Source: Streptomyces sp. NBC_01235
GTDB lineage: Bacteria > Actinomycetota > Actinomycetes > Streptomycetales > Streptomycetaceae
Direction of reading: 5' to 3'
Assembly (NCBI RefSeq): GCF_035989285.1
Contig: NZ_CP108513.1
Location: 4,960,001 to 5,024,000 of the forward strand
DNA: 64,000 nt
The notes under the pieces are model-generated. The model did not search any database. It was not told where the DNA came from and worked only from the letters and a program-made list of their open reading frames with translations. Below, in pieces: positions 1 to 64,000 of the stretch (position 1 is its first letter; each line of letters begins with the position of its first letter). Position numbers and translations under genes: made by a program.

Positions 1-921
1 TGGCCCGGCGGCGAACTCGCCGACCGGCTCAGGGTGTCCCGCCGCACGGTCCGGCGGGACATCGACCGGCTGCGCGAGCTGGGGTATCCCGTACAGGCGT
101 CCAAGGGCTCGGACGGCGGGTACCGGCTGGTCGCGGGCAAGGCGATGCCGCCGCTCGTGCTCGACGACGAAGAGGCGGTGGCGATCGCGGTCGGGCTGCG
201 GGCGGGCGCCGGTCACGCACTGGAGGGGGTCGACGAGGCGTCCGTACGGGCCCTGGCCAAGCTGGAGCAGGTACTGCCGGCCCGGCTGCGCCACCGCGTG
301 TCCACTCTGCAGGCCGCGACCACGCCGCTGACCAGCGGGGACGGCGCGACCATCGCACCCGAGACGCTGACCGTCATCGCGTCGACCGTGGCCGGGCAGG
401 AGCGGTTGCGGTTCGCCTACCGCGCGAAGGACAGCACGCAGTCGCGCCGCCTGACCGAGCCCTACCGGCTCGTGTCCACGGGCCGGCGGTGGTACCTCGT
501 GGCGTACGACCTCGACCGCGAGGACTGGCGGACCTTCCGGGTCGACCGGATCCAGGACCCGTTCGCGACCGGCGCCCGCTTCACACCACGGGAGTTGCCT
601 ACGGGCAGCGCGGCGGAATACCTCCGGCGGTCCATCCAACGACGCCCGGACGCGAACGAGTACGAACTCGACGTCACCTTCGACGCCCCGCCGGAGTTCG
701 TGGCGTCGCGGCTGCCGGCATGGCTCGGAACCTCGGTCGCGAACCCGGTCGAGAACGGCGAGAACGGCTGCCGTCTGCGCACCTCGACCAGCGATCCGGT
801 GGAGTGGGTGGCGGTACGACTGGCCATGCTGGGCTGCGAGTTCTCGGTCCGGGGACCAGCTGAACTGGTGGAGTACGTAAGGGAGTTGGGCGGCCGGTTG
901 GGACGGGCGGGCAGTGGGTGA
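1..921 (+). CDS. WYL-domain helix-turn-helix transcriptional regulator, 5' end outside window
   Basis: The reading frame is open from the first base of the window, which already codes for the end of a winged helix (GELADRLRVSRRTVRRDI), so the true start lies upstream and the GTG at 34 is internal. The N-terminal HTH of DeoR/YafY type is followed by a WYL effector domain; the diagnostic region is RRWYLVAYDLDREDWRTFRVDRI around residues 150-175, and a WCX-like C-terminal part follows. Proteins of this family are cytoplasmic DNA-binding regulators, often responding to nucleic-acid or metabolite ligands. The target cannot be read from the window. About 307 codons are visible, close to full family length, so only a few residues are missing. 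Confidence 0.85.
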   Translation, partial: WPGGELADRLRVSRRTVRRDIDRLRELGYPVQASKGSDGGYRLVAGKAMPPLVLDDEEAVAIAVGLRAGAGHALEGVDEASVRALAKLEQVLPARLRHRVSTLQAATTPLTSGDGATIAPETLTVIASTVAGQERLRFAYRAKDSTQSRRLTEPYRLVSTGRRWYLVAYDLDREDWRTFRVDRIQDPFATGARFTPRELPTGSAAEYLRRSIQRRPDANEYELDVTFDAPPEFVASRLPAWLGTSVANPVENGENGCRLRTSTSDPVEWVAVRLAMLGCEFSVRGPAELVEYVRELGGRLGRAGSG

Positions 922-953
922 GGGCGCTCGGGTGCGGGGGGGGGGTGAAGCGG

Positions 954-998
954 GTGCGGGGTGAAGTGGTGCGGGGTGAAGTGGTGCGGGGTGAAGTA
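954..998. repeat. Three tandem 15-bp repeats
   Basis: The 15-mer GTGCGGGGTGAAGTG occurs three times in succession (954, 969, 984), the last copy ending in A. It lies 33 bp after the WYL gene stop in otherwise gene-free DNA before the convergent tetR gene. No function is evident. Confidence 0.85.
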
Positions 999-1095
999 GG
1001 GGCGTACGAAAGGTACGTGGGAGAGGGTGCGGTCAAAGAGCGCGTGGGGGGAGTGAGTTCGCGTGGGGAGGCAGTGCGCGCGGGTGGGGCGCGGG

Positions 1096-1968
1096 TCAAG
1101 CCCGCTGGGGCTCCCCCGTCGGCTGCGTCGGCCCGGTCGGCTGCGTCGGCTGCGTCGGCCCGGTCGGCTGCGTCGGCTGCGTCGGCCCGGTCAGCTGGGT
1201 CGGCTGCGTCGGCTGGGTCGGCTGCGTCGGCCCGGTCGGCTGGGTCGGCCCGGTCGGCTGGGTCGGCCCGGTCGGCTGCGTCGGCCTTTCATCCCACGTG
1301 AAGCCCCGCAGGGCCCGCAGGTTGCGCAGCGCCAGTTCTGCCGGGCCGTCCGGGCCGGTGGGCGGGGTGTTGCTCGCCGCCCAGCTCTCGACCGCGACCC
1401 GGACGGCGGCACTGGCCACCGCTCCGGTGAAGCGCTGGTGCGGTGAGGCAACGTTGTCGGAAGCGGAGGCGGGCGACGAAGTGACCGCCTGCGCCGCCGT
1501 GGCCGCCGCCCGCTCCGCCAGCACCTCCGTGAGGGTGCTCTCCGAGATGTGGCAGACCTCCGCCCAGACCTTGCCGAGAGCCGGACTCGTTCCGGCCAGC
1601 CGGATCAGGGTGCGGACCCATTCCCAGGACGCCGCCGACACTCCGTGACCGGGGACGAGGGTGTGTCGCACGGCGTGTTCCAGCGCCTCCGGCACGGGCA
1701 GTCCGGCCGGGGCCTCGCGCACCGCCTCCGACCAGCGTTGGGCGCCCGCCGCGTAGAGGGGGGCGACGGCCTCTTCCTTGGTCGCGAAGTACCGGTAGAA
1801 GGTGCGCGGGGCGATGCCTGCGGCCTGGGCGATGTCCTCGGCGCGGGTGGCCTTCAGGCCCCGGCTGACGAAGAGGCCGGCAGCTGCCCGGGCGATCTCC
1901 ATTCGGGTCGCCGCTTTGCGCCGCTCGGTCAGCGAAGCCGGAGCGGGGGTGGGGGTGGAGCTGATCAC
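1096..1968 (-). CDS. TetR/AcrR family regulator with repetitive Thr-Gln-Pro tail
   Basis: Residues about 12-60 form a TetR-type DNA-binding domain (helix-turn-helix IAQAAGIAPRTFYRYFATKEE), followed by a helical ligand/dimer domain that ends near residue 225 at GFTWDERP. The protein then carries an unusual tail of about 60 residues built only of T-Q-P and T-G-P triplets, encoded by a 9-bp tandem repeat. Normal family members are about 190-230 residues, so this 290-residue protein is extended entirely by the repeat. The start at 1968 is followed closely upstream by a perfect TGGCA-N5-TGCCA palindrome, a plausible auto-operator. No obvious target gene is adjacent. Confidence 0.85.
   Translation of the reverse strand: MISSTPTPAPASLTERRKAATRMEIARAAAGLFVSRGLKATRAEDIAQAAGIAPRTFYRYFATKEEAVAPLYAAGAQRWSEAVREAPAGLPVPEALEHAVRHTLVPGHGVSAASWEWVRTLIRLAGTSPALGKVWAEVCHISESTLTEVLAERAAATAAQAVTSSPASASDNVASPHQRFTGAVASAAVRVAVESWAASNTPPTGPDGPAELALRNLRALRGFTWDERPTQPTGPTQPTGPTQPTGPTQPTQPTQPTQLTGPTQPTQPTGPTQPTQPTGPTQPTGEPQRA
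1118..1288. repeat. Nineteen tandem 9-bp units inside the tetR gene
   Basis: On the plus strand the units are GTCGGCTGS and GTCGGCCCG in irregular alternation, 19 in all, with minor variants (GTCAGCTGG, GTCGGCCTT). The period of nine keeps the tetR frame open, giving TQP or TGP per unit. Copy number can therefore change without frameshift. Confidence 0.95.
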
Positions 1969-1988
1969 GTCGGCAGGCTATGCCCATG

Positions 1989-2003
1989 TGGCACAATCTG
2001 CCA
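1989..2003. promoter_or_regulatory. Putative TetR operator palindrome
   Basis: TGGCA-CAATC-TGCCA is a perfect 5-bp inverted repeat with a 5-bp spacer, 20 bp upstream of the tetR start codon at 1968. Position and symmetry suit an autoregulatory operator. This is inferred only. Confidence 0.4.
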
Positions 2004-2213
2004 TTCGGGCGGGCCACCCCGTGGTTCAGGTACGGGGTGCCCCGCCCTCCCGGCGTACCCGCACGCCTTCTGTACGCCTGGCGGGGCATGTGCGCCCGCA
2101 ATCCCCGCCTGGGGCCGACATCCCCACTCGGCGGACAAACCCGAGGGACAAACCTGGGGCGAACACCGGCGGCCGAATCTGGCCAAACCCGGGGGAACTC
2201 GGGGGACAAAAAG

Positions 2214-2259
2214 GAGCCGGGCCCCGGCGCCTGGGGGGAGAGGCGCCGAAGCCCGGCTC
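2214..2259. terminator. Long two-part hairpin, possible terminator or attenuator
   Basis: GAGCCGGGC pairs with GCCCGGCTC, and inside it GGCGCCT pairs with AGGCGCC, with small bulges and an 8-nt loop (16 bp of pairing in total). It lies between hrdD and tetR, so it could end hrdD transcripts or structure a long tetR leader. No U-tract follows on either strand. Confidence 0.5.
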
Positions 2260-2947
2260 AGGGAGAGTCCCGGCGCCGGGGGGATGTGCGTCGGGACTTG
2301 GCTCACGTAGGACAAAGACCTGGGGAAGAGCTGCAGGGCCCGGCCGACCCGAACTCCTGTGCCGACCTGAACTCCCGTGCTCTGAAGTCTTGTTCCCGCA
2401 CTCTTCCCGGTTGAAGCGGCGTTCCCGCGCCATGTTTGCGCGGCCCTCCACCACCCGGCGCACGCGGGCGGAGACCCAGCACCAGGCAACGCCCGAGGCC
2501 CACTCACCACAGCCCCGAAACCGACTCGGCCCCGCCCTCCCCCACCCGAAGCCGACCCGTGTCATCCCCAACCCCGAGGCCCAACCCAGGCAAACCCCAA
2601 CCCCGAGGCCAACCCAGGCAGCCTCCAGTCCCAGGCCCAGCCAGGCAAACCCCAGCCCCAGGCCAAGCCCAGGCAGCCTCTAGTCCCAGGCCCAGGCCCA
2701 GCCAGGCGAACCCCGGCCCCCAGGCCAAACCTGGCCCGGTCAAGCCCACGCCCCGCCCAAACGGAGGACAGCCAGGCCAGGCCGGGCCGACCTTCATGCC
2801 CAGCCCAACGGACGATCACGCCAGCCCAAGCCAACCCTCACGCCCAGCCCAGCTACCTGCCCGGCCGAACATCAAGCCCGCCCCAGCTGCACGCCCCGCC
2901 CGCCAGCCCAGCGGAGCGCCCAGCCCAGCCCAGCGCAGCGCCCAGCG

Positions 2948-3946
2948 TCAGGCTGCTGCCTCGAAGCCCGTGTCGCGGGCCAGCTTCTTCAGTTCCATGA
3001 GGGCGTGCTTCTCGATCTGGCGGATGCGTTCCCTCGTCAGGCCGTGTTCCTTGCCGACCTCGGTCAGGGTGCGCTCGCGGCCGTCGTCGATGCCGTACCG
3101 CATCTTGATGATGGAGGCGGTGCGCGGGTCGAGGCGGTCGATCAAGCCGTCCAGTTCCTCGCTGCGCAGCAGGGTCATGACGGACTGCTCGGGCGAGACG
3201 GCGGAGGTGTCCTCCAGCAGGTCGCCGAACTGGGTGTCGCCGTCGTCGTCGACGGACATGTTCAGCGAGACCGGGTCACGGGCCCAGTCCAGGACGTCCG
3301 TGACGCGCTCCGGCGTGGAGCCGAGCTCGGTCGCGATCTCGGCGGGCTCCGGGTCGCGGCCGTTCTCCCGGTTGAACTCGCGCTGCACGCGCCGGATCCG
3401 GCCGAGCTCCTCCACGAGGTGGACGGGCAGGCGGATCGTGCGCGACTGGTCCGCTATCGAGCGGGTGATGGCCTGACGGATCCACCAGGTCGCGTACGTG
3501 GAGAACTTGAAGCCCTTGCGGTAGTCGAACTTCTCGACCGCGCGCACCAGACCGGCGTTGCCCTCCTGGATGAGGTCGAGGAGGGGGAGACCGCTGCGGG
3601 GGTAGCGGCGGGCGACCGCGACGACCAGGCGGAGGTTGGAACGGATGAAGACGTCCTTGGCCCGCTCGCTGTCGGCGACCAGAGCCTCGAGCTCCTCACG
3701 GGAGGCGTCCGCCTTGGACTCCTCCTCGCCGTCGAGGACCTGCTGCGCGAAGACGCCCGCCTCGATGATCTGGGACAACTCGACTTCCTTGGCGGCGTCG
3801 AGCAGCGGTGTACGCGCGATCTCGTCGAGGTACATGCCGACCAGGTCGCGGTCGGCGATCTCGCCGCCATGGGCGCGAACACTGCGGGCCGCGTCGGTCG
3901 TCCCGCCGGTGGCGGACTTGCGACGGGCGACGGCACGGGTTGCCAT
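2948..3946 (-). CDS. hrdD: RNA polymerase principal-like sigma factor HrdD
   Basis: This is a group 2 sigma-70 factor of 332 residues that directs RNA polymerase to a promoter subset. Region 1.2 (DLVGMYLDEIARTPLL), region 2 with the core-binding and -10 recognition helix (YATWWIRQAITRSIADQ), region 3, and region 4 with the -35 helix (LTEVGKEHGLTRERIRQIE) are all present. The start ATG at 3946 gives MATRAVARRKS, matches my memory of HrdD length, and follows GGGAG; the open frame extends further upstream but lacks sigma homology. In Streptomyces HrdD is dispensable and belongs to the thiol-oxidative SigR regulon, in agreement with the SigR promoter found upstream. The divergent neighbour is the acetyltransferase at 4154. 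Confidence 0.95.
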   Translation of the reverse strand: MATRAVARRKSATGGTTDAARSVRAHGGEIADRDLVGMYLDEIARTPLLDAAKEVELSQIIEAGVFAQQVLDGEEESKADASREELEALVADSERAKDVFIRSNLRLVVAVARRYPRSGLPLLDLIQEGNAGLVRAVEKFDYRKGFKFSTYATWWIRQAITRSIADQSRTIRLPVHLVEELGRIRRVQREFNRENGRDPEPAEIATELGSTPERVTDVLDWARDPVSLNMSVDDDGDTQFGDLLEDTSAVSPEQSVMTLLRSEELDGLIDRLDPRTASIIKMRYGIDDGRERTLTEVGKEHGLTRERIRQIEKHALMELKKLARDTGFEAAA

Positions 3947-4066
3947 GCGTGCTCCCTTGCGATGGAGGTTCAGCGGGTGGCCTTCGGACGCTCGGCGTTC
4001 CCCGAGGTTTCGGCAGTCCTGGAAACTCCCGGAACTCTCCTCGGGTGCCCTGCATCCGATGGAAAC

Positions 4067-4093
4067 AACGACTGGAATCAGGACAGAATTCCC
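4067..4093 (-). promoter_or_regulatory. SigR-type promoter of hrdD
   Basis: Read on the minus strand, GGGAAT (4093-4088) is separated by exactly 18 nt from GTT (4069-4067), the GGGAAT-N18-GTT consensus of the disulfide-stress sigma factor SigR. It lies about 120 bp upstream of the hrdD start, with no other gene between. Confidence 0.85.
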
Positions 4094-4153
4094 AACCCGC
4101 ACCCCGATTTTTATGATCATGCAGTACCCTGTCGGACCACGCGGGGAGGCGCG

Positions 4154-4693
4154 ATGCCGTCGGAACGTACAGAGGTGCAGGTCAGACCGGGAGTCGAGGG
4201 TGATCTCGACGCCCTCACCCGTCTCTACAACCACTACGTACGTGAGACGCCCATCACATTCGACACCGCGGTCTTCACTCCGGAAGAGCGACGTCCTTGG
4301 CTGCTCTCCCACCCTGAAGACGGCCCGTACCGCCTGTTGGTTGCCACAGAAGCGGACTCACAGGACATCCAGGGGACCTCACAGGAAATCCTTGGCTACG
4401 CCACATCCAGCCCTTACCGGCCAAAGGCGGCCTACTCCACCTCGGTGGAGGTGACGGTCTACGTCGCCCCGCACGCCGGCCGGCGCGGCATCGGCACGCT
4501 CCTCTACAAGGCGCTCTTCGAGGCACTGGCGGGCGAGGACGTGCACCGGGCGTACGCGGGCATCGCCCAACCGAACGAAGCGTCCGCGCGGCTGCACGAA
4601 CGCTTCGGTTTCCGGCACGTCGGCACCTACCGGGAGGTGGGCCGCAAGTTCGGCCGCTACTGGGACGTCGCCTGGTACGAAAAGGACCTGTAG
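4154..4693 (+). CDS. GNAT N-acetyltransferase of phosphinothricin acetyltransferase type
   Basis: 179 residues. It resembles the Pat/Bar branch of GNATs, which transfer acetyl from acetyl-CoA to phosphinothricin or methionine sulfoximine and related amino acids. The early motif YNHYVRETPITFD, the acetyl-CoA loop HAGRRGIGTLLY (about residue 105) and the late motif ARLHERFGFRHVGTYREVGRKFGRYWDV are all typical. The ATG at 4154 has GGGGAGG 4 nt upstream; the open frame extends upstream into the hrdD promoter region and is rejected. The gene is divergent from hrdD. The chromosomal role is probably detoxification; substrate is inferred from family only. Confidence 0.85.
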   Translation: MPSERTEVQVRPGVEGDLDALTRLYNHYVRETPITFDTAVFTPEERRPWLLSHPEDGPYRLLVATEADSQDIQGTSQEILGYATSSPYRPKAAYSTSVEVTVYVAPHAGRRGIGTLLYKALFEALAGEDVHRAYAGIAQPNEASARLHERFGFRHVGTYREVGRKFGRYWDVAWYEKDL

Positions 4694-4716
4694 GCCGGCC
4701 GAACCACCCCGACCGG

Positions 4717-5526
4717 TCAGCCGAACTGCACCGACCGCTTCGCCATCCCCATCCAGAAGCCGTCGATCACCGACTTCTGGGCGTCCAGCTCGCCGGACAC
4801 CTCCGCCGCGCCCATGGTCACGAAGAGCGGGGCGAAGTGCTCGGTGCGCGGGTGGGCGTAGCGGCCGGCCGGGGCCTTGTGGAGGAAGTCCAGCAGGCCG
4901 TCCCAGTCGCGGGCCTCCAGTGCGCGCCGGCCCCAGTCGTCGAACTCGGAGGACCAGGTCGGCACTCCCCCGCCGGCGTGCCGCAGCGCGGCCAGGTTGT
5001 GGGTGAAGAAGCCGGAGCCGACGATCAGGACGCCCTCGTCGCGCAGCGGCGCCAGCTTGCGGCCGATCTCCATGAGCTTGACGGGGTCGAGGGTCGGCAT
5101 GGAGATCTGAAGGACGGGGATGTCGGCGGTCGGGAACATCTCGACGAGCGGGACGTACGCGCCGTGGTCGAGGCCCCGGTCGGGGATGTCCTGTACGGGG
5201 ATGCCCGGGGCGCGCAGCAGCTTGCGCACGCTCTCGGCGAGCTCGGGTGCGCCGGGGGCGTCGTACTTCACCCGGTAGTAGTGCTCGGGGAAGCCCCAGA
5301 AGTCGTAGACCAGGGGGACCGGGTCGACGGCGCCGAGGGCGAGCGGGGCCTCCTCCCAGTGGGCGGAGACCATGAGGATCGCCTTGGGGCGGGGCAGGCC
5401 GGCGGACCAGGCGGCGAGTTCGCCGGGCCAGATGGGGTCGTCCGCGAGCGGCGGGGCACCATGACTGAGGTAGAGCGCGGGCATACGCCCCTGGGGGAGG
5501 GCTCGCTCCTGGGGTGCGGCGGTCAT
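4717..5526 (-). CDS. LigB-type class III extradiol / DOPA dioxygenase family protein
   Basis: 269 residues. The fold is that of class III extradiol ring-cleavage dioxygenases of the 4,5-DOPA dioxygenase (YgiD) branch, cytoplasmic metalloenzymes that open catechol rings. Candidate metal ligands are His22 (LSHGAPPL), His56 (VSAHWEE) and a C-terminal His near residue 229 (RTEHFAPLF); His121 (DHGAYVPL) and His176 (FTHNL) are the conserved active-site positions. The gene is divergent from the MarR regulator at 5693 across an AT-rich region, a common arrangement for catechol or phenolic sensing. The 3' end is convergent with the acetyltransferase, 23 bp apart. Confidence 0.88.
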   Translation of the reverse strand: MTAAPQERALPQGRMPALYLSHGAPPLADDPIWPGELAAWSAGLPRPKAILMVSAHWEEAPLALGAVDPVPLVYDFWGFPEHYYRVKYDAPGAPELAESVRKLLRAPGIPVQDIPDRGLDHGAYVPLVEMFPTADIPVLQISMPTLDPVKLMEIGRKLAPLRDEGVLIVGSGFFTHNLAALRHAGGGVPTWSSEFDDWGRRALEARDWDGLLDFLHKAPAGRYAHPRTEHFAPLFVTMGAAEVSGELDAQKSVIDGFWMGMAKRSVQFG

Positions 5527-5692
5527 GGCGGTGACTCCTTCCGGGGACTCGGCCCCTCACTCCGGCCGCTCCAGGCACTCCTGGCACTCCTGGATCGTCC
5601 GGCACGGTTGATTGAAATCTAAAACGTCAATATCAATGAGCATATTCCTAATTGGTTTAAAATTCAAGGAGCGGACGTTTACAGTGGAGTAC
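5527..5692. promoter_or_regulatory. Divergent promoter and operator region for dioxygenase and marR
   Basis: From 5608 to 5680 the DNA is strikingly AT-rich for this genome. It contains AAACGTC (5622-5628) and its inverse GACGTTT (5674-5680), plus ATTGA and TCAAT half-sites around 5611-5637. A MarR protein probably binds here and controls both genes. Exact promoter boxes cannot be fixed by eye. Confidence 0.5.
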
Positions 5693-6199
5693 ATGACGAA
5701 GGCATCTACATCCGCTGACGAGCCATGGCTCACCGCCGAGGAGCAGCTCATCTGGCGCTCCTACGTGCACGCCACGACCCTCCTGGAGGACCACATGGAC
5801 CGCCAGCTCCAGCGTGACGTGGGCATGCCGCACATCTACTACGGACTCCTGGTCAAGCTCGCCGAGTCCTCCCGCCGGCGGCTGCGGATGACCGAGCTGG
5901 CCATGCAAGCGAAGATCACCCGGTCCCGCCTCTCGCACGCCATCGCCCGCCTGGAGAAGAACGGCTGGGTCCGGCGCGAGGACTGCCCCTCCGACAAGCG
6001 CGGCCAGTTCGCCGTACTGACCGACCAGGGCCTGGAGGTGCTCCAGCGGGCCGCGCCGGGCCACGTCACCGTCGTCCGCAAGGCGGTGTTCGACCGGCTC
6101 ACCCCCGAACAGCAGAAGTCCCTCGGCGAGATCATGCAGATCATCGCCGAGGGACTCCAGCCCAACGAAGCGGGTGCCGACCTGCCCTGGCTGCGTTAA
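5693..6199 (+). CDS. MarR family transcriptional regulator
   Basis: 168 residues from the ATG at 5693. The winged-helix motif (RMTELAMQAKITRSRLSHAIARLEKNGWVRREDCPSDKR, about residues 65-105) is the MarR signature, with the wing Asp-Lys-Arg present. GGAG sits only 3 nt before this ATG; a GTG at 5684, served by AAGGAG at 5666, is the alternative start. The longer open frame to 5612 runs through the AT-rich operator region and is unlikely to be translated. It probably represses the divergent dioxygenase gene and possibly the convergent efflux operon. Confidence 0.9.
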   Translation: MTKASTSADEPWLTAEEQLIWRSYVHATTLLEDHMDRQLQRDVGMPHIYYGLLVKLAESSRRRLRMTELAMQAKITRSRLSHAIARLEKNGWVRREDCPSDKRGQFAVLTDQGLEVLQRAAPGHVTVVRKAVFDRLTPEQQKSLGEIMQIIAEGLQPNEAGADLPWLR

Positions 6200-6233
6200 C
6201 CCACCGGGGCTACGCGCGTCAGAGCTACGCGCG

Positions 6234-7772
6234 TCAGTGGACCATCACCGGCACCGCGTCCTCGGCGTCCTGCGCCCCCGAGCCCGCGACCGCGCCCATG
6301 TCCGGCTTGCCGGCGTTGACGAGGGTCAGGGCGATGGCGGCGGCGACGACCAGAATGCCGACGGCGAACCAGATGGCGCTGGTGTAGCCGTGCACCATGC
6401 CCTCCAGCTGCACCAGCTGCTGCTGGGGCCTGGAGGCGGCACCGGCCATGTGGTCCTTGATGTACGAGGTCGTCGCGGACGCGGCGATCGTGTTCAGCAG
6501 GGCGGTGCCGATGGCGCCGCCCACCTGCTGCGAGGTGTTGACCATCGCGGAGGCCACACCGGCGTCCCGCGGCTCGATGCCGTACGTGGCCAGAGACATG
6601 GCCGGCATGAACGCCGTACCCATACCGAGGCCGAGCAGGAGCATCGCCGGCATCAGCACCGCCGCGTACGAGGAGTCGATCTCCAGCCGGGTCAGCAGCA
6701 GCATGCCGAGGGCGGCGACCAGGAAGCCGGGGCCCATCAGCAGACGCGGGGCGACCCGGGTCATCAGACGGGTGCCGATCTGGGTGGAGCCGGTGATCAT
6801 GCCCGCGATCATCGGGAGGAACGCGAAGCCGGTCTTGACCGGCGAGTAGCCCTTCACGATCTGCAGGTAGTAGGTCAGGAAGAGGAACAGGCCGAACATC
6901 GCGATGATCGCGAGGCCGAGGGAGAGGTAGATACCGCCCCGGTTGCGCTCGGTGATCACGCGCAGCGGCAGCAGCGGAGCCTTGACCTTCGACTCGACGA
7001 TCACGAAAGCGAGCAGCAGCACGGCGGACGCGGCGAACATGCCGATCGTCACGGAGTCGCCCCACCCCTCGGACTCGGCGCGGGTGAAGCCGTAGACCAG
7101 GGCGACCAGGCCGAGCGTGGAGAGGATGACGCCCGGGACGTCGAGGGGGGAACGGTTACGGCCGCCCTCGGGCTCACGGATGACGAAGTAGGCGCCGGCC
7201 GCGGCGACGATCGCGAACGGGATGTTGACGAAGAACGTCCAGCGCCAGTCCAGGTACTCGGTGAGGAAGCCGCCGAGGATCAGACCGACGGCGCCGCCAC
7301 CACCGGCGATCGCGCCGTAGATGCCGAACGCCTTGGCACGCTCCTTCGCGTCCGTGAACATCACGGCGAGCAGCGAGAGCGCGGCGGGCGCGAGCAGCGC
7401 GCCGAACGCGCCCTGCAGGGCGCGGGCGCCGAACATCATCGCCTCGTTGGCGGCCGCGCCACCGAGCGCGGAGGCCGCGGCGAAGCCGCCGAGGCCGACG
7501 ACGAAGGCACGCTTGCGGCCCCACAGGTCGGCTATGCGGCCGCCGAAGAGCAGCAGACCGCCGAAGGCGAGGGCGTAGGCGGTGACGATCCACTGCCGGT
7601 TGCCGTCGGAGATGCCCAGGTCCTGCTGGGCGGAGGGCATCGCGATGTTCACGATGGTCGCGTCGAGGACGACCATCAGCTGGGCGAGGGCGATGAAGGC
7701 CAGCGCTTTCCACCGGTTGGCGTCCGGTGCGCCGCCCGTCCTGCCGGGGGCCTTCTGGGCTGTTTCAGACAT
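6234..7772 (-). CDS. DHA2 family (14-TM) drug efflux MFS transporter
   Basis: 512 residues from the ATG at 7772 (MSETAQKAPG). It is an inner-membrane proton-drug antiporter of the EmrB/QacA type. Motif A is recognisable (GGRIADLWGRKRAFV, near residue 85), as are motif C-like glycines in TM5, and the hydrophobic pattern suits 14 helices. The open frame extends to 7874 but codes there for Arg-rich sequence without homology. The tetR gene at 7928-8578 lies upstream on the same strand with a 155-bp gap, so the two probably form a repressor-pump operon controlled by the operator pair at 8617-8671. Confidence 0.93.
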   Translation of the reverse strand: MSETAQKAPGRTGGAPDANRWKALAFIALAQLMVVLDATIVNIAMPSAQQDLGISDGNRQWIVTAYALAFGGLLLFGGRIADLWGRKRAFVVGLGGFAAASALGGAAANEAMMFGARALQGAFGALLAPAALSLLAVMFTDAKERAKAFGIYGAIAGGGGAVGLILGGFLTEYLDWRWTFFVNIPFAIVAAAGAYFVIREPEGGRNRSPLDVPGVILSTLGLVALVYGFTRAESEGWGDSVTIGMFAASAVLLLAFVIVESKVKAPLLPLRVITERNRGGIYLSLGLAIIAMFGLFLFLTYYLQIVKGYSPVKTGFAFLPMIAGMITGSTQIGTRLMTRVAPRLLMGPGFLVAALGMLLLTRLEIDSSYAAVLMPAMLLLGLGMGTAFMPAMSLATYGIEPRDAGVASAMVNTSQQVGGAIGTALLNTIAASATTSYIKDHMAGAASRPQQQLVQLEGMVHGYTSAIWFAVGILVVAAAIALTLVNAGKPDMGAVAGSGAQDAEDAVPVMVH

Positions 7773-7927
7773 GGGAATACCCGCTTCGGGACTTCGTGAC
7801 GGAAAAAAGGTGACGTAGATGACGTAAGGGATGGCTCGTCGTCGGTGACGGCCGGTCGGCAACGTTCGTGGCAACGTGGGTGATGACTGCTGCGATACCG
7901 CGAATTAATCGCTCGGGGACGAGCCCC

Positions 7928-8578
7928 TCAGGACTGGCGCAGGTCCTCCATGGTCACGGCCACACCGGGCAGGACGGAGGGGGCGGGAGCCCGCAGCCCG
8001 TCCAGGAACAGCTGGAGGTGGCGGTGGACGAAGCGGTCGGCGCTCAGGCATCCGGTGCCGGCCGGGGGCCGGCTGAGCTGGGCCACCGCGATCATCACGT
8101 CGCCCACGCCGACGTCGGGCCTGAGCTGCCCTGCCGCCTTCGCGCGGTCCATGACCTCCTCGATGATCCGCTCGACCCGTTCGCGTGCGGCTTCGAGGTC
8201 GGGGTGGTACTTGTCGAAGGTGCTGGAGATCATCGGGCAGAGCGCGCTGATCCGCTCGTCGGCGGAGACGTGCACGAACCGCTCCAGCGCCCCGAACGCG
8301 TCACCAGCCTCGGCGAGGGCGGCCTGTCCGGCCCGGACCGTACGGTCCAGCACCGAGCAGACGACCTCACGGACCAGCGCGTCCCGGTCGGGGAAGTTGC
8401 GGTACACCGTGGCGTTGCCGACGCCGGCCCGGCGGGCGATCTCGTCGAGCGGCACGTCGGGGCCGAACTCGACGAACATCTCGCGGGCGGCGGTGACGAT
8501 CCGCTCCCGGTTGCGCAGGGCGTCGGCGCGTGGCCGGGTCACCTTGGGCGCGGTGGGGTTGGCGGTCGCGGTCTGCAC
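7928..8578 (-). CDS. TetR family repressor of the efflux operon
   Basis: 216 residues. The N-terminal TetR domain (RERIVTAAREMFVEFG, then DEIARRAGVGNATVYRNFPDRDALV) is intact and is followed by a TetR_C ligand domain. The gene precedes the DHA2 pump on the same strand. Two matched palindromes lie 40-90 bp upstream of its start, suggesting autoregulation and drug-induced derepression of the pump. The assignment of this repressor to the pump is inferred from position. Confidence 0.92.
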   Translation of the reverse strand: MQTATANPTAPKVTRPRADALRNRERIVTAAREMFVEFGPDVPLDEIARRAGVGNATVYRNFPDRDALVREVVCSVLDRTVRAGQAALAEAGDAFGALERFVHVSADERISALCPMISSTFDKYHPDLEAARERVERIIEEVMDRAKAAGQLRPDVGVGDVMIAVAQLSRPPAGTGCLSADRFVHRHLQLFLDGLRAPAPSVLPGVAVTMEDLRQS

Positions 8579-8616
8579 GGCGTACTCCTGCTGAGTTCTG
8601 CGACGGACTGCGATCC

Positions 8617-8671
8617 GGGGATGTAGTCCCCGTTTCGCTTGGACACCTGGCTAAACGGGGAAGAGGTCCCC
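8617..8671. promoter_or_regulatory. Paired GGGGA-N5-TCCCC operators upstream of tetR
   Basis: The palindromes GGGGATGTAGTCCCC (8617-8631) and GGGGAAGAGGTCCCC (8657-8671) share arms and spacer length and are 40 bp apart, about four helical turns. Between them CCCCGTTT (8628) and AAACGGGG (8653) form a further inverted repeat. The arrangement suits two TetR dimers on one face of the helix, in the tetR-protease intergenic region. Confidence 0.65.
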
Positions 8672-8861
8672 GGTTATTTCCCGGACGGGAGACTTTCTTG
8701 ATGTGACCTGGGCCACACTCTCCGATCGCCCAGCCAGAGCCGACTACCGCCCGGTAACCCACGATCGGTCTCCTCCAGCGCGCGCCCGCGTGCGCCCCGG
8801 CACAGGGTGATCGCAAGGGTGCAGTCGGTGACCGGCGGCTGCCTGGAGCGAAAGGCCCCGC

Positions 8862-10187
8862 ATGCAGCCGCAGCCTGTGCGCACCGACCCGGCCCGCGCA
8901 GGCGAGCCGCTCCGCCGCCGGATACGCCCGCGCCGCGCCGCAGCCCTGGTCTGCGTCACCGCCCTGACGCTCGCGGTCAGCACATCGGCCGGCACGGGTC
9001 GGCTCGCGCCGCCCCCCGGCTCGACGACGGCCGGCGCGGGCCCGATCTCCCTGGCTCGTTCCGCCGCCCTCGCCCCCTGCATGATCAACGGTGGCTCGTC
9101 CGTCCAGATGTCCGAGGGCGTCCCGACCTCCGGCGGCTACTCCCGCTCCACCGGCACCGTCCGCGCCCTCACCCTGATGATCGACTTCTCGGACTCGCCC
9201 GGCCGGGGAAGCGCCCTGAGCCGCTACCGCGAGTTCTTCCCGCAGACCGAGGAATGGTTCCGCACGGCGTCCTACGGCCGCCTCGACTACCGGGCCGAGA
9301 CCCCGATCCGCCGCTGGCTGCGCATGCCCAAGCCGTTCCGCGCCTACGGCATAGAGCGCGGTGCGCCCTTCGACCCCGGCTACCGCGAACTCGTCCAGGA
9401 CATCGTGGCCGCCGCCGACCCGTCGGTGGACTTCCGCGCGTACGACCTCCTGAACGTGCTGGTCACCCCGAACGCGGGCCCCTCCGCGCTGGACAGGGTC
9501 CTGTCGGTGACGTTCGCCGGCAACATGGAGGCGCCGGTCGCCGACGGGGTGTCGGTGGCGAACGCGTCCTTCGTCTACTCCCGCCAGGACGACGGCTCAG
9601 GCTCCTACGACAGCACCGGCTACCGGGTCCTCCCCCACGAGAACGGCCATGTCTTCGGCCTGCCCGACCTCTACACCCAGGAGGGCGGGGGAGCGGTCGG
9701 CCACTGGGACATCATGAGCGAGGACTGGGGGGCCAACAACGACCTGCTCGGCTGGCACAAGTGGAAACTGGGCTGGCTGGACGCCTCCCAGATCGCCTGC
9801 GCGGCGGCCCGCGGCACGACGGAGTACCCGCTGACGCCCCTGTCCCGCGCGGGCGGCCCGAAACTGGTCTTCGTCCCGGTCGACGCCCGCACCGGATACG
9901 CCGTCGAACTGCGCACCCCCGGCGGCAACGACGAGACGGTGTGCCGCCCGGGCGTCCTCATCTACAAGGTCGACGCCGACGTCGACACCGGCATGGGCCC
10001 GGTGACCGTCTACGACTCCCGCGCCGACAGCGGCGGCTGCACCCGCAGCCCCAACGTCCACGCGGAACTCTCCGACGCCCCCTTCGCCCCGGGCGAGACC
10101 TTCAGGGACCCGAAGCGGGGCATCCGGATCTCGGTGGCGGGGGCGGATCGGGAGGGGGATTACCGGGTGCGGGTGACCCGGGGGTAG
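8862..10187 (+). CDS. Secreted M6-like zinc metalloprotease
   Basis: 441 residues. The N-terminus has a long twin-Arg-rich n-region (RRRIRPRRAA) and a hydrophobic stretch ending in an AxA-like region, a Sec or Tat signal. The catalytic motif HENGH (residues 259-263) is an HExxH zinc site followed by GLPDLY, typical of M6/immune-inhibitor-A-like proteases, and WDIMS about 24 residues later supplies the Met-turn. It probably acts outside the cell on protein substrates. The 274-bp upstream region is shared with the divergent tetR; the start ATG has only a weak GAAAGG ahead of it. No PDZ or cell-wall anchor is visible. Confidence 0.87.
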   Translation: MQPQPVRTDPARAGEPLRRRIRPRRAAALVCVTALTLAVSTSAGTGRLAPPPGSTTAGAGPISLARSAALAPCMINGGSSVQMSEGVPTSGGYSRSTGTVRALTLMIDFSDSPGRGSALSRYREFFPQTEEWFRTASYGRLDYRAETPIRRWLRMPKPFRAYGIERGAPFDPGYRELVQDIVAAADPSVDFRAYDLLNVLVTPNAGPSALDRVLSVTFAGNMEAPVADGVSVANASFVYSRQDDGSGSYDSTGYRVLPHENGHVFGLPDLYTQEGGGAVGHWDIMSEDWGANNDLLGWHKWKLGWLDASQIACAAARGTTEYPLTPLSRAGGPKLVFVPVDARTGYAVELRTPGGNDETVCRPGVLIYKVDADVDTGMGPVTVYDSRADSGGCTRSPNVHAELSDAPFAPGETFRDPKRGIRISVAGADREGDYRVRVTRG

Positions 10188-10519
10188 CCGCACCCTGCCC
10201 GGATCCACCACCGACAGCGGCCACCACTGGCAGCGGCCACCATCGACAGCGGCCACCATCGACAGCGGCCACCACTGGCACCGATCCGCTCAAGGGAAAC
10301 GATCCTTCAGGAAGCTGCGCGCCTGCTCCTCGCCCTCCCCCGGGCCGCCCGGCGGTCCTTGCTGCGGCGCCTGAGGGCCGCCATGTACCCGATCGCGCCG
10401 AGCGCGACGACCGCGTCACGTACGACTTGACGATGGACGAGAAGAGCCAGTAGGCCCGCACCACCACGGTGCAGACCAGCTCGGGAATCAGCCGGGAATC
10501 AGCAGGGAATCAGCAGGGC
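10188..10519. other. Intergenic region with minisatellite and possible membrane-protein debris
   Basis: After the protease stop comes the 16-bp minisatellite listed separately. On the minus strand at about 10310-10470 two overlapping frames give plausible pieces of one protein (AYWLFSSIVKSYV in one frame, then DAVVALGAIGYMAALRR in the next), which looks like a small frameshifted membrane-protein remnant. No intact gene is supported. Confidence 0.35.
10215..10278. repeat. Four tandem 16-bp repeats
   Basis: CAGCGGCCACCA recurs every 16 bp at 10215, 10231, 10247 and 10263, joined by CTGG or TCGA. It lies just downstream of the protease gene. Confidence 0.9.
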
Positions 10520-10744
10520 CTCGACGAGCGCAAGAACCCCGGCTGCGGCTTCGAGGCGAATGCCGACTGGAACGCGGCCCGCAACATCTTGCACCTGTAC
10601 CGGATCGGCCACGTGGCGATCCCGGCTGCCGGGACGGCAGTCGCCGGGCGCGCACGTCGCGTCAAGCCCGCCACCGCAAGGCAGGCGGGAATCTCACGGC
10701 TTCAGCCGGGCGAGCACTTCAATACCAGGCGGACCAGGCCATGA
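10520..10744 (+). pseudogene. C-terminal remnant of an IS200/IS605-type TnpB (OrfB)
   Basis: The frame contains CGFEANADWNAARNIL, which corresponds to the last Cys of the TnpB zinc finger and the RuvC-III Asp helix, then GISRLQPGEHFNTRR, a typical actinobacterial TnpB C-terminus. Only about 70 of roughly 400 residues remain, and the preceding part of the frame has no TnpB content. It is therefore a dead element fragment. TnpB proteins are RNA-guided nucleases, and a guide RNA normally overlaps this 3' end. Confidence 0.75.
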
Positions 10745-10834
10745 GTGGCCGCGTCCGGCAAGGACGCCCAGAAGGCCGTCGCCGGCCTCGCCGCCGACGG
10801 CACCCACTACGTGAACACCCTGCCCAAGCCCTGA
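10745..10834 (+). pseudogene. C-terminal tail of an unrecognised gene
   Basis: Directly after the TnpB remnant stop, a frame reads ASGKDAQKAVAGLAADG, then THYVNTLPKP and a TGA stop. Codon use is natural for Streptomyces. It reads like the end of a longer protein whose front was removed by the insertion. The family was not recognised. Confidence 0.3.
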
Positions 10835-10893
10835 TCCCCGTCGCCCCCCGTTACGGTGTCCCGGACACCGTCCACGGGGAGCACACACCACCC

Positions 10894-12480
10894 ATGCCAC
10901 TGCCCGACGCCGCTGCCTCCAGCGACATCAGCACCCCTGCCGAGGCCGTAGCCCCGCTGATGCGCGGCGTCGCCGTGCTGCACCGGCTCACCGAGGCGAA
11001 CGGCGTCCTGAGCCTCAGCGCGCTCGAACGCGCCACGGGCCTGGCCCGTTCGACCGTCGACCGGATCGTGGCGACGCTGGCCCGCATGGGATACGTCCGA
11101 CTCGACGGCCGGGACGCGATCCTGACCCCCCGCGTCATGGAACTCGGCAACGCCTACCTGGCGGCGCTGCGCCTGCCCGCACTGCTGTCCGCCCGTGCGG
11201 ACGGCCTGGCCGACGAACTGGACGAGTCCGTGTCCCTGGCGGTCGCCGACCACGACGGCATCCGCTTCATCCACCAGGCGACCCGCCGCCGCGCGATGTC
11301 CCTGAGCTTCCGCATCGGCGACCTGCTCCCGGCCGAACGCACCGCCCCCGGCCCGCTGTTCGCCACCGAGTGGACGGACGAGGAGTGGCACACCTGGCAC
11401 ACCCGCCGCACGACGGACCCACACAACCGGGCCTTCCCGACCGTACCGCCACTCCCACCCGGCGCCCCCAAGGACGAGGAGTTCACACGAAGGACGACGG
11501 AAGCGGCCTCCGCGAACTACGCCCTGGACGACCAGCTGATCGAACCGGGCCTGGTGGCGGTCTCCGTCCCCGTACGGGATCCGCGTACCGCACGGATCGC
11601 GTGCGTTGCGAACGTCGTCAGCCACACCAGCCGTCACACGGCGGCGCACCTGCGTGAAACGCTGCTCCCCCGCCTCCGGGCGGCCGTGTCGGCGATGGAG
11701 GACGACCTGCGCCAGGCCCCGCCTCCGCACCCCGGCCCGCCCCCGGCCGGCCTGGCGACCTGGACGGGCGCGTCGAAACAGGAACTCGGCCGGGAGTTCA
11801 TCGAGTCCCTGGCCCGCGGCCTGACCGTCCTGACGGCTTTCGGCGAGGGCAGGGCGGAGCTGACCCTCACGGAGGTCGCGAAGGCGACGGGCCTGGCGAG
11901 GGCGACGGCCCGCCGGGCACTGATCACGTACGAGCACCTGGGCCTGGTGACACCGACCCCCCACCGCACCTTCGCCCTCACCCCCAGGGTCCTCTCCCTG
12001 GGCTTCCCACCCCTCTCCCGCACGTCCCTCCCCCGCATCGCGACCCCCCACATGGCGACGCTGGCGGCCGAGATCCAGGAGACGACGTCCCTGGCGGTCC
12101 TGACCGAACGGGCCGACGAGATCCAGTACACGGCCCGGGCGACCGCGCGCCACGTCATGAGCGTGGACATCACGGTCGGGACGAGGCTGCCGGCCCAGGG
12201 GACCTCGATGGGCCGGGTCCTACTGCCGACAGGCACGGACGCACCGTCGCCCTACGCCCTGGTTGACGAGGAACTGGAACAGGGCGTGCGCGCGATCGCG
12301 GTCCCGATCCACGACCGGACGGGCCGGGTGATCGCCGCCCTGAACGCGGCGACCCACGTGGCCCGCCGCACGACCGAGGAGTGTGTCCACGACATCCTCC
12401 CCGCCCTGATGTCCACCGCCTCCCACATCGAGACAGACCTCCACACAGCGTCCCGCTTCACCCGAGTCCCCCTGACCTGA
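10894..12480 (+). CDS. Tandem double IclR-family regulator
   Basis: 528 residues containing two complete IclR modules in one chain. Module 1 has a winged helix (LSLSALERATGLARSTVDRIVATLARMGYV, about residues 43-72) and an IclR effector domain to about residue 270. Module 2 starts near residue 295 with LARGLTVLTAF and the helix LTEVAKATGLARATARRALITYEHLGLV, again followed by an effector domain. Single-module IclR proteins are about 250 residues. The second half resembles the PcaR/PcaU branch, regulators of aromatic catabolism; ligand unknown. The ATG at 10894 is preceded by GGGGAG; the open frame upstream (from 10741) is Arg-rich and runs through the remnant above. Confidence 0.85.
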   Translation: MPLPDAAASSDISTPAEAVAPLMRGVAVLHRLTEANGVLSLSALERATGLARSTVDRIVATLARMGYVRLDGRDAILTPRVMELGNAYLAALRLPALLSARADGLADELDESVSLAVADHDGIRFIHQATRRRAMSLSFRIGDLLPAERTAPGPLFATEWTDEEWHTWHTRRTTDPHNRAFPTVPPLPPGAPKDEEFTRRTTEAASANYALDDQLIEPGLVAVSVPVRDPRTARIACVANVVSHTSRHTAAHLRETLLPRLRAAVSAMEDDLRQAPPPHPGPPPAGLATWTGASKQELGREFIESLARGLTVLTAFGEGRAELTLTEVAKATGLARATARRALITYEHLGLVTPTPHRTFALTPRVLSLGFPPLSRTSLPRIATPHMATLAAEIQETTSLAVLTERADEIQYTARATARHVMSVDITVGTRLPAQGTSMGRVLLPTGTDAPSPYALVDEELEQGVRAIAVPIHDRTGRVIAALNAATHVARRTTEECVHDILPALMSTASHIETDLHTASRFTRVPLT

Positions 12481-12554
12481 CCCCACCCGACCCCCACACC
12501 CCCCCAACCCGAATCCGGTACGCTGACGCCTGTGACCCACAGGGCCGCAACCCC

Positions 12555-12627
12555 GCCTTCGTAGCTCAGGGGATAGAGCACCGCTCTCCTAAAGCGGGTG
12601 TCGCAGGTTCGAATCCTGCCGGGGGCA
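12555..12627 (+). tRNA. tRNA-Arg, anticodon CCT
   Basis: The 73-nt gene folds as a cloverleaf: acceptor GCCTTCG with CGGGGGC (two G-U type pairs), D arm GCTC...GAGC, anticodon stem CCGCT/AGCGG with loop CTCCTAA, and T arm CAGG-TTCGAAT-CCTG. The anticodon CCT reads AGG, a rare codon in Streptomyces. CCA is not encoded. Its 3' part is the attachment core for the tandem islands downstream. Confidence 0.93.
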
Positions 12628-12628
12628 C
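12586..12628 (+). repeat. att1: tRNA-borne attachment core of the island array
   Basis: The 43 bp from the anticodon loop of tRNA-Arg to 1 nt past the gene, beginning CTCCTAAAGCGGG and ending CCGGGGGCAC, recur without change at 32353-32395 and 60969-61011. Direct repeats of a tRNA 3' half are the classic mark of tyrosine-recombinase integration. Confidence 0.93.
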
Positions 12629-12646
12629 AGCGCGTTACGCCGCTGA

Positions 12647-12666
12647 CCTGGGGTTTCCTCCCCAGG
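12647..12666 (+). terminator. Hairpin downstream of tRNA-Arg / att1
   Basis: CCTGGGG pairs with CCCCAGG around a 6-nt loop, 20 bp after the tRNA. It is a likely tRNA terminator. Similar hairpins follow att2 and att3. Confidence 0.6.
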
Positions 12667-12923
12667 GAGGCGCCCTATTCGGCCTCGGACTCGTCGTCCG
12701 GGGCCGTTTGCGTGAGCGGACGGAGAGTTGATCTCCCGAATACCGCCCAACGGATCAGCATCATCCGGCACGGACTCCGGACTGGGATACTCCTCGCCGT
12801 CGGGCTCGGGCTCCGCTTCGGGAGCGGTGTTCTCGGAGGTGGCGCGGGCGCGCGGTACGAGCCGGGCGGGGGTCTGTCAAACGAGCGGCCCTGTCTCATA
12901 TTCGGTGGTGACGGAGCGTGCCG

Positions 12924-13172
12924 CTATCCGAGGAGGATGCGGTGGCGAAGAAGGGTGAAGCCTGCTCGTCCGTGCATCTGGCGCGCGATCCGCTTGGTCT
13001 TGGTGTTGACGCCCTCGGTGGGGCCGTTGCTGTAAGGAAGCGTGAGGGCGGCGTTTGCGGCGTCGCGGTCTCGTTCTAGACCTCGTGCGAAGGCATGCAG
13101 GTGGGGCAGGTCGGCGCCGCGGACCTGGACGATCCAACGTGAGAGCGCGTCGGATGTCGGCGTGAGGTGCAA
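12924..13172 (-). pseudogene. ISL3-family transposase, C-terminal fragment
   Basis: About 82 residues match the end of ISL3-type transposases, with the signature YSNGPTEGVNTKTKRI followed by ARQMHGRAGFTLLRHRILLG. The preceding roughly 400 residues are absent, and the fragment abuts the stop codon of the next gene at 13190. The region from 12667 to 12923 holds no supported gene; GGTCTGTC and CATATTCGGTGG near 12871-12907 look like the residual IS end. A matching N-terminal ISL3 fragment lies at 60367-60717, at the far end of the tandem island. Confidence 0.8.
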
Positions 13173-13189
13173 GGAGCGGGGCGAAGTCC

Positions 13190-14290
13190 CTAATAACTGC
13201 CGACGCTTTCCCGGATCACGCTATCGCTGGCGCGCAGAGCCGCCGTCAGCTCTCCTCGCAGCTCGTCCGGGAGGATCCCAGCACCGAGGGCGCAGGCGCG
13301 CACCAGCGCGCGACAGTCCTGCACTTGCCGGTCCGTGGCGATCTCGGTGAACAGAGGATGAGCCAAGTTCTCGCGGGCCGCGTAGCCGTCTTCGGCGTCC
13401 GTCGTCCTGCGGTGGAGGTCCTTGACGATGCGGTGCGCGGTGAGCGCCCCGGCGGAGCCGATCGCGTCGAGGACTGTAAGTCCGAGCCGGGTGTCGAAGA
13501 CGGTCATCCCAGGTTCGGTCTTCCTTCCGAGGTAGGCCGTCACCAGGTCCGCCATGTGGCCGTCGATCGGCTGCCCGACGTCGCGGCGGCATAGAACGGT
13601 CAGGCATGCCGTGACGGCTTGCTCCCACGGATCCCCGGGCATCGTGTCGGCAAGGAGGACAGCTGCCCACGCCGTGTCCCCCGCAGCGAGGGCGGCGAGC
13701 ACGGCGACCTGTCGACCGTCGAGCATCCGCTTTCCGATGCCATGGTGGACTTCGATGTGCGCCAGCGCCTCGGCCCATCGCCCCTCGGTGGTGAGGGTGC
13801 GCGTGCCGTCTGCGAGGAGGACGCGCCACAGCCATGCGCGAACCTCCTGGCGGTCTTCACCGGTCGCAGTGAGGTCCGCAGGTACGTTGACGCCCTCGAA
13901 CCGGGCGGCTGTGCCCGCCTCGACGGCCTTGTACAGGTTGAGGAGTCGCAGACGGCCCTCATCGGCGTGGCCGGCGCGGATCTGGAGGCGAGCGAGATTG
14001 ACGACCGGTTCAAGTCCTCGAATCGCGCTCATGCCGGGGAGGGGGCAGGCGTGGAGGTAGGCGGCGGCGTGCTGGTGGCACATCTCGCGGGCGAGGTCGG
14101 GGAGGTCGAGGTCGGAGGCGATGAGCGCGGCCTGGTTGTAGACGGCCGATGCGAGCCCCTGGTCGGTCTCTTCCACCGCAGTGTCGGCCAGATCGACGAG
14201 TGCCCTTACGCGTGCAGGCAGGGGCAGGCAGGCGGGGCGGAATCGGGCGACGAGCGGGAAGCGCTGGGCTATGGGGCCGTGCGGGTCCAT
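13190..14290 (-). CDS. Helical-repeat protein of unknown function, last gene of the lanthipeptide operon
   Basis: 366 residues from the ATG at 14290 (MDPHGPIAQRFPLVARFRP). The sequence is almost entirely alpha-helical with TPR-like pairs (ASAVYNQAALIASDLDLPDLA, then NLARLQIRAGHADEGRLRLLNLYKAV). No catalytic motif is seen. It follows the methyltransferase gene on the same strand with an 89-bp gap, so it may be co-transcribed. I recall similar proteins beside Streptomyces regulatory and RiPP genes but cannot assign a role. The frame extends 23 codons further upstream; the chosen start has GGGGGA before it. Confidence 0.7.
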   Translation of the reverse strand: MDPHGPIAQRFPLVARFRPACLPLPARVRALVDLADTAVEETDQGLASAVYNQAALIASDLDLPDLAREMCHQHAAAYLHACPLPGMSAIRGLEPVVNLARLQIRAGHADEGRLRLLNLYKAVEAGTAARFEGVNVPADLTATGEDRQEVRAWLWRVLLADGTRTLTTEGRWAEALAHIEVHHGIGKRMLDGRQVAVLAALAAGDTAWAAVLLADTMPGDPWEQAVTACLTVLCRRDVGQPIDGHMADLVTAYLGRKTEPGMTVFDTRLGLTVLDAIGSAGALTAHRIVKDLHRRTTDAEDGYAARENLAHPLFTEIATDRQVQDCRALVRACALGAGILPDELRGELTAALRASDSVIRESVGSY

Positions 14291-14379
14291 GGATCCCCCG
14301 GGGTCGAGAGTGAGGACTGCTGAAGCGACGGTGCCCGCCAGCCGTGTGCCGACGGGCACCGTCCGCTACGCGTGGGGCG

Positions 14380-16461
14380 TCATCGCCAGTCGACGAGGAT
14401 GCGGTTCAGCGGCGTGTCGAGGGCGAAGAGACCCGGGCGCCGCTCGATCTGAGGGGCGTCGAGGGGCTGGATCTCGAACGTGGCCTCACGATCTCGGTAC
14501 TCCCTGTCCCAGGTACGGATGGTGTCGGCGACCTTCGCGGCCAGCTCGTCGCCGCCGGGGCCGTGGCCGATGACGCCGAACTCCCAGAGCTTGCCACCCT
14601 CGGGAGTCTTCTTCTTCGACAGGCGCCGGGCGAGATATGTGACGGCACCCTTGTCGACGACCGCAGTCGACGAGGGGTAGGGGTCCTCGGTGAGCAGAGT
14701 GCCCTTGGCGCTCTGGGGGAACAGCATCCGGATCAGACCGGAGGGCAGGGAGCAGGTGACGAACAGTTCCATCCACTCCGGCGACTCCATGGCGCGGACC
14801 GTCATGCCGGTCCACTCCTCGGTGCGCGGCTGGTCAAGTACGCCCGCGAGGGCATCGGCGTCGATGTTGAGCCCGGCGGGGGCCTGGAGTCGTACGGCGC
14901 TGTCCGTACTGAGAGGGATCACTCGGCGGTCGTCGTCGGCGATGCCCCGCCGAAGCGGCATGAAGGTGTTCATCTCGCTGCCGAGGGACGCCCACCGGCC
15001 GTCGCGCTGCTCGTAGGCGATGGAGCGGGAGACGGTGCCCTTGAGGCGCTGGGGGACGAGGAGCCGACCGCCGGGCGCGAGCTGCTGCAGCCAGGCGTGC
15101 GGTACCCCGTGCGCGCCGACGGTGGCGATGATCCGGTCGTACGGCGCTCCTTCGGCGTAGCCGAGGGCCCCGTCGCGGGTCACGGCCTCGACGTTGGTGA
15201 TTCCGGCGGCGGCGAGGTGCGTGCAGGCACCCTCCACGAGGTCGTCGTCGACGTCGAGGGTGGTCACGTGTCCGTTCTCGCCGACCAGGTGAGCGAGCAG
15301 ACCAGCGTTGTAGCCGGTTCCGGCACCGAGTTCGAGGATGCGCTCGCCGGGCTGGGCGTCGAGCTGGTCCAACATGAGGGCGACGACGCCCGGCTGAGAG
15401 GCACAGGAGATGGACGTGCCGTCGGTGTCGTACTTGATGTGCACCGGTGCGTTGGCGTAGGCGTCTTCGAGCGACGCCTCGGGCACGAACACGTGGCGGG
15501 GCACGGTCCGCAACGCGGTCTCGACGGCGGGCGTGCGGGCGTGTCCGTCCGCACGGAGCTGGTCGACAAGGACGTTGCGGAGGCGCTCGGCGTCCGCCGT
15601 GGGGGTGGTGATCGTGTCGGTGTTCACCGCGCTGACGCTATCGATGTCCGCCGTTGCCCCGGTGGGCGACTCGGTGTGGTCACTCGTTCCCATGACTACC
15701 TCTCGTGCGATGTGGGACAGGGCGCTCTGGTCGTCCCGGAGGAGACCGGCGCGGTTGGCGTGGAAGATCACGTGGTGGGCGATGACGGCTCGCAGACCGC
15801 GGGTGAGGGCGCCGCGGCCCGCGAGGTCGGCGAGCGTGGCTCCCGCCCGTTCGAAGGCGGTCACCCATTCCTCGTGCGCGTGGAGTGGGCCACCCAAGCG
15901 GCAGAGGCTGTGGGCATCAGCGGCCATGAGTTTCCGCATCGCCGGAGCCAGTTCGGCGGCTCGTTCGGATGGTGGTGGATTGGCGGCCGGTCGAAGAGCT
16001 GCGACCTTCGCCCATACGTCGCCCTGTTCGAACCAATCGAGTCCAGCACCGCGCATCATGACGCTCGCCAGCAGGACGGCGGTCTCCCGGCGTCCCAAGT
16101 GCATCGGGCTCAGCTTGTAGGTGAGCAGGTGGCGGGAGTCGCTGTGGAACAGTTCGTGGGCTGCGTCCATGGCCTCCGGGCCGCCGAACGTGTCGGTCTC
16201 GGGCTCGTAGATGCAGGGCAGGCACGACACGGCCACGCCGTCGCCGATGAGATCGCTCAGGAGCGACTCAATGGCTGGTGAGGGCTTGTCGGCGAGGTAA
16301 CGCAGCGGCCAGGGCTGCTTGTTCATGAACCACCAGCCGGTGAGCTGCCCGTCGGCCTCGGCCTCAATCAGGGCGGGGCCGAGGCGTTCGACGATGGTGC
16401 GCCGGGCAATCTCGCGGTCGACGAAGGTGATGTTGTGCTGCTGCCAGCGGTCGGGAGGCAT
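14380..16461 (-). CDS. SpaB_C / protein-isoaspartate methyltransferase fusion (methyltransferase, FxLD system)
   Basis: 693 residues in two parts. Residues 1-260 resemble the thiopeptide-type/SpaB_C domain (WQQHNITFVDREIARR, then ERLGPALIEAEADGQL and WWFMNKQPWPLRY), which in LanB enzymes performs glutamate elimination. Residues about 300-690 are a PCMT-like O-methyltransferase with the SAM loop ELGAGTGYN near residue 377 and the upstream signature VPRHVFVPEASLEDAYAN. This architecture is that of the FxLD-system methyltransferase, expected to methylate an Asp of the modified peptide. AAGGA lies 6 nt before the start; lanC ends 21 bp upstream, so the genes are one operon. Confidence 0.87.
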   Translation of the reverse strand: MPPDRWQQHNITFVDREIARRTIVERLGPALIEAEADGQLTGWWFMNKQPWPLRYLADKPSPAIESLLSDLIGDGVAVSCLPCIYEPETDTFGGPEAMDAAHELFHSDSRHLLTYKLSPMHLGRRETAVLLASVMMRGAGLDWFEQGDVWAKVAALRPAANPPPSERAAELAPAMRKLMAADAHSLCRLGGPLHAHEEWVTAFERAGATLADLAGRGALTRGLRAVIAHHVIFHANRAGLLRDDQSALSHIAREVVMGTSDHTESPTGATADIDSVSAVNTDTITTPTADAERLRNVLVDQLRADGHARTPAVETALRTVPRHVFVPEASLEDAYANAPVHIKYDTDGTSISCASQPGVVALMLDQLDAQPGERILELGAGTGYNAGLLAHLVGENGHVTTLDVDDDLVEGACTHLAAAGITNVEAVTRDGALGYAEGAPYDRIIATVGAHGVPHAWLQQLAPGGRLLVPQRLKGTVSRSIAYEQRDGRWASLGSEMNTFMPLRRGIADDDRRVIPLSTDSAVRLQAPAGLNIDADALAGVLDQPRTEEWTGMTVRAMESPEWMELFVTCSLPSGLIRMLFPQSAKGTLLTEDPYPSSTAVVDKGAVTYLARRLSKKKTPEGGKLWEFGVIGHGPGGDELAAKVADTIRTWDREYRDREATFEIQPLDAPQIERRPGLFALDTPLNRILVDWR

Positions 16462-16482
16462 AGAGGTCCTTCGGTCGGTGGA

Positions 16483-17757
16483 TCAAGCGATGAGGAGGCA
16501 TGCGTCCCAGGCGGACCGGGGTGGTGCCGCGGTGCTGGGCGAGAGGAGGGCCAGGGCTATGCCCGCGGCGCCGTCGAGTAGGCCGGGGCCGCCCTTCTCG
16601 TCCTGAATGAGCGCCGTGGCCATGAGTTCGGGGTCGATTCCTGGTGGGATGACACCAGCCAGGAGGGCCGGGATAGCGGCGCGGAGTTGGCCCGCGGTCG
16701 AGGGGTGGGCGTCGTCGGCTGTACGCGTGACAGCGTGGGCGAGGCCGGCGAAGCCGTGGCAGAGGCCGTTGTCCGTCGTGGCCTTCAGCTGCTCGGGATC
16801 GGTGAGGGCTGCCACGAGCGCGTTCTCCGCGTCGATCTGGCGGCTGGTATCGCCGAGGGCGAGCGCGGCAAATTGCTGGGCGCGGGCGAGGCCGGCGGTG
16901 CCGTAGCACCAGGAGGGCCGCCTGGGTGCTGACGAGCCGAGACGCCCCCTGCGCAGCTCGCCCTGAGTGACCCAATACGGCCAGACCGGCCCGCCGTCGG
17001 CCTTCTCCTTCCAGCGGTCCAGCCAGGCCAGGATGGTGCGCAGTGCCGTGTGGTGCCCGTCGGTGATGGAGCCGCTCCGAGCTGCGAGGGCCAAGAGCGC
17101 GAGCACGCCGCCGATGCCGTGGGCCATACCGGTGTTGGCGTGCCCAGCGGGGAATCGGTCGTCCGGGCTGCCGGAGGGCCCGGTCTCCGCCCACCAGCCC
17201 GGCAGAGTCTCGCCGTGGTGGGTGATCGGTTCGGTGAGGCGCACGCAGTAGTCGAGAACGGCGCGCATCGTGGAGCTGCCGGGGTTTCGGCGCAGTAGGT
17301 AGGCGCCGTATCCGGTGAGGCCCCGGACGGCGTCGAACTCGGCGAGCTGCGGTAGGCGTTCGGCGTCGATGCGGCGGTGTGCGGCGTCGAGACGGCGTCC
17401 GACGTCGACTGCGATCTGTCCATCCATCGCGTCGAGGGCGCGCTGGTAGGAATCGGGAAGGTGGTCGGCGGCACAGGTCAGGGCGTGGGCGAAGGCGGGC
17501 ACTCCGTAGAACGGGTGGCTGTCCGGGCCGCTGGTGAGCGGCTGCCGGGAGGCGGCGGCGAGCCAGTCGTGGGCGCGGTGCCACGGGCCGCGGCCGTTAG
17601 CGGCCAGCTCGATGTGCAGGAGCGCGATTCCGGGCGGGCCGTATGCGAGATGTTGTCGGTCCGAGGACAGCAGCCTGGAGCCGAGGGGCACGGTGTCGGG
17701 GTCGGCAAGCCGGGTGGCGATGGCGTCGACCAGGCCAAGCGTGGGGTGGGGGGTCAC
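16483..17757 (-). CDS. LanC-type lanthipeptide cyclase
   Basis: 424 residues. LanC enzymes are zinc proteins that add Cys thiols to dehydroalanine/dehydrobutyrine to close thioether rings. Two zinc-ligand motifs are present: PSWCYGTAG (Cys near residue 284) and NGLCHGFAG (Cys-His near residue 333), plus the Gly-rich repeats GMAHGIGGVLALLAL and GLLDGAAGIALALL that shape the alpha/alpha barrel. The GTG start at 17757 overlaps the lanB stop (GTGA), indicating translational coupling; the open frame further upstream lies inside lanB. Confidence 0.9.
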   Translation of the reverse strand: MTPHPTLGLVDAIATRLADPDTVPLGSRLLSSDRQHLAYGPPGIALLHIELAANGRGPWHRAHDWLAAASRQPLTSGPDSHPFYGVPAFAHALTCAADHLPDSYQRALDAMDGQIAVDVGRRLDAAHRRIDAERLPQLAEFDAVRGLTGYGAYLLRRNPGSSTMRAVLDYCVRLTEPITHHGETLPGWWAETGPSGSPDDRFPAGHANTGMAHGIGGVLALLALAARSGSITDGHHTALRTILAWLDRWKEKADGGPVWPYWVTQGELRRGRLGSSAPRRPSWCYGTAGLARAQQFAALALGDTSRQIDAENALVAALTDPEQLKATTDNGLCHGFAGLAHAVTRTADDAHPSTAGQLRAAIPALLAGVIPPGIDPELMATALIQDEKGGPGLLDGAAGIALALLSPSTAAPPRSAWDACLLIA

Positions 17758-20700
17758 GACGCCGTCCTCCTGGTGCGGGCGGTCCAAGCCAGGGCAGCGG
17801 CGCGCGCCAGGTAGAGGCACACCTCTTCCTCCGGGAAGTTCACGGCGACGTGGCGCACGAAGTGAACGTGCAGCAGGGAGGTCAGGACGTCGTCGACGGC
17901 GATGCCCTGGGTGTCCGGGCCGGGCAGGTGCGGCCGGTACGCGGCGAGTGCCGCTTCCCGGTCGGCCCATCCGGACACGATGGCGTCTCCGCCCGGGACG
18001 CTACGCAGGGCTGACCAGTCGTCGCTCGGGTCGGCGAGCCGTACGGCCTCGGTGAACTGCGGGCGTGGAACGGGCACGGGGGCTGTCCGCGGGACGTGGT
18101 CGATCAGCCACTTCATTCCGGCCTCAATGGTGCCGAGGAACGCGGAGGTGATGGCGACCGTGTGGGCCGCTACCAGCGTGCGCGGTCCGGGACGCTGTGG
18201 CTGCGTGAGCTGGGCCAGGATGGCGCACGAGTCCGCCCGGAACACATTCTCGGCTGCCTCCCATGCGGAGCCGGAGCCCCAGCGACCCATCTCCCGGTAG
18301 GAGGTGGGATAGCGCAGGTCGGCCAGCAGGCCGATGCTTCGTAGCTCGTCGGCCCAGGCGCTTACCGTTCGGGCCGTATCGGCGAAGGCTTCCGGGTCGG
18401 GGAGGGCGATGCGTACGCGGAGGTGTTGGTCTGGGTCTCGAAAGCGGATGAACCACCACGGCGGGTTGCCGAGTTGTTCGAGGAGGCCGGGCAAGTGCCG
18501 GGAGAGCACGACGTCTTGGCGGCGGGGGTCGCCGTACAGGGCGGCCAGAAGGACTGAGGAAGAGGCAAGCGTCTGAGTCTGGGCCGCAGACAGGGCACGG
18601 GCCCGGTCGGGGGCGGGCAGTGGCGGCCATGCCGACGGCCTCGTTGCTTTGAGGGGCACTACGACCTCGTGGGCTCGCCCGCCGCACCAGCCGTACGCCT
18701 CTGGTTCTGGGGCCTCGACGAGCACGGCCATGCGCGAATGGTCGAGGTGTCTGCGCAGGAACGCATGGTGGCCGGCCTCGTCGAGGTCGAGGAAGAGGCG
18801 CCGGTCGTCCTCTACGAGGTAGACACGGCGCGGCAGCCTCCGCCGGGCACGCCAGTCGGCGAGCGCAGCATCCCACTCCTCCCGAGGGCGGACGTGGCCG
18901 GGCAGTTCGGGTGCTTCCAGCCGCCAGCGTGCCGGGGCCAGCATGATGCGGCCGTACCGCAGACGTGGGAGGAACGGCATGGCCGCTGCGGCGCCCCAGT
19001 CGAAGACGGTGACCTGCGCGCACTGGGCGCGGGACAGTTCGGTGAGGAACCGCACCAGTGGCGGGGTGTGGGTGCGCAGGTTCAGCGCGTGCATCCCGAC
19101 AGCCTCCACGCGGTGGCATCGCTCGGGGACGGCGAGGTACATGCGGCGGCCGTCGCACCCCACAGCCAAGTCCTCCGGGGTTAGGACGGTGTCCTGCGGG
19201 GCGCGGTGCTCCTGAAGGCTGATCACGATGGGCAGAACCTGTGGGGAGTGGGTGACGTGGGCACTCTCGGGTAACAGGGGCGGGAAAGAGAGCTGCGCGG
19301 GCATGGTGTTGCCGTCTGCGGCCGGGAGGTCGGCAAGCTCTGTGACCAGGGCCTCCCGGTCGGCGGGGGCCAGCACGCTGAGGAATCGGCCCGTGGAAAC
19401 GCCGGCGCCACGGGACACGCTCACAGCCTCCAGCCGGAACCGCCCGCGCTGCAACTCCTCCAGGCTGGCCGCGTGCACCCGCACCCCGATCTCCAGGTGC
19501 GGCGGCAGCCGAGGCTCGTCGGGACCCACGTCCAGGGCCTCAATCTGTTCGTCCGTGAGGATCACTTCGTCACGGCCGTCGAGCGCAGCGGCCTGAGCCA
19601 GCCGTACGAGGGTGTCATCCCGAGCGGAGACACGGGGCCTGCGTGCGCCGGCCGGAGCGCCGGGGTAGCCGTCGGGATAGCCGGTGCCGCTGTCCGCGAC
19701 GACCTCTGCGAGCGGCACCATCGTGCCGATGCCGTAGCGCTCGTAGAACCGCTGGTGGTACTCGTTCCAGGCGGCGGTCCCGTACGGGCGGATGCTCAAG
19801 CGGGTCAGGATGAGAGCGGCGCGCTCGATCTCTCGGGCGACCGCTTCCGGCAGAACGATCCGTGCGTCCAGGCGGAGGTCGAGCGCGACGGGGTGGCGAC
19901 GCAGGCCGGGGACGAGGTCTCGCATCCGCGCCGCGACGCGGACCCGGCCGCCGCGCGTGGCGCATTCCTCCAGGCCCGCCCGGACCGCGTGGAGTTCGCG
20001 TACGGTCTCCGCGACCGGGGCGAGACTTCCAGCGTCGATCGCGTTGAGTTGGCCCATCAGATACCCGAGGGCGTCAGTCTCGGTGCTCGGAGCGTGCAGG
20101 CCCGCGATCAGTACCCGCCGCCGGATCAGCTCCGCCAGCAGTTGACGCGCCTTCTCGGAACTGGCCTCGGGGAACTCAGCCTGGAGCTTGTCCACGAGGG
20201 TGCCGAGCCGGATCGGCAGTCGGGTCGAGGCAAGGACCGTGCGCACCGGTCCGGTCAGGGCCAGAGACGCCTCGACCGCGCGAGTCCGGTCGTCCTGGAC
20301 GTCGGGCTGGAACGGCACGATGAGCCGGTCTCCCCGGTACGTCACGGTGTTGTTGATGACGACCGGCAGCCGTTCGAGGAGGTCCGGGCATGACTCCAAC
20401 CGTGCAACCAGAGCCGCCAGCCACTCTGCCCCCGCGCGGCCGACGGCCACGTGCTCCTCGCCCCAGTCAGCCCGCGCCTGCGGGCCGAACTCCGCGGTGG
20501 CCACGCCGGCGAACAGGCCGAAAGGCGTAGCCCGGTGCAGGGCCCGCAGCAGGTAGCGGGCCACGGACAGCGCCGTGCGCTGCACATCCCGGAGGGCAGG
20601 ATGCTCAGCCGTGCACAAGGCCCCTACCTGCGCGGCCAGGACCGGGCTGGAGTGCTGGAGCGCCTCGGCGACGTCCTTGTTCGCCCAGACCGCGCGTAGC

Positions 20701-20837
20701 CACGTCACACGGGCAGACGAACCACTGGGCGAGCGGTCATCGAGGTCAGGGCATGGAGGAATCGGCAGCGAGGGCCGGGCCACGGCGCGCACGAGAGCGG
20801 TGGAACCGGTGCGGAACGTTGCGGGCGGAACAACCAC
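17754..20837 (-). CDS. Class I lanthipeptide dehydratase LanB with C-terminal SpaB_C domain
   Basis: 1027 residues. Residues 1-680 are the Lant_dehydr_N glutamylation domain, which uses Glu-tRNA to activate Ser/Thr (motifs YLLRALHRATPFGLFAG near residue 92, and RPYGTAAWNEYHQRFYERYG). Residues about 740-1010 are the SpaB_C elimination domain (NPPWWFIRFRDPDQHLRVRI). It probably dehydrates the precursor encoded just upstream. The GTG at 20837 is chosen because GGAGG lies 6 nt before it; the TTG one codon earlier is too close. The methyltransferase gene carries a second SpaB_C-like domain, so elimination chemistry may be duplicated. Confidence 0.92.
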   Translation of the reverse strand: MVVPPATFRTGSTALVRAVARPSLPIPPCPDLDDRSPSGSSARVTWLRAVWANKDVAEALQHSSPVLAAQVGALCTAEHPALRDVQRTALSVARYLLRALHRATPFGLFAGVATAEFGPQARADWGEEHVAVGRAGAEWLAALVARLESCPDLLERLPVVINNTVTYRGDRLIVPFQPDVQDDRTRAVEASLALTGPVRTVLASTRLPIRLGTLVDKLQAEFPEASSEKARQLLAELIRRRVLIAGLHAPSTETDALGYLMGQLNAIDAGSLAPVAETVRELHAVRAGLEECATRGGRVRVAARMRDLVPGLRRHPVALDLRLDARIVLPEAVAREIERAALILTRLSIRPYGTAAWNEYHQRFYERYGIGTMVPLAEVVADSGTGYPDGYPGAPAGARRPRVSARDDTLVRLAQAAALDGRDEVILTDEQIEALDVGPDEPRLPPHLEIGVRVHAASLEELQRGRFRLEAVSVSRGAGVSTGRFLSVLAPADREALVTELADLPAADGNTMPAQLSFPPLLPESAHVTHSPQVLPIVISLQEHRAPQDTVLTPEDLAVGCDGRRMYLAVPERCHRVEAVGMHALNLRTHTPPLVRFLTELSRAQCAQVTVFDWGAAAAMPFLPRLRYGRIMLAPARWRLEAPELPGHVRPREEWDAALADWRARRRLPRRVYLVEDDRRLFLDLDEAGHHAFLRRHLDHSRMAVLVEAPEPEAYGWCGGRAHEVVVPLKATRPSAWPPLPAPDRARALSAAQTQTLASSSVLLAALYGDPRRQDVVLSRHLPGLLEQLGNPPWWFIRFRDPDQHLRVRIALPDPEAFADTARTVSAWADELRSIGLLADLRYPTSYREMGRWGSGSAWEAAENVFRADSCAILAQLTQPQRPGPRTLVAAHTVAITSAFLGTIEAGMKWLIDHVPRTAPVPVPRPQFTEAVRLADPSDDWSALRSVPGGDAIVSGWADREAALAAYRPHLPGPDTQGIAVDDVLTSLLHVHFVRHVAVNFPEEEVCLYLARAAALAWTARTRRTAS

Positions 20838-20870
20838 CAAGTACCTCCGTAGGTGAGGGGACGGGCGGCT

Positions 20871-20900
20871 GGTGCCGCCGCGCGGAGACGCGGCGGCACC
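20871..20900 (-). terminator. Perfect 12-bp hairpin between precursor and lanB
   Basis: GGTGCCGCCGCG (20871-20882) pairs fully with CGCGGCGGCACC (20889-20900) around a 6-nt loop. It lies 26 nt after the precursor stop and 34 nt before the lanB start, so it probably acts as a leaky terminator or 3' stabiliser that makes precursor mRNA more abundant than enzyme mRNA. Confidence 0.75.
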
Positions 20901-20925
20901 AGACCGGGGTGATCTGGGGGCTGGG

Positions 20926-21105
20926 TCAGGCGACGTTGGTGGTGCAGGCGCCGCAGGTGGACCCGCAGTTGTCGTCGGTCAGGTTGACCAGGCCGGCCGG
21001 GTCGGCGATCTCGACGAGGGAGACGTCCAGGTCGAAGCCGTCCGACACCCCGGGGATCTGCGGGCGTACTTCGGTGCGGCTGGGAACTACGGTGCTGCGC
21101 GTCAT
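20926..21105 (-). CDS. FxLD-type lanthipeptide precursor peptide
   Basis: 59 residues. The leader contains the diagnostic F-D-L-D at residues 24-27 (SDGFDLDVSL). The C-terminal region, VNLTDDNCGSTCGACTTNVA, has three Cys (47, 51, 54) with Thr43, Ser49, Thr50, Thr55 and Thr56 as dehydration candidates, enough for up to three thioether rings. Asp44 or Asp45 could be the methylation target. The start ATG at 21105 has GAGGAG upstream at good spacing. It is encoded directly ahead of lanB on the same strand. Processing site and activity are unknown. Confidence 0.9.
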   Translation of the reverse strand: MTRSTVVPSRTEVRPQIPGVSDGFDLDVSLVEIADPAGLVNLTDDNCGSTCGACTTNVA

Positions 21106-21292
21106 GCTTCAACTCCTCTTAATCGTTGGTGTTACTGGGCTGGAGCGCCCACCAGGTACCGTCACGGGAGCGTTGCCAGACGGCTGCTCCCCGGACGGCT
21201 CCTGGCCGCCCGGCACGAGGGGACGTGCTCCGCGTAGGAAGTCCTCGCGGGCTGCCTCCCTCACGCCGGGAAGTCGTGTGCCGGGAGTCTGA

Positions 21293-21481
21293 TCAAGCGG
21301 ATGCCGGTCGCCGTTCCATGAAGTAGGCGAGCGCCTGGGCCTTGAGGCGATCGAGGCACGGCTCGCACGCGTAGAAGGGGGCGTGCTGCCCATCTCACTG
21401 CACTGGGCCGAGCCAGATCACCAGGACTCCGGTACGGCCGCAGCCGAGCCAGCAATCACCGGTGATCCACGGCCACTCCAT
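21293..21481 (-). pseudogene. Small Cys-pair protein interrupted by an in-frame TGA
   Basis: From the ATG at 21481 the frame reads MEWPWITGDCWLGCGRTGVL, continues to residue 28 (VIWLGPVQ), meets TGA at 21397-21395, and then continues in the same frame (DGQHAPFYACEPCLDRL, then AYFMERRPASA) to a stop at 21293. Both halves resemble one small Streptomyces zinc-binding protein type with CxxxC and CxxC pairs. A nonsense mutation, sequencing error or, less likely, readthrough explains it. It lies between the HATPase pair and the precursor gene. Confidence 0.6.
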
Positions 21482-21499
21482 GGAAGGACGTCACCCTTC

Positions 21500-21712
21500 T
21501 CAGCTGGTCGGGATGGTCGATCTGGCGGCCTGGCAGTTGCGAGCGCAGGCCCAGAGCTGGAACGGCAGGCCCCGGTGGCGTATCTCGCCCAGCCGTCGAC
21601 CGCTCGCTCCCAGCGGTCGGGCGCAGAGGGCGCAGTCCATGGCCATCTGCTGGCGGGGCCGGAGTCGGGCGAGATCCGGAAGGGGCGGGGGTGCCGTGGC
21701 CGGGATGCTCAC
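21500..21712 (-). CDS. Small Cys-containing protein coupled to the HATPase gene
   Basis: 70 residues. GTG at 21712 overlaps the TGA of the upstream HATPase gene (GTGA), which supports this start over the longer frame. Two Cys pairs (MDCALCARPLG and WACARNCQAA) suggest a small zinc knuckle. Function unknown; the coupled arrangement suggests a partner of the HATPase protein. Confidence 0.6.
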   Translation of the reverse strand: MSIPATAPPPLPDLARLRPRQQMAMDCALCARPLGASGRRLGEIRHRGLPFQLWACARNCQAARSTIPTS

Positions 21713-22155
21713 TTGCCGCCCTCGGTACGGAGTTCCGCCCAGACCTCTTTGCCCCAAGGGCGTCTGCCCGAGCCGTGCAGGTCGTAGCCCCACCGGTCGG
21801 CGACAGCATCGGCGAGGAGGAGCCCGCGCCCCGACTCGTCGTCGTCAGCCGCCTGGCTGAGTATGGGCTGACGCGATGGTTCCCGGTCCACGACCCCGAC
21901 GCGCAGTCGCGTCGTGCTCGGCCGCCCAACCGTGAGGCGGATCTCGGGACACTGAGTGTGCCTGGAGGCGTTCGCGATCAGCTCCGTAACGATCAGCGCG
22001 GCTCGGTCGGCGAGGCCGTCGAGGTGCCACACACCGAGGACGTCTCGGACGAGGTCGCGGCCGATCTCGGCCGTGGACGGCTTGCACGGGAAGGTCTGGC
22101 TGTACGTCGGGTGGCCGACAGAGAGTGCCGCAACTGGTGTTCTCAGACTCGTCAT
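21709..22155 (-). CDS. ATP-binding anti-sigma-factor-like protein (HATPase_c)
   Basis: 148 residues. It has the GHKL fold of RsbW-like anti-sigma kinases: N-box LIVTELIANASRHT around residue 57, DREPS, and the lid glycine motif ESGRGLLLADAVADRWGY. Such proteins in Streptomyces bind sigma or anti-anti-sigma factors, or have lost that role. It is divergent from the XRE-TPR regulator at 22397 and leads the small genes that run toward the lanthipeptide precursor, so it may belong to that operon. Confidence 0.85.
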   Translation of the reverse strand: MTSLRTPVAALSVGHPTYSQTFPCKPSTAEIGRDLVRDVLGVWHLDGLADRAALIVTELIANASRHTQCPEIRLTVGRPSTTRLRVGVVDREPSRQPILSQAADDDESGRGLLLADAVADRWGYDLHGSGRRPWGKEVWAELRTEGGK

Positions 22156-22344
22156 TGGGGTGGAGCCTTCGTGTCGTCTCGGCGCCCGGCCCGCCCCCGC
22201 GGGGGAACCTCAGGGGCGGGCCGGGCCGTCAACAGCCGCCCGCACGGTGGGGCGCGGCGGGCGACCAGCACCCAGACAACTCCCTTTCACAGCAGGTTGG
22301 TTAGGACGTTCAGGTGCTCAGTCGACGGACCGACCTAGGGCGTT

Positions 22345-22375
22345 TTGACCTCTCCTTTACCTGGCGGGTGAGGAT
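22345..22375 (+). promoter_or_regulatory. Possible promoter of the XRE-TPR regulator
   Basis: TTGACC at 22345-22350 is a good -35 box. GAGGAT at 22370-22375 is a weak -10 with 19-bp spacing, about 20 bp before the ATG at 22397. A short leader or leaderless transcript would result. Confidence 0.4.
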
Positions 22376-22396
22376 CGCGCGGGCTACCGTGCCCGC

Positions 22397-23680
22397 ATGG
22401 ACACCACCCGCAACACCGTTCTTGAGGCGTGGATGACCGAACACGGCTACAGCTCCAACAGCCTCGCCGAGGCCGTGAACAGGGCCATTGAACGGTTGAC
22501 CGGGCGCCCTGGAGGACTCGACGGCTCGTCGGTGCGGGCGTGGAAGGCGGGCAGGGTTACGTGGCCAAAGGCGGCCGCCCGCAAGGCACTTGAGGACGTC
22601 ACCGGACTACCCGCCGTCGCTTTAGGGTTCGTGCCACGGGGTCGGCCTTCGTCCATCCCGGCTCCACCGCAGCAGGAGGACCCCGACATGAAGCGCCGTA
22701 CCCTCGTCGGCAGCATCGCGGCGGCTGCCGCCGCAGCAGCCGCACCCGGCACCGCATCGCCGCGCCGTATCGGCATGAGCGACGTCAATCGCCTCAACAA
22801 GCGCTTCGCCGAGATCATCGCCAGCGACCACCGCCACGGCGGACAACTCGGCATCGAACAGCGGGCCGCCGCCCTCGCCGACGAGGCACTCAACCTCCAG
22901 AACGCCGGCAGTGCCACCCAGCGCGTACGCAGCAACCTCTACGCCTCCGCAGCCGCCTTCCGCTCCTCCGCGATGTGGGCCGCCATCGACGGCCGGCGCT
23001 ACGACATCGCCAAGACACACATGCGCGAGGCCCAGGCCCTCGCCGAGATGTCCGGCGACCAGGCAATCAAGTTCCGCATCTGGAGCCACGCGGGCACCAT
23101 GTACCGCCACATGGGCCGACCGGCGGACGCGTTCGCTGCCAACGACGTCGCCCGCAACCTGCACCTCACCCGCCGTGACCCCCTGTTCGCCTCCCTCGGC
23201 ATGGCCCGCCAGGGCGCCATCCACGGCGCGGCACAGGACCGCACCGGCACCCGCCGGGCCTTCGAGCAGGCGCAGGACGCCATGCTGCGCGCCGACCCCG
23301 CCGACTACCGGCCGGTGTGGATGCTCGCCTTCTACGACCAGGCCGAACTGGACTCCCTGGCCCTCTCCGCACACTTGGCGCTCGGCGACTACTCGACCGC
23401 CGAGTACCACGCCCACCGCTGCCTGTCCGCCCTCCGGCCCCACATGATCCGTTCCCGGGCCATCACCACGACCCGGCTCGCCCACGCGCAACTCGCCCAG
23501 GGCGCTCCCGAAGCCGCCACAGTCACCGCGATGAAGGTCCCGGCCGAGGCTGCCACCCAGCACGCCCGGGTGACGCGCATGCTGCAGGAGTTCGGGGCCG
23601 CACTGCGCGCCACCGCGCCGGGCAGCTCCAGCGTGCAGACCTGGACCGAGCACGCCGCCACCTGGAGGATGGCCGCATGA
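22397..23680 (+). CDS. XRE-type DNA-binding protein with TPR-like C-terminus
   Basis: 427 residues. Residues 1-80 form a helix-turn-helix of the Streptomyces type (SLAEAVNRAIERL, then SSVRAWKAGRVTWPKAAARKALEDVTG). A linker with MKRRTLVGSIAAAAAAAAAPG resembles the degenerate Tat-like segment of this regulator family. The rest (residues 130-420) is TPR-like helical repeats that would sense a small molecule or peptide. It is divergent from the HATPase gene and overlaps the next GNAT gene by ATGA. It is a likely regulator of the lanthipeptide locus. Confidence 0.82.
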   Translation: MDTTRNTVLEAWMTEHGYSSNSLAEAVNRAIERLTGRPGGLDGSSVRAWKAGRVTWPKAAARKALEDVTGLPAVALGFVPRGRPSSIPAPPQQEDPDMKRRTLVGSIAAAAAAAAAPGTASPRRIGMSDVNRLNKRFAEIIASDHRHGGQLGIEQRAAALADEALNLQNAGSATQRVRSNLYASAAAFRSSAMWAAIDGRRYDIAKTHMREAQALAEMSGDQAIKFRIWSHAGTMYRHMGRPADAFAANDVARNLHLTRRDPLFASLGMARQGAIHGAAQDRTGTRRAFEQAQDAMLRADPADYRPVWMLAFYDQAELDSLALSAHLALGDYSTAEYHAHRCLSALRPHMIRSRAITTTRLAHAQLAQGAPEAATVTAMKVPAEAATQHARVTRMLQEFGAALRATAPGSSSVQTWTEHAATWRMAA

Positions 23681-24216
23681 CCACGGCGCCCGCCATCGAA
23701 CTGCGCACGTTCACGACTCTCGACACCGCCCGCGGCGACCTCCTCGACGTGTACGCCGACGTACGCGCCCCACTCCTCCACCTGCCGAACTACGCCGTCA
23801 CCGCGTTCGGCGAGCGCCTGGACCGGCACGGCACCGAGCCGGGCTTCACGGCCGTCCTCGCGTACGCGGACGGCCAACCAGTCGGCTACGCCTACGGCAA
23901 CACCATCGAGCACGGCGACCGCTACTGGCAGCGCACCAGCCCGACGCCGGCCGAGAAGTACACCGAGCGTCCGGCCGTGGCCCTGAAGGAGATCGGCGTC
24001 CGGCCGACCTGGCGGAAAACCGGCACCGCCCGCCGCATCCACGACGCCCTCCTCGCCACCCGCGACGAGCCGTACGTCACGCTCATGGTCAACCCGGCCG
24101 CCGGCGACGGAAAGGTCCACGCGCTCTACCAGTCGTGGGGGTACGAGGGCATCGGGCAGAGCCAGCCGTCACCGGCCTCGCCGGTACTCACAGTCATGAT
24201 CCGAGCCAGCCACTGA
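23677..24216 (+). CDS. GNAT family N-acetyltransferase
   Basis: 179 residues. The GNAT core is visible: beta strand VLAYADGQPVGYAYG, then ALKEIGVRPTWRKTGTARRIHDALL, where the acetyl-CoA loop is R-K-T-G-T-A, and a late YQSWGYEGIGQ. ATG overlaps the TGA of the regulator gene, so translation is coupled. Substrate unknown; it could modify a cluster product or confer resistance, but nothing in sequence shows this. Confidence 0.82.
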   Translation: MTTAPAIELRTFTTLDTARGDLLDVYADVRAPLLHLPNYAVTAFGERLDRHGTEPGFTAVLAYADGQPVGYAYGNTIEHGDRYWQRTSPTPAEKYTERPAVALKEIGVRPTWRKTGTARRIHDALLATRDEPYVTLMVNPAAGDGKVHALYQSWGYEGIGQSQPSPASPVLTVMIRASH

Positions 24217-24218
24217 CC

Positions 24219-24248
24219 GGCCCCACATCTCCATCCGGCCGTGGGGCC
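24219..24248. terminator. Bidirectional hairpin between convergent genes
   Basis: GGCCCCAC (24219-24226) pairs with GTGGGGCC (24241-24248) around a 14-nt loop, 3 bp after the GNAT stop and 49 bp from the helicase stop. It probably terminates both transcripts. Confidence 0.65.
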
Positions 24249-24296
24249 AGATCGCTCCTCTGCGTTTGGCTCTGGCCGATGACGGCACGGTTCCGT

Positions 24297-27200
24297 TCAG
24301 TCGCGGACATGCCGAATGTGAGCGGTGCGGCGCTTCCCTGAGCCGTCCTCATATTCCACCAGGCCGGTCCCGCGCCACAGCAGGGCAGCTGCGAGTGGCG
24401 TGAACGGACTGAGCGTCTGGCCGTCCTCCGTGACCGGGCTCTGAGAAGTGATCTCGTACTCCTCGACATCCACAGAGCCGTCGAAGCTCAGGCCGACCAC
24501 GCGACCTGGAGCGACCATCGCTCTCCCGGTTGTGCGAGGAATGACAGAGGTTGCCCCGAGGAAGCTCTCCAGGAAAGTGGCGCGCTCCTCCAGCTGTTCA
24601 CGCCGCTTTTCCCATTTGCGCCGGTTGTCTGCGCGCACCCGGTAATCGGTGGCGGTATCAAGGGGCTCCGGTTGCCGCAAGTACTCGCGTATCTGGGACA
24701 GCTCGTTCTCGACACGCTCCCGGGATGCCTTGGCCAACGCCGTCACCGGGTAGGTGACGGCAGAAGAGGTCTCCCGATGCCGCGGAGTCGGCACTGTTCT
24801 GCGCTGCCCCGCTTTCGGAGTGGAAGCCGGGGCAGTCCGGGTTCCAGCACCGTGGCCCGCGGGCGATCGTTGGGCAGGTCCGCTCCGCGCGAGGGCTCGT
24901 GACGACGCTTCCGGTTCCGCCGTGTCACTCTCGGCCACGCCGGTTGCACCGGGCCTCGTACCAACGGGGAGGGCCACCGCACGTTCGACGGCGGCGCGCA
25001 GCCGGGCTTCTGCACCAGACCGGTCGCGGTACCAGTCAGTGCTCCAAATCCGGTGCAGCTCCCAGTTAAGTCCCCGCAGCACTCCTTCGCGCAGCCGGTC
25101 ACGGTCACGTGCTGCCTTCGAGGAGTGGTACATGGCGCCATCGCACTCCACGCCCAGCGCGTACCGCCCTGGCCAGCGTGGATGCTGGACGCCCAGGTCA
25201 ATGCGGTAGCCCGCGACGCCGACCTGAGGCTGTACGTCGTAGCCCCAGCCTCGCAGCACCGCCAGTACAGATACCTCAAACGGGCTCTCTGGCTGGGCGT
25301 CCGGGTCCGCCGCTTCATTGGAGAGGACAGACGGACCTCTCTGGGCGTACTGCAGGTAGCGGTGGAGGTGCCGAAAGCTCTTGCCGGTGTTACCCACTGG
25401 CACCTCATCGGGGTCGAACGAGGCCACGACCTCCACGCGGTAGCGTGCGCGGGTGACGGCGACGTTCAGCCGGCGCCAGCCATCCGCCTTGTTCATGGGG
25501 CCGAAGTTCCTCGAAATCTTGCCGTGGGCGTCAGGGCCGTACCCGACGGACAGGATCATGATGTCCCGTTCGTCGCCTTGCACGCTCTCCAGATTCTTGA
25601 CGAAGAACCCGTTCAGCCGGTCCTCGGAGAAACACTCGTCGAGGTCGGGCCGATCCCGGCGTGCCGCGTCCACCGCGTCTTGGATCGCGACAGCCTGTGA
25701 TTGGGACAGGGCCACCACACCCAGCGATCTGCCTTTGCGCGTACTGAAGTGGTGGATCACCCGGCAGGCCACCTCCGCAGCCTCACCGGGGTTGTTCTGA
25801 GCAGCCGTCCCGGAACGGTAAACGCCTTCCCTGGCACGATAGAAGGCGACGCCGACATCCGGCCCCTCGGCGTGAGCCCCCGGGAAGGTGGTCATCGACT
25901 CGTCGTAGAACTCCCGGTTGCTGAAGGCAATCAGGTCCTCATGACGGCTGCGATAGTGCCAGCGCAGCGACAAACTGGGCAGCAGTCCGCTCGCCTTGCA
26001 CAGGTCCAGCACGGAATCGAACTTCTCGGGTAGCTCCTCGTCCTCGGTGTCCTCCTCATCGTCACCGGTGGAGGAGAAGAATGCGGTGGGCGGGAGCTGC
26101 TTCTGGTCACCCGCCACGATCAGCGCCCGACCACGGTAAACACAGTTGATGGCGTCCTGCGGCAGCACCTGCGACGCCTCGTCGAAGATGACCACATCGA
26201 AGACGAGGTCGGGCGGCAGGAACCGGCTGACGGTGAGCGGACTCATCATGAAGCACGGCTTGATCAGCCGCACCGTCTCCCGGGCTGACTCCAGCAGCTC
26301 TCGTACTGGCTTGTGCCGGGTCTTCTTCTCGCCCTCTCGTCTGAGCAATGCCGCACCCGAAGCGTCCGAGGTACGCGAGCGGCGGGCGTCACAGGTCTGG
26401 ATGACACGCGCACGGGCTTGGTCGGCAAGTTTCGCGTCTAGTTCGCGGAACCCCGCCACCAGGTCGTCGCGATCCGCGGATCGGGTGGTTCCCAGCCGTG
26501 GGTCACCGGACAGCTGGAAATCCGCCCATGCTCGGAGGGCCGCACGTTCGACCAGCGCCGGGAAATCGGCCGGAGCAACCCCTCGGCGCACCGCCCGGTC
26601 CACCAGATCGCCCAGGCTCAGGTCGTCGAGGGCCCTACGGCCTCTGTCGTAGGCACGCCACTCGTCAGGGCCGCCCCGATCACCGTCCAGGACCGCGAGC
26701 ACCTTCAAGGCCGCTTCCTGGCCACGGGAGAACGCTTCACGGAGCTGCTCCGTACGCTCCGGACGGAACAGGTCCACCAATGCCTCTGTGGCCAGCCTCC
26801 ATGTGCCTGCGGCGGCTTCCAACTCGGTGTCGGCTTCCGCGTGATAGAGGATCTCGGCGGCGGACGCGCTCAGCGACGCCGTGCTCTGAAGCCCGCATGC
26901 CTCGCGCAGTGTGCTGATCCAACCGAGAGCGGCAGTCAGGTCGGACACACTCGTGCTCCGGCCCGTGTAGAGGTCCCCGAGCAGTTCCCGGTCGCCGTCC
27001 GCCCTGGACTCGAACTCCATCGCGGCAGCACGCGCTGCCTGTACGGCATGCACACTGGCGCGTGCTGCGGAGAGAGTCCAGGTGCCCGGTGCCCCGACTG
27101 CTCCGCTCGCGACGGCGGTCTCCTCCACGATCCGTATCAGTTGCTCGGCCGCTCGCAGAGGTACAACATGCGCGCGGCTCCATTGCGCAGCGGCTCTGAG

Positions 27201-29942
27201 GCTTCCCGGTTCCAATTCGTACGACGGTCCGGGCGCTGGTGGAAGCACCAGGGAATCCCGCCACTCAGTCAACCGGGCGGCTGCCCGTTCTGCGGTGCTA
27301 CTCGCGGCCGGATGCGGGGCCCCTCCGGAAGCCACCTCGCGCGCCAGTGCGTCCGGGTTCAGCACTCGGGGAACGAGCCTGAGGGTGTCGTCGGCCAGCG
27401 CGATCAGGGAGTCCACGCCATCGAAGTCGGTGTCCTCGCCCCGCCAGTGCGTACCGAGGGCAGACGCGTGGCGGTCGGCCTCGGTATTCAGCGTCCGTGC
27501 CGCCTGCTGCCAAGCCACCGCGGCCGGAAGCGCGGCCACAACTGCCTTGGTGCATTTACCGCCGTCAGGGAGAAGCGGCCTGATCAACCGCCGGTCGGCG
27601 CGGCACGCTGCGGACAGCCTCCCGGTAATGGAACGGTGCACGGTGGCAAACCGGTGCGTGACTTCTTCAAGGGAATCTTCCTGCAGCACCCGGTCCGTGA
27701 AGACCTCTTCGGCCTTCCTCCGAGTCTCGCGCAGCCGCCTCACCGCTTCACGCAGGACCTGCGCGGCAGTCCTGGCGTCGGCCGCTCCCTCACGGGTGAG
27801 CCATGTGGGCAGCGGTTTCGCGTCGTCGGGGCGTCCTGCAAGAACGGCGAGGTGACCCAAACGCAAGGCGTCATCGCAGGACTCGGGGGCGGGCAGGCCG
27901 TACATCGCGGCAACGGCCGCCAGCGACTGGACCGCCTCGTCGAGGGCCGCGGCGTCTGCCTCAAGACGGTCGCCGAGTTCACGCGCGCCGTCAGCAGTGA
28001 GCCCACTGATGTCGATGGCCGGAGGCCGCACAGCCGACAGAGCGGTCTCCTCCGCACTCGGCGTGGGATCCGCCTCGGTCGGCAACCGCTCCCATGCCGT
28101 GCCGAGTGTCTGTCGCGCCGACCGTTCGGCTTCGATGACCTCGTCGAGACGGCGTCGGAAGTCCGTCACCGCTGTGGTCAGGCCGTGGTGATCGGCGGTC
28201 AGCCAGGGATGCGGCAGTGTCGGCCGTGCGCCCGCGACGTGCAGCAGCGCGGTCAGCCTGCCGGTGTCACGAACTCCCTGCCAATCGAGTTCACCAAGGA
28301 GAGCCGTGTGCGGCAGCAGTCTCGTATCGAGGTCGCTGAGGGCTTCAGTGGCGCGATCGAGCGTCTGCAGCGGGTTACCGGCGTCCGTCATCCCGTACCA
28401 GGAGAATGCCGTGCCTTCCAAGGCCGGGCGCCACGATCTGCTGACCTGTCGGGCTGCCACCCTCGCCTGGTCGAGTCCCTCGGCCGTGAGCGCCTCCGCG
28501 TCGAAGGCCCGGTCCGCGGGCAATGGATGAGAGCTGTCCAGCAGTGAGATCCTGCCGAGGACTTCGTGCAGGCTCATACCGAGTCCGGGTTGGGTCTCGT
28601 TCATCGCCGCTGCGTACCCGGAGAGTTCCTGGCGCAGTTGGCGAGCTCGCTGGAGGTCCGCCCGGGCACCGCCCGACGAAGTGCGCCGAGGAGGCGGCTG
28701 CAACGCCCGGCCGAGTTCCTGTGCCACCTGCTTCCGGCCCGTGCTGTTGCTGTGCAACGCCAAGACGTAGTCATCGAGACCGACATTGCTCAAACGGTTA
28801 CGGACCACGTCCAGGGCAGCCGCCTTCTCGCTGACGAACAGCACGGTACGGCCCTGTTCCAGCAGGCCCGCGATCATGTTGGTGATCGTCTGGCTCTTGC
28901 CGGTGCCGGGCGGCCCGTCCATCACGAAACTGCGGCCCTCGATGGCAGCAGCAATGCACTGCCGCTGGGAAGAGTCCGCGTCAAGGACAAGCGGGGCCTT
29001 TTCGGGCGGCTGGATCTCGTCGATGCGATCGGTGTCGGCCGGTTCGAAGGCGAAGGTCCCCGGCGAGAGGCCAGAGTCCGCGCCGAGCCCAATGGCGCGC
29101 ACAAGGGCGCTGGCCTGCACCCGGTCTGCGTTGTCGAGGAGGTCCCGATACATGACCTCCTTGCTTGAGTTGAACGTGTCCAGCACTATCCGATTGGTGA
29201 CTTTCCAGCCGCGCATGCCCGCCACCGCACGCCGGACCTGCGCGATCAGGGCTGGAATGTCACGGTGTTCCACCTGCTCGACACGTGGCCAGTCAACGCC
29301 CAACTCGCTCATTTTGATGGCGAGGGCGGGGTTGAGGGTCGGCTCCTCATCTGCGTTGACCTTCAGTACGTACGAGCCCCCGCGTCGCCGTTCCAGTACG
29401 ACCGGCACCATCACCAACGGCGAACTGAAGCTCTTCTCAGCAGATGGGGCCGGCGTCCAGTCGAGAAAACCCACACCGAGATGGAGCACCCACAAGCCGT
29501 AGTCGTTGTACTTCTCCCGCGCGACCAGGGCCAGGCGACGCAAATGCCGGTCCTGTTCAGCCTGCGTGGCCTTGGACGTGGTGATCTTCACAGTGGGGCG
29601 GTTGCTGCCGACTCCTGCCCGGGATGCGGGAGTGTCGATCGACCTGGCGCCAGTGGCGGAACTGGCCGGGACCACTTTGCCCAGCGGCACCGACCCGCCC
29701 GACGCATGGTTCTCGTCATCGGATGCCTCGCCGCGCACAGCAGCGAAGGCACAGCCACGGGAAAGCACTTCCAGCACGCTGGACAACCCGGGCTCGACCA
29801 AATCCATGCCCGCCGACGAGGAGCGGCGCTGGTAGTTGAGCAGCCGGTTACGAAGGCTCAGGTCGATAAGTGAGTCCCGCCATGAGGCGAGCAGCCTCTC
29901 CAGCCGAGCGCGGTCCGTAGGCAGCCAGCCTTGGCGGGTCAT
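24297..29942 (-). CDS. Giant DUF4011-type SF1 helicase with C-terminal Vsr-like nuclease domain
   Basis: 1881 residues from the ATG at 29942 (MTRQGWLPTDRARLERLLAS). The N-terminal DUF4011-like region (DSLIDLSLRNRLLNYQR) precedes an SF1 helicase: Walker A DGPPGTGKSQT near residue 345, Walker B VIFDEASQVLP near 1250, then GDQKQLPPT and the late motifs SVQGDERDIMILSVGYGP and RRLNVAVTRAR. Near residue 1600 a PD-(D/E)xK Vsr/MTES_1575-like fold follows (YRIDLGVQHP, then YALGVECDGAMYHSS and DRLREGVLRGLNW). The last 200 residues are a low-complexity linker and a small domain. Large proteins of this make-up have been reported as anti-phage effectors (Hhe-like, name from memory). Two small unknown genes precede it on the same strand. 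Confidence 0.85.
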   Translation of the reverse strand: MTRQGWLPTDRARLERLLASWRDSLIDLSLRNRLLNYQRRSSSAGMDLVEPGLSSVLEVLSRGCAFAAVRGEASDDENHASGGSVPLGKVVPASSATGARSIDTPASRAGVGSNRPTVKITTSKATQAEQDRHLRRLALVAREKYNDYGLWVLHLGVGFLDWTPAPSAEKSFSSPLVMVPVVLERRRGGSYVLKVNADEEPTLNPALAIKMSELGVDWPRVEQVEHRDIPALIAQVRRAVAGMRGWKVTNRIVLDTFNSSKEVMYRDLLDNADRVQASALVRAIGLGADSGLSPGTFAFEPADTDRIDEIQPPEKAPLVLDADSSQRQCIAAAIEGRSFVMDGPPGTGKSQTITNMIAGLLEQGRTVLFVSEKAAALDVVRNRLSNVGLDDYVLALHSNSTGRKQVAQELGRALQPPPRRTSSGGARADLQRARQLRQELSGYAAAMNETQPGLGMSLHEVLGRISLLDSSHPLPADRAFDAEALTAEGLDQARVAARQVSRSWRPALEGTAFSWYGMTDAGNPLQTLDRATEALSDLDTRLLPHTALLGELDWQGVRDTGRLTALLHVAGARPTLPHPWLTADHHGLTTAVTDFRRRLDEVIEAERSARQTLGTAWERLPTEADPTPSAEETALSAVRPPAIDISGLTADGARELGDRLEADAAALDEAVQSLAAVAAMYGLPAPESCDDALRLGHLAVLAGRPDDAKPLPTWLTREGAADARTAAQVLREAVRRLRETRRKAEEVFTDRVLQEDSLEEVTHRFATVHRSITGRLSAACRADRRLIRPLLPDGGKCTKAVVAALPAAVAWQQAARTLNTEADRHASALGTHWRGEDTDFDGVDSLIALADDTLRLVPRVLNPDALAREVASGGAPHPAASSTAERAAARLTEWRDSLVLPPAPGPSYELEPGSLRAAAQWSRAHVVPLRAAEQLIRIVEETAVASGAVGAPGTWTLSAARASVHAVQAARAAAMEFESRADGDRELLGDLYTGRSTSVSDLTAALGWISTLREACGLQSTASLSASAAEILYHAEADTELEAAAGTWRLATEALVDLFRPERTEQLREAFSRGQEAALKVLAVLDGDRGGPDEWRAYDRGRRALDDLSLGDLVDRAVRRGVAPADFPALVERAALRAWADFQLSGDPRLGTTRSADRDDLVAGFRELDAKLADQARARVIQTCDARRSRTSDASGAALLRREGEKKTRHKPVRELLESARETVRLIKPCFMMSPLTVSRFLPPDLVFDVVIFDEASQVLPQDAINCVYRGRALIVAGDQKQLPPTAFFSSTGDDEEDTEDEELPEKFDSVLDLCKASGLLPSLSLRWHYRSRHEDLIAFSNREFYDESMTTFPGAHAEGPDVGVAFYRAREGVYRSGTAAQNNPGEAAEVACRVIHHFSTRKGRSLGVVALSQSQAVAIQDAVDAARRDRPDLDECFSEDRLNGFFVKNLESVQGDERDIMILSVGYGPDAHGKISRNFGPMNKADGWRRLNVAVTRARYRVEVVASFDPDEVPVGNTGKSFRHLHRYLQYAQRGPSVLSNEAADPDAQPESPFEVSVLAVLRGWGYDVQPQVGVAGYRIDLGVQHPRWPGRYALGVECDGAMYHSSKAARDRDRLREGVLRGLNWELHRIWSTDWYRDRSGAEARLRAAVERAVALPVGTRPGATGVAESDTAEPEASSRALARSGPAQRSPAGHGAGTRTAPASTPKAGQRRTVPTPRHRETSSAVTYPVTALAKASRERVENELSQIREYLRQPEPLDTATDYRVRADNRRKWEKRREQLEERATFLESFLGATSVIPRTTGRAMVAPGRVVGLSFDGSVDVEEYEITSQSPVTEDGQTLSPFTPLAAALLWRGTGLVEYEDGSGKRRTAHIRHVRD

Positions 29943-30022
29943 ACAGCGCAGCTCCCTCACTGATGAAGAGGCCGTGAAGGCAGTGGACGAAATGGGTGAA
30001 GCATAGCGGCGCACTGCAACGG

Positions 30023-30046
30023 CGTCTGGAGGGACGACACCAGACG
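30023..30046. promoter_or_regulatory. Inverted repeat upstream of the DUF4011 helicase gene
   Basis: CGTCTGG (30023-30029) and CCAGACG (30040-30046) flank a 10-bp spacer, about 80 bp before the helicase start. The 302-bp gap from 29943 to 30244 has no gene, so this could be an operator for an internal promoter or a processing hairpin. Confidence 0.4.
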
Positions 30047-30244
30047 AATCTCTCCCATTGGGGCGTATGGGGATGAAGAAGCGACTTTCTCGGCGGCGGC
30101 TGAGTTTTCACCCCGTCACCGAGAGACGTTGATACCGAGGGTCCGCGTCCCGGGGCCAGCAACAACCGGCACAGCTCAGTCAGCCGGCACCCACCTCTGT
30201 CAGGGCCGCCGGGTGCACCCCCGACAGCCGTCGATCCCCGCTCC

Positions 30245-31330
30245 TCACGCTGTCCGGGCGAGGCCGTCGAGCGCCTGGTCCGGCGGATTTCCGGATTGCT
30301 TGGCCCGGTTGGGCAGCGTGGTGAACCCGCCACACGGGTGAAGGCACCGATAGCAGCGGAGATCTCGGCCCGCCGGGTGTTCTCCCAGACCCTGGATGAG
30401 AATCTGCGGATCGATCTCGAATTTGGCGAAGCGGGCCAGGGGGTCTCTCGGCCGGGAGACCAGGCTCACTTCATGCAGTTGCCCGTCGGAGATGACCGGC
30501 CGCGGATAAGCCACAACGTTCTCCCCGTCGGTGTGAGAGCAGCTGTGGTACCCGCAGGCGTTGCACGTTCCCTCGCCAGCGCGCCGCACGGTGACGGGGT
30601 AACGGGTGTCGAGCAGGTGCTCGCACGCATCGATGTCCTGTCCGCACAGGGAACAGCACCGAATAGAGGTAAACCCAGCAGACATACCCCACCTGTAGTG
30701 CATGAGTGAGAGGGGGCAGACATCCCAGTAGGTGTTGTCCGAGTACTCGATGTCGCACCCGAACAGTCCACCTACCAGGGCTGCGACGTGATGGGCGTGG
30801 TGGTGGGCGAGTTCGCGGAGGCCGGTGTCTTCGAGGAAGTTGTAAGCGTCGACCGCGCGTGCGAGCGCGTTGCGTGCCTCTGTTTCCAAGTCATGCCAGG
30901 GACCGGCATGATGCAGTGCGCCGGGCGGCAGAGGAAGACGGTTCGCCATGAGCGTGTACTGCGAGTGGTCCCATCCTCCACGGCGAAGGCTGAGCGAGCT
31001 CGTCAGCAGCGGGGATGGGCGGGTGCGCTCGCGAATGCCGTCCCGCAGCCGGCGCCGGGCCTGCGACCAGACGCGGACAAGGAAGTCTCGTTGCGCCTCC
31101 ATCGTGTGAAGTCCGCGGCGGTGGACGGCGTCGGACGTGGTCTGCCACGACGGCAGGTGCTGGAAAGGCAGTCCCCAGGTGAGAGAGATGCTGCGGCAGC
31201 ACTGCCCATACAGGCGCATGGACTGCCGCAGTGCCTCCACGCCGTCCTGGTGCATCATGGCCTCACGCACGGGGCCCGCAGCTGGAGGAAGGGGCACGCC
31301 GGTGCGGATGACAACGCCGGAGAACCTCAT
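30245..31330 (-). CDS. Cysteine/histidine-rich protein of unknown function, middle gene of helicase operon
   Basis: 361 residues. The first half is helical (residues 30-190, with LAHHHAHHVAALVGGLFGCD). The second half carries at least three zinc-ribbon-like Cys sets: CCSLCGQDIDACEHLL, CNACGYHSCSHT and CYRCLHPCGGF. This suggests a nucleic-acid-binding or structural zinc module. The start at 31330 overlaps the end of the upstream gene (ATGA), so the two are translationally coupled. No family recognised; context suggests a partner of the helicase. Confidence 0.6.
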   Translation of the reverse strand: MRFSGVVIRTGVPLPPAAGPVREAMMHQDGVEALRQSMRLYGQCCRSISLTWGLPFQHLPSWQTTSDAVHRRGLHTMEAQRDFLVRVWSQARRRLRDGIRERTRPSPLLTSSLSLRRGGWDHSQYTLMANRLPLPPGALHHAGPWHDLETEARNALARAVDAYNFLEDTGLRELAHHHAHHVAALVGGLFGCDIEYSDNTYWDVCPLSLMHYRWGMSAGFTSIRCCSLCGQDIDACEHLLDTRYPVTVRRAGEGTCNACGYHSCSHTDGENVVAYPRPVISDGQLHEVSLVSRPRDPLARFAKFEIDPQILIQGLGEHPAGRDLRCYRCLHPCGGFTTLPNRAKQSGNPPDQALDGLARTA

Positions 31331-31902
31331 TCGATGGTGCCCTCCGGCCCGGCCGCGTCCGAGTCCGCAGGAGGCAGTTCCGCGGTAGCAGGGTCAGAGA
31401 CGGCCGCCTGGATGAGGCTTTCAATGTCTGCAAGCTGGCTGGTGACCTCCAGGCCACGGATGACCGTCTCCCTGTCGGTGCGCACAATTTCCGCGACCTT
31501 GACCATCACCCGAGCCTCGTCGACCTGCTCTGGAGGACAGTCGGCGCCGAGTGAGGAACGCGCCCGCTGCCAAGCGGCCAGGGCGATGCTCTTGACCAGA
31601 TCGGTAGTGAGAGTGGTGACAACGGCCACGCACATCGTGGTCACCACAGCGGCGGCACTGTACTCGCTGAGGTAGCGCCGATCCTCCCGGGCAACGGCGA
31701 AGTCGATATCCACGCCACGGTGCCGCAGCGTCTTGACCATCCCAGCCACGTCGTCCCGGTACACAGCCACGCCGTCGACGCTTGAGTCAGGAAGCAGGAA
31801 GACGCGATCACTTGCAGGAGCGTCGAGGACCATCGCGGGCAGGTCTGCGGCCGAGACCCTCCACGGCATCACAACATCCTGCGGCCCGTTGATGTCAGGC
31901 AT
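31327..31902 (-). CDS. Protein of unknown function with central hydrophobic segment, first gene of helicase operon
   Basis: 191 residues. Residues about 75-110 are hydrophobic and Thr/Val-rich (AAAVVTTMCVAVVTTLTTDL), which may be a membrane segment or a buried helix. The N-terminal 70 residues alternate beta-like stretches (DRVFLLPDSSVDGVAVYRDD). No catalytic motif seen. It overlaps the Cys-rich gene by 4 nt and opens a three-gene minus-strand operon ending in the DUF4011 helicase. A sensor or membrane effector role is possible but only inferred. Confidence 0.55.
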   Translation of the reverse strand: MPDINGPQDVVMPWRVSAADLPAMVLDAPASDRVFLLPDSSVDGVAVYRDDVAGMVKTLRHRGVDIDFAVAREDRRYLSEYSAAAVVTTMCVAVVTTLTTDLVKSIALAAWQRARSSLGADCPPEQVDEARVMVKVAEIVRTDRETVIRGLEVTSQLADIESLIQAAVSDPATAELPPADSDAAGPEGTIE

Positions 31903-32352
31903 GAGCAGCGACCCTTTCCTGCGGTCATGATTGTCGGCGTGAGCCTAGCCTCGCCGCACCTGCCGCATGGCGCCCACAGCAGGGGCCACGAGGAGGTGGA
32001 GAGACAATCGGCGCCGACTTTTGCCCTGATGCCATGCAGAGGTCCGTGCCTCGAGGATCCACCGAGCCCTCCAGGCTTCTCACCAACCGCATCAGGCGCT
32101 CCCGCAACGCCCTGTCTGCTCCGCGTCCTCCTCCCCCGCTGCCGACCCGGCCTCCCCCTCTGAATGGTCCGGCCTGACCGCGTGCTGCGGCTTTTCCTCA
32201 GGATGCGGGCTTCGTGCGTGCGCGATGCGTGAGCGGACCGTCCGGCACGGGCCGTCACAAGCAGGATCGAGCACTCAGCGGCCGTGACGCTGACCAGGAG
32301 AAACAGCGCCAGACAACAGCGTCGAGCACCCCTCGGCAAGGATTCGATCCCA
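31903..32352. other. Gene-free region at the right end of island A
   Basis: 450 bp between the helicase operon start and att2. The only long frames are Pro/Arg-rich and unconvincing. It must contain the operon promoter, though no clear -35/-10 pair can be pointed to. Confidence 0.5.
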
Positions 32353-32395
32353 CTCCTAAAGCGGGTGTCGCAGGTTCGAATCCTGCCGGGGGCAC
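32353..32395 (+). repeat. att2: second copy of the tRNA-Arg attachment core
   Basis: Identical over 43 bp to the 3' part of tRNA-Arg (att1), with no acceptor or D arm in front, so it is not a tRNA gene. It marks the junction between island A and island B. Confidence 0.93.
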
Positions 32396-32426
32396 CGTGC
32401 CTGACCAGGCATGATGCATCAGAAAG

Positions 32427-32458
32427 GCCCCTCGGAAGTGATCTCCGAGGGGCTTTTT
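32427..32458 (+). terminator. Rho-independent terminator after att2
   Basis: GCCCCTCGGA pairs with TCCGAGGGGC around a 7-nt loop and is followed by TTTTT. It matches in position the hairpins right of att1 and att3. Confidence 0.85.
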
Positions 32459-32467
32459 GAGCTGGCA

Positions 32468-32485
32468 TGGGAACGAATGGGAACG
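32468..32485 (+). repeat. Direct repeats TGGGAACG right of att2
   Basis: Two copies, 10 bp apart (32468 and 32478), each preceded by A. The same pair occurs left of att3, so they are candidate integrase arm sites. Confidence 0.55.
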
Positions 32486-32629
32486 CGCCGGCAGGCAGCG
32501 TCCGGCGTGGAAACCTGGACAAATCCCCTGGTTTCGGCCCCCTCTCACACGGCCGCCGCTGGCACGCCCCGTCGACATCGGTGCCTCGATCCCGACAAGG
32601 AATCCGCGGTCGTCCTCTACAACGTCCTC

Positions 32630-32840
32630 TCCGATCGCCCAGCTGTACGAGCAGGGCCTGGTCCACCACGTTGGGGCGCACGTAGCCCTGGAGGACCAGA
32701 TGGTCACCTGGGTCGTCGGCATGGACAGCCCTGACCGCATGGACGCCGCGGTCCACGGATTGACGGAACTCGCCGACCCCGACCAGCTCGCCGCCGTCGC
32801 CGGCCACATCCACGATGACCGCCTCGGCGGACGCCGATAA
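32630..32840 (+). pseudogene. Phage terminase large subunit, C-terminal remnant
   Basis: About 70 residues match the end of terminase large subunits: PIAQLYEQGLVHHVGAHVAL, EDQMVTWVVGMDSPDRMDA, then VHGLTELAD. The VHHVG...LEDQM...DSPDR(M/L)DA pattern is typical of the nuclease-domain end. The upstream frame has no terminase content, so the gene is truncated. It indicates that island B or its ancestor was a prophage or captured phage DNA. Confidence 0.75.
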
Positions 32841-32997
32841 CCCCCCGGAAACGGCCCCATGTAGGCCAACGGCCCAGCCGGGGCACCCGATCGGCCCCGG
32901 CTGACAGCCTTCCGGGCCATGCCGATCAGGGGGAGTACGGCCGTCACTGCGCGGCCGTCGGCGCTGGCGTGAACCTGCAGGGCGCGGGAGCGAACTG

Positions 32998-33899
32998 AGA
33001 GCTCGTAACAGGATCTTGCTGACGTGTCCTGGTCGGGCGTGACTGTTGTGACGATCTGACCGTTCGGGTTGGTGTGACGACTCGGCCGTGGATCGTGGAT
33101 GACGACTTGTGGGCGCTGATCGAACCGCTGCTGCCGCCCTGGCCCGAGCGGTCACCGGGGCCGAAGCCGGTGGACGACCGGCTGTGCCTGCAGGGCATCC
33201 TGTACGTCCTGCACCAGGACATCGCCTGGCAACTCCTGCCCCTGGAGCTGGGGTTCGGCTCCGGAGAGACATGCTGGCGACGCCTGGACCGCTGGCAGCA
33301 GGCCGGCGTCTTCGAGCAACTGCACCGCACCCTGCTCGCCGAACTGAACGCGGCCGGCGAACTCGACTGGACCCGCGCGTGCGTGGACGGCTCCCACATC
33401 CGCGCGAAAAAGGGGGAGCCGCGACCGGCCCGTCGCCGGTCGACCGCCGGAAGACAGGCAGCAAACACCACTTGATCTGCGACGGCAAGGGTACCCCGCT
33501 GCACGTCATCACGACCGCCGCCAACGTCAACGACATCACCCAGACCCTCAACCTCGTCGACGGCATCCCGCCCGCCGCCGGACGGCCCGGCCGACCTCGG
33601 CGGCGCCCCGAGTCCGTCCTCGGTGACAAGGCGTACGACTCGAAGGCCGTGCGCCGTGAACTGCGGCGCCGCCGGATCCTGCCGGCGATCTCCCGCAAGG
33701 GCGCCCCGAACATTAAAGGTCTGGGCAAGCTCCGCTACGTCGTGGAGCAGACCTTCGCCCTGCTCCACCAGTTCAAACGCCTGGCCGCGCGCTGGGAGCG
33801 ACGCCTCGAACTCCACGACGCCTTCGTCTCGTTGGGCTGCAGCCTCATCTGCTGGCGACGGCTCAAGAAGGCCGGATCATGATCGCGTTACGAGCTCTT
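32998..33899 (+). mobile_element. IS5-family insertion sequence (two-frame type)
   Basis: About 0.9 kb. The ends are inverted repeats: AGAGCTCGTAACAGGAT at the left and, reversed, AGAGCTCGTAACGCGAT at the right. A two-frame DDE transposase fills it. The target duplication could not be fixed by eye. Confidence 0.85.
33074..33882 (+). CDS. IS5-family transposase made by programmed -1 frameshift
   Basis: The first frame (GTG at 33074, MTTRPWIVDDDLWALIEPLL) runs to a stop at 33475. The second, in the -1 frame, carries the rest of the DDE domain (TGSKHHLICDGKGTPLHVI, then VLGDKAYDSKAVRREL) and ends at 33882. The two match one transposase if ribosomes slip back one base at the run AAAAAGGGGG near 33406, as known in the IS427 group of IS5. 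The DDE residues span both frames: the first Asp (CVDGSH) lies before the slip, and DKAYDS and the C-terminal Glu lie after it. Confidence 0.85.
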
Positions 33900-33967
33900 A
33901 TGGTGTGCAGAGATCAAGTGCAAACCAACACTCTTGCATCACCCCAGGTCAGGCAGGGGATGGTTGC

Positions 33968-35383
33968 GTCCAGGGAAGTGGTGTACGGGTTCGACCTGAT
34001 CCGGGGGTTTGCTCCGGCATCGGGATGGTGCCCGCATAGATGAACGGCCACCGGCTGATCTTCGAAGTGTCGAAGCCTCGAAGGAGATCAGCACGATGAC
34101 CGCACCTGACAGTCTGCCCCTGCACGCCCTCGCCGAGGACAACCTCGCCGCGGCGAGTCCCGATCTGCTGCGCGCGATGGTCAAGACGTTCGCCGATGCG
34201 CTCATGTCCGCGGAGGCCGACGCCCTCTGCAATGCCGAATACGGGCAGGTCAGCGACGAACGCGTCAACCACCGCAACGGCTACCGCCCACGCGAGTGGG
34301 ATACGAGGGCCGGCACCGTCGAACTGGCCGTCCCCAAGCTGCGCCAGGGCAGTTACTTCCCGCACTGGCTCCTCGAACGGCGCCGCCGGGCCGAGCAGGC
34401 CCTGATCTCGGTGGTCGCCACCGCCTACCTGCTCGGCGTCTCCACCCGCCGAGTCGAGAAGCTCGCCGAGTCCCTCGGCGTCACCCAGCTGTCGAAGTCG
34501 CAGGTCAGCGCGATGGCCAAGCACCTGGACGAGCAGGTCGCCGCGTTCCGCAACCGGCCCCTCGACGCCGGACCCTACGCGTTCGTCTGGGTCGACGCAC
34601 TGACCCAGAAGGTCCGCGAGGGCGGCCGCATCATCAACGTCCACGCGCTGATCGCGGTCGGAGTCAATGCCGACGGCCACCGCGAGATCCTCGGCATCGA
34701 CGTCGCCACCGCCGAGGACGGTGCCGGCTGGCTCGCCTTCCTGCGCTCCCTGACCGCCCGTGGCCTGTCCGGCGTCCAGCTGGTCGTCTCCGACGCCCAC
34801 ACCGGCCTGGTGAACGCGATCGGCGCTGTCCTGCCCGGCGCCTCCTGGCAGCGATGCCGCACGCATTACGCCCGGAATCTGCTCAGCCAGGTGCCGAAGT
34901 CCGCCCAGCCCTGGGTGGCCACACTGCTGCGGACGGTCTTCGAACAGCCCGATGCCGACGCCGTCCAGGCCCAGATGCGACATGTGCTGGACGCGATGGA
35001 GGCCAAGTTCCCCAAGGCGGCAGCCCACTTGGACTCCGCCCAGCACGAACTGCTGGCGTTCACCGCGTTCCCCCGCGAGATCTGGCGGCAGATCTGGTCG
35101 AACAATCCGCAGGAGCGACTGAACAAGGAAATCCGCCGCCGCACCGACGTGGTCGGCATCTTCCCCGACCGCACCGCCCTCATCCGACTCATCGGCGCGG
35201 TGCTGGCCGAGCAGAACGACGAGTGGACCGAAGCCCGCCGATACATGGGACTCGACCTGCTCGCCAAGACCCGCCTCCACCCGATCGAGTCACAAACCGA
35301 CGACACCGTCCTCCCGACCGAACTCACCGCATAACCTCAAAACGAGATCACCGAGTGGCCGTCAATACACCACTCCAGCGGAC
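33968..35383 (+). mobile_element. IS256-family insertion sequence
   Basis: About 1.4 kb. Imperfect inverted ends GTCCAGGGAAGTGGTGTA (33968) and, reversed, GTCCGCTGGAGTGGTGTA (35383) flank the transposase. It sits 70 bp right of the IS5 element. Confidence 0.75.
34096..35334 (+). CDS. IS256-family transposase
   Basis: 412 residues from the ATG at 34096, with AAGGAG 9 nt upstream. It is a mutator-type DDE transposase: NHRNGYRPREWDTRAGTVEL near the N-terminus, the first Asp in AFVWVDALTQKVRE, VVSDAHTGLVNAI with the second Asp, and WQRCRTHYARN. The C-terminal Glu region is NNPQERLNKEIRRRTDVVGI. It appears intact and possibly active. Confidence 0.93.
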   Translation: MTAPDSLPLHALAEDNLAAASPDLLRAMVKTFADALMSAEADALCNAEYGQVSDERVNHRNGYRPREWDTRAGTVELAVPKLRQGSYFPHWLLERRRRAEQALISVVATAYLLGVSTRRVEKLAESLGVTQLSKSQVSAMAKHLDEQVAAFRNRPLDAGPYAFVWVDALTQKVREGGRIINVHALIAVGVNADGHREILGIDVATAEDGAGWLAFLRSLTARGLSGVQLVVSDAHTGLVNAIGAVLPGASWQRCRTHYARNLLSQVPKSAQPWVATLLRTVFEQPDADAVQAQMRHVLDAMEAKFPKAAAHLDSAQHELLAFTAFPREIWRQIWSNNPQERLNKEIRRRTDVVGIFPDRTALIRLIGAVLAEQNDEWTEARRYMGLDLLAKTRLHPIESQTDDTVLPTELTA

Positions 35384-35556
35384 GTGACCCAGGGGATTCC
35401 CGCGCCCTCCGCTGTGGCCTGGTGCATGGCAGCGTGAGCGCGACGGCTCAGACCCTGGAACGTTATAGGTACGCAGGGCAGCGGGGGCCCTCCATGCTGG
35501 GGGTGCACGTGTCACGAAGCGAGCATGGACGCTCGTACTGAAACGGGGAGTTACAT

Positions 35557-35910
35557 ATGACGGCTGTAAGGCGCCTTGCTGCTGTGACGGGGAGCGTCGT
35601 CCTGGCTGTGAGCGGTCTGACCGCGCTGACCACCACGTCGGCCACTGCGGCAGGCAGCTGCTTGAAAGCCCAGACGAAGGAAGTCACTGGCGCAAAGATC
35701 ACGTACAGCAGATGCTTCAACGGCGACGGTGAAACCCTGGTTCGAGGAACCCTCTACGACACCAACAAGAACGACAGGAAGGCAGCCTACGCCGAGATCA
35801 AGATTGGATCCTGGAAATCGCCGACGCTAGGAACGCCTAGCAGTGAAACCTACTCCACCGGGTGGCACAAGTCTGGCACGGTCAGCGCCGCCGTTTGGGC
35901 TGCCGGGTAA
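35557..35910 (+). CDS. Small secreted protein of unknown function
   Basis: 117 residues. A clear Sec signal peptide (RRLAAVTGSVVLAVSGLTAL, then cleavage near TSATAAG) is followed by a mature part of about 84 residues with two Cys (GSCLKAQ and SRCFNGDG) that could form a disulfide. The start has GGGGAG upstream. The mature part has many Lys, Asn and Thr codons and lower GC than its neighbours, suggesting recent transfer. It lies between mobile elements with its own terminator. Role unknown. Confidence 0.75.
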   Translation: MTAVRRLAAVTGSVVLAVSGLTALTTTSATAAGSCLKAQTKEVTGAKITYSRCFNGDGETLVRGTLYDTNKNDRKAAYAEIKIGSWKSPTLGTPSSETYSTGWHKSGTVSAAVWAAG

Positions 35911-35924
35911 GCGCTTCTAAGTGT

Positions 35925-35958
35925 GGAAGGGGCTGACTATTCAAGGTCAGCCCCTTCC
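35925..35958 (+). terminator. Perfect 13-bp hairpin terminator
   Basis: GGAAGGGGCTGAC pairs fully with GTCAGCCCCTTCC around an 8-nt loop, 14 nt after the secreted-protein stop. No T-run follows. Confidence 0.85.
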
Positions 35959-36002
35959 GTCGTTGGTTACGCGGCTTCGTCGCTCACCCACGTAATCCGT
36001 AC

Positions 36003-36155
36003 CCGCTCGGGCCAGGGCGGCAGCAGCGGTTCGATCCGTGCCCACAAGTCGTCGTCCACGATCCACGGCCGAGTCATCACACGACGCGAACGGTCGAATC
36101 ATCACATCGGTCACGCCCGACCAGGACACGTCAGCAAGATCCTGTTACGAGTTCT
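36003..36155 (-). mobile_element. 5' fragment of a second IS5-family element, inverted
   Basis: About 150 bp, read on the minus strand, closely match the left end of the element at 32998, from its inverted repeat (AGAACTCGTAACAGGATC) through the first 30 codons (TRPWIVDDDLWARIEPLLPPW). The match stops at CCCGAGCGG. Several point differences show it is a relative, not a recent copy. It ends 8 bp from the HelD-like gene stop. Confidence 0.8.
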
Positions 36156-36163
36156 GAAGAACT

Positions 36164-39100
36164 CTATTGCCCATTACCCACCTCAGAGGGGCCAAGAGCG
36201 ATGTCTGCGTTCTCGCCACCCCAGCCAGCCGGGCTGCGCCAGATGACATTGACACGGAAGACGTCGCGAATCGTGTCTACAGACCAGTCCTCGGCGGGCG
36301 GTTCGGGGAGAACAAGGTAGAGGCCGTCGGCCGGCGCGGGCAGCGTGTGGTTGATCTCGAGCAGGCGGGTCGCACCCGATCGCAGGTCCGCGTAGGCGGA
36401 GCAGCCTGCGCCCAGGGCCTCGTAGAGGAAGAGACCGTGCTGGGTGACGCAGCTGACGTCGACGACTGGTGAGTCGACCGGCTGGAGGTCCGCCCAGAGG
36501 AGTGACGCCTTCAGCGCGTGACGAACCGCTTCGTGCTTCTTGCACGCGCGGTCGGTGCCGGCGGCCGTCTCGAGCGCGTGAAGGAAGCCGTCCTTCGTGT
36601 TCGCAGCCGGCGTTGCGGCGGTGTCCGCAGTGGTCATCTGCACTTCTTCCTTCTGATCGGGTTGTGTCGGGGCGACGGGGGCCGCGTCGTCGGAGTTCGG
36701 CTTCGTAGCTGTGTCGAAGCGCTCCTGGAGCTCTCGCCGCGCTTCAGCGAGGTGTCCCGCCCAGCCGGAAACTGCCAGCCCCTCTGCGAGTCGGCCGACA
36801 TCGAAGGTGCCCTCCTTGAGCGCACGGTTGGTCGTCGCGGCGAGGTCGCGGAGAGCTCCGAGTCGTTCTCTGTCCGGATCGCCGAGCAGATGAAGCACGT
36901 TGACCCAGTCGGCCTGGTCCCGTCGGAGGATGCGGTTGGCCATGCCCTGGAGTTCGGAGAGACGGCTGCGGGCGTCGGGAACGCCGCCGTCGCTCTCGGT
37001 CAGTTCTCTGAGAACATCCAGTGCCGCGAGGTAGCGCCCTGCCATCCGCTCCGAAATGGGCGACCGACCGCGCTGGTCGGCGGTGAGCACCGTCTGGGTC
37101 GTCTCGTTGGCAAACACCCAGCAGTCCAACTTCGCGCCCCGCAGAGGGGGAACCGATCCATGGCGGACGGTGAGGACGAGCGGTCGTTCGATCACCGGCG
37201 ACAACGACTTGACCTTGTAGCGACCGCCCGGGGCCCGGTCCACGACCTCGACCCGGACATTGGTACCGATCCGGGGAAGCCTTCCGACTCCGCCGTCCTC
37301 CGGCTGGACAGCGGGCACCGTCGGTGCCGGGGCGTCCCCGGAAGCGGTGAGCGCCTCTGGCAGCGGGGCGGTATGCAGGACGGTCAGGCTTTGGGTGCTG
37401 CGGGTGAGGGCCACGTACAACTGGCGCAGCCCGGCGGGACCGCGGTCGGCGATCGTGGCGGGCTCGACGACCAGGACGTGGTCGTACTCCATGCCCTTGA
37501 CCTGAGCTGCGGCCAGCACCGAGACGGCCTCGCGGTTCCGCTCGCCGATGTCGCCGTCCTCGGTGATCCTGCGGCTGATGGCGTCCAGCCAGTCCGAGTC
37601 GTCGGGAACGATGACGGCCACAGAGCGAGGGGTGCTGCCGTCACTGGTGTCCATAAGCCGGGCCACGTGGGCGACGGTGTCGTCGAGCAGTTTCCACGGC
37701 TCGGTCGCGACGGTCCGTACGGCGTCCGCTCCCGCCTCCCGGACAGCCTGCGGGTACGGCAAGGTCGGAGCGATCGTCCGTGCGAGAGGGGCGACGAACT
37801 CCATGATCTCGGCGGGGACGCGGTAGCTGGTGGTGAGCTGGGCCACGCTCCAGTCGCCGTGGTCGGAGAGGAGTGCGCCGAGCAGGTCCCAGCTCGTCGG
37901 GATGTGGGCGCCTGTCGCCTGCGCGAGGTCGCCCAGGACGGTCATGGAGCCGCCGACGGCGGAGCGCCGCCGCAGGGAGCGGGCCTGCATGGGCGTGAGG
38001 TCCTGGGCCTCGTCGACGACGATGTGGCCGTATCGCGGTGGGGTGTCGCCGCTGATCAGCACTCGGAGCTCTTCGAGGCAGACGTGGTCGTCGAGGGTCC
38101 ATGGATCGTCGTCGGCGCTGGCGGCGCGAGCCCGCAGGAGGGCCGCCTGCTCGTCCTCGTCGAGGATGCCGTCAGCGCAGTCCCGCAGAAGGTCGGCCGA
38201 GTCGTAGAGGCTGCGCAGGGCCTCCCGGGAGCCGGGGGACGGCCAGATGCGTTCGACGAGGCGCTCGACCCGGCGGTTGCGTTCCAGGTCGCGGCGGATC
38301 GTGCTGGCCTGCCCGCGGCGCGGCGCGATGTCGGCGAGCTCCTGGAGGAGCCGGTCGACGAAGAGGCCACGGAAACGATCGCGCCGCTCCCGGAAGGGCC
38401 CGTCGCCGGTGTGGGCCCGCTCGAGGAGAGCGAGGACTTCGGACTTCGGCACGCGGAGGGTCGTACTGCCGGCGGTGACGACGATCGCGGGCTCGTCGCC
38501 CTCGAAGGAGGGGGCAACGGTGAGGGCGTCGAGAGCTTCAGGGCGGTAGTCGCTCTCGACGCGCCGCCGCAGCACGTCCGCCATGCGTTTGTCCGACTTC
38601 ACGAGGCGCGCTTTCGGAGAGTCGGTGCCGAGGATCTCGCCCTCCCACAGGCGGTCCAGTTGGACGGCGTTGACGTCCCGGGTGCCGAGGGTGGGGAGGA
38701 CCTTTCCGACATAGTCGAGGAACCGCTGGTGGGGGCCGATGACGAGGATGTCCTGAGCCCTGAAGTGCTCGTTGTTGACGAGCCAGGTCACCCGGTGGAG
38801 ACCGACCGCCGACTTGCCGGTACCAGGGCCGCCCTGCACGACGAGAATGTCCGAGGGCGAGCCGGTGACCAGCTCCATCTGGTCACGGCGGATGGTCTCG
38901 ACGATGTCCCGCATTCGACCGCCGCGCGACCGCTGGAGCTCCCGCAGCAGGAAGTCGTCCGGTTGGAGCGCCTTTCGCCGCTGGCGTTGTACGACATCGC
39001 CGGGGGTCGGGGCCGGCATACGCTCCGGGGCGGGAGACGCGTCCATCTCCTCCGCCGCGCTGTCGTCGGCGGCCTGACGGGGCTCCGGTACAGCGACGGG

Positions 39101-39574
39101 CTCGGGTACGGCCAAGGGCACGGAAGCGGGCGTCAGCAGGGAGATATCGTCGAAGTAACTCTCGACGGTCCGCTGTACGCAGCGGAGCTGCCGACGCAGG
39201 ACCACCTCGCCCGGGTTCTCGGGCCGGGTCTCGATCCACTTCTTCGCCAGGCGACTGGTCCACAGCAGGACCACCGGCTCGTGCGAGGCGTCCTGCACGC
39301 CGCGGCGCCCGATGTACCAGGGACGGGGGTCTCCTCCCGGGTCCTCCGGCGCATCGACGCGGGAGAAGACCAGGGCTTCGTCGCCGAGCCCTCCGTAGGC
39401 CTCTGCGCGAGCCTCCGCCTCGGCCCGGTTGGCGATCCCGTCCTTGCCGCTCGCCGAGGCGGTGGCGGCCGAAGTGCCGCTCAGTTCAGCCAGTTTCGCG
39501 GTGTAACAGTCGTACGCGTGGTCCACCGCCTGCTGCTCACCGGCGAGGATCTCGTCCCGAGTGGTGGTGCTCAT
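36164..39574 (-). CDS. HelD/UvrD-like SF1 helicase with extra C-terminal domain
   Basis: 1136 residues from the ATG at 39574, with GGGAGG 7 nt upstream. The N-terminal helical region (EILAGEQQAVDHAYDCYTAK, then DEALVFSRVDAP and PWYIGRRGV) resembles HelD/HelR, which remove stalled RNA polymerase. Helicase motifs are intact: VQGGPGTGKSAV near residue 253, HIVVDEAQDLTPMQ near 515, and the late VKGMEYDHVLVV and LYVALTRSTQSL. From about residue 980 an unrelated 157-residue domain follows; it starts with an internal ATG at 36637 preceded by AAGGAAG, so it may also be made separately. It ends an operon with the SMC-like and small genes. Confidence 0.82.
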   Translation of the reverse strand: MSTTTRDEILAGEQQAVDHAYDCYTAKLAELSGTSAATASASGKDGIANRAEAEARAEAYGGLGDEALVFSRVDAPEDPGGDPRPWYIGRRGVQDASHEPVVLLWTSRLAKKWIETRPENPGEVVLRRQLRCVQRTVESYFDDISLLTPASVPLAVPEPVAVPEPRQAADDSAAEEMDASPAPERMPAPTPGDVVQRQRRKALQPDDFLLRELQRSRGGRMRDIVETIRRDQMELVTGSPSDILVVQGGPGTGKSAVGLHRVTWLVNNEHFRAQDILVIGPHQRFLDYVGKVLPTLGTRDVNAVQLDRLWEGEILGTDSPKARLVKSDKRMADVLRRRVESDYRPEALDALTVAPSFEGDEPAIVVTAGSTTLRVPKSEVLALLERAHTGDGPFRERRDRFRGLFVDRLLQELADIAPRRGQASTIRRDLERNRRVERLVERIWPSPGSREALRSLYDSADLLRDCADGILDEDEQAALLRARAASADDDPWTLDDHVCLEELRVLISGDTPPRYGHIVVDEAQDLTPMQARSLRRRSAVGGSMTVLGDLAQATGAHIPTSWDLLGALLSDHGDWSVAQLTTSYRVPAEIMEFVAPLARTIAPTLPYPQAVREAGADAVRTVATEPWKLLDDTVAHVARLMDTSDGSTPRSVAVIVPDDSDWLDAISRRITEDGDIGERNREAVSVLAAAQVKGMEYDHVLVVEPATIADRGPAGLRQLYVALTRSTQSLTVLHTAPLPEALTASGDAPAPTVPAVQPEDGGVGRLPRIGTNVRVEVVDRAPGGRYKVKSLSPVIERPLVLTVRHGSVPPLRGAKLDCWVFANETTQTVLTADQRGRSPISERMAGRYLAALDVLRELTESDGGVPDARSRLSELQGMANRILRRDQADWVNVLHLLGDPDRERLGALRDLAATTNRALKEGTFDVGRLAEGLAVSGWAGHLAEARRELQERFDTATKPNSDDAAPVAPTQPDQKEEVQMTTADTAATPAANTKDGFLHALETAAGTDRACKKHEAVRHALKASLLWADLQPVDSPVVDVSCVTQHGLFLYEALGAGCSAYADLRSGATRLLEINHTLPAPADGLYLVLPEPPAEDWSVDTIRDVFRVNVIWRSPAGWGGENADIALGPSEVGNGQ

Positions 39575-39667
39575 CTGCGTCCTCCCTGCGGTGTCGGGGG
39601 ACACCGCCACGGGCATGTGCCCGTACCCCGCTGAAACAACTATCAGAAACCAGACGGTGACGAACAG

Positions 39668-40042
39668 TCAGTGGATCAGTTCTCGGACGAGGCCGTCGGC
39701 CTCGGTCCGCCAGGCCCTTACCTGGTCATACGTGGGCCCGAGTTCGTACAGGTGGTAATGGCAGCCCAGACTCAGCTGGGACCAGAGGGCCTTCGCCCGT
39801 CGGGCCGTCTCCGCCGGCGCGACGGAGTGCAGGAGGAGCAGCTTGGCGCGCCCCGTGGTGCGGGACAGACCGGGCCTCGCCGCTTCCAGCACCCGGTCGA
39901 CGCAGAGCTCCAGCGCTGTCCGCAGCGCCAGGCACGCGCCGCGGTACCGGCCGACGGTGGTGGCGTCGGCGAGTTCGCCGTCGAGGAGGCGGTCGGCCGT
40001 GAGCAGCAGACCTTCGACGGAAACGGAGAAAGGGGTGGTCAC
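39668..40042 (-). CDS. Small all-helical protein between SMC-like ATPase and helicase (HEPN-like?)
   Basis: 124 residues. GTG at 40042 overlaps the stop of the SMC-like gene (GTGA), so it is translationally coupled. The sequence is helical throughout (ADATTVGRYRGACLALRTAL, ELCVDRVLEAARPGLSRTTG). RAKLLLLH fits the loose Rx4-6H motif of HEPN ribonucleases, and HYHLYELGPTYDQVRAW follows. HEPN identity is a guess; it could also be the middle component of an ABC three-component conflict system. Confidence 0.6.
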   Translation of the reverse strand: MTTPFSVSVEGLLLTADRLLDGELADATTVGRYRGACLALRTALELCVDRVLEAARPGLSRTTGRAKLLLLHSVAPAETARRAKALWSQLSLGCHYHLYELGPTYDQVRAWRTEADGLVRELIH

Positions 40043-42504
40043 GCGGTCACCTCCGGCTTGCGGATCTTCTGCGCCAGGTTCTCGACGTCCGTGACGAAGC
40101 GGTGGGGGTCGGGGATCGAGGTGCCGTCGGGGTGGGCTCCCTTCTGGCACTGCTGGATCAGGGAGCACGCCGGACTTCCGTAGCGGCGGCGCACCTCCTC
40201 CTTGACGTCGTTACCGCGCTTCACGTCGCCGAAGAGGGCGAAGGCCGCGACCTCCTGGAACCTCTCCGCGCTGTCGATCGCGGCCTGGAGGTCGTGTTCC
40301 GATCTGCCGGTGCGGTGGTGGCGGATCCACGCGGCCTCCAGGAAGGCGTTCTCCAGGGCGATACGGCACAGGCCGGGCAGCACGTGGCTGTACGTCTCGG
40401 GAGGAAGGCCCCGGGTGGCGGCGATGGCCCGGGCGTCGCCGATGGCCTGGGCGACCGGGTCGTCGACGCAGTCGACCTTCACCCGGGACTTGTCGCCACG
40501 CGTCACCTGGAAGACCGTGACCGGCAGTTCCTGGTCGGTGAACGCCTTCTGCAGACGGGGGTCGTGGGTGAAGACGACGATCTGCCGGTGCCTGCCGATC
40601 TCGTGCAGCACCTGGGCGAGTCCGTGCACCTTGGTCGGGTCCATGGACTGCACGGGGTCGTCGATGACGATGAAGCCGAACGGGCTGTCGGCGGTGGCGG
40701 CCCGGGGCAGGAACAGAGACAGCGCGAGGGAGTGCTGCTCGCCCTGGCTCATGACGCTGAGAGCCGAGGCCTCCTGGCCGTCGACGGAGACATCCATGAC
40801 GAGCTTGCGGACAGTGGCCTTCTCGCTGCCCTTCAGGCTCACGGCCTTGAGGTCGATGTTGCTCTCCTGGCGGAGCCGCTCCCAGATCCGCTGCGACTGG
40901 TCGGCGAAGCCCTCCATGCGCTGTTCCCGCAACTCGGCGGCCAGCGCCTTGATCCAGGTGCTCGCCTTCCTGATGTCCCGCAGCCGAGGCTTGTTCGCCT
41001 CAACGGCACGGGCCCTCTCCGCCCAGCCCGCCAGGCGGGTGACGAGCCTGCGCCAGCGTTCGTCCCGCTTCTCCAGCTCCCTGACGGCGTTCTCCTTGAC
41101 CGCGGCGCAGGCATCGGCCAGCGTCGCGGCGGCCTCGTGGGCGTGCTGGGCGAGTTCGTCGGGATCGCTGATCGTCCGGCAGGCGGTCCAGGCGCACCAC
41201 GGGTCGGCGAGGGCGGCGGGGATCCGCGGGGGCGTGTGAACGAGGTCCTGCACGGCCCGCGCGGCCGACCGGAGTTCGCTGCGTGCGCCCGCTGCTGCCT
41301 CCGCCTCCTGCCGCAGTGCGGCGATCTGGGCGATGGCGTCCGCAGCCCATGCCGCGTCCAGCATTCCGTCGGTCCCGCACACGGGGCAGGAGGCAGCGTC
41401 GGGGTGACGGTCGTTGTGCGCCACAGCCCGTTCGAGGAGTTCCGCACGCTGCAGGGCGTCCTCGGCGCCGGTGCCACGCAGGTCCTCGAAGTCGGCGAGA
41501 GCCCTGCGCAGGCGGTCCACGGTCGTGCGGACCTGCGCCATCTCGGGTCCCTGCACGTCTGCCTCGGCGCGCAGCGCGGCAAGCAAGCCGTCGTCCGGGT
41601 CGGCGGGCAGCCCGGCGATCAGGGCTTCAACGGTCTCGAAGTCGGGCGTTCCCGCCGTGTCGACGGCCACGAGTGCCTGGACCGCGCGGTCGTCGTCCTC
41701 CAGCTCGTACAGGGCCTCCTTGAGGCCCGGCAGCTCCGCCTTCGCCACCTTCTCCGCGTCTTCGAGCGCCTTGGCTTCCTGGCGGAGCCGGCCGTCGGCG
41801 GCGCTGAGCCGCCCCAGGCCGAGGATGGTGGCGATGGCGTCGTACATCTCGGAGGGCTTACCGCTGATCATGCGGTCGAGATCGACGTACGACAGGAAGG
41901 GCCGGAAGTCCCGCAGGGCCTGCTTCCAGTCCACCTGGTCGAGGGGTGCGCGGCCGTGTCCGGGCCGCTTGAGCTCGGCCTGGGAGTCGTCGAAGTCGCC
42001 GCCCTCCCAGGTGCGGGTAAGGGTGCTGCGGCCGGCGTCGCCCTCGATGGCGAGCTTGACCTCGATCTCCGGCCTGCCGTCGGTGTCGTGGAGGTTGCGC
42101 CAGTTGCTGCTGCGCATCGCGTGCTGCCCCTGCCACCGCATGTTCACGCCGGTGAAGGCCGTCTCGATGCCCTCGGCGATGCTGGACTTGCCGGAACCGT
42201 TGCGACCCACGACCAGGTTCACGCCGGGCCGGGGGCTGAGCTTGAGCAAGGCGCGCGGTCCGATGCCGCGGAACCGGGCGACGGCGACGGACTCGAGGTA
42301 GAGCCGGCCGATCGGAGAGGTCCCCTGGGGCTCTCCGTCGCCCAGGGCCTCTTTCAGGAGCACCTTCACGGGCTCGGTGAGCGCCGCCTCCGCCAGGCGG
42401 GCTTCCACCAGGCCGGCCACGGGCACGGGCTGGTCGGCGGGGGTCGGCTGAGCGGGGTCGGTGGGGTGGTTCGCGTTCTGCTGGGGCTGGTCCGTCACGG
42501 TCAT
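40039..42504 (-). CDS. SMC/Rad50-like ABC ATPase with zinc hook
   Basis: 821 residues from the ATG at 42504 (GGGAG 7 nt upstream). Walker A is VGRNGSGKSS near residue 103. Two coiled-coil arms flank a hook CPVCGTDG near residue 371. The ABC signature VMSQGEQHSLALSLF (near 585), Walker B FIVIDDPVQSMD (near 613) and H-loop VVFTHD follow. The head resembles RecF/Rad50-type AAA_23 proteins used in Lamassu-like and other ABC conflict systems, where they sense DNA ends or structures. It is the first gene of a coupled operon with the 124-residue protein and the HelD-like helicase. Confidence 0.85.
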   Translation of the reverse strand: MTVTDQPQQNANHPTDPAQPTPADQPVPVAGLVEARLAEAALTEPVKVLLKEALGDGEPQGTSPIGRLYLESVAVARFRGIGPRALLKLSPRPGVNLVVGRNGSGKSSIAEGIETAFTGVNMRWQGQHAMRSSNWRNLHDTDGRPEIEVKLAIEGDAGRSTLTRTWEGGDFDDSQAELKRPGHGRAPLDQVDWKQALRDFRPFLSYVDLDRMISGKPSEMYDAIATILGLGRLSAADGRLRQEAKALEDAEKVAKAELPGLKEALYELEDDDRAVQALVAVDTAGTPDFETVEALIAGLPADPDDGLLAALRAEADVQGPEMAQVRTTVDRLRRALADFEDLRGTGAEDALQRAELLERAVAHNDRHPDAASCPVCGTDGMLDAAWAADAIAQIAALRQEAEAAAGARSELRSAARAVQDLVHTPPRIPAALADPWCAWTACRTISDPDELAQHAHEAAATLADACAAVKENAVRELEKRDERWRRLVTRLAGWAERARAVEANKPRLRDIRKASTWIKALAAELREQRMEGFADQSQRIWERLRQESNIDLKAVSLKGSEKATVRKLVMDVSVDGQEASALSVMSQGEQHSLALSLFLPRAATADSPFGFIVIDDPVQSMDPTKVHGLAQVLHEIGRHRQIVVFTHDPRLQKAFTDQELPVTVFQVTRGDKSRVKVDCVDDPVAQAIGDARAIAATRGLPPETYSHVLPGLCRIALENAFLEAAWIRHHRTGRSEHDLQAAIDSAERFQEVAAFALFGDVKRGNDVKEEVRRRYGSPACSLIQQCQKGAHPDGTSIPDPHRFVTDVENLAQKIRKPEVTA

Positions 42505-42721
42505 GTGCTGTCTCCCGGGGGCCGGATGCTGTTCGGAGGATGAGTCGGACACCGGCACGCGGTCGGTGAGGATGATGCCCCCGGCGTTCGCGTCGGGTGG
42601 GCGGCGGGCGGCGTGGTACCGCCCCGTTGAGAGGGAGGGGACGCGGTGGGGGTGACCGATACGGTCGTCCCGGGGCGCTGTGTGCTCGTCGCGGCCCGCG
42701 GGTCGAGGCCCCCGTTGCCGC

Positions 42722-43273
42722 TCAGCCGACCTTGGTCCAGTCCTGGCAGCCCTGGGTCTTGAAGACCTCGCCCTTCTTGACCGTCACCCGGCCGGTCCCG
42801 GTCGGGGTGCCGTTGGTGATGATCGAGTCGAAGTCGCCGCTGGAGTCCTTGGCCCTCTCCCAGTAGCACATGGAGCCGTCAGTCGGGCCCTTGGTCTTGT
42901 ACGTGCCGGGCTTCATGTCCTGGCCGACCAGGTACTCGCCGTCGCCGGAGATCTTCGCGGCGGACGCCGCCGTGGTGTCGGTGGGCTTGGCTGTCGGCGT
43001 CGTCGGCTTGGCCGCGGTCTTGGTCGGGGCGGCACCCTTGGCGGCGGCCGTCACCGTCACAGTCGGTGCGGGAGTCGCCGCCTCACCGTCGCCCGCGTCG
43101 GCGCCGCCGCCCATCCCGGCTCCCATGCCCAGTGCGACGAGCGCGACCGCGCTGTGCGTGAACCACGTCTTGCGACGCGAAGGCTTCTTGGCAGGCGGCG
43201 CTACGGGCGGCATGTGTCCCCAGCCGCCCGGGGCGGGCTGACCGAACGGGGGCTGCTGGATCGGGGTGGTCAT
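42722..43273 (-). CDS. Membrane-anchored exported protein of unknown function
   Basis: 183 residues. A Pro/Gly-rich cytoplasmic N-terminus and basic patch (KKPSRRKTWF) precede one hydrophobic helix (HSAVALVALGMGAGMGG), a Thr/Ala/Lys-rich linker, and a folded domain of about 75 residues (GEYLVGQDMKPGTYKTKGPT, CYWERAKDSSGDFDSIITNG) with two Cys. It is a common small Streptomyces surface-protein type. The gene lies upstream of the SMC operon on the same strand but 217 bp away, so it need not be part of it. Confidence 0.75.
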   Translation of the reverse strand: MTTPIQQPPFGQPAPGGWGHMPPVAPPAKKPSRRKTWFTHSAVALVALGMGAGMGGGADAGDGEAATPAPTVTVTAAAKGAAPTKTAAKPTTPTAKPTDTTAASAAKISGDGEYLVGQDMKPGTYKTKGPTDGSMCYWERAKDSSGDFDSIITNGTPTGTGRVTVKKGEVFKTQGCQDWTKVG

Positions 43274-43567
43274 GTGGGTTCCTCCGGTGTGCGGTGGGTG
43301 GGTACTGCAGTGCGGAACGCATGCGGGTGGCCGCGGCCGCGACGTATCGCGTTGCGATGAGAAGGGATCGGGAGAGATCGGATGCGTGGCGGTGGTACGG
43401 CGACAGGGCGCTCCACAGCGCGTCGCGCAGTTGTCGCTTCCACTCGGAAGCAGTAACAGGTAAGCACATCGCTGAAAGCACCGTCAAACAGCTTGACGGG
43501 CTTGATGGCTGCTGTAATGTGTTTACTGTTCACTATCGACGGCCCGAGAGGTGCAGGACCCCACGCC

Positions 43568-45808
43568 ATGCCCCAGCAGCCCTCAGCCCAACTGCCCACC
43601 TCGGCGCACGTGACCGCCGCCGAGATCTCCCGCATCGCAGGGGTCACGCGCGCCACCGTCAGCAACTGGCGCCGTCGCCACGACGACTTCCCCGCTCCCA
43701 GCGGGGGCACGGAGAGCAGCCCGCTCTACGACCTGACGGCTGTCCAGGCATGGCTGCGGGGGCGCGGGCACACTTCCGCTGCCTCGCCGGCCGAGGAGTT
43801 GCGTACGGCGCTGCGTCTGCTCGGGCCCGGCTCGGGTGCGGCGGCGCGGCTGTTCCCGCTGGTGGCGGCCATGTCCCGCCTCACGTCCGGGGAGTTGGCC
43901 GAACTCGCCACCGCGTCCGACGACCAGTTGATCGCCCGCACGGAGAAGGCCTCAGCCCAGCTCCCCCCGGCTGTGCCCGAGGCCGAGCCGGTCCGCTACG
44001 GCCCGAACGATGTGGGCGCGGTCCGCGCCCTGCTGGGTTGCGTCCGTGAGGCCGGAGCGCAGGCCGCCCTCGATGTCCTCGCTGAGCGCGAGCTGGACGA
44101 GGGTGCCGCCAGCGGTGTTTACCAGACCCCAGAGGGCCTGGCTCTGCTCATGGCGCGGCTCCTGCCAGCCGGCGCGGGCCGTGTCCTCGATCCGGCCTGC
44201 GGCAGCGGCACTCTCCTCGCTGCCGCTGCCCGGCAGGGCGCACAGGAGCTGTTCGGGCAGGACACGCTCCCGGTCCAGGCCCAGCGCAGCGCAGTTCGGC
44301 TCCTGCTCGCCGCACCCGGGGCCGACGTGGCGATCCGCGTCGGCGACAGCCTGCGCAACGACGCCTTCCCCGAGGTCACGGTCGACGCCGTCCTGTCCAA
44401 CCCGCCTTTCGGCGACCGCGATTGGGGTCACGACGAGCTGGCGTACGACCCGAGGTGGGCTTACGGGGTCCCGCCGCGCTTCGAATCCGAGCTGGCCTGG
44501 GTGCAGCACGCCCTCGCGCATCTGGAGGCCGGCGGCCACGCGGTCATGCTGCTGCCGCCCGCGCTCGCCTTCCGCTCCTCCGGCCGCCGCATCCGCGCCG
44601 AGCTCATCCGCAGCGGGGCCCTGCGAGCAGTCATTTCGCTCCCGGCGCGTGCCGCGTATCCGCTCCACATCGGTCTGCAGATCTGGGTGCTCCAGCGCCC
44701 CGAGCCGGGCGGCGCGGACCGTACGCCGGTGCTGTTCGTCGACGGCGAGGGCGAACAGCTGGACGCCACCACGGGAACGCCTGGCGCGACCGTTGCGGCC
44801 ACGGCCGGCTTCGGCACACGCGGCGGCTCGCGCCCTGGCCGGTCCGGCTCTTCCTCTTCCGCCGCATCCTCTTCCTCTGGTTCCACCTTCGACTGGGCGG
44901 GGCTGACCGGCAGGGTCCTCACCCAGTGGGCCGCGTTCACCGCAGCCCCCGACGCCTACACCGGCGAACCCGGCGTCGCTCGCGCGGTGCCGCTCGTCGA
45001 CCTCCTCGACGACGTCGTCGACGTCACCCCGGCCCGCCATGTGCGGGCGACGGCAGCTGACATCGACCCAATTGCCCTGGCCCAGCGCGTCGCCGAGCTG
45101 CACGGGCAACTGTCCGAGCAAGTCGCTGCCCTGGCAGGCGCCTCCGAGTCCGGCGGCTGGCAGCCGTCCGGGGCGTCAGCCCGCGAGTGGCGTACGGCGA
45201 CCGTCTCCGACCTTGCGCGCGGCGGGGCCCTGACCGTGCTGCGGGCGGCGACGCCCGGGACACGAGGCTCCAAGGGCGCCGCCACCCCTGCCGCAGACCG
45301 GCCCGTCCTCACCGCCCCAGACATCTCAGCCGGAAACCCGCCGTCCGGCGGCGCCGGTGACGTCCACTCGGACGCCACGCAGCCTGTCGCCGCCGGAGAC
45401 GTCCTCGTACGCGCCGTCGCGGGCGGCGGCGACGCGGCCGCGATGACCCGGGTCGCGGACGACCAGGACGCCGGAGCCCTGCTCGGTCCGAACGTCCACC
45501 TCCTGCGCCCCGACCCGGCCCGCCTCGACCCGTGGTTCCTGGCCGGGTTCCTCGGCGCCGAGGACAACATCGCCTCCGCGTCCACCGGCAGCACCCTCGT
45601 GCACGTCACACCGGGCCGCCTGCGCGTACCGCTGCTGCCCCTGGAGGAACAGCGGCGCTACGGGGAGGCCTTCCGCCGCGTGTACGAGCTGCGCGCGGCT
45701 GTTCGCCGAACCGCCGACCTCGCCGCCGACACCGCGGCCACCCTCACCACCGGCCTCACCGCCGGCGTACTCCTGCCACCGGACACCCCGGACAGCGGTT
45801 CCGCCTGA
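43568..45808 (+). CDS. N6-adenine DNA methyltransferase with N-terminal HTH and C-terminal recognition-like domain
   Basis: 746 residues. Residues 15-70 form a helix-turn-helix (VTAAEISRIAGVTRATVSNW). Residues about 180-410 are an HsdM-like methylase (SGVYQTPEGLALLMARLLP, DPACGSGTLLAAAARQG, then VLSNPPFGDRDW with the NPPF catalytic motif). The C-terminal 250 residues resemble half of an HsdS specificity subunit (HVTPGRLRVPLLPLEEQRRY). It would therefore recognise and methylate DNA alone, like a type IIG enzyme lacking a nuclease. It directly precedes hsdM on the same strand (90-bp gap). Confidence 0.82.
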   Translation: MPQQPSAQLPTSAHVTAAEISRIAGVTRATVSNWRRRHDDFPAPSGGTESSPLYDLTAVQAWLRGRGHTSAASPAEELRTALRLLGPGSGAAARLFPLVAAMSRLTSGELAELATASDDQLIARTEKASAQLPPAVPEAEPVRYGPNDVGAVRALLGCVREAGAQAALDVLAERELDEGAASGVYQTPEGLALLMARLLPAGAGRVLDPACGSGTLLAAAARQGAQELFGQDTLPVQAQRSAVRLLLAAPGADVAIRVGDSLRNDAFPEVTVDAVLSNPPFGDRDWGHDELAYDPRWAYGVPPRFESELAWVQHALAHLEAGGHAVMLLPPALAFRSSGRRIRAELIRSGALRAVISLPARAAYPLHIGLQIWVLQRPEPGGADRTPVLFVDGEGEQLDATTGTPGATVAATAGFGTRGGSRPGRSGSSSSAASSSSGSTFDWAGLTGRVLTQWAAFTAAPDAYTGEPGVARAVPLVDLLDDVVDVTPARHVRATAADIDPIALAQRVAELHGQLSEQVAALAGASESGGWQPSGASAREWRTATVSDLARGGALTVLRAATPGTRGSKGAATPAADRPVLTAPDISAGNPPSGGAGDVHSDATQPVAAGDVLVRAVAGGGDAAAMTRVADDQDAGALLGPNVHLLRPDPARLDPWFLAGFLGAEDNIASASTGSTLVHVTPGRLRVPLLPLEEQRRYGEAFRRVYELRAAVRRTADLAADTAATLTTGLTAGVLLPPDTPDSGSA

Positions 45809-45898
45809 AACGCCCCACGCGTCCCACCGCACACGACCACACTGGATCCCTGCCGTCCCACGCCCGGACGGCGCTCTTCGGAAGGAAGCCGGGACCTC

Positions 45899-47908
45899 TT
45901 GAACATCAGCAAGCACACGGAGCTGGCGAACCACGCCTGGTCCGTCGCAGATCTCCTGCGCGGTGACTACCGACAGTCCGACTACGGCAAGGTCATCCTG
46001 CCGTTCACCGTGCTGCGCCGCCTGGAGTGCGTCCTGGAGCCGACGCGCGAGAAGGTCGTCGAGACCGTCACCAGGTTCGCGGGCCAGGACATCGACACCG
46101 GCCTCTTCCTGCGCAAGGCCTCGGGCCACTCCTTCTACAACAAGAGCGACCTCACGCTGCGGAAGATCGCGGCCGACCCGCAGAACGCGGCGAAGAACCT
46201 GCAGATCTACGTCGGCGCCTTCTCCGACAACGCCCGCGAAGTCCTCGACAAGTACGAGTTCAACCAGCAGGTCAGGAAGCTGGACGGCGCGAACCTGCTC
46301 TACCAGGTCATCGGCAGGTTCACCGACCTCGACCTGCACCCCGATGTCGTGCCCAACCACAACATGGGCTACATCTTCGAGGAGTTGATCCGCCGCTTCG
46401 CCGAGCAGTCGAACGAGACCGCGGGTGAGCACTTCACCCCGCGCGAGGTCATCAAGCTGATGGTCAACCTGCTGGTGGCGCCCGACGCGGACGCCCTCAG
46501 CCTGCCGGGTGTCGTCCGCACGGTCATGGACCCGGCCTGCGGCACGGGCGGCATGCTGAGCGCCGCCGACGACCGCATCACGGCCCTCAACCCGGACGCG
46601 ACGGTCGAGGTGTACGGGCAGGAGCTCAACCCCGAGTCCTGGGCGATCTGCCGGTCCGACCTCATGATCAAGGGTCAGGACCCCGAGAACATCCGCTTCG
46701 GCAACTCCTTCTCCGACGACGGTCACGCCCGCCGCAGGTTCGACTACATCCTCGCCAACCCGCCGTTCGGCGTGGAGTGGAAGAAGGTCAAGGAGGAGGT
46801 CGAGTACGAGCACAGGTCGCTCGGCGACGCCGGCCGCTTCGGCGCGGGCCTGCCGCGCATCAACGACGGCTCGCTGCTCTTCCTCCAGCACATGCTCTCG
46901 AAGATGAAGCCGGTGGACGTGAACGGCGGGGGCGGCTCCCGCATCGCCATCGTCTTCAACGGCTCCCCGCTCTTCACGGGCGCGGCCGAGTCCGGCGAGT
47001 CCAACATCCGCCGCTGGATCCTGGAGAACGACTGGCTGGAGGCCATCGTCGCCCTCCCGGACCAGCTCTTCTACAACACCGGCATCTCCACGTACTTCTG
47101 GATCCTCACCAACCGCAAGGACGCCGACCACAAGGGCAAGGTCGTCCTGCTGGACGCACGCGACCAGTGGCAGAAGATGCGCAAGTCGCTCGGCGACAAG
47201 CGCAAGGAGCTCGGTGACGGGATGAACGGCCGCCCCGACCACATCGGCGACATCACCCGGCTGTACGCGGAGGCCGTCCAGGTCGCGAAGGACCCCGAGC
47301 ACCCGCTGCACGGCAAGGTCAAGATCTTCGCCAACGAGGACTTCGGCTACCAGCGCATCACCGTCGAACGCCCGTTGAAGCTGCGGTTCGAGGTGACAGA
47401 AGAGACGTTGGCGGCGCTGGCGGAGGCCAAGCCGGTGGCGCGGCTGGAGCGGAGCGAGGAGTTCGTCGAGGCGGTGCGTACGTTGCTCGGCTCGTCCTGG
47501 ACGACGAAGTCCGAGGCGTTCATCGCGCTCAAGGACGCGGTGGTCGCGGCCGGCCTGACCTGGCCGTCGGGGGCGCCGTTCGCGAAGACGGTACGGGAGA
47601 CGATCGGCGTCCGGGACCCGGAGGGCGAGGTCCAGAAGGTCAAGGGCGCCCCGGAACCGGACCCGGACCTGCGGGACTTCGAGAACGTTCCGCTCGGCGA
47701 GGACGTAGAGGAGTACCTCAAGCGCGAAGTGCATCCGCATGTCGCGGATGCGTGGATCGACCACACGAAGACGAAGATCGGGTACGAAATTCCGTTCACT
47801 CGCCACTTCTACGTGTACAAACCGCCGAGGCCGCTGGCGGAGATCGATGCGGAGTTGAAGTCGCTGGAGGCGGAGATTCAGGCGTTGTTGGGTGAGGTGA
47901 CGGAATGA
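45899..47908 (+). CDS. hsdM: Type I restriction-modification methyltransferase subunit
   Basis: 669 residues from TTG at 45899 (MNISKHTELANHAWSVADLL), the usual HsdM beginning. The N-terminal HsdM_N domain (RGDYRQSDYGKVILPFTVL) is followed by the N6-adenine methylase core: GEHFTPREVIKLMVNLL, DPACGTGGMLSAAD (SAM loop) and ILANPPFGVEW. It methylates host DNA and forms the core of the restriction complex with HsdS and HsdR. The next gene overlaps by ATGA. AGGAAG upstream supports the TTG start. Confidence 0.94.
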   Translation: MNISKHTELANHAWSVADLLRGDYRQSDYGKVILPFTVLRRLECVLEPTREKVVETVTRFAGQDIDTGLFLRKASGHSFYNKSDLTLRKIAADPQNAAKNLQIYVGAFSDNAREVLDKYEFNQQVRKLDGANLLYQVIGRFTDLDLHPDVVPNHNMGYIFEELIRRFAEQSNETAGEHFTPREVIKLMVNLLVAPDADALSLPGVVRTVMDPACGTGGMLSAADDRITALNPDATVEVYGQELNPESWAICRSDLMIKGQDPENIRFGNSFSDDGHARRRFDYILANPPFGVEWKKVKEEVEYEHRSLGDAGRFGAGLPRINDGSLLFLQHMLSKMKPVDVNGGGGSRIAIVFNGSPLFTGAAESGESNIRRWILENDWLEAIVALPDQLFYNTGISTYFWILTNRKDADHKGKVVLLDARDQWQKMRKSLGDKRKELGDGMNGRPDHIGDITRLYAEAVQVAKDPEHPLHGKVKIFANEDFGYQRITVERPLKLRFEVTEETLAALAEAKPVARLERSEEFVEAVRTLLGSSWTTKSEAFIALKDAVVAAGLTWPSGAPFAKTVRETIGVRDPEGEVQKVKGAPEPDPDLRDFENVPLGEDVEEYLKREVHPHVADAWIDHTKTKIGYEIPFTRHFYVYKPPRPLAEIDAELKSLEAEIQALLGEVTE

Positions 47909-49191
47909 GCACCGTGCTGGGCGTTCCCCTTCCCAACTCTTGGTCCGCCGCTCCCGTGAAGCACGTGACATCCATGTTGAATCGTGGGTCTGCTCCGGAC
48001 TACGTGGATGTCGGACCCGTACGAGCCATCAGTCAGGCCTCGAACCAAGCAAGCGGTCTCGACTGGTCGCGCACTCGCTTCCATGACTTCAGCGGAAACG
48101 CGAAGAACCTCAAGGGCCACTTGCGTCCGAACGATGTGCTCATCAACTCCACGGGCACAGGCACTCTGGGCCGCATTGGATACTTCACCGGTTCGCCGGA
48201 CGGGCTCCCATGCATGGCAGACAGTCATGTCACGATCGCGCGGGCGAAGCCCGACGAGTTGGATGCCCGATTCTCCTATTACTGGCTCAGTTCACGGCCG
48301 TTCCAGGAGTACGTGTACGCGGCTCTCGTGGTCGGGGCAACAAACCAGATCGAACTCAACCGGGATCGGCTCGGTGACGCGCCAGTTCCCTTGCCTCCGT
48401 TGGAGGAGCAGCGCCGCATCGCCGAATTCCTCGACGCCGAGACCGCCCGCATCGACAGCCTTGCGGGACTGGGGGAACGGCAGATCAACCTGCTTCGCGA
48501 ACGCGCGGAGGCAACGGTGGCCCAATTCTTCGGGCCAGGAGCTGGTCGCCGCGAGTACCGGTTCCGCCATCTCATGGAGTCCAATCCATGCTACGGGGTA
48601 CTGGTTCCGAAGTTCTCAGATGTCGGCGTTCCTTTGATTCGTGTTAGCGATCTCGGGAGACTTGATCACGATCTCGAGAGACTGCCCAGGATCGAAGAGG
48701 AACAGGCCCAAGAATATAAGCGGACACGCATCTCTCCTGGGGATCTGTTGATCACTGTCGTGGGAGCAACGATTGGACGGTGCGATGTGGCACCCCCCGA
48801 AACCGCTGGCTTCAACGTAAGCCGCGCGTTGGCCAGGGTCCAATTGGCGGCTGGGATTTCGCCTCAGATGATCGCTTCTTGGGTGCGCGGACGAGACTTC
48901 CGAATCCAGGCAGAACTTGTCACCAGCGGTGCCGCTGCTCAGCCTGCCTTGAACATGTCTGACATCACACACTTCACGGTTTGGCTTCCTGAAACTCCTT
49001 CCGGAAGGCTAGACCTTGCACGTCGTGTGAGCACACATGAGGACGAAACCCGAAGGCTCTTGTCCGCCATTGAACGAAAGCAAGCCCTTATCTCCGAACG
49101 CCGCCAAGCCCTCATCACCGCCGCCGTAACCGGCCAGTTCGACGTATCCACCGCCAGCGGGCGCAACGTGACGGACGGAGTGAGCGCGTAG
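47905..49191 (+). CDS. hsdS: Type I restriction-modification specificity subunit
   Basis: 428 residues. Two target-recognition domains are separated by a conserved helical repeat: PVPLPPLEEQRRIAEFLDAE near residue 160, and again near the end (RRLLSAIERKQALISERRQA, then ITAAVTGQFDV). Each TRD reads half of a bipartite site. The second TRD (about 48570-49010) has visibly lower GC and less Streptomyces-like codons than the flanks. The gene overlaps hsdM by 4 nt and is 2 bp from hsdR. Confidence 0.94.
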   Translation: MSTVLGVPLPNSWSAAPVKHVTSMLNRGSAPDYVDVGPVRAISQASNQASGLDWSRTRFHDFSGNAKNLKGHLRPNDVLINSTGTGTLGRIGYFTGSPDGLPCMADSHVTIARAKPDELDARFSYYWLSSRPFQEYVYAALVVGATNQIELNRDRLGDAPVPLPPLEEQRRIAEFLDAETARIDSLAGLGERQINLLRERAEATVAQFFGPGAGRREYRFRHLMESNPCYGVLVPKFSDVGVPLIRVSDLGRLDHDLERLPRIEEEQAQEYKRTRISPGDLLITVVGATIGRCDVAPPETAGFNVSRALARVQLAAGISPQMIASWVRGRDFRIQAELVTSGAAAQPALNMSDITHFTVWLPETPSGRLDLARRVSTHEDETRRLLSAIERKQALISERRQALITAAVTGQFDVSTASGRNVTDGVSA

Positions 49192-49193
49192 CC

Positions 49194-52100
49194 ATGAGCC
49201 CCATCCACACGGAGTCCGCTTTCGGTGATGCCATCGTCGCCGCCATGGTCGAGCGTGGCTGGCGCGAGGCACGCCCGCAGGACTACCGGGCCGATCTCGG
49301 TCTGGACACCAACGAGTTGTTCACCTTCATCGGGGCAACCCAGCCCGACGAGTGGAGCGAGCTGCTCACCGTCTACGGCGGCGACCCGAACGAGGCTCAG
49401 CGCGGGTTCGCCGGTCGCCTCGACCAGGCCATCGCCACCAACGGGCTCCTCGACGTGCTCCGTAACGGCGTCAAGGACCGGGGCGTCCTTCTCCGCGTTG
49501 CCTACTTCAAGCCGAACCTCGTCGCCCATGACTCCGTGCTCGACGGTTACCAGGCCAACCGCCTCACCGTCGTCCGCGAACTCGAGTACGCGACGAAGCA
49601 GGCCGACTGGGGCAACCGGCTCGACCTCGCCCTCTTCCTCAACGGAATCCCCGTCGCCACGGCCGAGTTGAAGAACCCGCTGACCAAGCAGGGGGTGGAG
49701 CAGGCCAAGGAGCAGTACCGCACCGACCGGGACCCCACCGAGCTGATCTTCACGCGTCGGGTCGTCGCGAACTTCGCCGTGGACCCGGACCTAGTCTTCG
49801 TCGCCACCCAGCTCAAGGGCAAGAACACCCGCTTCCTCCCGTTCAACACTGGCTCCAACGGTCCCGGTCAGCCGGGCGGCGCCGGCAACCCGGACCCGAC
49901 CGCCTTCGGCACGTACGCGACCTCGTACCTCTGGGAGCAGGTCTGGCAGCCGGACAACTGGCTGGACCTGCTCCAGCGGTTCGTGCACCTGCACAAGAGC
50001 AAGACGCCCGGCGGCGGCACGACGAAGACGATGGTCTTCCCGCGGTTCCAGCAGTGGGACGCGGTCAAGAAGCTCACCGCGCATGCCGCAACGCACGGCG
50101 CGGGACACGACTACCTGGTCATGGCCTCGGCCGGCTCGGGCAAGTCGAACACCATCGGCTGGCTCGCGCACCGCCTCAGCGACCTGCACACCCCGACCGA
50201 CCCGCGCGAACTCGACGCCGAGGCCATGGCCAAGGGCCTCAAGCCGGGCGTGCCGGTCTTCGACAAGGTCATCGTCATCACCGACCGCCGCAACCTGGAC
50301 GCGCAACTCCGGGAAACGGTCGGCAACTTCGAGCAGACCGCAGGCCTCGTCGTGAAGATCGACGAGAAGCACGGGGCGAAGGGCGAGCAGCTCGCCAAGG
50401 CCCTCTCCCGCGACACCGGGAAGATCGTCACCGTCACCCTGCACTCCTTCCCGGCGCTGCTCGACTACCTCCAGCGCAACCCCACCGAGATCCAGGGCAG
50501 CCGCTTCGCGATCATCGTGGACGAGGCGCACTCCTCGCAGTCCGGCGACGCCGCCACCGCTGTACGGTCCGCCCTGCGTGACCTCGGTCTGGACTCCGAC
50601 TCGGACGACGCGGGCGCGACCACGGTCAAGGCCACGGCCGCCGCCACCCTCGGCGAGCAGCTCAAGAAGCGGGCCGAGCAGCGTTCCCGCGCCGCAAACC
50701 TCTCCTACTTCGCGTTCACCGCTACCCCGAAGGCCAAGACCCTCGAACTCTTCGGCACGCTCCAGGACATCGACGGCAAGGCGACCTACCGGCCCTTCCA
50801 CACGTACTCCATGCGGCAGGCGATCGAGGAGGGCTTCATCCTCGACCCGCTGCGCAACTACGTCACGTACAACACGTACTGGAAGCTGGTGAACCAGAAC
50901 CCCGACGAGCGGGAGGTCGACCCGTCGAAGGCTAACGGCCTGCTCGCCCGGTACGCGCTGACCCATGACTCGACGGTCGCCCAGCACGCCCAGGTGATCG
51001 TGGAGCACTTCGTGGCGCACAGCCGGGGCCGTCTCGGCGGACGGGCCAAGTCGATGGTGGTGGCCGCCTCGCGGCAGTCCGCCGTACAGATGGCGCGCGC
51101 GATCAAGAGCTACATCAAAGACCGGGACTACGACACCAAGTTCCCCGACCTGGGTGTCCTCGTCGCCTTCTCCGGCTCGCTCACCGTCGACGGCGAGGAG
51201 ACCACCGAGCCCAAGGAGAACGGCGGGCTGTCGGAGAGCGCGCTGCCGAAGGCGTTCGCGTACACGCGTGCCGACGACAAGGCCGCCCGAGCCGGCGGTG
51301 CGGGCCAGCGTGAGTACAGGATCCTGGTCGTGGCGGAGAAGTACCAGACCGGGTTCGACCAGCCGCTGCTGACGACGATGTACGTCAACAAGACGCTGAC
51401 CGGCATCTCCGCCGTCCAGACCCTGTCCCGGCTGAACCGGACCGCCGAGCGCAAGAACCAGGCCGACCTCGCGGTACTGGACTTCGTGAACGACGCCGAG
51501 GACATACAGGAGTCCTTCCGCCCGTACTTCGAGGAGGCGAATACCCTCCCCTCCGACCCCAACCTGCTCTACACCGCGCAGAGCCGGGTCATGCAGGCGG
51601 CGATCCTGTCCGGGCAGGAGATGGACGAGTTCGCCGCCGCGTACTTCGCCGCCAAGGAGAAGGCGGCAGGCTCGCAGTCCAAGTGGGAGAAGCTGCACGC
51701 AGAGCTGTACCGGCTGCTCTCCCCCGCCGTCGCTCGCTTCACGCCCCTGCTCGAAAGCGAGGACGAGGACGACCAGGAGACGGCGGAGGGCTTCCGCGCC
51801 GACCTCAACGACTACGTCAGGAAGTACGGCTTCCTCGCGCAGATCGTCCCCTACCGGGACGCCGAGCTGGAGCGGCTGCACCTCTACGGCCGCTACCTCC
51901 TCAACCGGCTGCCGCGCCGCGCGGACGGCGGCGTGGACATAGGGGAGGTCGACCTCAGCCACATGCGGGTGGAGAAGACGGGCGAGTACGACGTCTCCCT
52001 CACCGCCGAGGGGCCGACGACGATGCAGGGCTTCGGCGATGGCTCGGGCGGTGCGAAGGAGGCGGAGAAGTCGCTGCTCTCCCAGTTGATCGACAAGTTC

Positions 52101-52394
52101 AACGAACGCTTCGGCACGGAGTTCACCGAGCAGGACGTCATCCGCCCGTTCGAGGAGGCCAAGGCCGACCCGAAGGTGCGGGCGGCGGCCGTCGTCAACG
52201 ACGAGGACAACTTCGGCCTCGTCTTCGACAACGTCTTCGCGGACAAGATGGCCGACCACATCGACACCATCGCGGGCATGGGCCGCCAGTACTTCGGCCC
52301 CGACAAGGGCTTCAAGTCCAGCCTGGACCGCAGCGCCCGCAAGGCCGCCTGGCGGATGATCCGCCGCGAAGAGGGCCTGGACGACGACGTCTGA
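49194..52394 (+). CDS. hsdR: Type I restriction endonuclease subunit
   Basis: 1066 residues. The N-terminal PD-(D/E)xK nuclease is present (RLDLALFLNGIPVATAELKN; Glu-x-Lys near residue 158). The SF2 motor has Walker A MASAGSGKSNT near 312, FAIIVDEAHSSQSG, YFAFTATPKAKTLELFG, and the late motifs YQTGFDQPLLTTMYVNK and QTLSRLNRT. A C-terminal helical domain docks on HsdM/S. It translocates and cuts unmethylated DNA. It appears intact. Confidence 0.95.
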   Translation: MSPIHTESAFGDAIVAAMVERGWREARPQDYRADLGLDTNELFTFIGATQPDEWSELLTVYGGDPNEAQRGFAGRLDQAIATNGLLDVLRNGVKDRGVLLRVAYFKPNLVAHDSVLDGYQANRLTVVRELEYATKQADWGNRLDLALFLNGIPVATAELKNPLTKQGVEQAKEQYRTDRDPTELIFTRRVVANFAVDPDLVFVATQLKGKNTRFLPFNTGSNGPGQPGGAGNPDPTAFGTYATSYLWEQVWQPDNWLDLLQRFVHLHKSKTPGGGTTKTMVFPRFQQWDAVKKLTAHAATHGAGHDYLVMASAGSGKSNTIGWLAHRLSDLHTPTDPRELDAEAMAKGLKPGVPVFDKVIVITDRRNLDAQLRETVGNFEQTAGLVVKIDEKHGAKGEQLAKALSRDTGKIVTVTLHSFPALLDYLQRNPTEIQGSRFAIIVDEAHSSQSGDAATAVRSALRDLGLDSDSDDAGATTVKATAAATLGEQLKKRAEQRSRAANLSYFAFTATPKAKTLELFGTLQDIDGKATYRPFHTYSMRQAIEEGFILDPLRNYVTYNTYWKLVNQNPDEREVDPSKANGLLARYALTHDSTVAQHAQVIVEHFVAHSRGRLGGRAKSMVVAASRQSAVQMARAIKSYIKDRDYDTKFPDLGVLVAFSGSLTVDGEETTEPKENGGLSESALPKAFAYTRADDKAARAGGAGQREYRILVVAEKYQTGFDQPLLTTMYVNKTLTGISAVQTLSRLNRTAERKNQADLAVLDFVNDAEDIQESFRPYFEEANTLPSDPNLLYTAQSRVMQAAILSGQEMDEFAAAYFAAKEKAAGSQSKWEKLHAELYRLLSPAVARFTPLLESEDEDDQETAEGFRADLNDYVRKYGFLAQIVPYRDAELERLHLYGRYLLNRLPRRADGGVDIGEVDLSHMRVEKTGEYDVSLTAEGPTTMQGFGDGSGGAKEAEKSLLSQLIDKFNERFGTEFTEQDVIRPFEEAKADPKVRAAAVVNDEDNFGLVFDNVFADKMADHIDTIAGMGRQYFGPDKGFKSSLDRSARKAAWRMIRREEGLDDDV

Positions 52395-52520
52395 TCCGTA
52401 CGCCCCGGCTGGATGCGCCGGCCGGGGCACCCTCTGGAGCAAGACCTCGGCCTCTGCCCGGCGATCACCGCGCGCACCCCGCCGACCCTCAACTACGACA
52501 AGCCACTTCGGGAGCGGGCA

Positions 52521-53777
52521 ATGGACAACGAGATTCAGCTGATCAGTGACGGTGATGGACTGGCGGTCATCGGGAATCCGACGGACGTCGAACGCTTCCT
52601 CGTCTCGGAGGGACTGTCGTCGAAGGACCTCGGATTGCAAAGACTCAAGTCTGTCTTCGGTACCGGGGCTGCAGTGGCCCAGGCAGGTTCGGAGATTGCC
52701 GCCAACTCCGGTCGCTGGGTGAAGCTGACCACGGAGTCCGCGCAGCGTCTCAAGAAGTTCGGGCTGATGGAAAGCAAGACGCCAGGCGTCAGCCATGCGA
52801 TGTTGGGCAAACCTGGCTCAATCAAGTCATGGCTCCAGATCGAGAAGGGGGCCGGCTCGTTTCTGACCAACCCGGCGCGTCTGGCTGGTGCCGCGGGGAT
52901 CATGGCACAGCTCGCGATGCAGCAGACCATGGACGAGATCACCGACTACCTCGCCACGATCGACGAGAAGGTCGACGACGTGCTCCGCGCCCAGAAGGAC
53001 GCTGTGTTGGCCCGCATGATCGGCGTGGACCTCGTGATCGAGGAGACCATGACCATCCGAGAGCAGGTGGGCCGGGTCTCCGAGGTCACGTGGTCGAAGG
53101 TGCAGGCCGCGCCGGCGACGATCGCAGAGACCCAGGCGTACGCGTTGCGTCAACTCGACGCACTCGCGGAGAAGGTGGAGCGCAAGAGCAAGTCCAAGAT
53201 CGGTGATCTCGCCACGGCGGCCAATGAAGCCGAGTCCAAGGCCCAGGGGTGGCTCGCTGTTCTGGCTCGTTGCTTCCAACTGCAGGACGCGATCGCCGTG
53301 CTCGAACTCGACCGAGTGCTGGACGCGGCTCCGGAGGAGCTGGACCGGCATCGCCTCGGGCTTCGGGCTGCCCGACAGAACCGGCTGGATCTCATCTCGC
53401 GGAGCACCGAGCGTCTGGTGGCCCGGATGAACGAGGCTGCTGGCACAGCCAACGCGAAGGTGCTGCTGCACCCGACCAAGTCCCCGGCTGTGGTCCAGTC
53501 GAGCAACCATGTCGTGACCGGCGTCCATAACTTCCACGGGCGGCTCGGGATCGAGTCCGGTCGCCAGTCATCGGATGCGAGACGATGGGTGGACGCGGCC
53601 GCGGAGGCGAGGAACAAGGCGCTCGAGACTGGAGCAAAGGGCGTCGGTGCCGCCAGGAGCCTCGGCAACGGGACCCTCGACCGGGCCAGCTCGGTAAAGG
53701 GCAAGCTCTCCAGCGGGATCGCCGAGCGAGCGAGCCGTTGGCGCGGCAACGAGGAGGAACGGGAGGGGGAGGGCTGA
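52521..53777 (+). CDS. Unknown protein downstream of hsdR
   Basis: 418 residues from the ATG at 52521 with GGAG 6 nt upstream. Residues 115-300 are long helices with charged heptads (TMDEITDYLATIDEKVDDVL, RAQKDAVLARMIGVDLVIEE) suggesting coiled coil; a short hydrophobic stretch (LAGAAGIMAQLAM) precedes them. The C-terminus is basic and disordered-looking. No catalytic motif recognised. Its position 126 bp after hsdR on the same strand suggests a restriction-linked accessory or backup effector; this is inference only. Confidence 0.65.
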   Translation: MDNEIQLISDGDGLAVIGNPTDVERFLVSEGLSSKDLGLQRLKSVFGTGAAVAQAGSEIAANSGRWVKLTTESAQRLKKFGLMESKTPGVSHAMLGKPGSIKSWLQIEKGAGSFLTNPARLAGAAGIMAQLAMQQTMDEITDYLATIDEKVDDVLRAQKDAVLARMIGVDLVIEETMTIREQVGRVSEVTWSKVQAAPATIAETQAYALRQLDALAEKVERKSKSKIGDLATAANEAESKAQGWLAVLARCFQLQDAIAVLELDRVLDAAPEELDRHRLGLRAARQNRLDLISRSTERLVARMNEAAGTANAKVLLHPTKSPAVVQSSNHVVTGVHNFHGRLGIESGRQSSDARRWVDAAAEARNKALETGAKGVGAARSLGNGTLDRASSVKGKLSSGIAERASRWRGNEEEREGEG

Positions 53778-53905
53778 GTCTGGATCCGGCGGTCGGCCCC
53801 GGGCTCTTCGGAGCGGCGGCGTTCTCTGTCTCGGCTAACCGTGCAAGACGTGAGTGCCCAGCCCGCCTGTGCGACTGGGCCCCCACTGGGTTACGAATGT
53901 ACGGC

Positions 53906-54118
53906 TCAGATGGTCTGGTCGGCGGCCAGCCGGACGAGCCCGGCCCACGCGTCGGGGGCGATCGTCAGAACCGGTCCGGATCGGACCTTGGAGTCCCGGA
54001 TGTGTATGCCGTCGACGGTGGCTGCCACCTCGACACACTCACCACCCCCGCCACTGCTGTAGCTACTCGTGAACCAGGCCGACACCGGCACTGTCGACTC
54101 GGTGAGCTGAACACTCAT
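53906..54118 (-). CDS. DUF397 domain protein
   Basis: 70 residues. The DUF397 pattern is clear: WFTSSYSSGGGGECVEVA, then IHIRDSKVRSGPVLTI and WAGLVRL. These small actinobacterial proteins are almost always encoded next to an XRE/DUF5753 regulator and antagonise or modulate it. Here the start overlaps the end of that gene by ATGA. Confidence 0.92.
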   Translation of the reverse strand: MSVQLTESTVPVSAWFTSSYSSGGGGECVEVAATVDGIHIRDSKVRSGPVLTIAPDAWAGLVRLAADQTI

Positions 54119-54990
54119 TTCTCTCCCAGCAGTTCCTCGATGAAGGCCAGCGACTCACAGGGGGTGAGCGCCTGTGACCGGAGAATGCCATATCGGGCTT
54201 CGAGCTCACGGATCTTTCCAGTGCTGGTGTACAGGCGGCTGTCGTCCTGTACCTCGGTGTACGCGATGCGTCGCCCTTCAGCAGTGTCGATCAGATTGAA
54301 GGGTCCGCCCAGCCCTGCATGGTCTTCTCGTTCAGTCGGCATCACCTGAATCTCCACGCTGCGGTTCTGCCCTACGAGCAGGATCTGCTCCAACTGCCCC
54401 CGGAGTACCGCCACTCCACCGATCGGCTTGCGCAGCACCACTTCCTCGATGATGAAGCTCAGAAGGGGGGCTGGGCGGCGAGTGAAGATTTCCTGCCGTG
54501 CCATCCGTGCGGCCAACCGCTGTTCAATGACGTCGTCATCGAGCAGAGGGCGCTGCATCTGGAAGACGGCCTTCGCGTACTCCGCTGTCTGCAACAGGCC
54601 CGGCACCGCAAGAGCCGCGTACACGGACAGGCCGATCGCACTCGCCTCCAACCGCGCCATGTCCCGGAAGAACGCCGGATACTGTGCCCGCGCCACCTCC
54701 TCCTTCAACGCCTGGAGGACGCCCCCGGCGTCCAGCACCTCGTCCGCGCGGTCGATGAACCTGGGCGAGGGGATCCGCCGCCCCTGCTCGAAGGAGGCGA
54801 TCGACTGGCCGGCGTAGCCCGTGAGCTTCCCGAACTCCGGCCGTTCCAGGCCCGCCCGTACCCGCAGCAGCTTCAACTGCCGCCCGAACGCCGTCACCAC
54901 ACCCGATCCCGGCTCGTCCTCCGGCCTCGGCCCGGCGTCTTCCCGCGCGCCCTCGGCCTCGCCCTGCTCCACCGACTCCATCGGTTCCAT
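54115..54990 (-). CDS. XRE family regulator with DUF5753 domain
   Basis: About 291 residues from the ATG at 54990, though the frame is open to 55122 and GTG alternatives exist. The N-terminal helix-turn-helix (FGRQLKLLRVRAGLERPEFG, then KLTGYAGQSIASFEQGRRIP) is followed by DUF5753 (VPGLLQTAEYAKAVFQM, then FIIEEVVLRKPIGG and LGGPFNLIDT). It pairs with DUF397 and with the divergent HATPase gene at 55152, the triad common in Streptomyces development and secondary-metabolism control. The stretch before 54990 is Met/Glu/Pro repeat-like and probably not translated. Confidence 0.85.
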   Translation of the reverse strand: MEPMESVEQGEAEGAREDAGPRPEDEPGSGVVTAFGRQLKLLRVRAGLERPEFGKLTGYAGQSIASFEQGRRIPSPRFIDRADEVLDAGGVLQALKEEVARAQYPAFFRDMARLEASAIGLSVYAALAVPGLLQTAEYAKAVFQMQRPLLDDDVIEQRLAARMARQEIFTRRPAPLLSFIIEEVVLRKPIGGVAVLRGQLEQILLVGQNRSVEIQVMPTEREDHAGLGGPFNLIDTAEGRRIAYTEVQDDSRLYTSTGKIRELEARYGILRSQALTPCESLAFIEELLGEK

Positions 54991-55151
54991 CGGCTCCACC
55001 GCCTCCCCGGCCCGGTTCCCCGGCCCAACGCGCCCGCCCCGAGCCGGACACGCGGCACGCCTCGTACACCTCCCGCACCGTCGCGTACAACCGGACCGCG
55101 ACGGCGCGTCACCACTGGTCACGCTACGCCACTGCTGGAAGCGTTGAGGGC

Positions 55152-55619
55152 ATGAACAACGAGATCGCTGCTCCTTCTCGTATCGGTCAACCCATCGGCC
55201 CCACCAGTCACTTCGCGATGCGCTTCAGCTCCACGCCTCGCGGCGCACGGCTCGCCCGGCGGCTTGCCGGGCAGCGGCTGGACGCGTGGGGCATCCCCTA
55301 CGACTGCGATACGCACCACGCGCTGACGCTGATCGTCGCCGAGCTGGCCGCCAACGCCATCCGGCACGGCCGGGTTTCCGGCCGCGACTTCCACCTCGCG
55401 TTGGCCCGCGACGCCCGGACCGTACGGATCGAGGTCACCGACACCCGCACCGAAGGCGTACCGGTCGTACCAGTCGCAGCGATTCCCACGGACCTCCGCG
55501 ACACCGGCCGCGGTCTGCTCCTGGTGGAGCACCTCGCCGACCGCTGGGACTGGCACCCGCGCCGGGACGGCCCCGGCAAGACGGTCTGGGCGGACTACGT
55601 CCTGCCGACGGGAGGCTGA
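55152..55619 (+). CDS. ATP-binding anti-sigma-factor-like protein (HATPase_c)
   Basis: 155 residues. GHKL motifs: N-box LIVAELAANAIRHGR, VTDTRTEGVPV, and RDTGRGLLLVEHLADRWDWH. It is divergent from the XRE/DUF397 pair and is the third member of that regulatory triad. Its fold is the same as that at 21709 in island A, but the sequence differs considerably. Confidence 0.9.
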   Translation: MNNEIAAPSRIGQPIGPTSHFAMRFSSTPRGARLARRLAGQRLDAWGIPYDCDTHHALTLIVAELAANAIRHGRVSGRDFHLALARDARTVRIEVTDTRTEGVPVVPVAAIPTDLRDTGRGLLLVEHLADRWDWHPRRDGPGKTVWADYVLPTGG

Positions 55620-55767
55620 CCGGCCGCCACCGGCCGCCGCACCCTCCCGCCCGTCGTCCACCGCCGCGCCCAAGCCCTGTCGCAGCGCGACCGCTGGACG
55701 GCAGATCGACGCAGCGGTCACACTTGACCCCTGACCGTGACTGTTCATCACGCACACCGGGGGCAAG

Positions 55768-57357
55768 GTGCCGCAGGAGGCGATCTCCGACCGTTACGAA
55801 CTCCTGGAGGAGCTCAGCCACGGCGGCATGGGCGACGTGTGGCGCGGCTACGATGCCGTGCTCGACCGGCCCGTCGCCGTGAAGCTCATCCGGCAGGCGT
55901 CGGTCACCTCCCCACAGCTGGCCGAGGAGTTCGCCAAGCGCTTCCACCGCGAGGCCCGCATCACCGCGCGCATCCAGCACCCTGGTGTGCCGCAGGTGTA
56001 CGACGCGGTGCTCGACACGTCGTACGAGCGGCTGTTCCTGGTGATGGAACTCGTCGACGGCGTACCACTGTCCGCCTACCTCGACCCCGGCCGCCCCCTG
56101 CCCGTCAGCTGGGCGGCCGCCGTCGCCGCGCAGATCGCGACCGTGCTGTCGTACGCGCACGACGTGCCAGTCATCCACCGGGACCTCAAGCCGGGCAACA
56201 TCCTCGTCGCACGCGACGGCACCGTGAAGGTCCTCGACTTCGGCATCGCGGCGATTCTGCGCACCGACGTCACCAAGCTGACCGCCACCGGCAGCCCCAT
56301 CGGCACCCACCAGTACATGTCGCCCGAGCAGGTCCGCGGCGGACGCATCACCCCGCAGACCGACCTGTACGCGCTCGGCTGCGTGCTGCACGAACTCCTC
56401 AGCGGGCGCCTCGTGTTCGAGGCGGAGAGCGAGTACCTGCTGATGTACCAGCACGTCAACGCCGCCCCCACACCCCTGCGACAGCTGCGGCCCGACGTCC
56501 CCGAGGCACTGGAGGAGCTGGTCCTGCACCTCCTGCGCAAGGCGCCCGAGGCGCGGCCCGCTGACACGCAGGAGGTGTATGCGCGGCTGCTGCCGTTCCT
56601 GCCGCCGCCAGGCCAAGAGCCCGGCGCGGCGGATGCCGGGCCGGCCGGCGCACCCGACCCGACAGGCGTGTTCCGGCACCCTTTCGCGCCCCGCGCCCGC
56701 GCCCAGGCCCCTGCACCCAGCGGTTCGACGCCGACAGCCGTCCTCCCGGGGGCCCAGCCGGTGCCCGTCCCCGCCCAGCTGCGCGAGGACATCAAAGAGG
56801 CGTACGCCCACTCCGACGCCCTACTGGAGGAGGAGCGGTTCACGCAGGCCGCCGAAGTTCTCGGCGAGGTCATCGAACCCGCGGCCCTCGCCCTCGGCTC
56901 CGAGAGCAAGCAGGTCCTGGCGCTGCGCCGCCAGCGAGCAGCGATCCGCCTCCTCGGCGGCGACTACCGGGCCGCCCTGCCCGAGTTCGACGCCCTCGCC
57001 GACGCGTACGCCCGCATCGCCGGACCCACCAGCGAGCAGGCCCGCGCCTGCCGCGCCCAGGCGGCCCGCTGCCGCGCCGAACTCGGCCAGGTCACCGACG
57101 CGCTCGCCGCGCTCCAGGGCGTGTTGAACGTCGTGCGGGCCGTAGACAGCGACGTGAGCGAGGAAGCCGTAGAGCTACGGCACAACATCGGGATGCTGCT
57201 GCTCGCCCAGGGCCGGGCCGTCGAAGCCCGGCAGGTCCTCGAACCGCTCCACCAGGACATGTGCATGGTGTTTGGCCCCGACGACGAGATGACCGTCGAG
57301 ATCGCCGAGGCGCTGGCCCTGATCCGCCTCGACCTGGACGGCGACGCCGCCGGGTAA
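55768..57357 (+). CDS. Serine/threonine protein kinase with TPR-like C-terminus
   Basis: 529 residues from GTG at 55768. Kinase motifs are complete: Gly loop LSHGGMGDVW, VAVK (Lys39), HRDLKPGN (His137 onward), DFG, and SPEQVRGG in the activation segment. After a Pro/Ala-rich linker (residues 285-350) comes a TPR-like domain (EAYAHSDALLEEERFTQAAE and later repeats). There is no transmembrane helix, unlike PknB types, so it is a soluble kinase. It is followed 78 bp later by a UvrD-like helicase on the same strand, suggesting a functional pair. Confidence 0.92.
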   Translation: MPQEAISDRYELLEELSHGGMGDVWRGYDAVLDRPVAVKLIRQASVTSPQLAEEFAKRFHREARITARIQHPGVPQVYDAVLDTSYERLFLVMELVDGVPLSAYLDPGRPLPVSWAAAVAAQIATVLSYAHDVPVIHRDLKPGNILVARDGTVKVLDFGIAAILRTDVTKLTATGSPIGTHQYMSPEQVRGGRITPQTDLYALGCVLHELLSGRLVFEAESEYLLMYQHVNAAPTPLRQLRPDVPEALEELVLHLLRKAPEARPADTQEVYARLLPFLPPPGQEPGAADAGPAGAPDPTGVFRHPFAPRARAQAPAPSGSTPTAVLPGAQPVPVPAQLREDIKEAYAHSDALLEEERFTQAAEVLGEVIEPAALALGSESKQVLALRRQRAAIRLLGGDYRAALPEFDALADAYARIAGPTSEQARACRAQAARCRAELGQVTDALAALQGVLNVVRAVDSDVSEEAVELRHNIGMLLLAQGRAVEARQVLEPLHQDMCMVFGPDDEMTVEIAEALALIRLDLDGDAAG

Positions 57358-57435
57358 CCGCTAGTACACCTCGCAGGCACTCGTAGCCACTCCCAGCCAC
57401 AGGACGCACGCAGCGCACACGCAGAACGGGACACC

Positions 57436-59571
57436 ATGCCACACCTCGCCTTCGACATCGGGTTCTGCGCCCAGCTCGGCAAACTCCAGGGCACTGACAA
57501 GCAGGGGGTCTTCGACGCCTGGGAGAAGTTCGAACGCCTCACCCTCGACCAGCTCTTCAAGGACCCCGGCCTGAAACTGGAGTCACTGAAGCAGGCCAAG
57601 GACCCACACATCCGAACCATCCGCATCGCCCAGGGCACCCGCGGCGTCGTCCTCGCCCCCGACAGCGGCGACACCTTCGTACTGCTGCGCGTGATGCCGC
57701 ACGACAAGGCCATCGCCTGGGCGATCAAACAGCGCGCCAGCATCAACACGGTCACCCGCGCCGTGGAGATCCGCGACATCGCCATGCTCGACGAACTGAC
57801 GCCCGCGTATGAGCGGATCGCCGCCGCGCCCGACGAGCGGCTCTTCGCCAAGGTCTCCGACGGTGACCTGGCCGCCCTCGGCATCGACGAGACCACCCTG
57901 CGCCAGGCCCGTGTCCTCACCAGCAAAGAGCAACTGGAGGCCTTCGCCCCCTACTTCCCGCAGGACCAGAGGGAAGTCCTGGAGTACCTCGCCGAGGGCT
58001 TCACCGTTGAGGAGGTCTGGCGCGACCTGGTATCCGTCAACCTCCCCACCTCCGCGTCCGATCCGGTGGACACGACCGACTACGCGACGGCCATCCGCCA
58101 CACCCGTACCCGCATCGCCCTCGTCACCGCCTCCGACGAACTGCGCGACATCCTCGACAGCCCGTTTGCCGCCTGGCGGGTCTACCTCCACCCCTCCCAG
58201 CACAAGGTCGCCTACCGGGCCAGTTACTCAGGACCGGCGCAGGTGACCGGCGGCCCCGGCACCGGCAAGACCGTCGTCGCCCTGCACCGCGTCAAGCACC
58301 TGCTGAAGTTCCTGCGCGACGGCGACCGCGTCCTGCTGACGACGTACACCAACGCTCTCGTCGCCGCACTACGCACCGGACTCGCCACGCTCATCGAGGA
58401 CGAGGAACTGCGCGCCCGCGTGGACATCACCACCGTCGACGCCCTCGCCAGCCGCATCGTCTCCACCTCGCGCCGCCCGCTGCGCGGCGGCGAGGAGGAG
58501 ACCCGCTGGGAGCAGGCCGCCCGGGCCACGGGCTTCACCGGAACGGCCCAGTTCCTGGGACAGGAGTACAAGCACGTCATCCTGGCCCAGGATCTGCGGA
58601 GTCAGGGGGAGTACGAGGCCGCCGACCGGCGTGGGCGGGGTAGCCGCCTCCTGGCCGCCGAACGCCCCCTGGTGTGGCGGACAGTCCGGGAGTTCACCGA
58701 CCGTCTCGCGGCAGACGGCCGGCGCACCTACCTGGGGACGTGCACGGAGGCGGCCGACCTGCTCCGGGCGAACGGTCCGCTGTACCGGCACATCGTCGTC
58801 GACGAGGCACAGGATCTGCACCCGGCCCAATGGCGGCTGCTGCGCGCGGCCGCCCCGGCGCGACCCGACGACCTGTTCATCGCCGGCGATCCTCATCAGC
58901 GCATCTATGACACGAAGGTCTCCCTGCGGGCCCTCGGCATCAAGGTCGCCGGACGATCAACCAAAATGCGGAAGAACTACCGCTCCACACACGAGATCCT
59001 CAGTTGGTCCACCGCCCTCCTCGTCGGCCGTCCCTTCGAGCAACTGGAGGACGACGCCCGCAACGAGACCCTCCTCGGCTATCGCTCGGCCCTGCACGGA
59101 AACGGCCCCGAGATCCATGCAGCCGCGTCGGAGGAAGCGGAACTCGACGCGCTCGTCGACCGCGTAAGCGGGTGGACGGAGAACGGCGTGGCTCCGGGCG
59201 AGATCGGCGTCACCTCCCGTTTCAACAAAAGCGTCGAGAAGGCGCTCGCCAGGCTGGCGGCCGCCGGTATCCCGGCGGGGAAGTTGAGGGCCGACGCACC
59301 GGAAGGGGCGGACGCCGTCCGTGTCGGCACCATGCACTCGTTCAAGGGCCTGGAATTCCGCTGCATCGCCGTGACCGGCGTGAACGCGGACGCCCTGCCC
59401 GCGCCGAAGGCGGTGACACCTGTTGAGGTCGACCGCCTCCAGCACGAAGCGGACCTCCTGTCCGAGCGCTGCCTGCTGTTCGTGGCTTGCACGCGGGCGC
59501 GGGACGGGCTGTATGTGTCGTGGACGGGGGAGCCGAGCCGGTTCCTGGCGGAGGCGAAAGTGACTGGCTGA
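57436..59571 (+). CDS. UvrD-type helicase with N-terminal RelE/ParE-like domain
   Basis: 711 residues. Residues 1-100 resemble a RelE/ParE toxin fold (LAFDIGFCAQLGKLQGTDKQ, then IRTIRIAQGTRGVVLA and VLLRVMPHDKAIAWA), with the usual final beta strand and His. The SF1 helicase has Walker A VTGGPGTGKTVVALHRV near residue 273, Walker B HIVVDEAQDLHPAQW near 455, GDPHQRIYD, MHSFKGLEFRCIAV and LLFVACTRARDGLYVSW. The toxin-like domain may act on ribosome-bound mRNA or only bind. It is paired with the kinase upstream. Confidence 0.87.
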   Translation: MPHLAFDIGFCAQLGKLQGTDKQGVFDAWEKFERLTLDQLFKDPGLKLESLKQAKDPHIRTIRIAQGTRGVVLAPDSGDTFVLLRVMPHDKAIAWAIKQRASINTVTRAVEIRDIAMLDELTPAYERIAAAPDERLFAKVSDGDLAALGIDETTLRQARVLTSKEQLEAFAPYFPQDQREVLEYLAEGFTVEEVWRDLVSVNLPTSASDPVDTTDYATAIRHTRTRIALVTASDELRDILDSPFAAWRVYLHPSQHKVAYRASYSGPAQVTGGPGTGKTVVALHRVKHLLKFLRDGDRVLLTTYTNALVAALRTGLATLIEDEELRARVDITTVDALASRIVSTSRRPLRGGEEETRWEQAARATGFTGTAQFLGQEYKHVILAQDLRSQGEYEAADRRGRGSRLLAAERPLVWRTVREFTDRLAADGRRTYLGTCTEAADLLRANGPLYRHIVVDEAQDLHPAQWRLLRAAAPARPDDLFIAGDPHQRIYDTKVSLRALGIKVAGRSTKMRKNYRSTHEILSWSTALLVGRPFEQLEDDARNETLLGYRSALHGNGPEIHAAASEEAELDALVDRVSGWTENGVAPGEIGVTSRFNKSVEKALARLAAAGIPAGKLRADAPEGADAVRVGTMHSFKGLEFRCIAVTGVNADALPAPKAVTPVEVDRLQHEADLLSERCLLFVACTRARDGLYVSWTGEPSRFLAEAKVTG

Positions 59572-59746
59572 CTCAAGGGGTGCAGGGTCGCGTAGCGAGG
59601 CAACAGCAGATGAGTGCGACATGCAAATAAATGGGGAACGATCTTCCCCTACCTGGGAAGGCAGCGCAGAGAGCCCGAGGATCCCCAGCTCACTGGACCA
59701 CCCGGGCACGGTAGGGCTACTCGCCGCGTAACCGGCGACGCGGGTG

Positions 59747-60350
59747 TCAACGTTCACGCCGCAGCGAAACCCGCACATTCGCATCGTCATCACGATCAAG
59801 GAACAGGCCCGACCCTTTAATGCTGGTGAGGTACGGAACGCGCACGCCTGCATCGAGAACCTTTGGCTCCCCTGTGCCAGTCGCCAGGTCCAGCTCCGCG
59901 ACGACCGCCTCCGAGCCGCTGGCCGCCGGCTTCCCCAGGACCGCCCCGTAAGCCGTGCCGTCATCGCGGATTGCGGCGAGCGCGATCGTCTTGCGGTCGC
60001 CGTCACCCTCCAGACAGGTGCCCTTGCCTCGCTTCAGATCAAAGACAACTGGTCCGGCTGCCAGGTAGCGGCCGTCCGGCGAAGTAATCACGGGGTAGTC
60101 GCGAGCTTCATCGGAGTCCGCGACGTCATGCGCACAGATCATGCTGGCCCGGAGCTTGCCCGTTCGTACATCGTGCACCGCCCACAGCGGGTCGTTCGGA
60201 GCGCCGAACTTGCCGCCCGTCGACCAGCCGACGAGAAGGTTGCCGTCGGCGACGCCGTACGCATCGCCATTCCAGGAACCGACGATGCCTGTCTTCGCTT
60301 CGAGGCCGTGCGGGCGCACGTCGTCACTGAACCAGCGGCCCGGGATGCCG
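59747..60350 (-). pseudogene. C-terminal beta-propeller fragment, N-terminus lost
   Basis: About 200 residues of WD40/PQQ-like repeats (KTGIVGSWNGDAYGVADGNL, YPVITSPDGRYLAAGPVVFD). The frame continues rightward only into unrelated sequence of the ISL3 fragment, so the start and the usual membrane-anchored front half are gone. The junction lies at about 60350-60380. The 59572-59746 gap holds no gene. Confidence 0.65.
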
Positions 60351-60366
60351 AAGCCTCCGGCATCAC

Positions 60367-60717
60367 CGCCACCCGTTCCAGCACCGTCTGCAGCCCGGCG
60401 CTGCGTCTGCCGTGCCGGAACGTCAGTCCGTCGACCTGTTCGGCGAACGTCGCCTGCAAGCAGCCCGGTTGAGAGCAGCGGAACCGCCGGACCCGTAACT
60501 CGATCAGCGCCGGACGGCCGCCGACCGCGGTGTCGGCAAGCCGACGAACGTACCGGCTGTGCACCCGGGCCGACGCCGTTCCACACGCCGGACAAGCAGC
60601 CTGTTCCGCAGCCGTCCGGGCCCGCACGACCACCAACTCGCCGTCGGGTATGACACTTTCGACCACAACACCTTCGACCTGGTGGAACCACAGGTCCTGG
60701 AGGAGTACATCAGCCAC
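60367..60717 (-). pseudogene. ISL3-family transposase, N-terminal fragment
   Basis: About 115 residues from the ATG at 60717 match the ISL3 start: MADVLLQDLWFHQVEGVVVE, zinc-finger CPACGTASARVHSRY and CSQPGCLQATF. Homology stops near VLERVAV, where the beta-propeller debris begins. The rest of the transposase is absent here; a C-terminal ISL3 piece lies at 12924. Confidence 0.8.
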
Positions 60718-60832
60718 GGCCGTTCATGATCGCGGTTGTGGTGACCCTCCGTGGCTCCGGCACGGAAAGTGATCCAGAACCAGGATTCAGCCGCCGCCGA
60801 CACCGTTCCCAGGGGCTTCTGAGGGCCTCATA

Positions 60833-60851
60833 TGGGAACGTCATGGGAACG
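60833..60851 (+). repeat. Direct repeats TGGGAACG left of att3
   Basis: Copies at 60833 and 60844, each preceded by A, 118 bp left of att3. They mirror the pair right of att2. The rest of 60718-60968 holds no supported gene. Confidence 0.55.
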
Positions 60852-60968
60852 GAAGGCCGAGTAAGGGCAGGGAAAGATCAGGCCGGGACGGAAGATCGCG
60901 ACCTGCTGACCAGCAGAAATGGTGAATTCAGGGAAAGGCCACCATAGACAGGTGAGCCTCTAGTGTCT

Positions 60969-61011
60969 CTCCTAAAGCGGGTGTCGCAGGTTCGAATCCT
61001 GCCGGGGGCAC
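60969..61011 (+). repeat. att3: third copy of the tRNA-Arg attachment core
   Basis: Identical to att1 and att2 over 43 bp. It shares two further bases on the left (CT before CTCCT) with the tRNA copy but not with att2. No tRNA 5' half precedes it. Confidence 0.93.
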
Positions 61012-61041
61012 CAGGCAAAAGGCCCCGGACCGATCCTTGGG

Positions 61042-62332
61042 TTCTAGGAGTCGTCGCAACACCCCAGCTCAAGGGGTGCGATGGAGTTCGAGATCCGCAA
61101 GGTGCGGACGGTGGCGCAAGGCCGTAGGCAGCTGGTCCGTGAGCGGGAGGAATACTTCCGGCTCATGGACCAGGGCCTGAGCAGCTTGGAAGCCTGCCGA
61201 CGCGTCGGGATCAATACCCGGACGGGCAAGCGGTGGCGCAACGGCCGCAACCCGTCGGGCAGGCACAAGGCGGCGCCACCGATCAAAGCGGTGGCGCCGC
61301 CTCCCGGTCCGTCCCGGTATCTGCGTGAGGCCGACCGGATCCACATCGCCGACCGGCTGCGGGAGAAGGCCACGGTCCGCACGATCGCCGCCGAGCTGGG
61401 TCGCAGCCCGTCCACCATCAGCCGGGAGATCCGCCGCAACCGGCACCCCGGCAACGGCCAGTACCGCCCCTTCGCCGCCCAGGCCCGCGCCGACTCCCGC
61501 CGGCCCCGGCCCAAAACCGGCAAGATCGGCCAGCACCCGCAGCTGCGGGACTTCATCCAGGACCACCTGGACATACGGTGGAGCCCGGAGCAGATCTGCC
61601 AGGCTCTGCGGGCACAGTTCCCCCGGCGGCCGGAGATGCACGTGGTCCACGAAACGGTCTACCAGGCCCTCTTCGTCCAAGGACGCGGCGAACTCCGCCG
61701 CGAACTGGCCAAAGCCCTCCGCTCGGGCCGCACCCGCCGCAAGCCCCGCCGCCAGGCCCAGCAGCGCCAGCCGCGGTTCTCCACCCCGATGGTCATGATC
61801 AGCGAACGGCCCGCCGAAGCCGAGGACCGGGCCGTGCCCGGCCACTGGGAAGGCGACCTGATCATCGGCAAGGACGGTGCCTCCGCCATCGGCACGCTGG
61901 TCGAGCGCGCCACCCGCTACGTGGTGCTGCTGCACCTGCCCCACGGCCGAACCGCCGAACATGTCCGCGACGCCCTGGTCGAAACCGCCCGGACCCTGCC
62001 CGCCCACCTGGTGCGGTCACTGACCTGGGACCAGGGCACCGAGATGGCCGCCCACGGCTCCTTCACCCTGGCCACCGACATCCCGGTCTACTTCTGCGAC
62101 CCGGCCAGCCCCTGGCAGCGCGGCTCGAACGAGAACACCAACGGCCTGCTGCGGCAGTACTTCCCCAAGGGCACCGACCTCGCGGTCCACACCCGCGAAC
62201 GCCTGGACGCCGTCGCCGCCGAGCTCAACGGCCGCCCACGCAAAACGCTCGGCTGGGAAACCCCGGCCGAGCGCCTGCATAAACTGCTCGCGGCCTGATC
62301 AACACGACCACGTGTTGCAACGACCCCTAGAA
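61042..62332 (+). mobile_element. IS30-family insertion sequence
   Basis: Its 1.29 kb is bounded by 21-bp ends: TTCTAGGAGTCGTCGCAACA at the left and, reversed, TTCTAGGGGTCGTTGCAACA at the right (two mismatches). The insertion lies in the loop of the hairpin beside att3, between att3 and the integrase remnant. Confidence 0.88.
61081..62298 (+). CDS. IS30-family transposase
   Basis: 405 residues. The N-terminal HTH_38 region is VRTIAAELGRSPSTISREIR (near residue 100). The DDE core has GHWEGDLIIGKDG (first Asp), TWDQGTEMAAH (second Asp) and SPWQRGSNENTNGLLRQYFP (Glu), all intact. The C-terminus ENTNGLLRQYFPKGTDL...RPRKTLGWETPAE is standard. The element looks recent and functional. Confidence 0.95.
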   Translation: MEFEIRKVRTVAQGRRQLVREREEYFRLMDQGLSSLEACRRVGINTRTGKRWRNGRNPSGRHKAAPPIKAVAPPPGPSRYLREADRIHIADRLREKATVRTIAAELGRSPSTISREIRRNRHPGNGQYRPFAAQARADSRRPRPKTGKIGQHPQLRDFIQDHLDIRWSPEQICQALRAQFPRRPEMHVVHETVYQALFVQGRGELRRELAKALRSGRTRRKPRRQAQQRQPRFSTPMVMISERPAEAEDRAVPGHWEGDLIIGKDGASAIGTLVERATRYVVLLHLPHGRTAEHVRDALVETARTLPAHLVRSLTWDQGTEMAAHGSFTLATDIPVYFCDPASPWQRGSNENTNGLLRQYFPKGTDLAVHTRERLDAVAAELNGRPRKTLGWETPAERLHKLLAA

Positions 62333-62354
62333 ACCGCCATCATGGTCCGGGGCC

Positions 62355-62376
62355 TTTGACATCCACTTTTGACATC
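62355..62376 (+). repeat. Direct repeats TTTGACATC beside the integrase remnant
   Basis: Copies at 62355 and 62368, 13 bp apart, just downstream of the integrase remnant 3' end. Such repeats near att are candidate arm-type sites. Confidence 0.5.
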
Positions 62377-62387
62377 AACGCGGGCGA

Positions 62388-62950
62388 TCACTCACGGTCG
62401 CGCCGCCTCTTGAGCAGCCGATCCATATGGCTGATGGCCTCGCGCCGGGTGTCCTGCACGACGTGCGTGTACACGTCCATGGTGATGCTGATCTGGCTGT
62501 GCCCCAGGATCTCCATCACCACGCGAGGAGCCACCCCGGCAGCGGTGAGGAGGGTGGCACACCCGTGCCGGGCATCGTGCAGCCGGATCACGTGGAGGCC
62601 GGCGGACTCGGCGACCCGGGTGAAGGAGCGGTACATGTTGCGCGGCTCGACCGGACGGCCGTTCCGGGTGGCGAAGACGTAGCCGCCGTCATCCCACGAC
62701 TCCCCCGCGCGCTGCCTGGCAGCCACCTGCCGCATCCGGTGCCAGCGCAGCGGAGCGATGCACATGGCCGGGAGCGGAAGCGCGCGGTTGCGGCGGTTCT
62801 TGGTGTCGTCGTCATAGAGGACCCCGCGCCGCCGCTGCGTCTGCTGGCGGACGTACAGGACACGCTTGTCCAGGTCCACGTCAGTCCAGCGCAGACCGAC
62901 GAGTTCACCCCGGCGCAGCCCCATGGCGGATGGAAACGAGCACGCTCATA
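62388..62950 (-). pseudogene. Tyrosine recombinase (integrase), N-terminally truncated
   Basis: About 185 residues of the catalytic domain: MGLRRGELVGLRWTDVDL (first Arg), LHVIRLHDARHGCATLL (His-x-x-Arg) and ISITMDVYTHVVQ (Tyr). The frame is closed by TGA at about 62960 in the minus-strand sense, so the SAM-like core-binding and arm-binding domains (about 200 residues) are gone. It points toward att3, the usual order for the integrase of an element whose left end is att3. Confidence 0.85.
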
Positions 62951-63041
62951 AGAGCGCGAGGCTGACGTGGGGGCAATGACCCGGGCCGCGTCTGACTTCC
63001 GCGGTTGTAGTGGGCGCTTCCCGGAGCGTGGGTCGTCCGGG

Positions 63042-63326
63042 TCAGCCCGCGTCGGGGATGTCGATGATGTTGCCGTCCTTGTCGAGCGTGTGGGTGTCCC
63101 AGTACACATCCCACGTGTCGTCGACCTGCTGCGGCACCTTGCCCTCCGGGTATCGCACGAATCCCGCCGGCGGCTCTTCCTTGTCCGACACGCAAGCGGA
63201 GCCGGTATCACCTACGGCCAGAACGGGGTACTCGCCGCTGCTGCAGATGTCCTCCTGGTACTCGAAGCCGGCACATCCGGTGAGTGCCACGACTGCGGCC
63301 CCGCTCGCGAGAGCAGCAACGATCAT
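63042..63326 (-). CDS. Small lipoprotein of unknown function
   Basis: 94 residues from the ATG at 63326, with AAAGGG 5 nt upstream; a longer frame to 63386 is possible. The signal peptide ends in a lipobox (VALTGC), so the protein is exported and lipid-anchored. The mature part has three more Cys (DICSSGE and SACVSDK) and many acidic residues (VDDTWDVYWDTHTLDKDGNI). No family recognised. Confidence 0.75.
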   Translation of the reverse strand: MIVAALASGAAVVALTGCAGFEYQEDICSSGEYPVLAVGDTGSACVSDKEEPPAGFVRYPEGKVPQQVDDTWDVYWDTHTLDKDGNIIDIPDAG

Positions 63327-63498
63327 GCGAACCCTTTCGGGTCGGAAGGCAGTGGCGGCTCGGTTCATTCTGCCGGGCAGGTGCATGATCGTCTCCAGTC
63401 GCTTGGCCTGCCACCCACCCTCGCCGCCAGGGAGCTGCCGCGCCGTGAGTACGCGTACTCAGCTCTGCACGCGTGGATACCCAAACCGCCTTAGTCCT

Positions 63499-63698
63499 GG
63501 GGGATTTGAGAGCAGGACCTTCGCCGGGTCGTGGACGGGCCGTTGCTTGCGCCACGGGGTGAGCGCACCGGATATCGCCTGATCGAGGCCGGTCTTGCGG
63601 ATCGCCTCCACCAGCAATACGGACCCGGACTGCGTGGCGACCCCGTGACCTCCGTCCTCGACACGGACATGCGGGTACGACCCGATACGCCTCTTCAC
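63499..63698 (-). pseudogene. IS1380-family transposase, N-terminal fragment
   Basis: About 65 residues (IGSYPHVRVEDGGHGVATQS, then GLDQAISGALTPWRKQ and HDPAKVLL) match the start of IS1380-type DDE transposases. The frame then goes out of homology and stops at 63459, so about 400 residues are missing. Confidence 0.75.
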
Positions 63699-63700
63699 CT

Positions 63701-63773
63701 GGGAAGTGCTTCTTTCCTCGCAGTCAACAGGATCCTCAGCAAGTCCTATCGTTGCAGGTCAGGAGCACTTCCC
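63701..63773. repeat. Inverted repeat at the IS1380-like end
   Basis: GGGAAGTGCT (63701-63710) and AGCACTTCCC (63764-63773) are perfect complements 53 bp apart; TTTTTT follows the second. They may be the subterminal structure or leader hairpin of the IS1380 fragment. From 63774 to 64000 no gene is seen. Confidence 0.5.
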
Positions 63774-64000
63774 GCTTTTTTGATCAAGCCTCGAACAGTC
63801 CGCTTCGTGAAAGCGCGAGGCTAGGAGGCGCAGGCGTCTCTGTGACCCACCCCCGACAAACAGAGCACCAGCTGCGGGCGTCAATGGTCTTTCACCAAGG
63901 TCAGAACCTTGCCCTTGCGGCATGAACGCAGGTGAACGGCCCCGTACGCGGCCCCGCCAGGCACCACCACAGTTGGAAAGCGTGCGTCCGCCCCCGCGAA

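Follow-up and report, generated by a model that had tools for sequence, protein, structure and literature searches.

Analysis of the 64,000-nucleotide stretch of Streptomyces sp. NBC_01235 (hereafter the window) and of the corresponding site in other genomes of the genus indicated that tRNA-Arg(CCT) probably holds an accretion array of site-specific mobile islands, most of them non-autonomous, which have been stripped of an integrase-relaxase backbone and still spread. The features of the window are listed in Table 1.

Table 1. Features of the tRNA-Arg(CCT) array within the window (positions are those of the window).
Feature	Position	Strand	Basis or remark
Complete tRNA-Arg(CCT) gene, 3' half = att core 1	12555..12628	+	Aragorn
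att core 1, 43 bp	12586..12628	+	
L1-type left end of island A, hairpins and arm-like repeat TTGCGTGAGCGG at 12708-12719	12629..12719	+	
L1-family tyrosine integrase remnant	12706..12885	-	60 codons, one in-frame stop
389-aa protein in lanthipeptide locus, no family matched	13190..14359	-	
Lantibiotic dehydratase C-terminal domain fused to FxLD-system methyltransferase	14380..16461	-	TIGR04364, 445.5 bits, cut-off 320
Lanthionine synthetase C-like protein	16483..17757	-	
Lantibiotic dehydratase, LanB-like, N- and C-terminal domains	17754..20837	-	
FxLD-family lanthipeptide precursor, 59 aa	20926..21105	-	TIGR04363, 47.9 bits, cut-off 30
NsdA-family regulator	22397..23680	+	278 bits, cut-off 75
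GNAT acetyltransferase	23677..24216	+	
DUF4011-AAA-MTES_1575 protein	24297..29942	-	PADLOC PDC-S37 (1151 bits), Hhe (580 bits)
R2-type right end of island A	32214..32352	+	Arm-like repeats 32214-32225 (3 mismatches), 32225-32236 (1 mismatch)
att core 2, 43 bp	32353..32395	+	
L6-type left end of island B, hairpin and ATGGGAACG pair 32467-32475, 32477-32485	32396..32485	+	
IS4/5-type and Mutator-type transposase genes	33095..35334	+	
UvrD/HelD-HelR-like helicase	36164..39574	-	NCBIfam scores below cut-offs
SMC/LmuB-like ATPase	40039..42504	-	Best PADLOC match LmuB, 77 bits
Type I-like DNA methyltransferase	43517..45808	+	PADLOC MTase_I, 1409 bits
hsdM, hsdS, hsdR, type I restriction-modification	45899..52394	+	
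Ser/Thr kinase, PD-T4-6-like	55768..57357	+	PADLOC, 308 bits
R6-type right end of island B, ATGGGAACG pair 60832-60840, 60843-60851	60832..60968	+	
att core 3, 43 bp	60969..61011	+	
Left end read as L2-like (single in clustering), split by transposase gene 61081-62298	61012..62357	+	
Truncated tyrosine integrase, 178 aa	62388..62924	-	

The three 43-bp att cores reported in the earlier note were confirmed as exact and on the same strand, and the tRNA 5' half is absent before cores 2 and 3, so that only core 1 lies in a complete tRNA. The chance expectation for copies with up to three mismatches was 0.00 (100 dinucleotide shuffles). A second tRNA called by Aragorn at 32330-32393 overlaps att2 and was taken as spurious. 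The array does not end at att3, as had been proposed: four further cores with one to four mismatches lie downstream of the window, and the array thus spans about 80 kb and six segments. The whole genome contains six core copies with up to three mismatches plus a seventh with four; cores extend to window-scale position 92370, with degraded traces beyond. A hairpin said to follow each att was strong at att1 and att2 (z -4.8 and -5.4), weaker after the core copy at 69491 (z -2.7) and not significant at att3 (z -1.0), since there it is split by a transposase gene; its other half, 62338-62357, has one mismatch to the pattern.

Core flanks, when compared, group into end families that recur; every pair has direct repeats of its own, which by their placement are putative integrase arm sites. 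The ATGGGAACG pairs inside both ends of island B, already pointed out before this analysis, gave five hits in the window against 0.48 expected. Several integrase families share the 43-bp core. Site-specific accretion at a common core stands as first suggested. The accompanying idea of one integrase specificity, taken as a single integrase, was not supported, because the island ends fall in several families that differ in their arm-like repeats and in their integrases. L1 left ends and R2 right ends were paired 17 times among 71 segments (6.7 expected) and 14 times among the 51 segments without integrase (5.6 expected), with 0 of 20,000 permutations in both cases; mixed ends also exist, for example L1-R1 (seven segments). 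A repeat shared between L1 and R2 (up to two mismatches) was found in 35 of 41 L1 ends and 21 of 23 R2 ends, its best value against three shuffles of R2 being 0.17-0.22, and non-cognate end pairs share a motif too.

The truncated integrase beyond att3, whose nearest relatives among those sampled flank L2 and L9 ends, had been described as the only one; a remnant related to another integrase family lies inside island A and matches residues 166-225 of the query fragment at 67% identity. An intact L1-family integrase was not detected in this genome, hence the local array may be inert. PF00589 misses small remnants such as that of island A. Tyrosine integrases overlooked by our test were considered and rejected, as PF00589 in seven genomes added none to integrase-less segments by our reading; likewise, serine recombinases as the missing mover were rejected, as PF07508 in 27 genomes placed none in the fetched array stretches by our reading of the coordinates. 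As for cargo, profile searches and PADLOC agree with the predicted antibiotic-like peptide locus plus defence-type genes, and the former is an FxLD lanthipeptide system in which precursor (TIGR04363) and methyltransferase (TIGR04364) both score above cut-off.

Judged by its sequence, island A is an integrative mobilizable element (IME) without its former integrase-relaxase backbone. Its alignment with the intact S. albus NRRL F-4971 element shows 88% identity at the left end (12586-12867), 93.7% over the cargo (13195-24218) and 80% at the right end (32214-32395), and positions 498 to 8413 of that parent have no blastn counterpart in island A. An S. tauricus element carries the same FxLD-lanthipeptide cargo, 89.7-90.9% identical, between the same ends. 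The parental backbone, with genes named from one parent only (G313), comprises integrase, HTH, DUF3631, DUF2637, MobC and MobA-type relaxase. Four of five parents cover this backbone in alignment and the fifth (G317) does so in part; MobC (PF05713) and Relaxase (PF03432) score above cut-off in G313, and G311, G315 and G316 align over that region. The parents thus possess two features that define an IME, namely their own integrase between att sites and relaxase/mobilization genes. An AICE would carry an FtsK-like TraB with Rep and Int; no FtsK-type match occurred among the 10 parent proteins scanned (a subset of genes from two elements).

In the search for such parents, 63 of 67 loci were examined, the four omitted being non-Streptomyces MAGs, and 12 L1-integrase genomes were searched for cores. 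Seven elements with an L1-family integrase have exact cores at both located ends on one contig and R2 right ends scoring 47 to 146 (threshold 44). G321 possibly holds an eighth, its tRNA-side core having six mismatches, and the far end was not located in the core search in G312, G314, G319 and G322. No inner core (up to nine mismatches) was found in the five L1-R2 parents fetched whole. Within island A, neither relaxase nor MobC was present among 10 proteins scanned, and the integrase is a remnant only; island B has no integration or transfer gene among its scanned proteins, and segments D and F have one called gene each, not an integrase. The tie of D, F and island B to parents is through ends only. 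This array contains two more members of the end family of island A, of 2.0 and 1.3 kb.

Two or more core copies were present in 145 of 295 genomes of the genus (this genome included), counted genome-wide and thus not all within one array. Similar stacks at the identical tRNA sequence exist in many further species. R2 ends were found in 58 of 295, a rough figure because the survey scored two candidates in each genome and certain matches span just 42-62 bases. No integrase ORF was detected in 76 of 106 segments, which is not a genus rate because the arrays were chosen from multi-copy genomes; among segments under 4 kb the number was 45 of 49. Integrases were sought with a profile iterated from a single fragment of the window, and genes were called with our own script. 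Nine integrase-less segments under 5 kb directly adjoin the tRNA (G119 was counted as such by hand). Cargo scans drew on 57 cassettes with 112 called ORFs, of which 97 were used and 15 omitted as apparent duplicates; the scans revealed 123 Pfam families, 25 of which are among those listed.

Certain small cassettes turn up again in other species, with 92-98% identity. Five genome pairs share a 2.6-kb cassette at 97.8-98.1% identity, against 81.8-90.1% for their marker gene, and cassette D of this genome shows 92.4% against 86.9% for the marker gene; two of 11 segment pairs, including one that bears an integrase, did not exceed the marker gene in identity. The marker comparison rests on one gene and is a weak yardstick. 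Around the 2.6-kb cassette, right flanks differ in six of six genome pairs and left flanks in five of six (G097 offered 99 bp of left flank), G069 and G196 having a common 576-bp left neighbour (98.8%).

The 48 kb of islands A and B was not contiguous core DNA in the genomes compared: by blastn, 13 genomes with one near-exact core, taken to about 13 kb past the tRNA, match both islands by short end pieces only. Neither a clean empty site nor a right-hand core boundary was found in the genomes compared. Downstream flanks of 16 genomes gave short blastn pieces only against about 140 kb here (plus strand, >100 bp, among the matches listed), with pieces of up to 483 bp in one comparison. Window-scale 106865-111608 had short weak matches only in 13 genomes, again among the matches listed.

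In the proposed mechanism, a left end would consist of the core, a terminator-like hairpin and, some 40-90 bp inside, arm-like repeats, whereas a right end would have arm-like repeats some 95-140 bp inside followed by the core. Different integrase families would use the one 43-bp core with different arm-like repeats. The parents of the island A family would be IMEs whose integrase gene adjoins the left end. Smaller elements that retain the ends would result when the integrase-relaxase backbone is lost, and the comparison above shows such a derivation of island A from a lanthipeptide-carrying parent. A same-family integrase may continue to spread these elements, acting in trans or excising them together with a neighbour, and each left end would restore the tRNA 3' half and supply a transcription terminator. 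Overall, cassettes seem to move after integrase loss, in trans or in cis. A wider reading, offered tentatively and with the balance somewhat against it, would make tRNA-Arg(CCT) a genus-wide integron-like exchange platform for cassettes 1-20 kb long, many of them carrying just one defence, toxin-antitoxin or enzyme gene; their arm repeats would address one of several integrase families, and they would rely on an in-trans helper sharing the core.

Movement in cis only, in which the integrase of an adjacent tandem element excises integrase-less cassettes within a composite island and that element may later leave alone, is quite conceivable, if somewhat doubtful. Tandem transfer of a CIME with an ICE is reported in PMC5704250, the common left neighbour in G069 and G196 is as expected, and full-length integrases are present in some of the same arrays (e.g. 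G104, G124, G196). Against this, five other left-flank and six right-flank comparisons of the 2.6-kb cassette gave no match, and of the nine small tRNA-adjacent segments, one (G124) is accompanied by a further fetched segment that holds a full-length integrase, four have companion segments that hold none and four are single-segment fetches; these counts stay compatible with cis movement followed by helper loss.

Accretion with decay in place, where autonomous elements arrive, lose genes and never move again, is unlikely. Integrase fragments in 14 of 106 segments and the remnant in island A agree with it, as does the left end of a recognised family still beside the tRNA in seven of 12 single-copy genomes. 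Full-length integrases are commoner beside the tRNA (11/33 versus 5/73, Fisher p 0.0009) and core mismatches increase with distance (rho 0.54, n=107), which also fits ageing in place. However, cognate ends remain paired, near-identical small cassettes are shared between species and, where flanks were compared, most differed, the nine small segments lie directly beside the tRNA, and the parent match stops near the arm-like repeats in 14 of 22 L1 and 13 of 16 R2 integrase-less ends (eight of the 22 L1 ends retain 108-553 bp of parent sequence). Across these 22 L1 ends, conservation per column lies mostly at 0.8-1.0 as far as about column 91 and mostly at 0.3-0.5 soon afterwards.

Tyrosine integrases and tRNA sites are typical of prophages and phage satellites, and an origin of the islands as remnants of the former or as the latter is nonetheless very improbable, given the MobC and relaxase of the parental backbone and the lack of any capsid or terminase family among the 30 proteins of the window and 20 further downstream that were searched with Pfam. 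The possibility that the 43-bp copies stem from tRNA gene duplication or are chance relics, and do not mark island boundaries, is practically negligible: one tRNA-like fragment was called as tRNA by Aragorn, but flanks on either side group into families with left flanks unlike the tRNA 5' half, intact integrases adjoin such copies, and several cassette homologies start and stop at them, which ruled out duplication.

If the array of mostly non-autonomous, still spreading islands is accepted, a large part of the variable gene content at this site, for defence, toxin-antitoxin systems and natural products, would travel unseen by searches keyed to integrases or relaxases, and the conserved ends would offer a simple search handle. 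Separation of the core (site choice) from the arms (integrase identity) would constitute a testable model for the origin and persistence of non-autonomous islands. A lanthipeptide cluster is also tied to a specific vehicle, intact in two other species.

The original work on CIMEs (cis-mobilizable elements) is reportedly that of Pavlovic 2004. As defined in PMC5704250, these elements derive from ICEs or IMEs, keep attL and attR and have no integration and transfer genes. Like the CIMEs and accretions outlined there, the islands here are without integration/transfer genes, retain attL and attR and stand in tandem at one gene end (PMC5704250); their flanks derive from the target gene, and for island A the S. 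albus and S. tauricus comparison indicates an IME origin. Unlike CIMEs, several end families with family-specific arm-like repeats occur here at one common core, and cassettes of about 1 kb are present, some recurring across species. The ssrA islands of Dehalococcoides, 15 of which have no integration module and were suggested to be CIMEs, are likewise numerous, in tandem at one RNA gene and delimited by 3'-end repeats, as described in PMC3146451; that system involves a serine recombinase and the tmRNA gene, whereas tyrosine integrases, arm-like repeats and a tRNA gene are involved here.

In Streptomyces, one to three AICEs or defective AICEs with different integrases, and a remnant element, are recorded in tandem at a tRNA-Arg, and Sav3708/Sav3728 stand in tandem within a tRNA-Arg of S. 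avermitilis (PMC9513070, PMC3218068). Tandem elements with different integrases at tRNA-Arg are common to both cases, although the isoacceptor in those accounts may differ (PMC9513070, PMC3218068). Unlike AICEs, one scanned parent backbone here has a relaxase and MobC, and unlike AICE tandems, the arrays are larger and mostly integrase-less, with their ends resolved.

Toxin-antitoxin cargo, which is abundant in integrons, is found here as well. Integrons and CALINs, as presented in PMC11389934, also resemble the cassettes in having small cargo units between recombination sites and no recombinase of their own. Unlike integrons, the sites here are tRNA 3' halves plus arm-like repeats, and several phage-type tyrosine integrases are concerned. 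No description of genus-wide, arm-delimited, integrase-less cassettes at tRNA-Arg(CCT) was found in the literature searched, which covered few subscription papers. Hence, accretion and CIMEs are already known, and the arm-delimited, cassette-like, genus-wide form seems to be new.

Analysis of the single 11.09-Mb contig, of which the window covers bases 4960001-5024000, revealed six copies of the 43-bp tRNA-Arg(CCT) 3' half (the core) with three or fewer mismatches, plus a seventh with four. The earlier note claimed three identical att cores in the window (att1 to att3); these were confirmed as exact copies, where chance would give zero. Consecutive cores bound six segments, A to F. The families of left ends (right of a core) and right ends (left of a core) are designated by L or R with a number. 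Segment E contains the inner half of an R2 end without a core, perhaps the scar of an older boundary. An Aragorn tRNA-Phe call overlapping att2 and its R2 end is probably spurious, because the R2 end has GGATTCGATCC, read as T-arm-like.

Coordinates, ends and gene content of the tRNA-Arg(CCT) array (window scale unless stated)
Feature	Position	Size	Ends	Description
Exact cores	12586; 32353; 60969	43 bp		One strand orientation
Additional cores	69491; 71454; 91031; 92328
Degraded core traces	near 94112 and 114160
Segment A		19.8 kb	L1-R2	FxLD lanthipeptide locus (59-aa precursor, LanB-like dehydratase, LanC-like cyclase, FxLD-system methyltransferase); NsdA-family regulator; very large DUF4011-helicase-MTES_1575 protein (PADLOC matches PDC-S37 and Hhe)
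A, left end	12586-12867			88% to G311 element
A, integrase remnant	12706-12885
A, lanthipeptide cargo	13195-24218	11 kb		93.7% to G311 element
A, other stretch	24219-32213			Zero match to G311 element
A, right end	32214-32395			80% to G311 element
Aragorn tRNA-Phe call	32330-32393
Segment B		28.6 kb	L6-R6	Transposase genes of two types; HelD/HelR-like helicase; SMC/LmuB-like ATPase; type I-like methyltransferase; hsdM-hsdS-hsdR; PD-T4-6-like kinase
B, Mutator-type transposase gene	34096-35334	412 aa		Pfam score near-equal to that of E
B, HelR/HelD relative	36164-39574	1136 aa		Relative of RNA polymerase recycling helicases, under NCBIfam cut-offs; two genes from SMC-like ATPase gene
Island proteins	30245-31902; 52413-53777			Zero matches in Pfam, PADLOC, NCBIfam
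Segment C		8.5 kb	Single; assigned to no family by clustering	Integrase remnant; transposase genes; GH15-type gene; alcohol-dehydrogenase-type gene
Segment D		2.0 kb	L1-R2	Sole called gene, AAA/DUF234 ATPase (PADLOC PDC-S27 match)
Segment E		19.6 kb	L6-R7	Glycosidase, sugar-transport and LacI-type genes; one transposase gene
E, Mutator-type transposase gene	L012:7294-8532	412 aa		Pfam score near-equal to that of B
E, core-less R2 inner half	88328-88385 (genome 5048328-5048385)	58 bases		86%
Segment F		1.3 kb	L1-R2	Sole called gene, 152 aa, outside known Pfam families

A core with three or fewer mismatches was found in 281 of 295 genomes of the genus, NBC_01235 counted; at least two copies occur in 145, at least three in 59 and at least five in 13. 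Stretches from 56 genomes, selected partly for high copy number, contained 165 cores with nine or fewer mismatches, and 106 segments bounded by consecutive cores were obtained from 43 genomes. Integrase-like ORFs are absent from 76 of these segments, fragmentary in 14 and full-length in 16; among segments below 4 kb, 45 of 49 have none. The full-length integrases are mostly minus-strand genes with a core immediately to their left, and they differ between left-end families.

Scanning the genome collection with a fragment of an L1-family integrase yielded 67 loci. At 20 of the 63 examined, an integrase ORF running stop to stop over 400 or more codons ends 47-49 bp from an L1-flanked core. Exact cores were located at both ends, on one contig and 19-40 kb apart, in seven of 12 such genomes, and the far end of all seven elements is R2. 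Five of these intact parent elements, fetched whole, have zero inner cores (nine or fewer mismatches). Adjoining L1, the G313 element carries an integrase, an HTH protein, DUF3631, DUF2637, MobC and a MobA-type relaxase; G311, G315 and G316 align over this backbone region, and G317 in part.

Comparison with the element of S. albus NRRL F-4971 (G311) indicates that island A is a stripped parent element: both ends and the lanthipeptide cargo match, and the 7.9-kb backbone stretch between left end and cargo in G311 has zero counterpart in A, where the integrase remnant is the recognisable part of the backbone. The same cargo occurs in S. tauricus (G315) at 89.7-90.9%. Among 22 integrase-less L1 segments, the best-parent match ends at 84-91 bp in 14 and runs to 108-553 bp in the other eight, island A included; for 13 of 16 R2 right ends it begins at 133-139 bp, and for the remainder at 124-125 bp. 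Column conservation over the 22 L1 ends is mostly 0.8-1.0, then mostly 0.3-0.5 shortly past column 91, and in the 16 R2 ends the columns outside the double repeat fall less steeply, to about 0.4-0.7. The boundary near base 91 is not merely a variable stretch, because parents align with one another far past it. To judge from these alignments, the ends are what integrase-less segments retain.

Clustering of the 90-bp flanks of cores (threshold 44; null 99.5% at 23-24) placed L1 in 25 genomes, L2 in 24, L3 in 17 and L4 in 13, with R1 in 16 and R2 in 19. Paired families have direct repeats in common. L1/R2 share TTGCGTGAGCGG, at +79 in 35 of 41 and about -127/-138 in 21 of 23, and L4/R1 share TGCAGCACACAT, at +56 in 13 of 16 and -119 in 31 of 32. 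The repeat pairs claimed inside the ends of island B proved to be the ATGGGAACG-type repeats common to L6 and R6 (4/7 and 3/3 ends). L2, paired with R4 or R5, has a TTTGACATC-type repeat in 18 of 30 ends (5/5 each for R4 and R5). The best 12-mer common to L1 and shuffled R2 scored 0.17-0.22 in three shuffles, and the non-cognate pairs L3/R2 and L3/R1 scored 0.30 and 0.31. Two other non-cognate pairs, L1/R1 (0.69) and L4/R2 (0.61), scored higher via a different, inverted TGACC-type motif; end sequence is therefore partly common to several families. From their position and pairing, we infer that the family-specific repeats are putative integrase arm sites. A core-proximal TGACCT/AGGTCA-type motif, e.g. 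window 12644-12649, lies beside many cores and is shared by several left- and right-end families. Of ten R2 places inspected, four have a core with four or fewer mismatches, one a truncated core and three (L250, L251, L254) no recognisable core. The other two, L252 (G080) and L253 (G286), have 11 mismatches; here the R2-type end is followed by a different tRNA's 3' half, which we read as tRNA-Thr(TGT), in place of the core.

Several segment homologies between genomes start and stop at cores. A cassette of 2.6 kb carrying a single DUF4041/T5orf172 gene shows 97.8-98.1% identity in five pairs compared among G196, G097, G069 and G124 (six possible), and the marker gene is 81.8-90.1% identical in those pairs; the difference in the G124 copy is confined to the first ~210 bp. 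Of 12 comparisons of its flanks, 11 gave no match; three of the left-flank comparisons used the 99 bp available in G097. Cassette D shares 92.4% identity with its counterpart in G275 (marker gene 86.9%), with a 46-bp match only in the left flank and zero match in the right. Segment identity exceeded marker identity in nine of 11 partly non-independent pairs; one of the two others is integrase-bearing. Cassette identity above the marker and mostly differing flanks make it likely that cassettes were transferred after species divergence, by an integrase in trans or by exit with a neighbour. Against this reading stand two trends along the arrays that ageing in place predicts: integrases of full length are over-represented next to the tRNA (11/33 vs 5/73), and core mismatches increase with distance. 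In this genome PF00589 has 19 matches; the remnant beyond att3 is the only one within the array, and the coordinates place none of the others next to any of the six core copies with three or fewer mismatches. The L1 integrase has its best other match elsewhere, in a 236-codon frame at 50% identity. For these two reasons the local array may be inert at present.

Among 97 proteins from integrase-less cassettes below 7 kb, PIN-domain proteins (eight) are the commonest of the families listed. Two of three partner genes tested resemble RHH or Phd antitoxins below Pfam cut-offs, the third having no match; putative toxin-antitoxin pairs are therefore likely in small cassettes. The set also includes three GH11 xylanases and PADLOC matches (1e-10 or better) to PD-Lambda-1 (one match, taken to be the DUF4041/T5orf172 gene of the 2.6-kb cassette), AbiU, PDC-S27, PDC-S03, PDC-S57, mads_3, IetS and others. 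Seven R2 cassettes (L070, L116, L123, L126, L085, L087, L020) carry a 188-aa ORF ~150-160 bp inside the right end; one copy scanned singly is Uma2-family, and two proteins in the cargo set have Uma2 matches.

In the literature searched, no published account turned up of an arm-delimited, multi-family, cassette-like form spanning the genus. Accretion at a Streptomyces tRNA-Arg is already described in PMC9513070 and PMC3218068, CIMEs are defined in PMC5704250, and PMC3146451 reports tandem islands without integrase at an RNA gene in Dehalococcoides.
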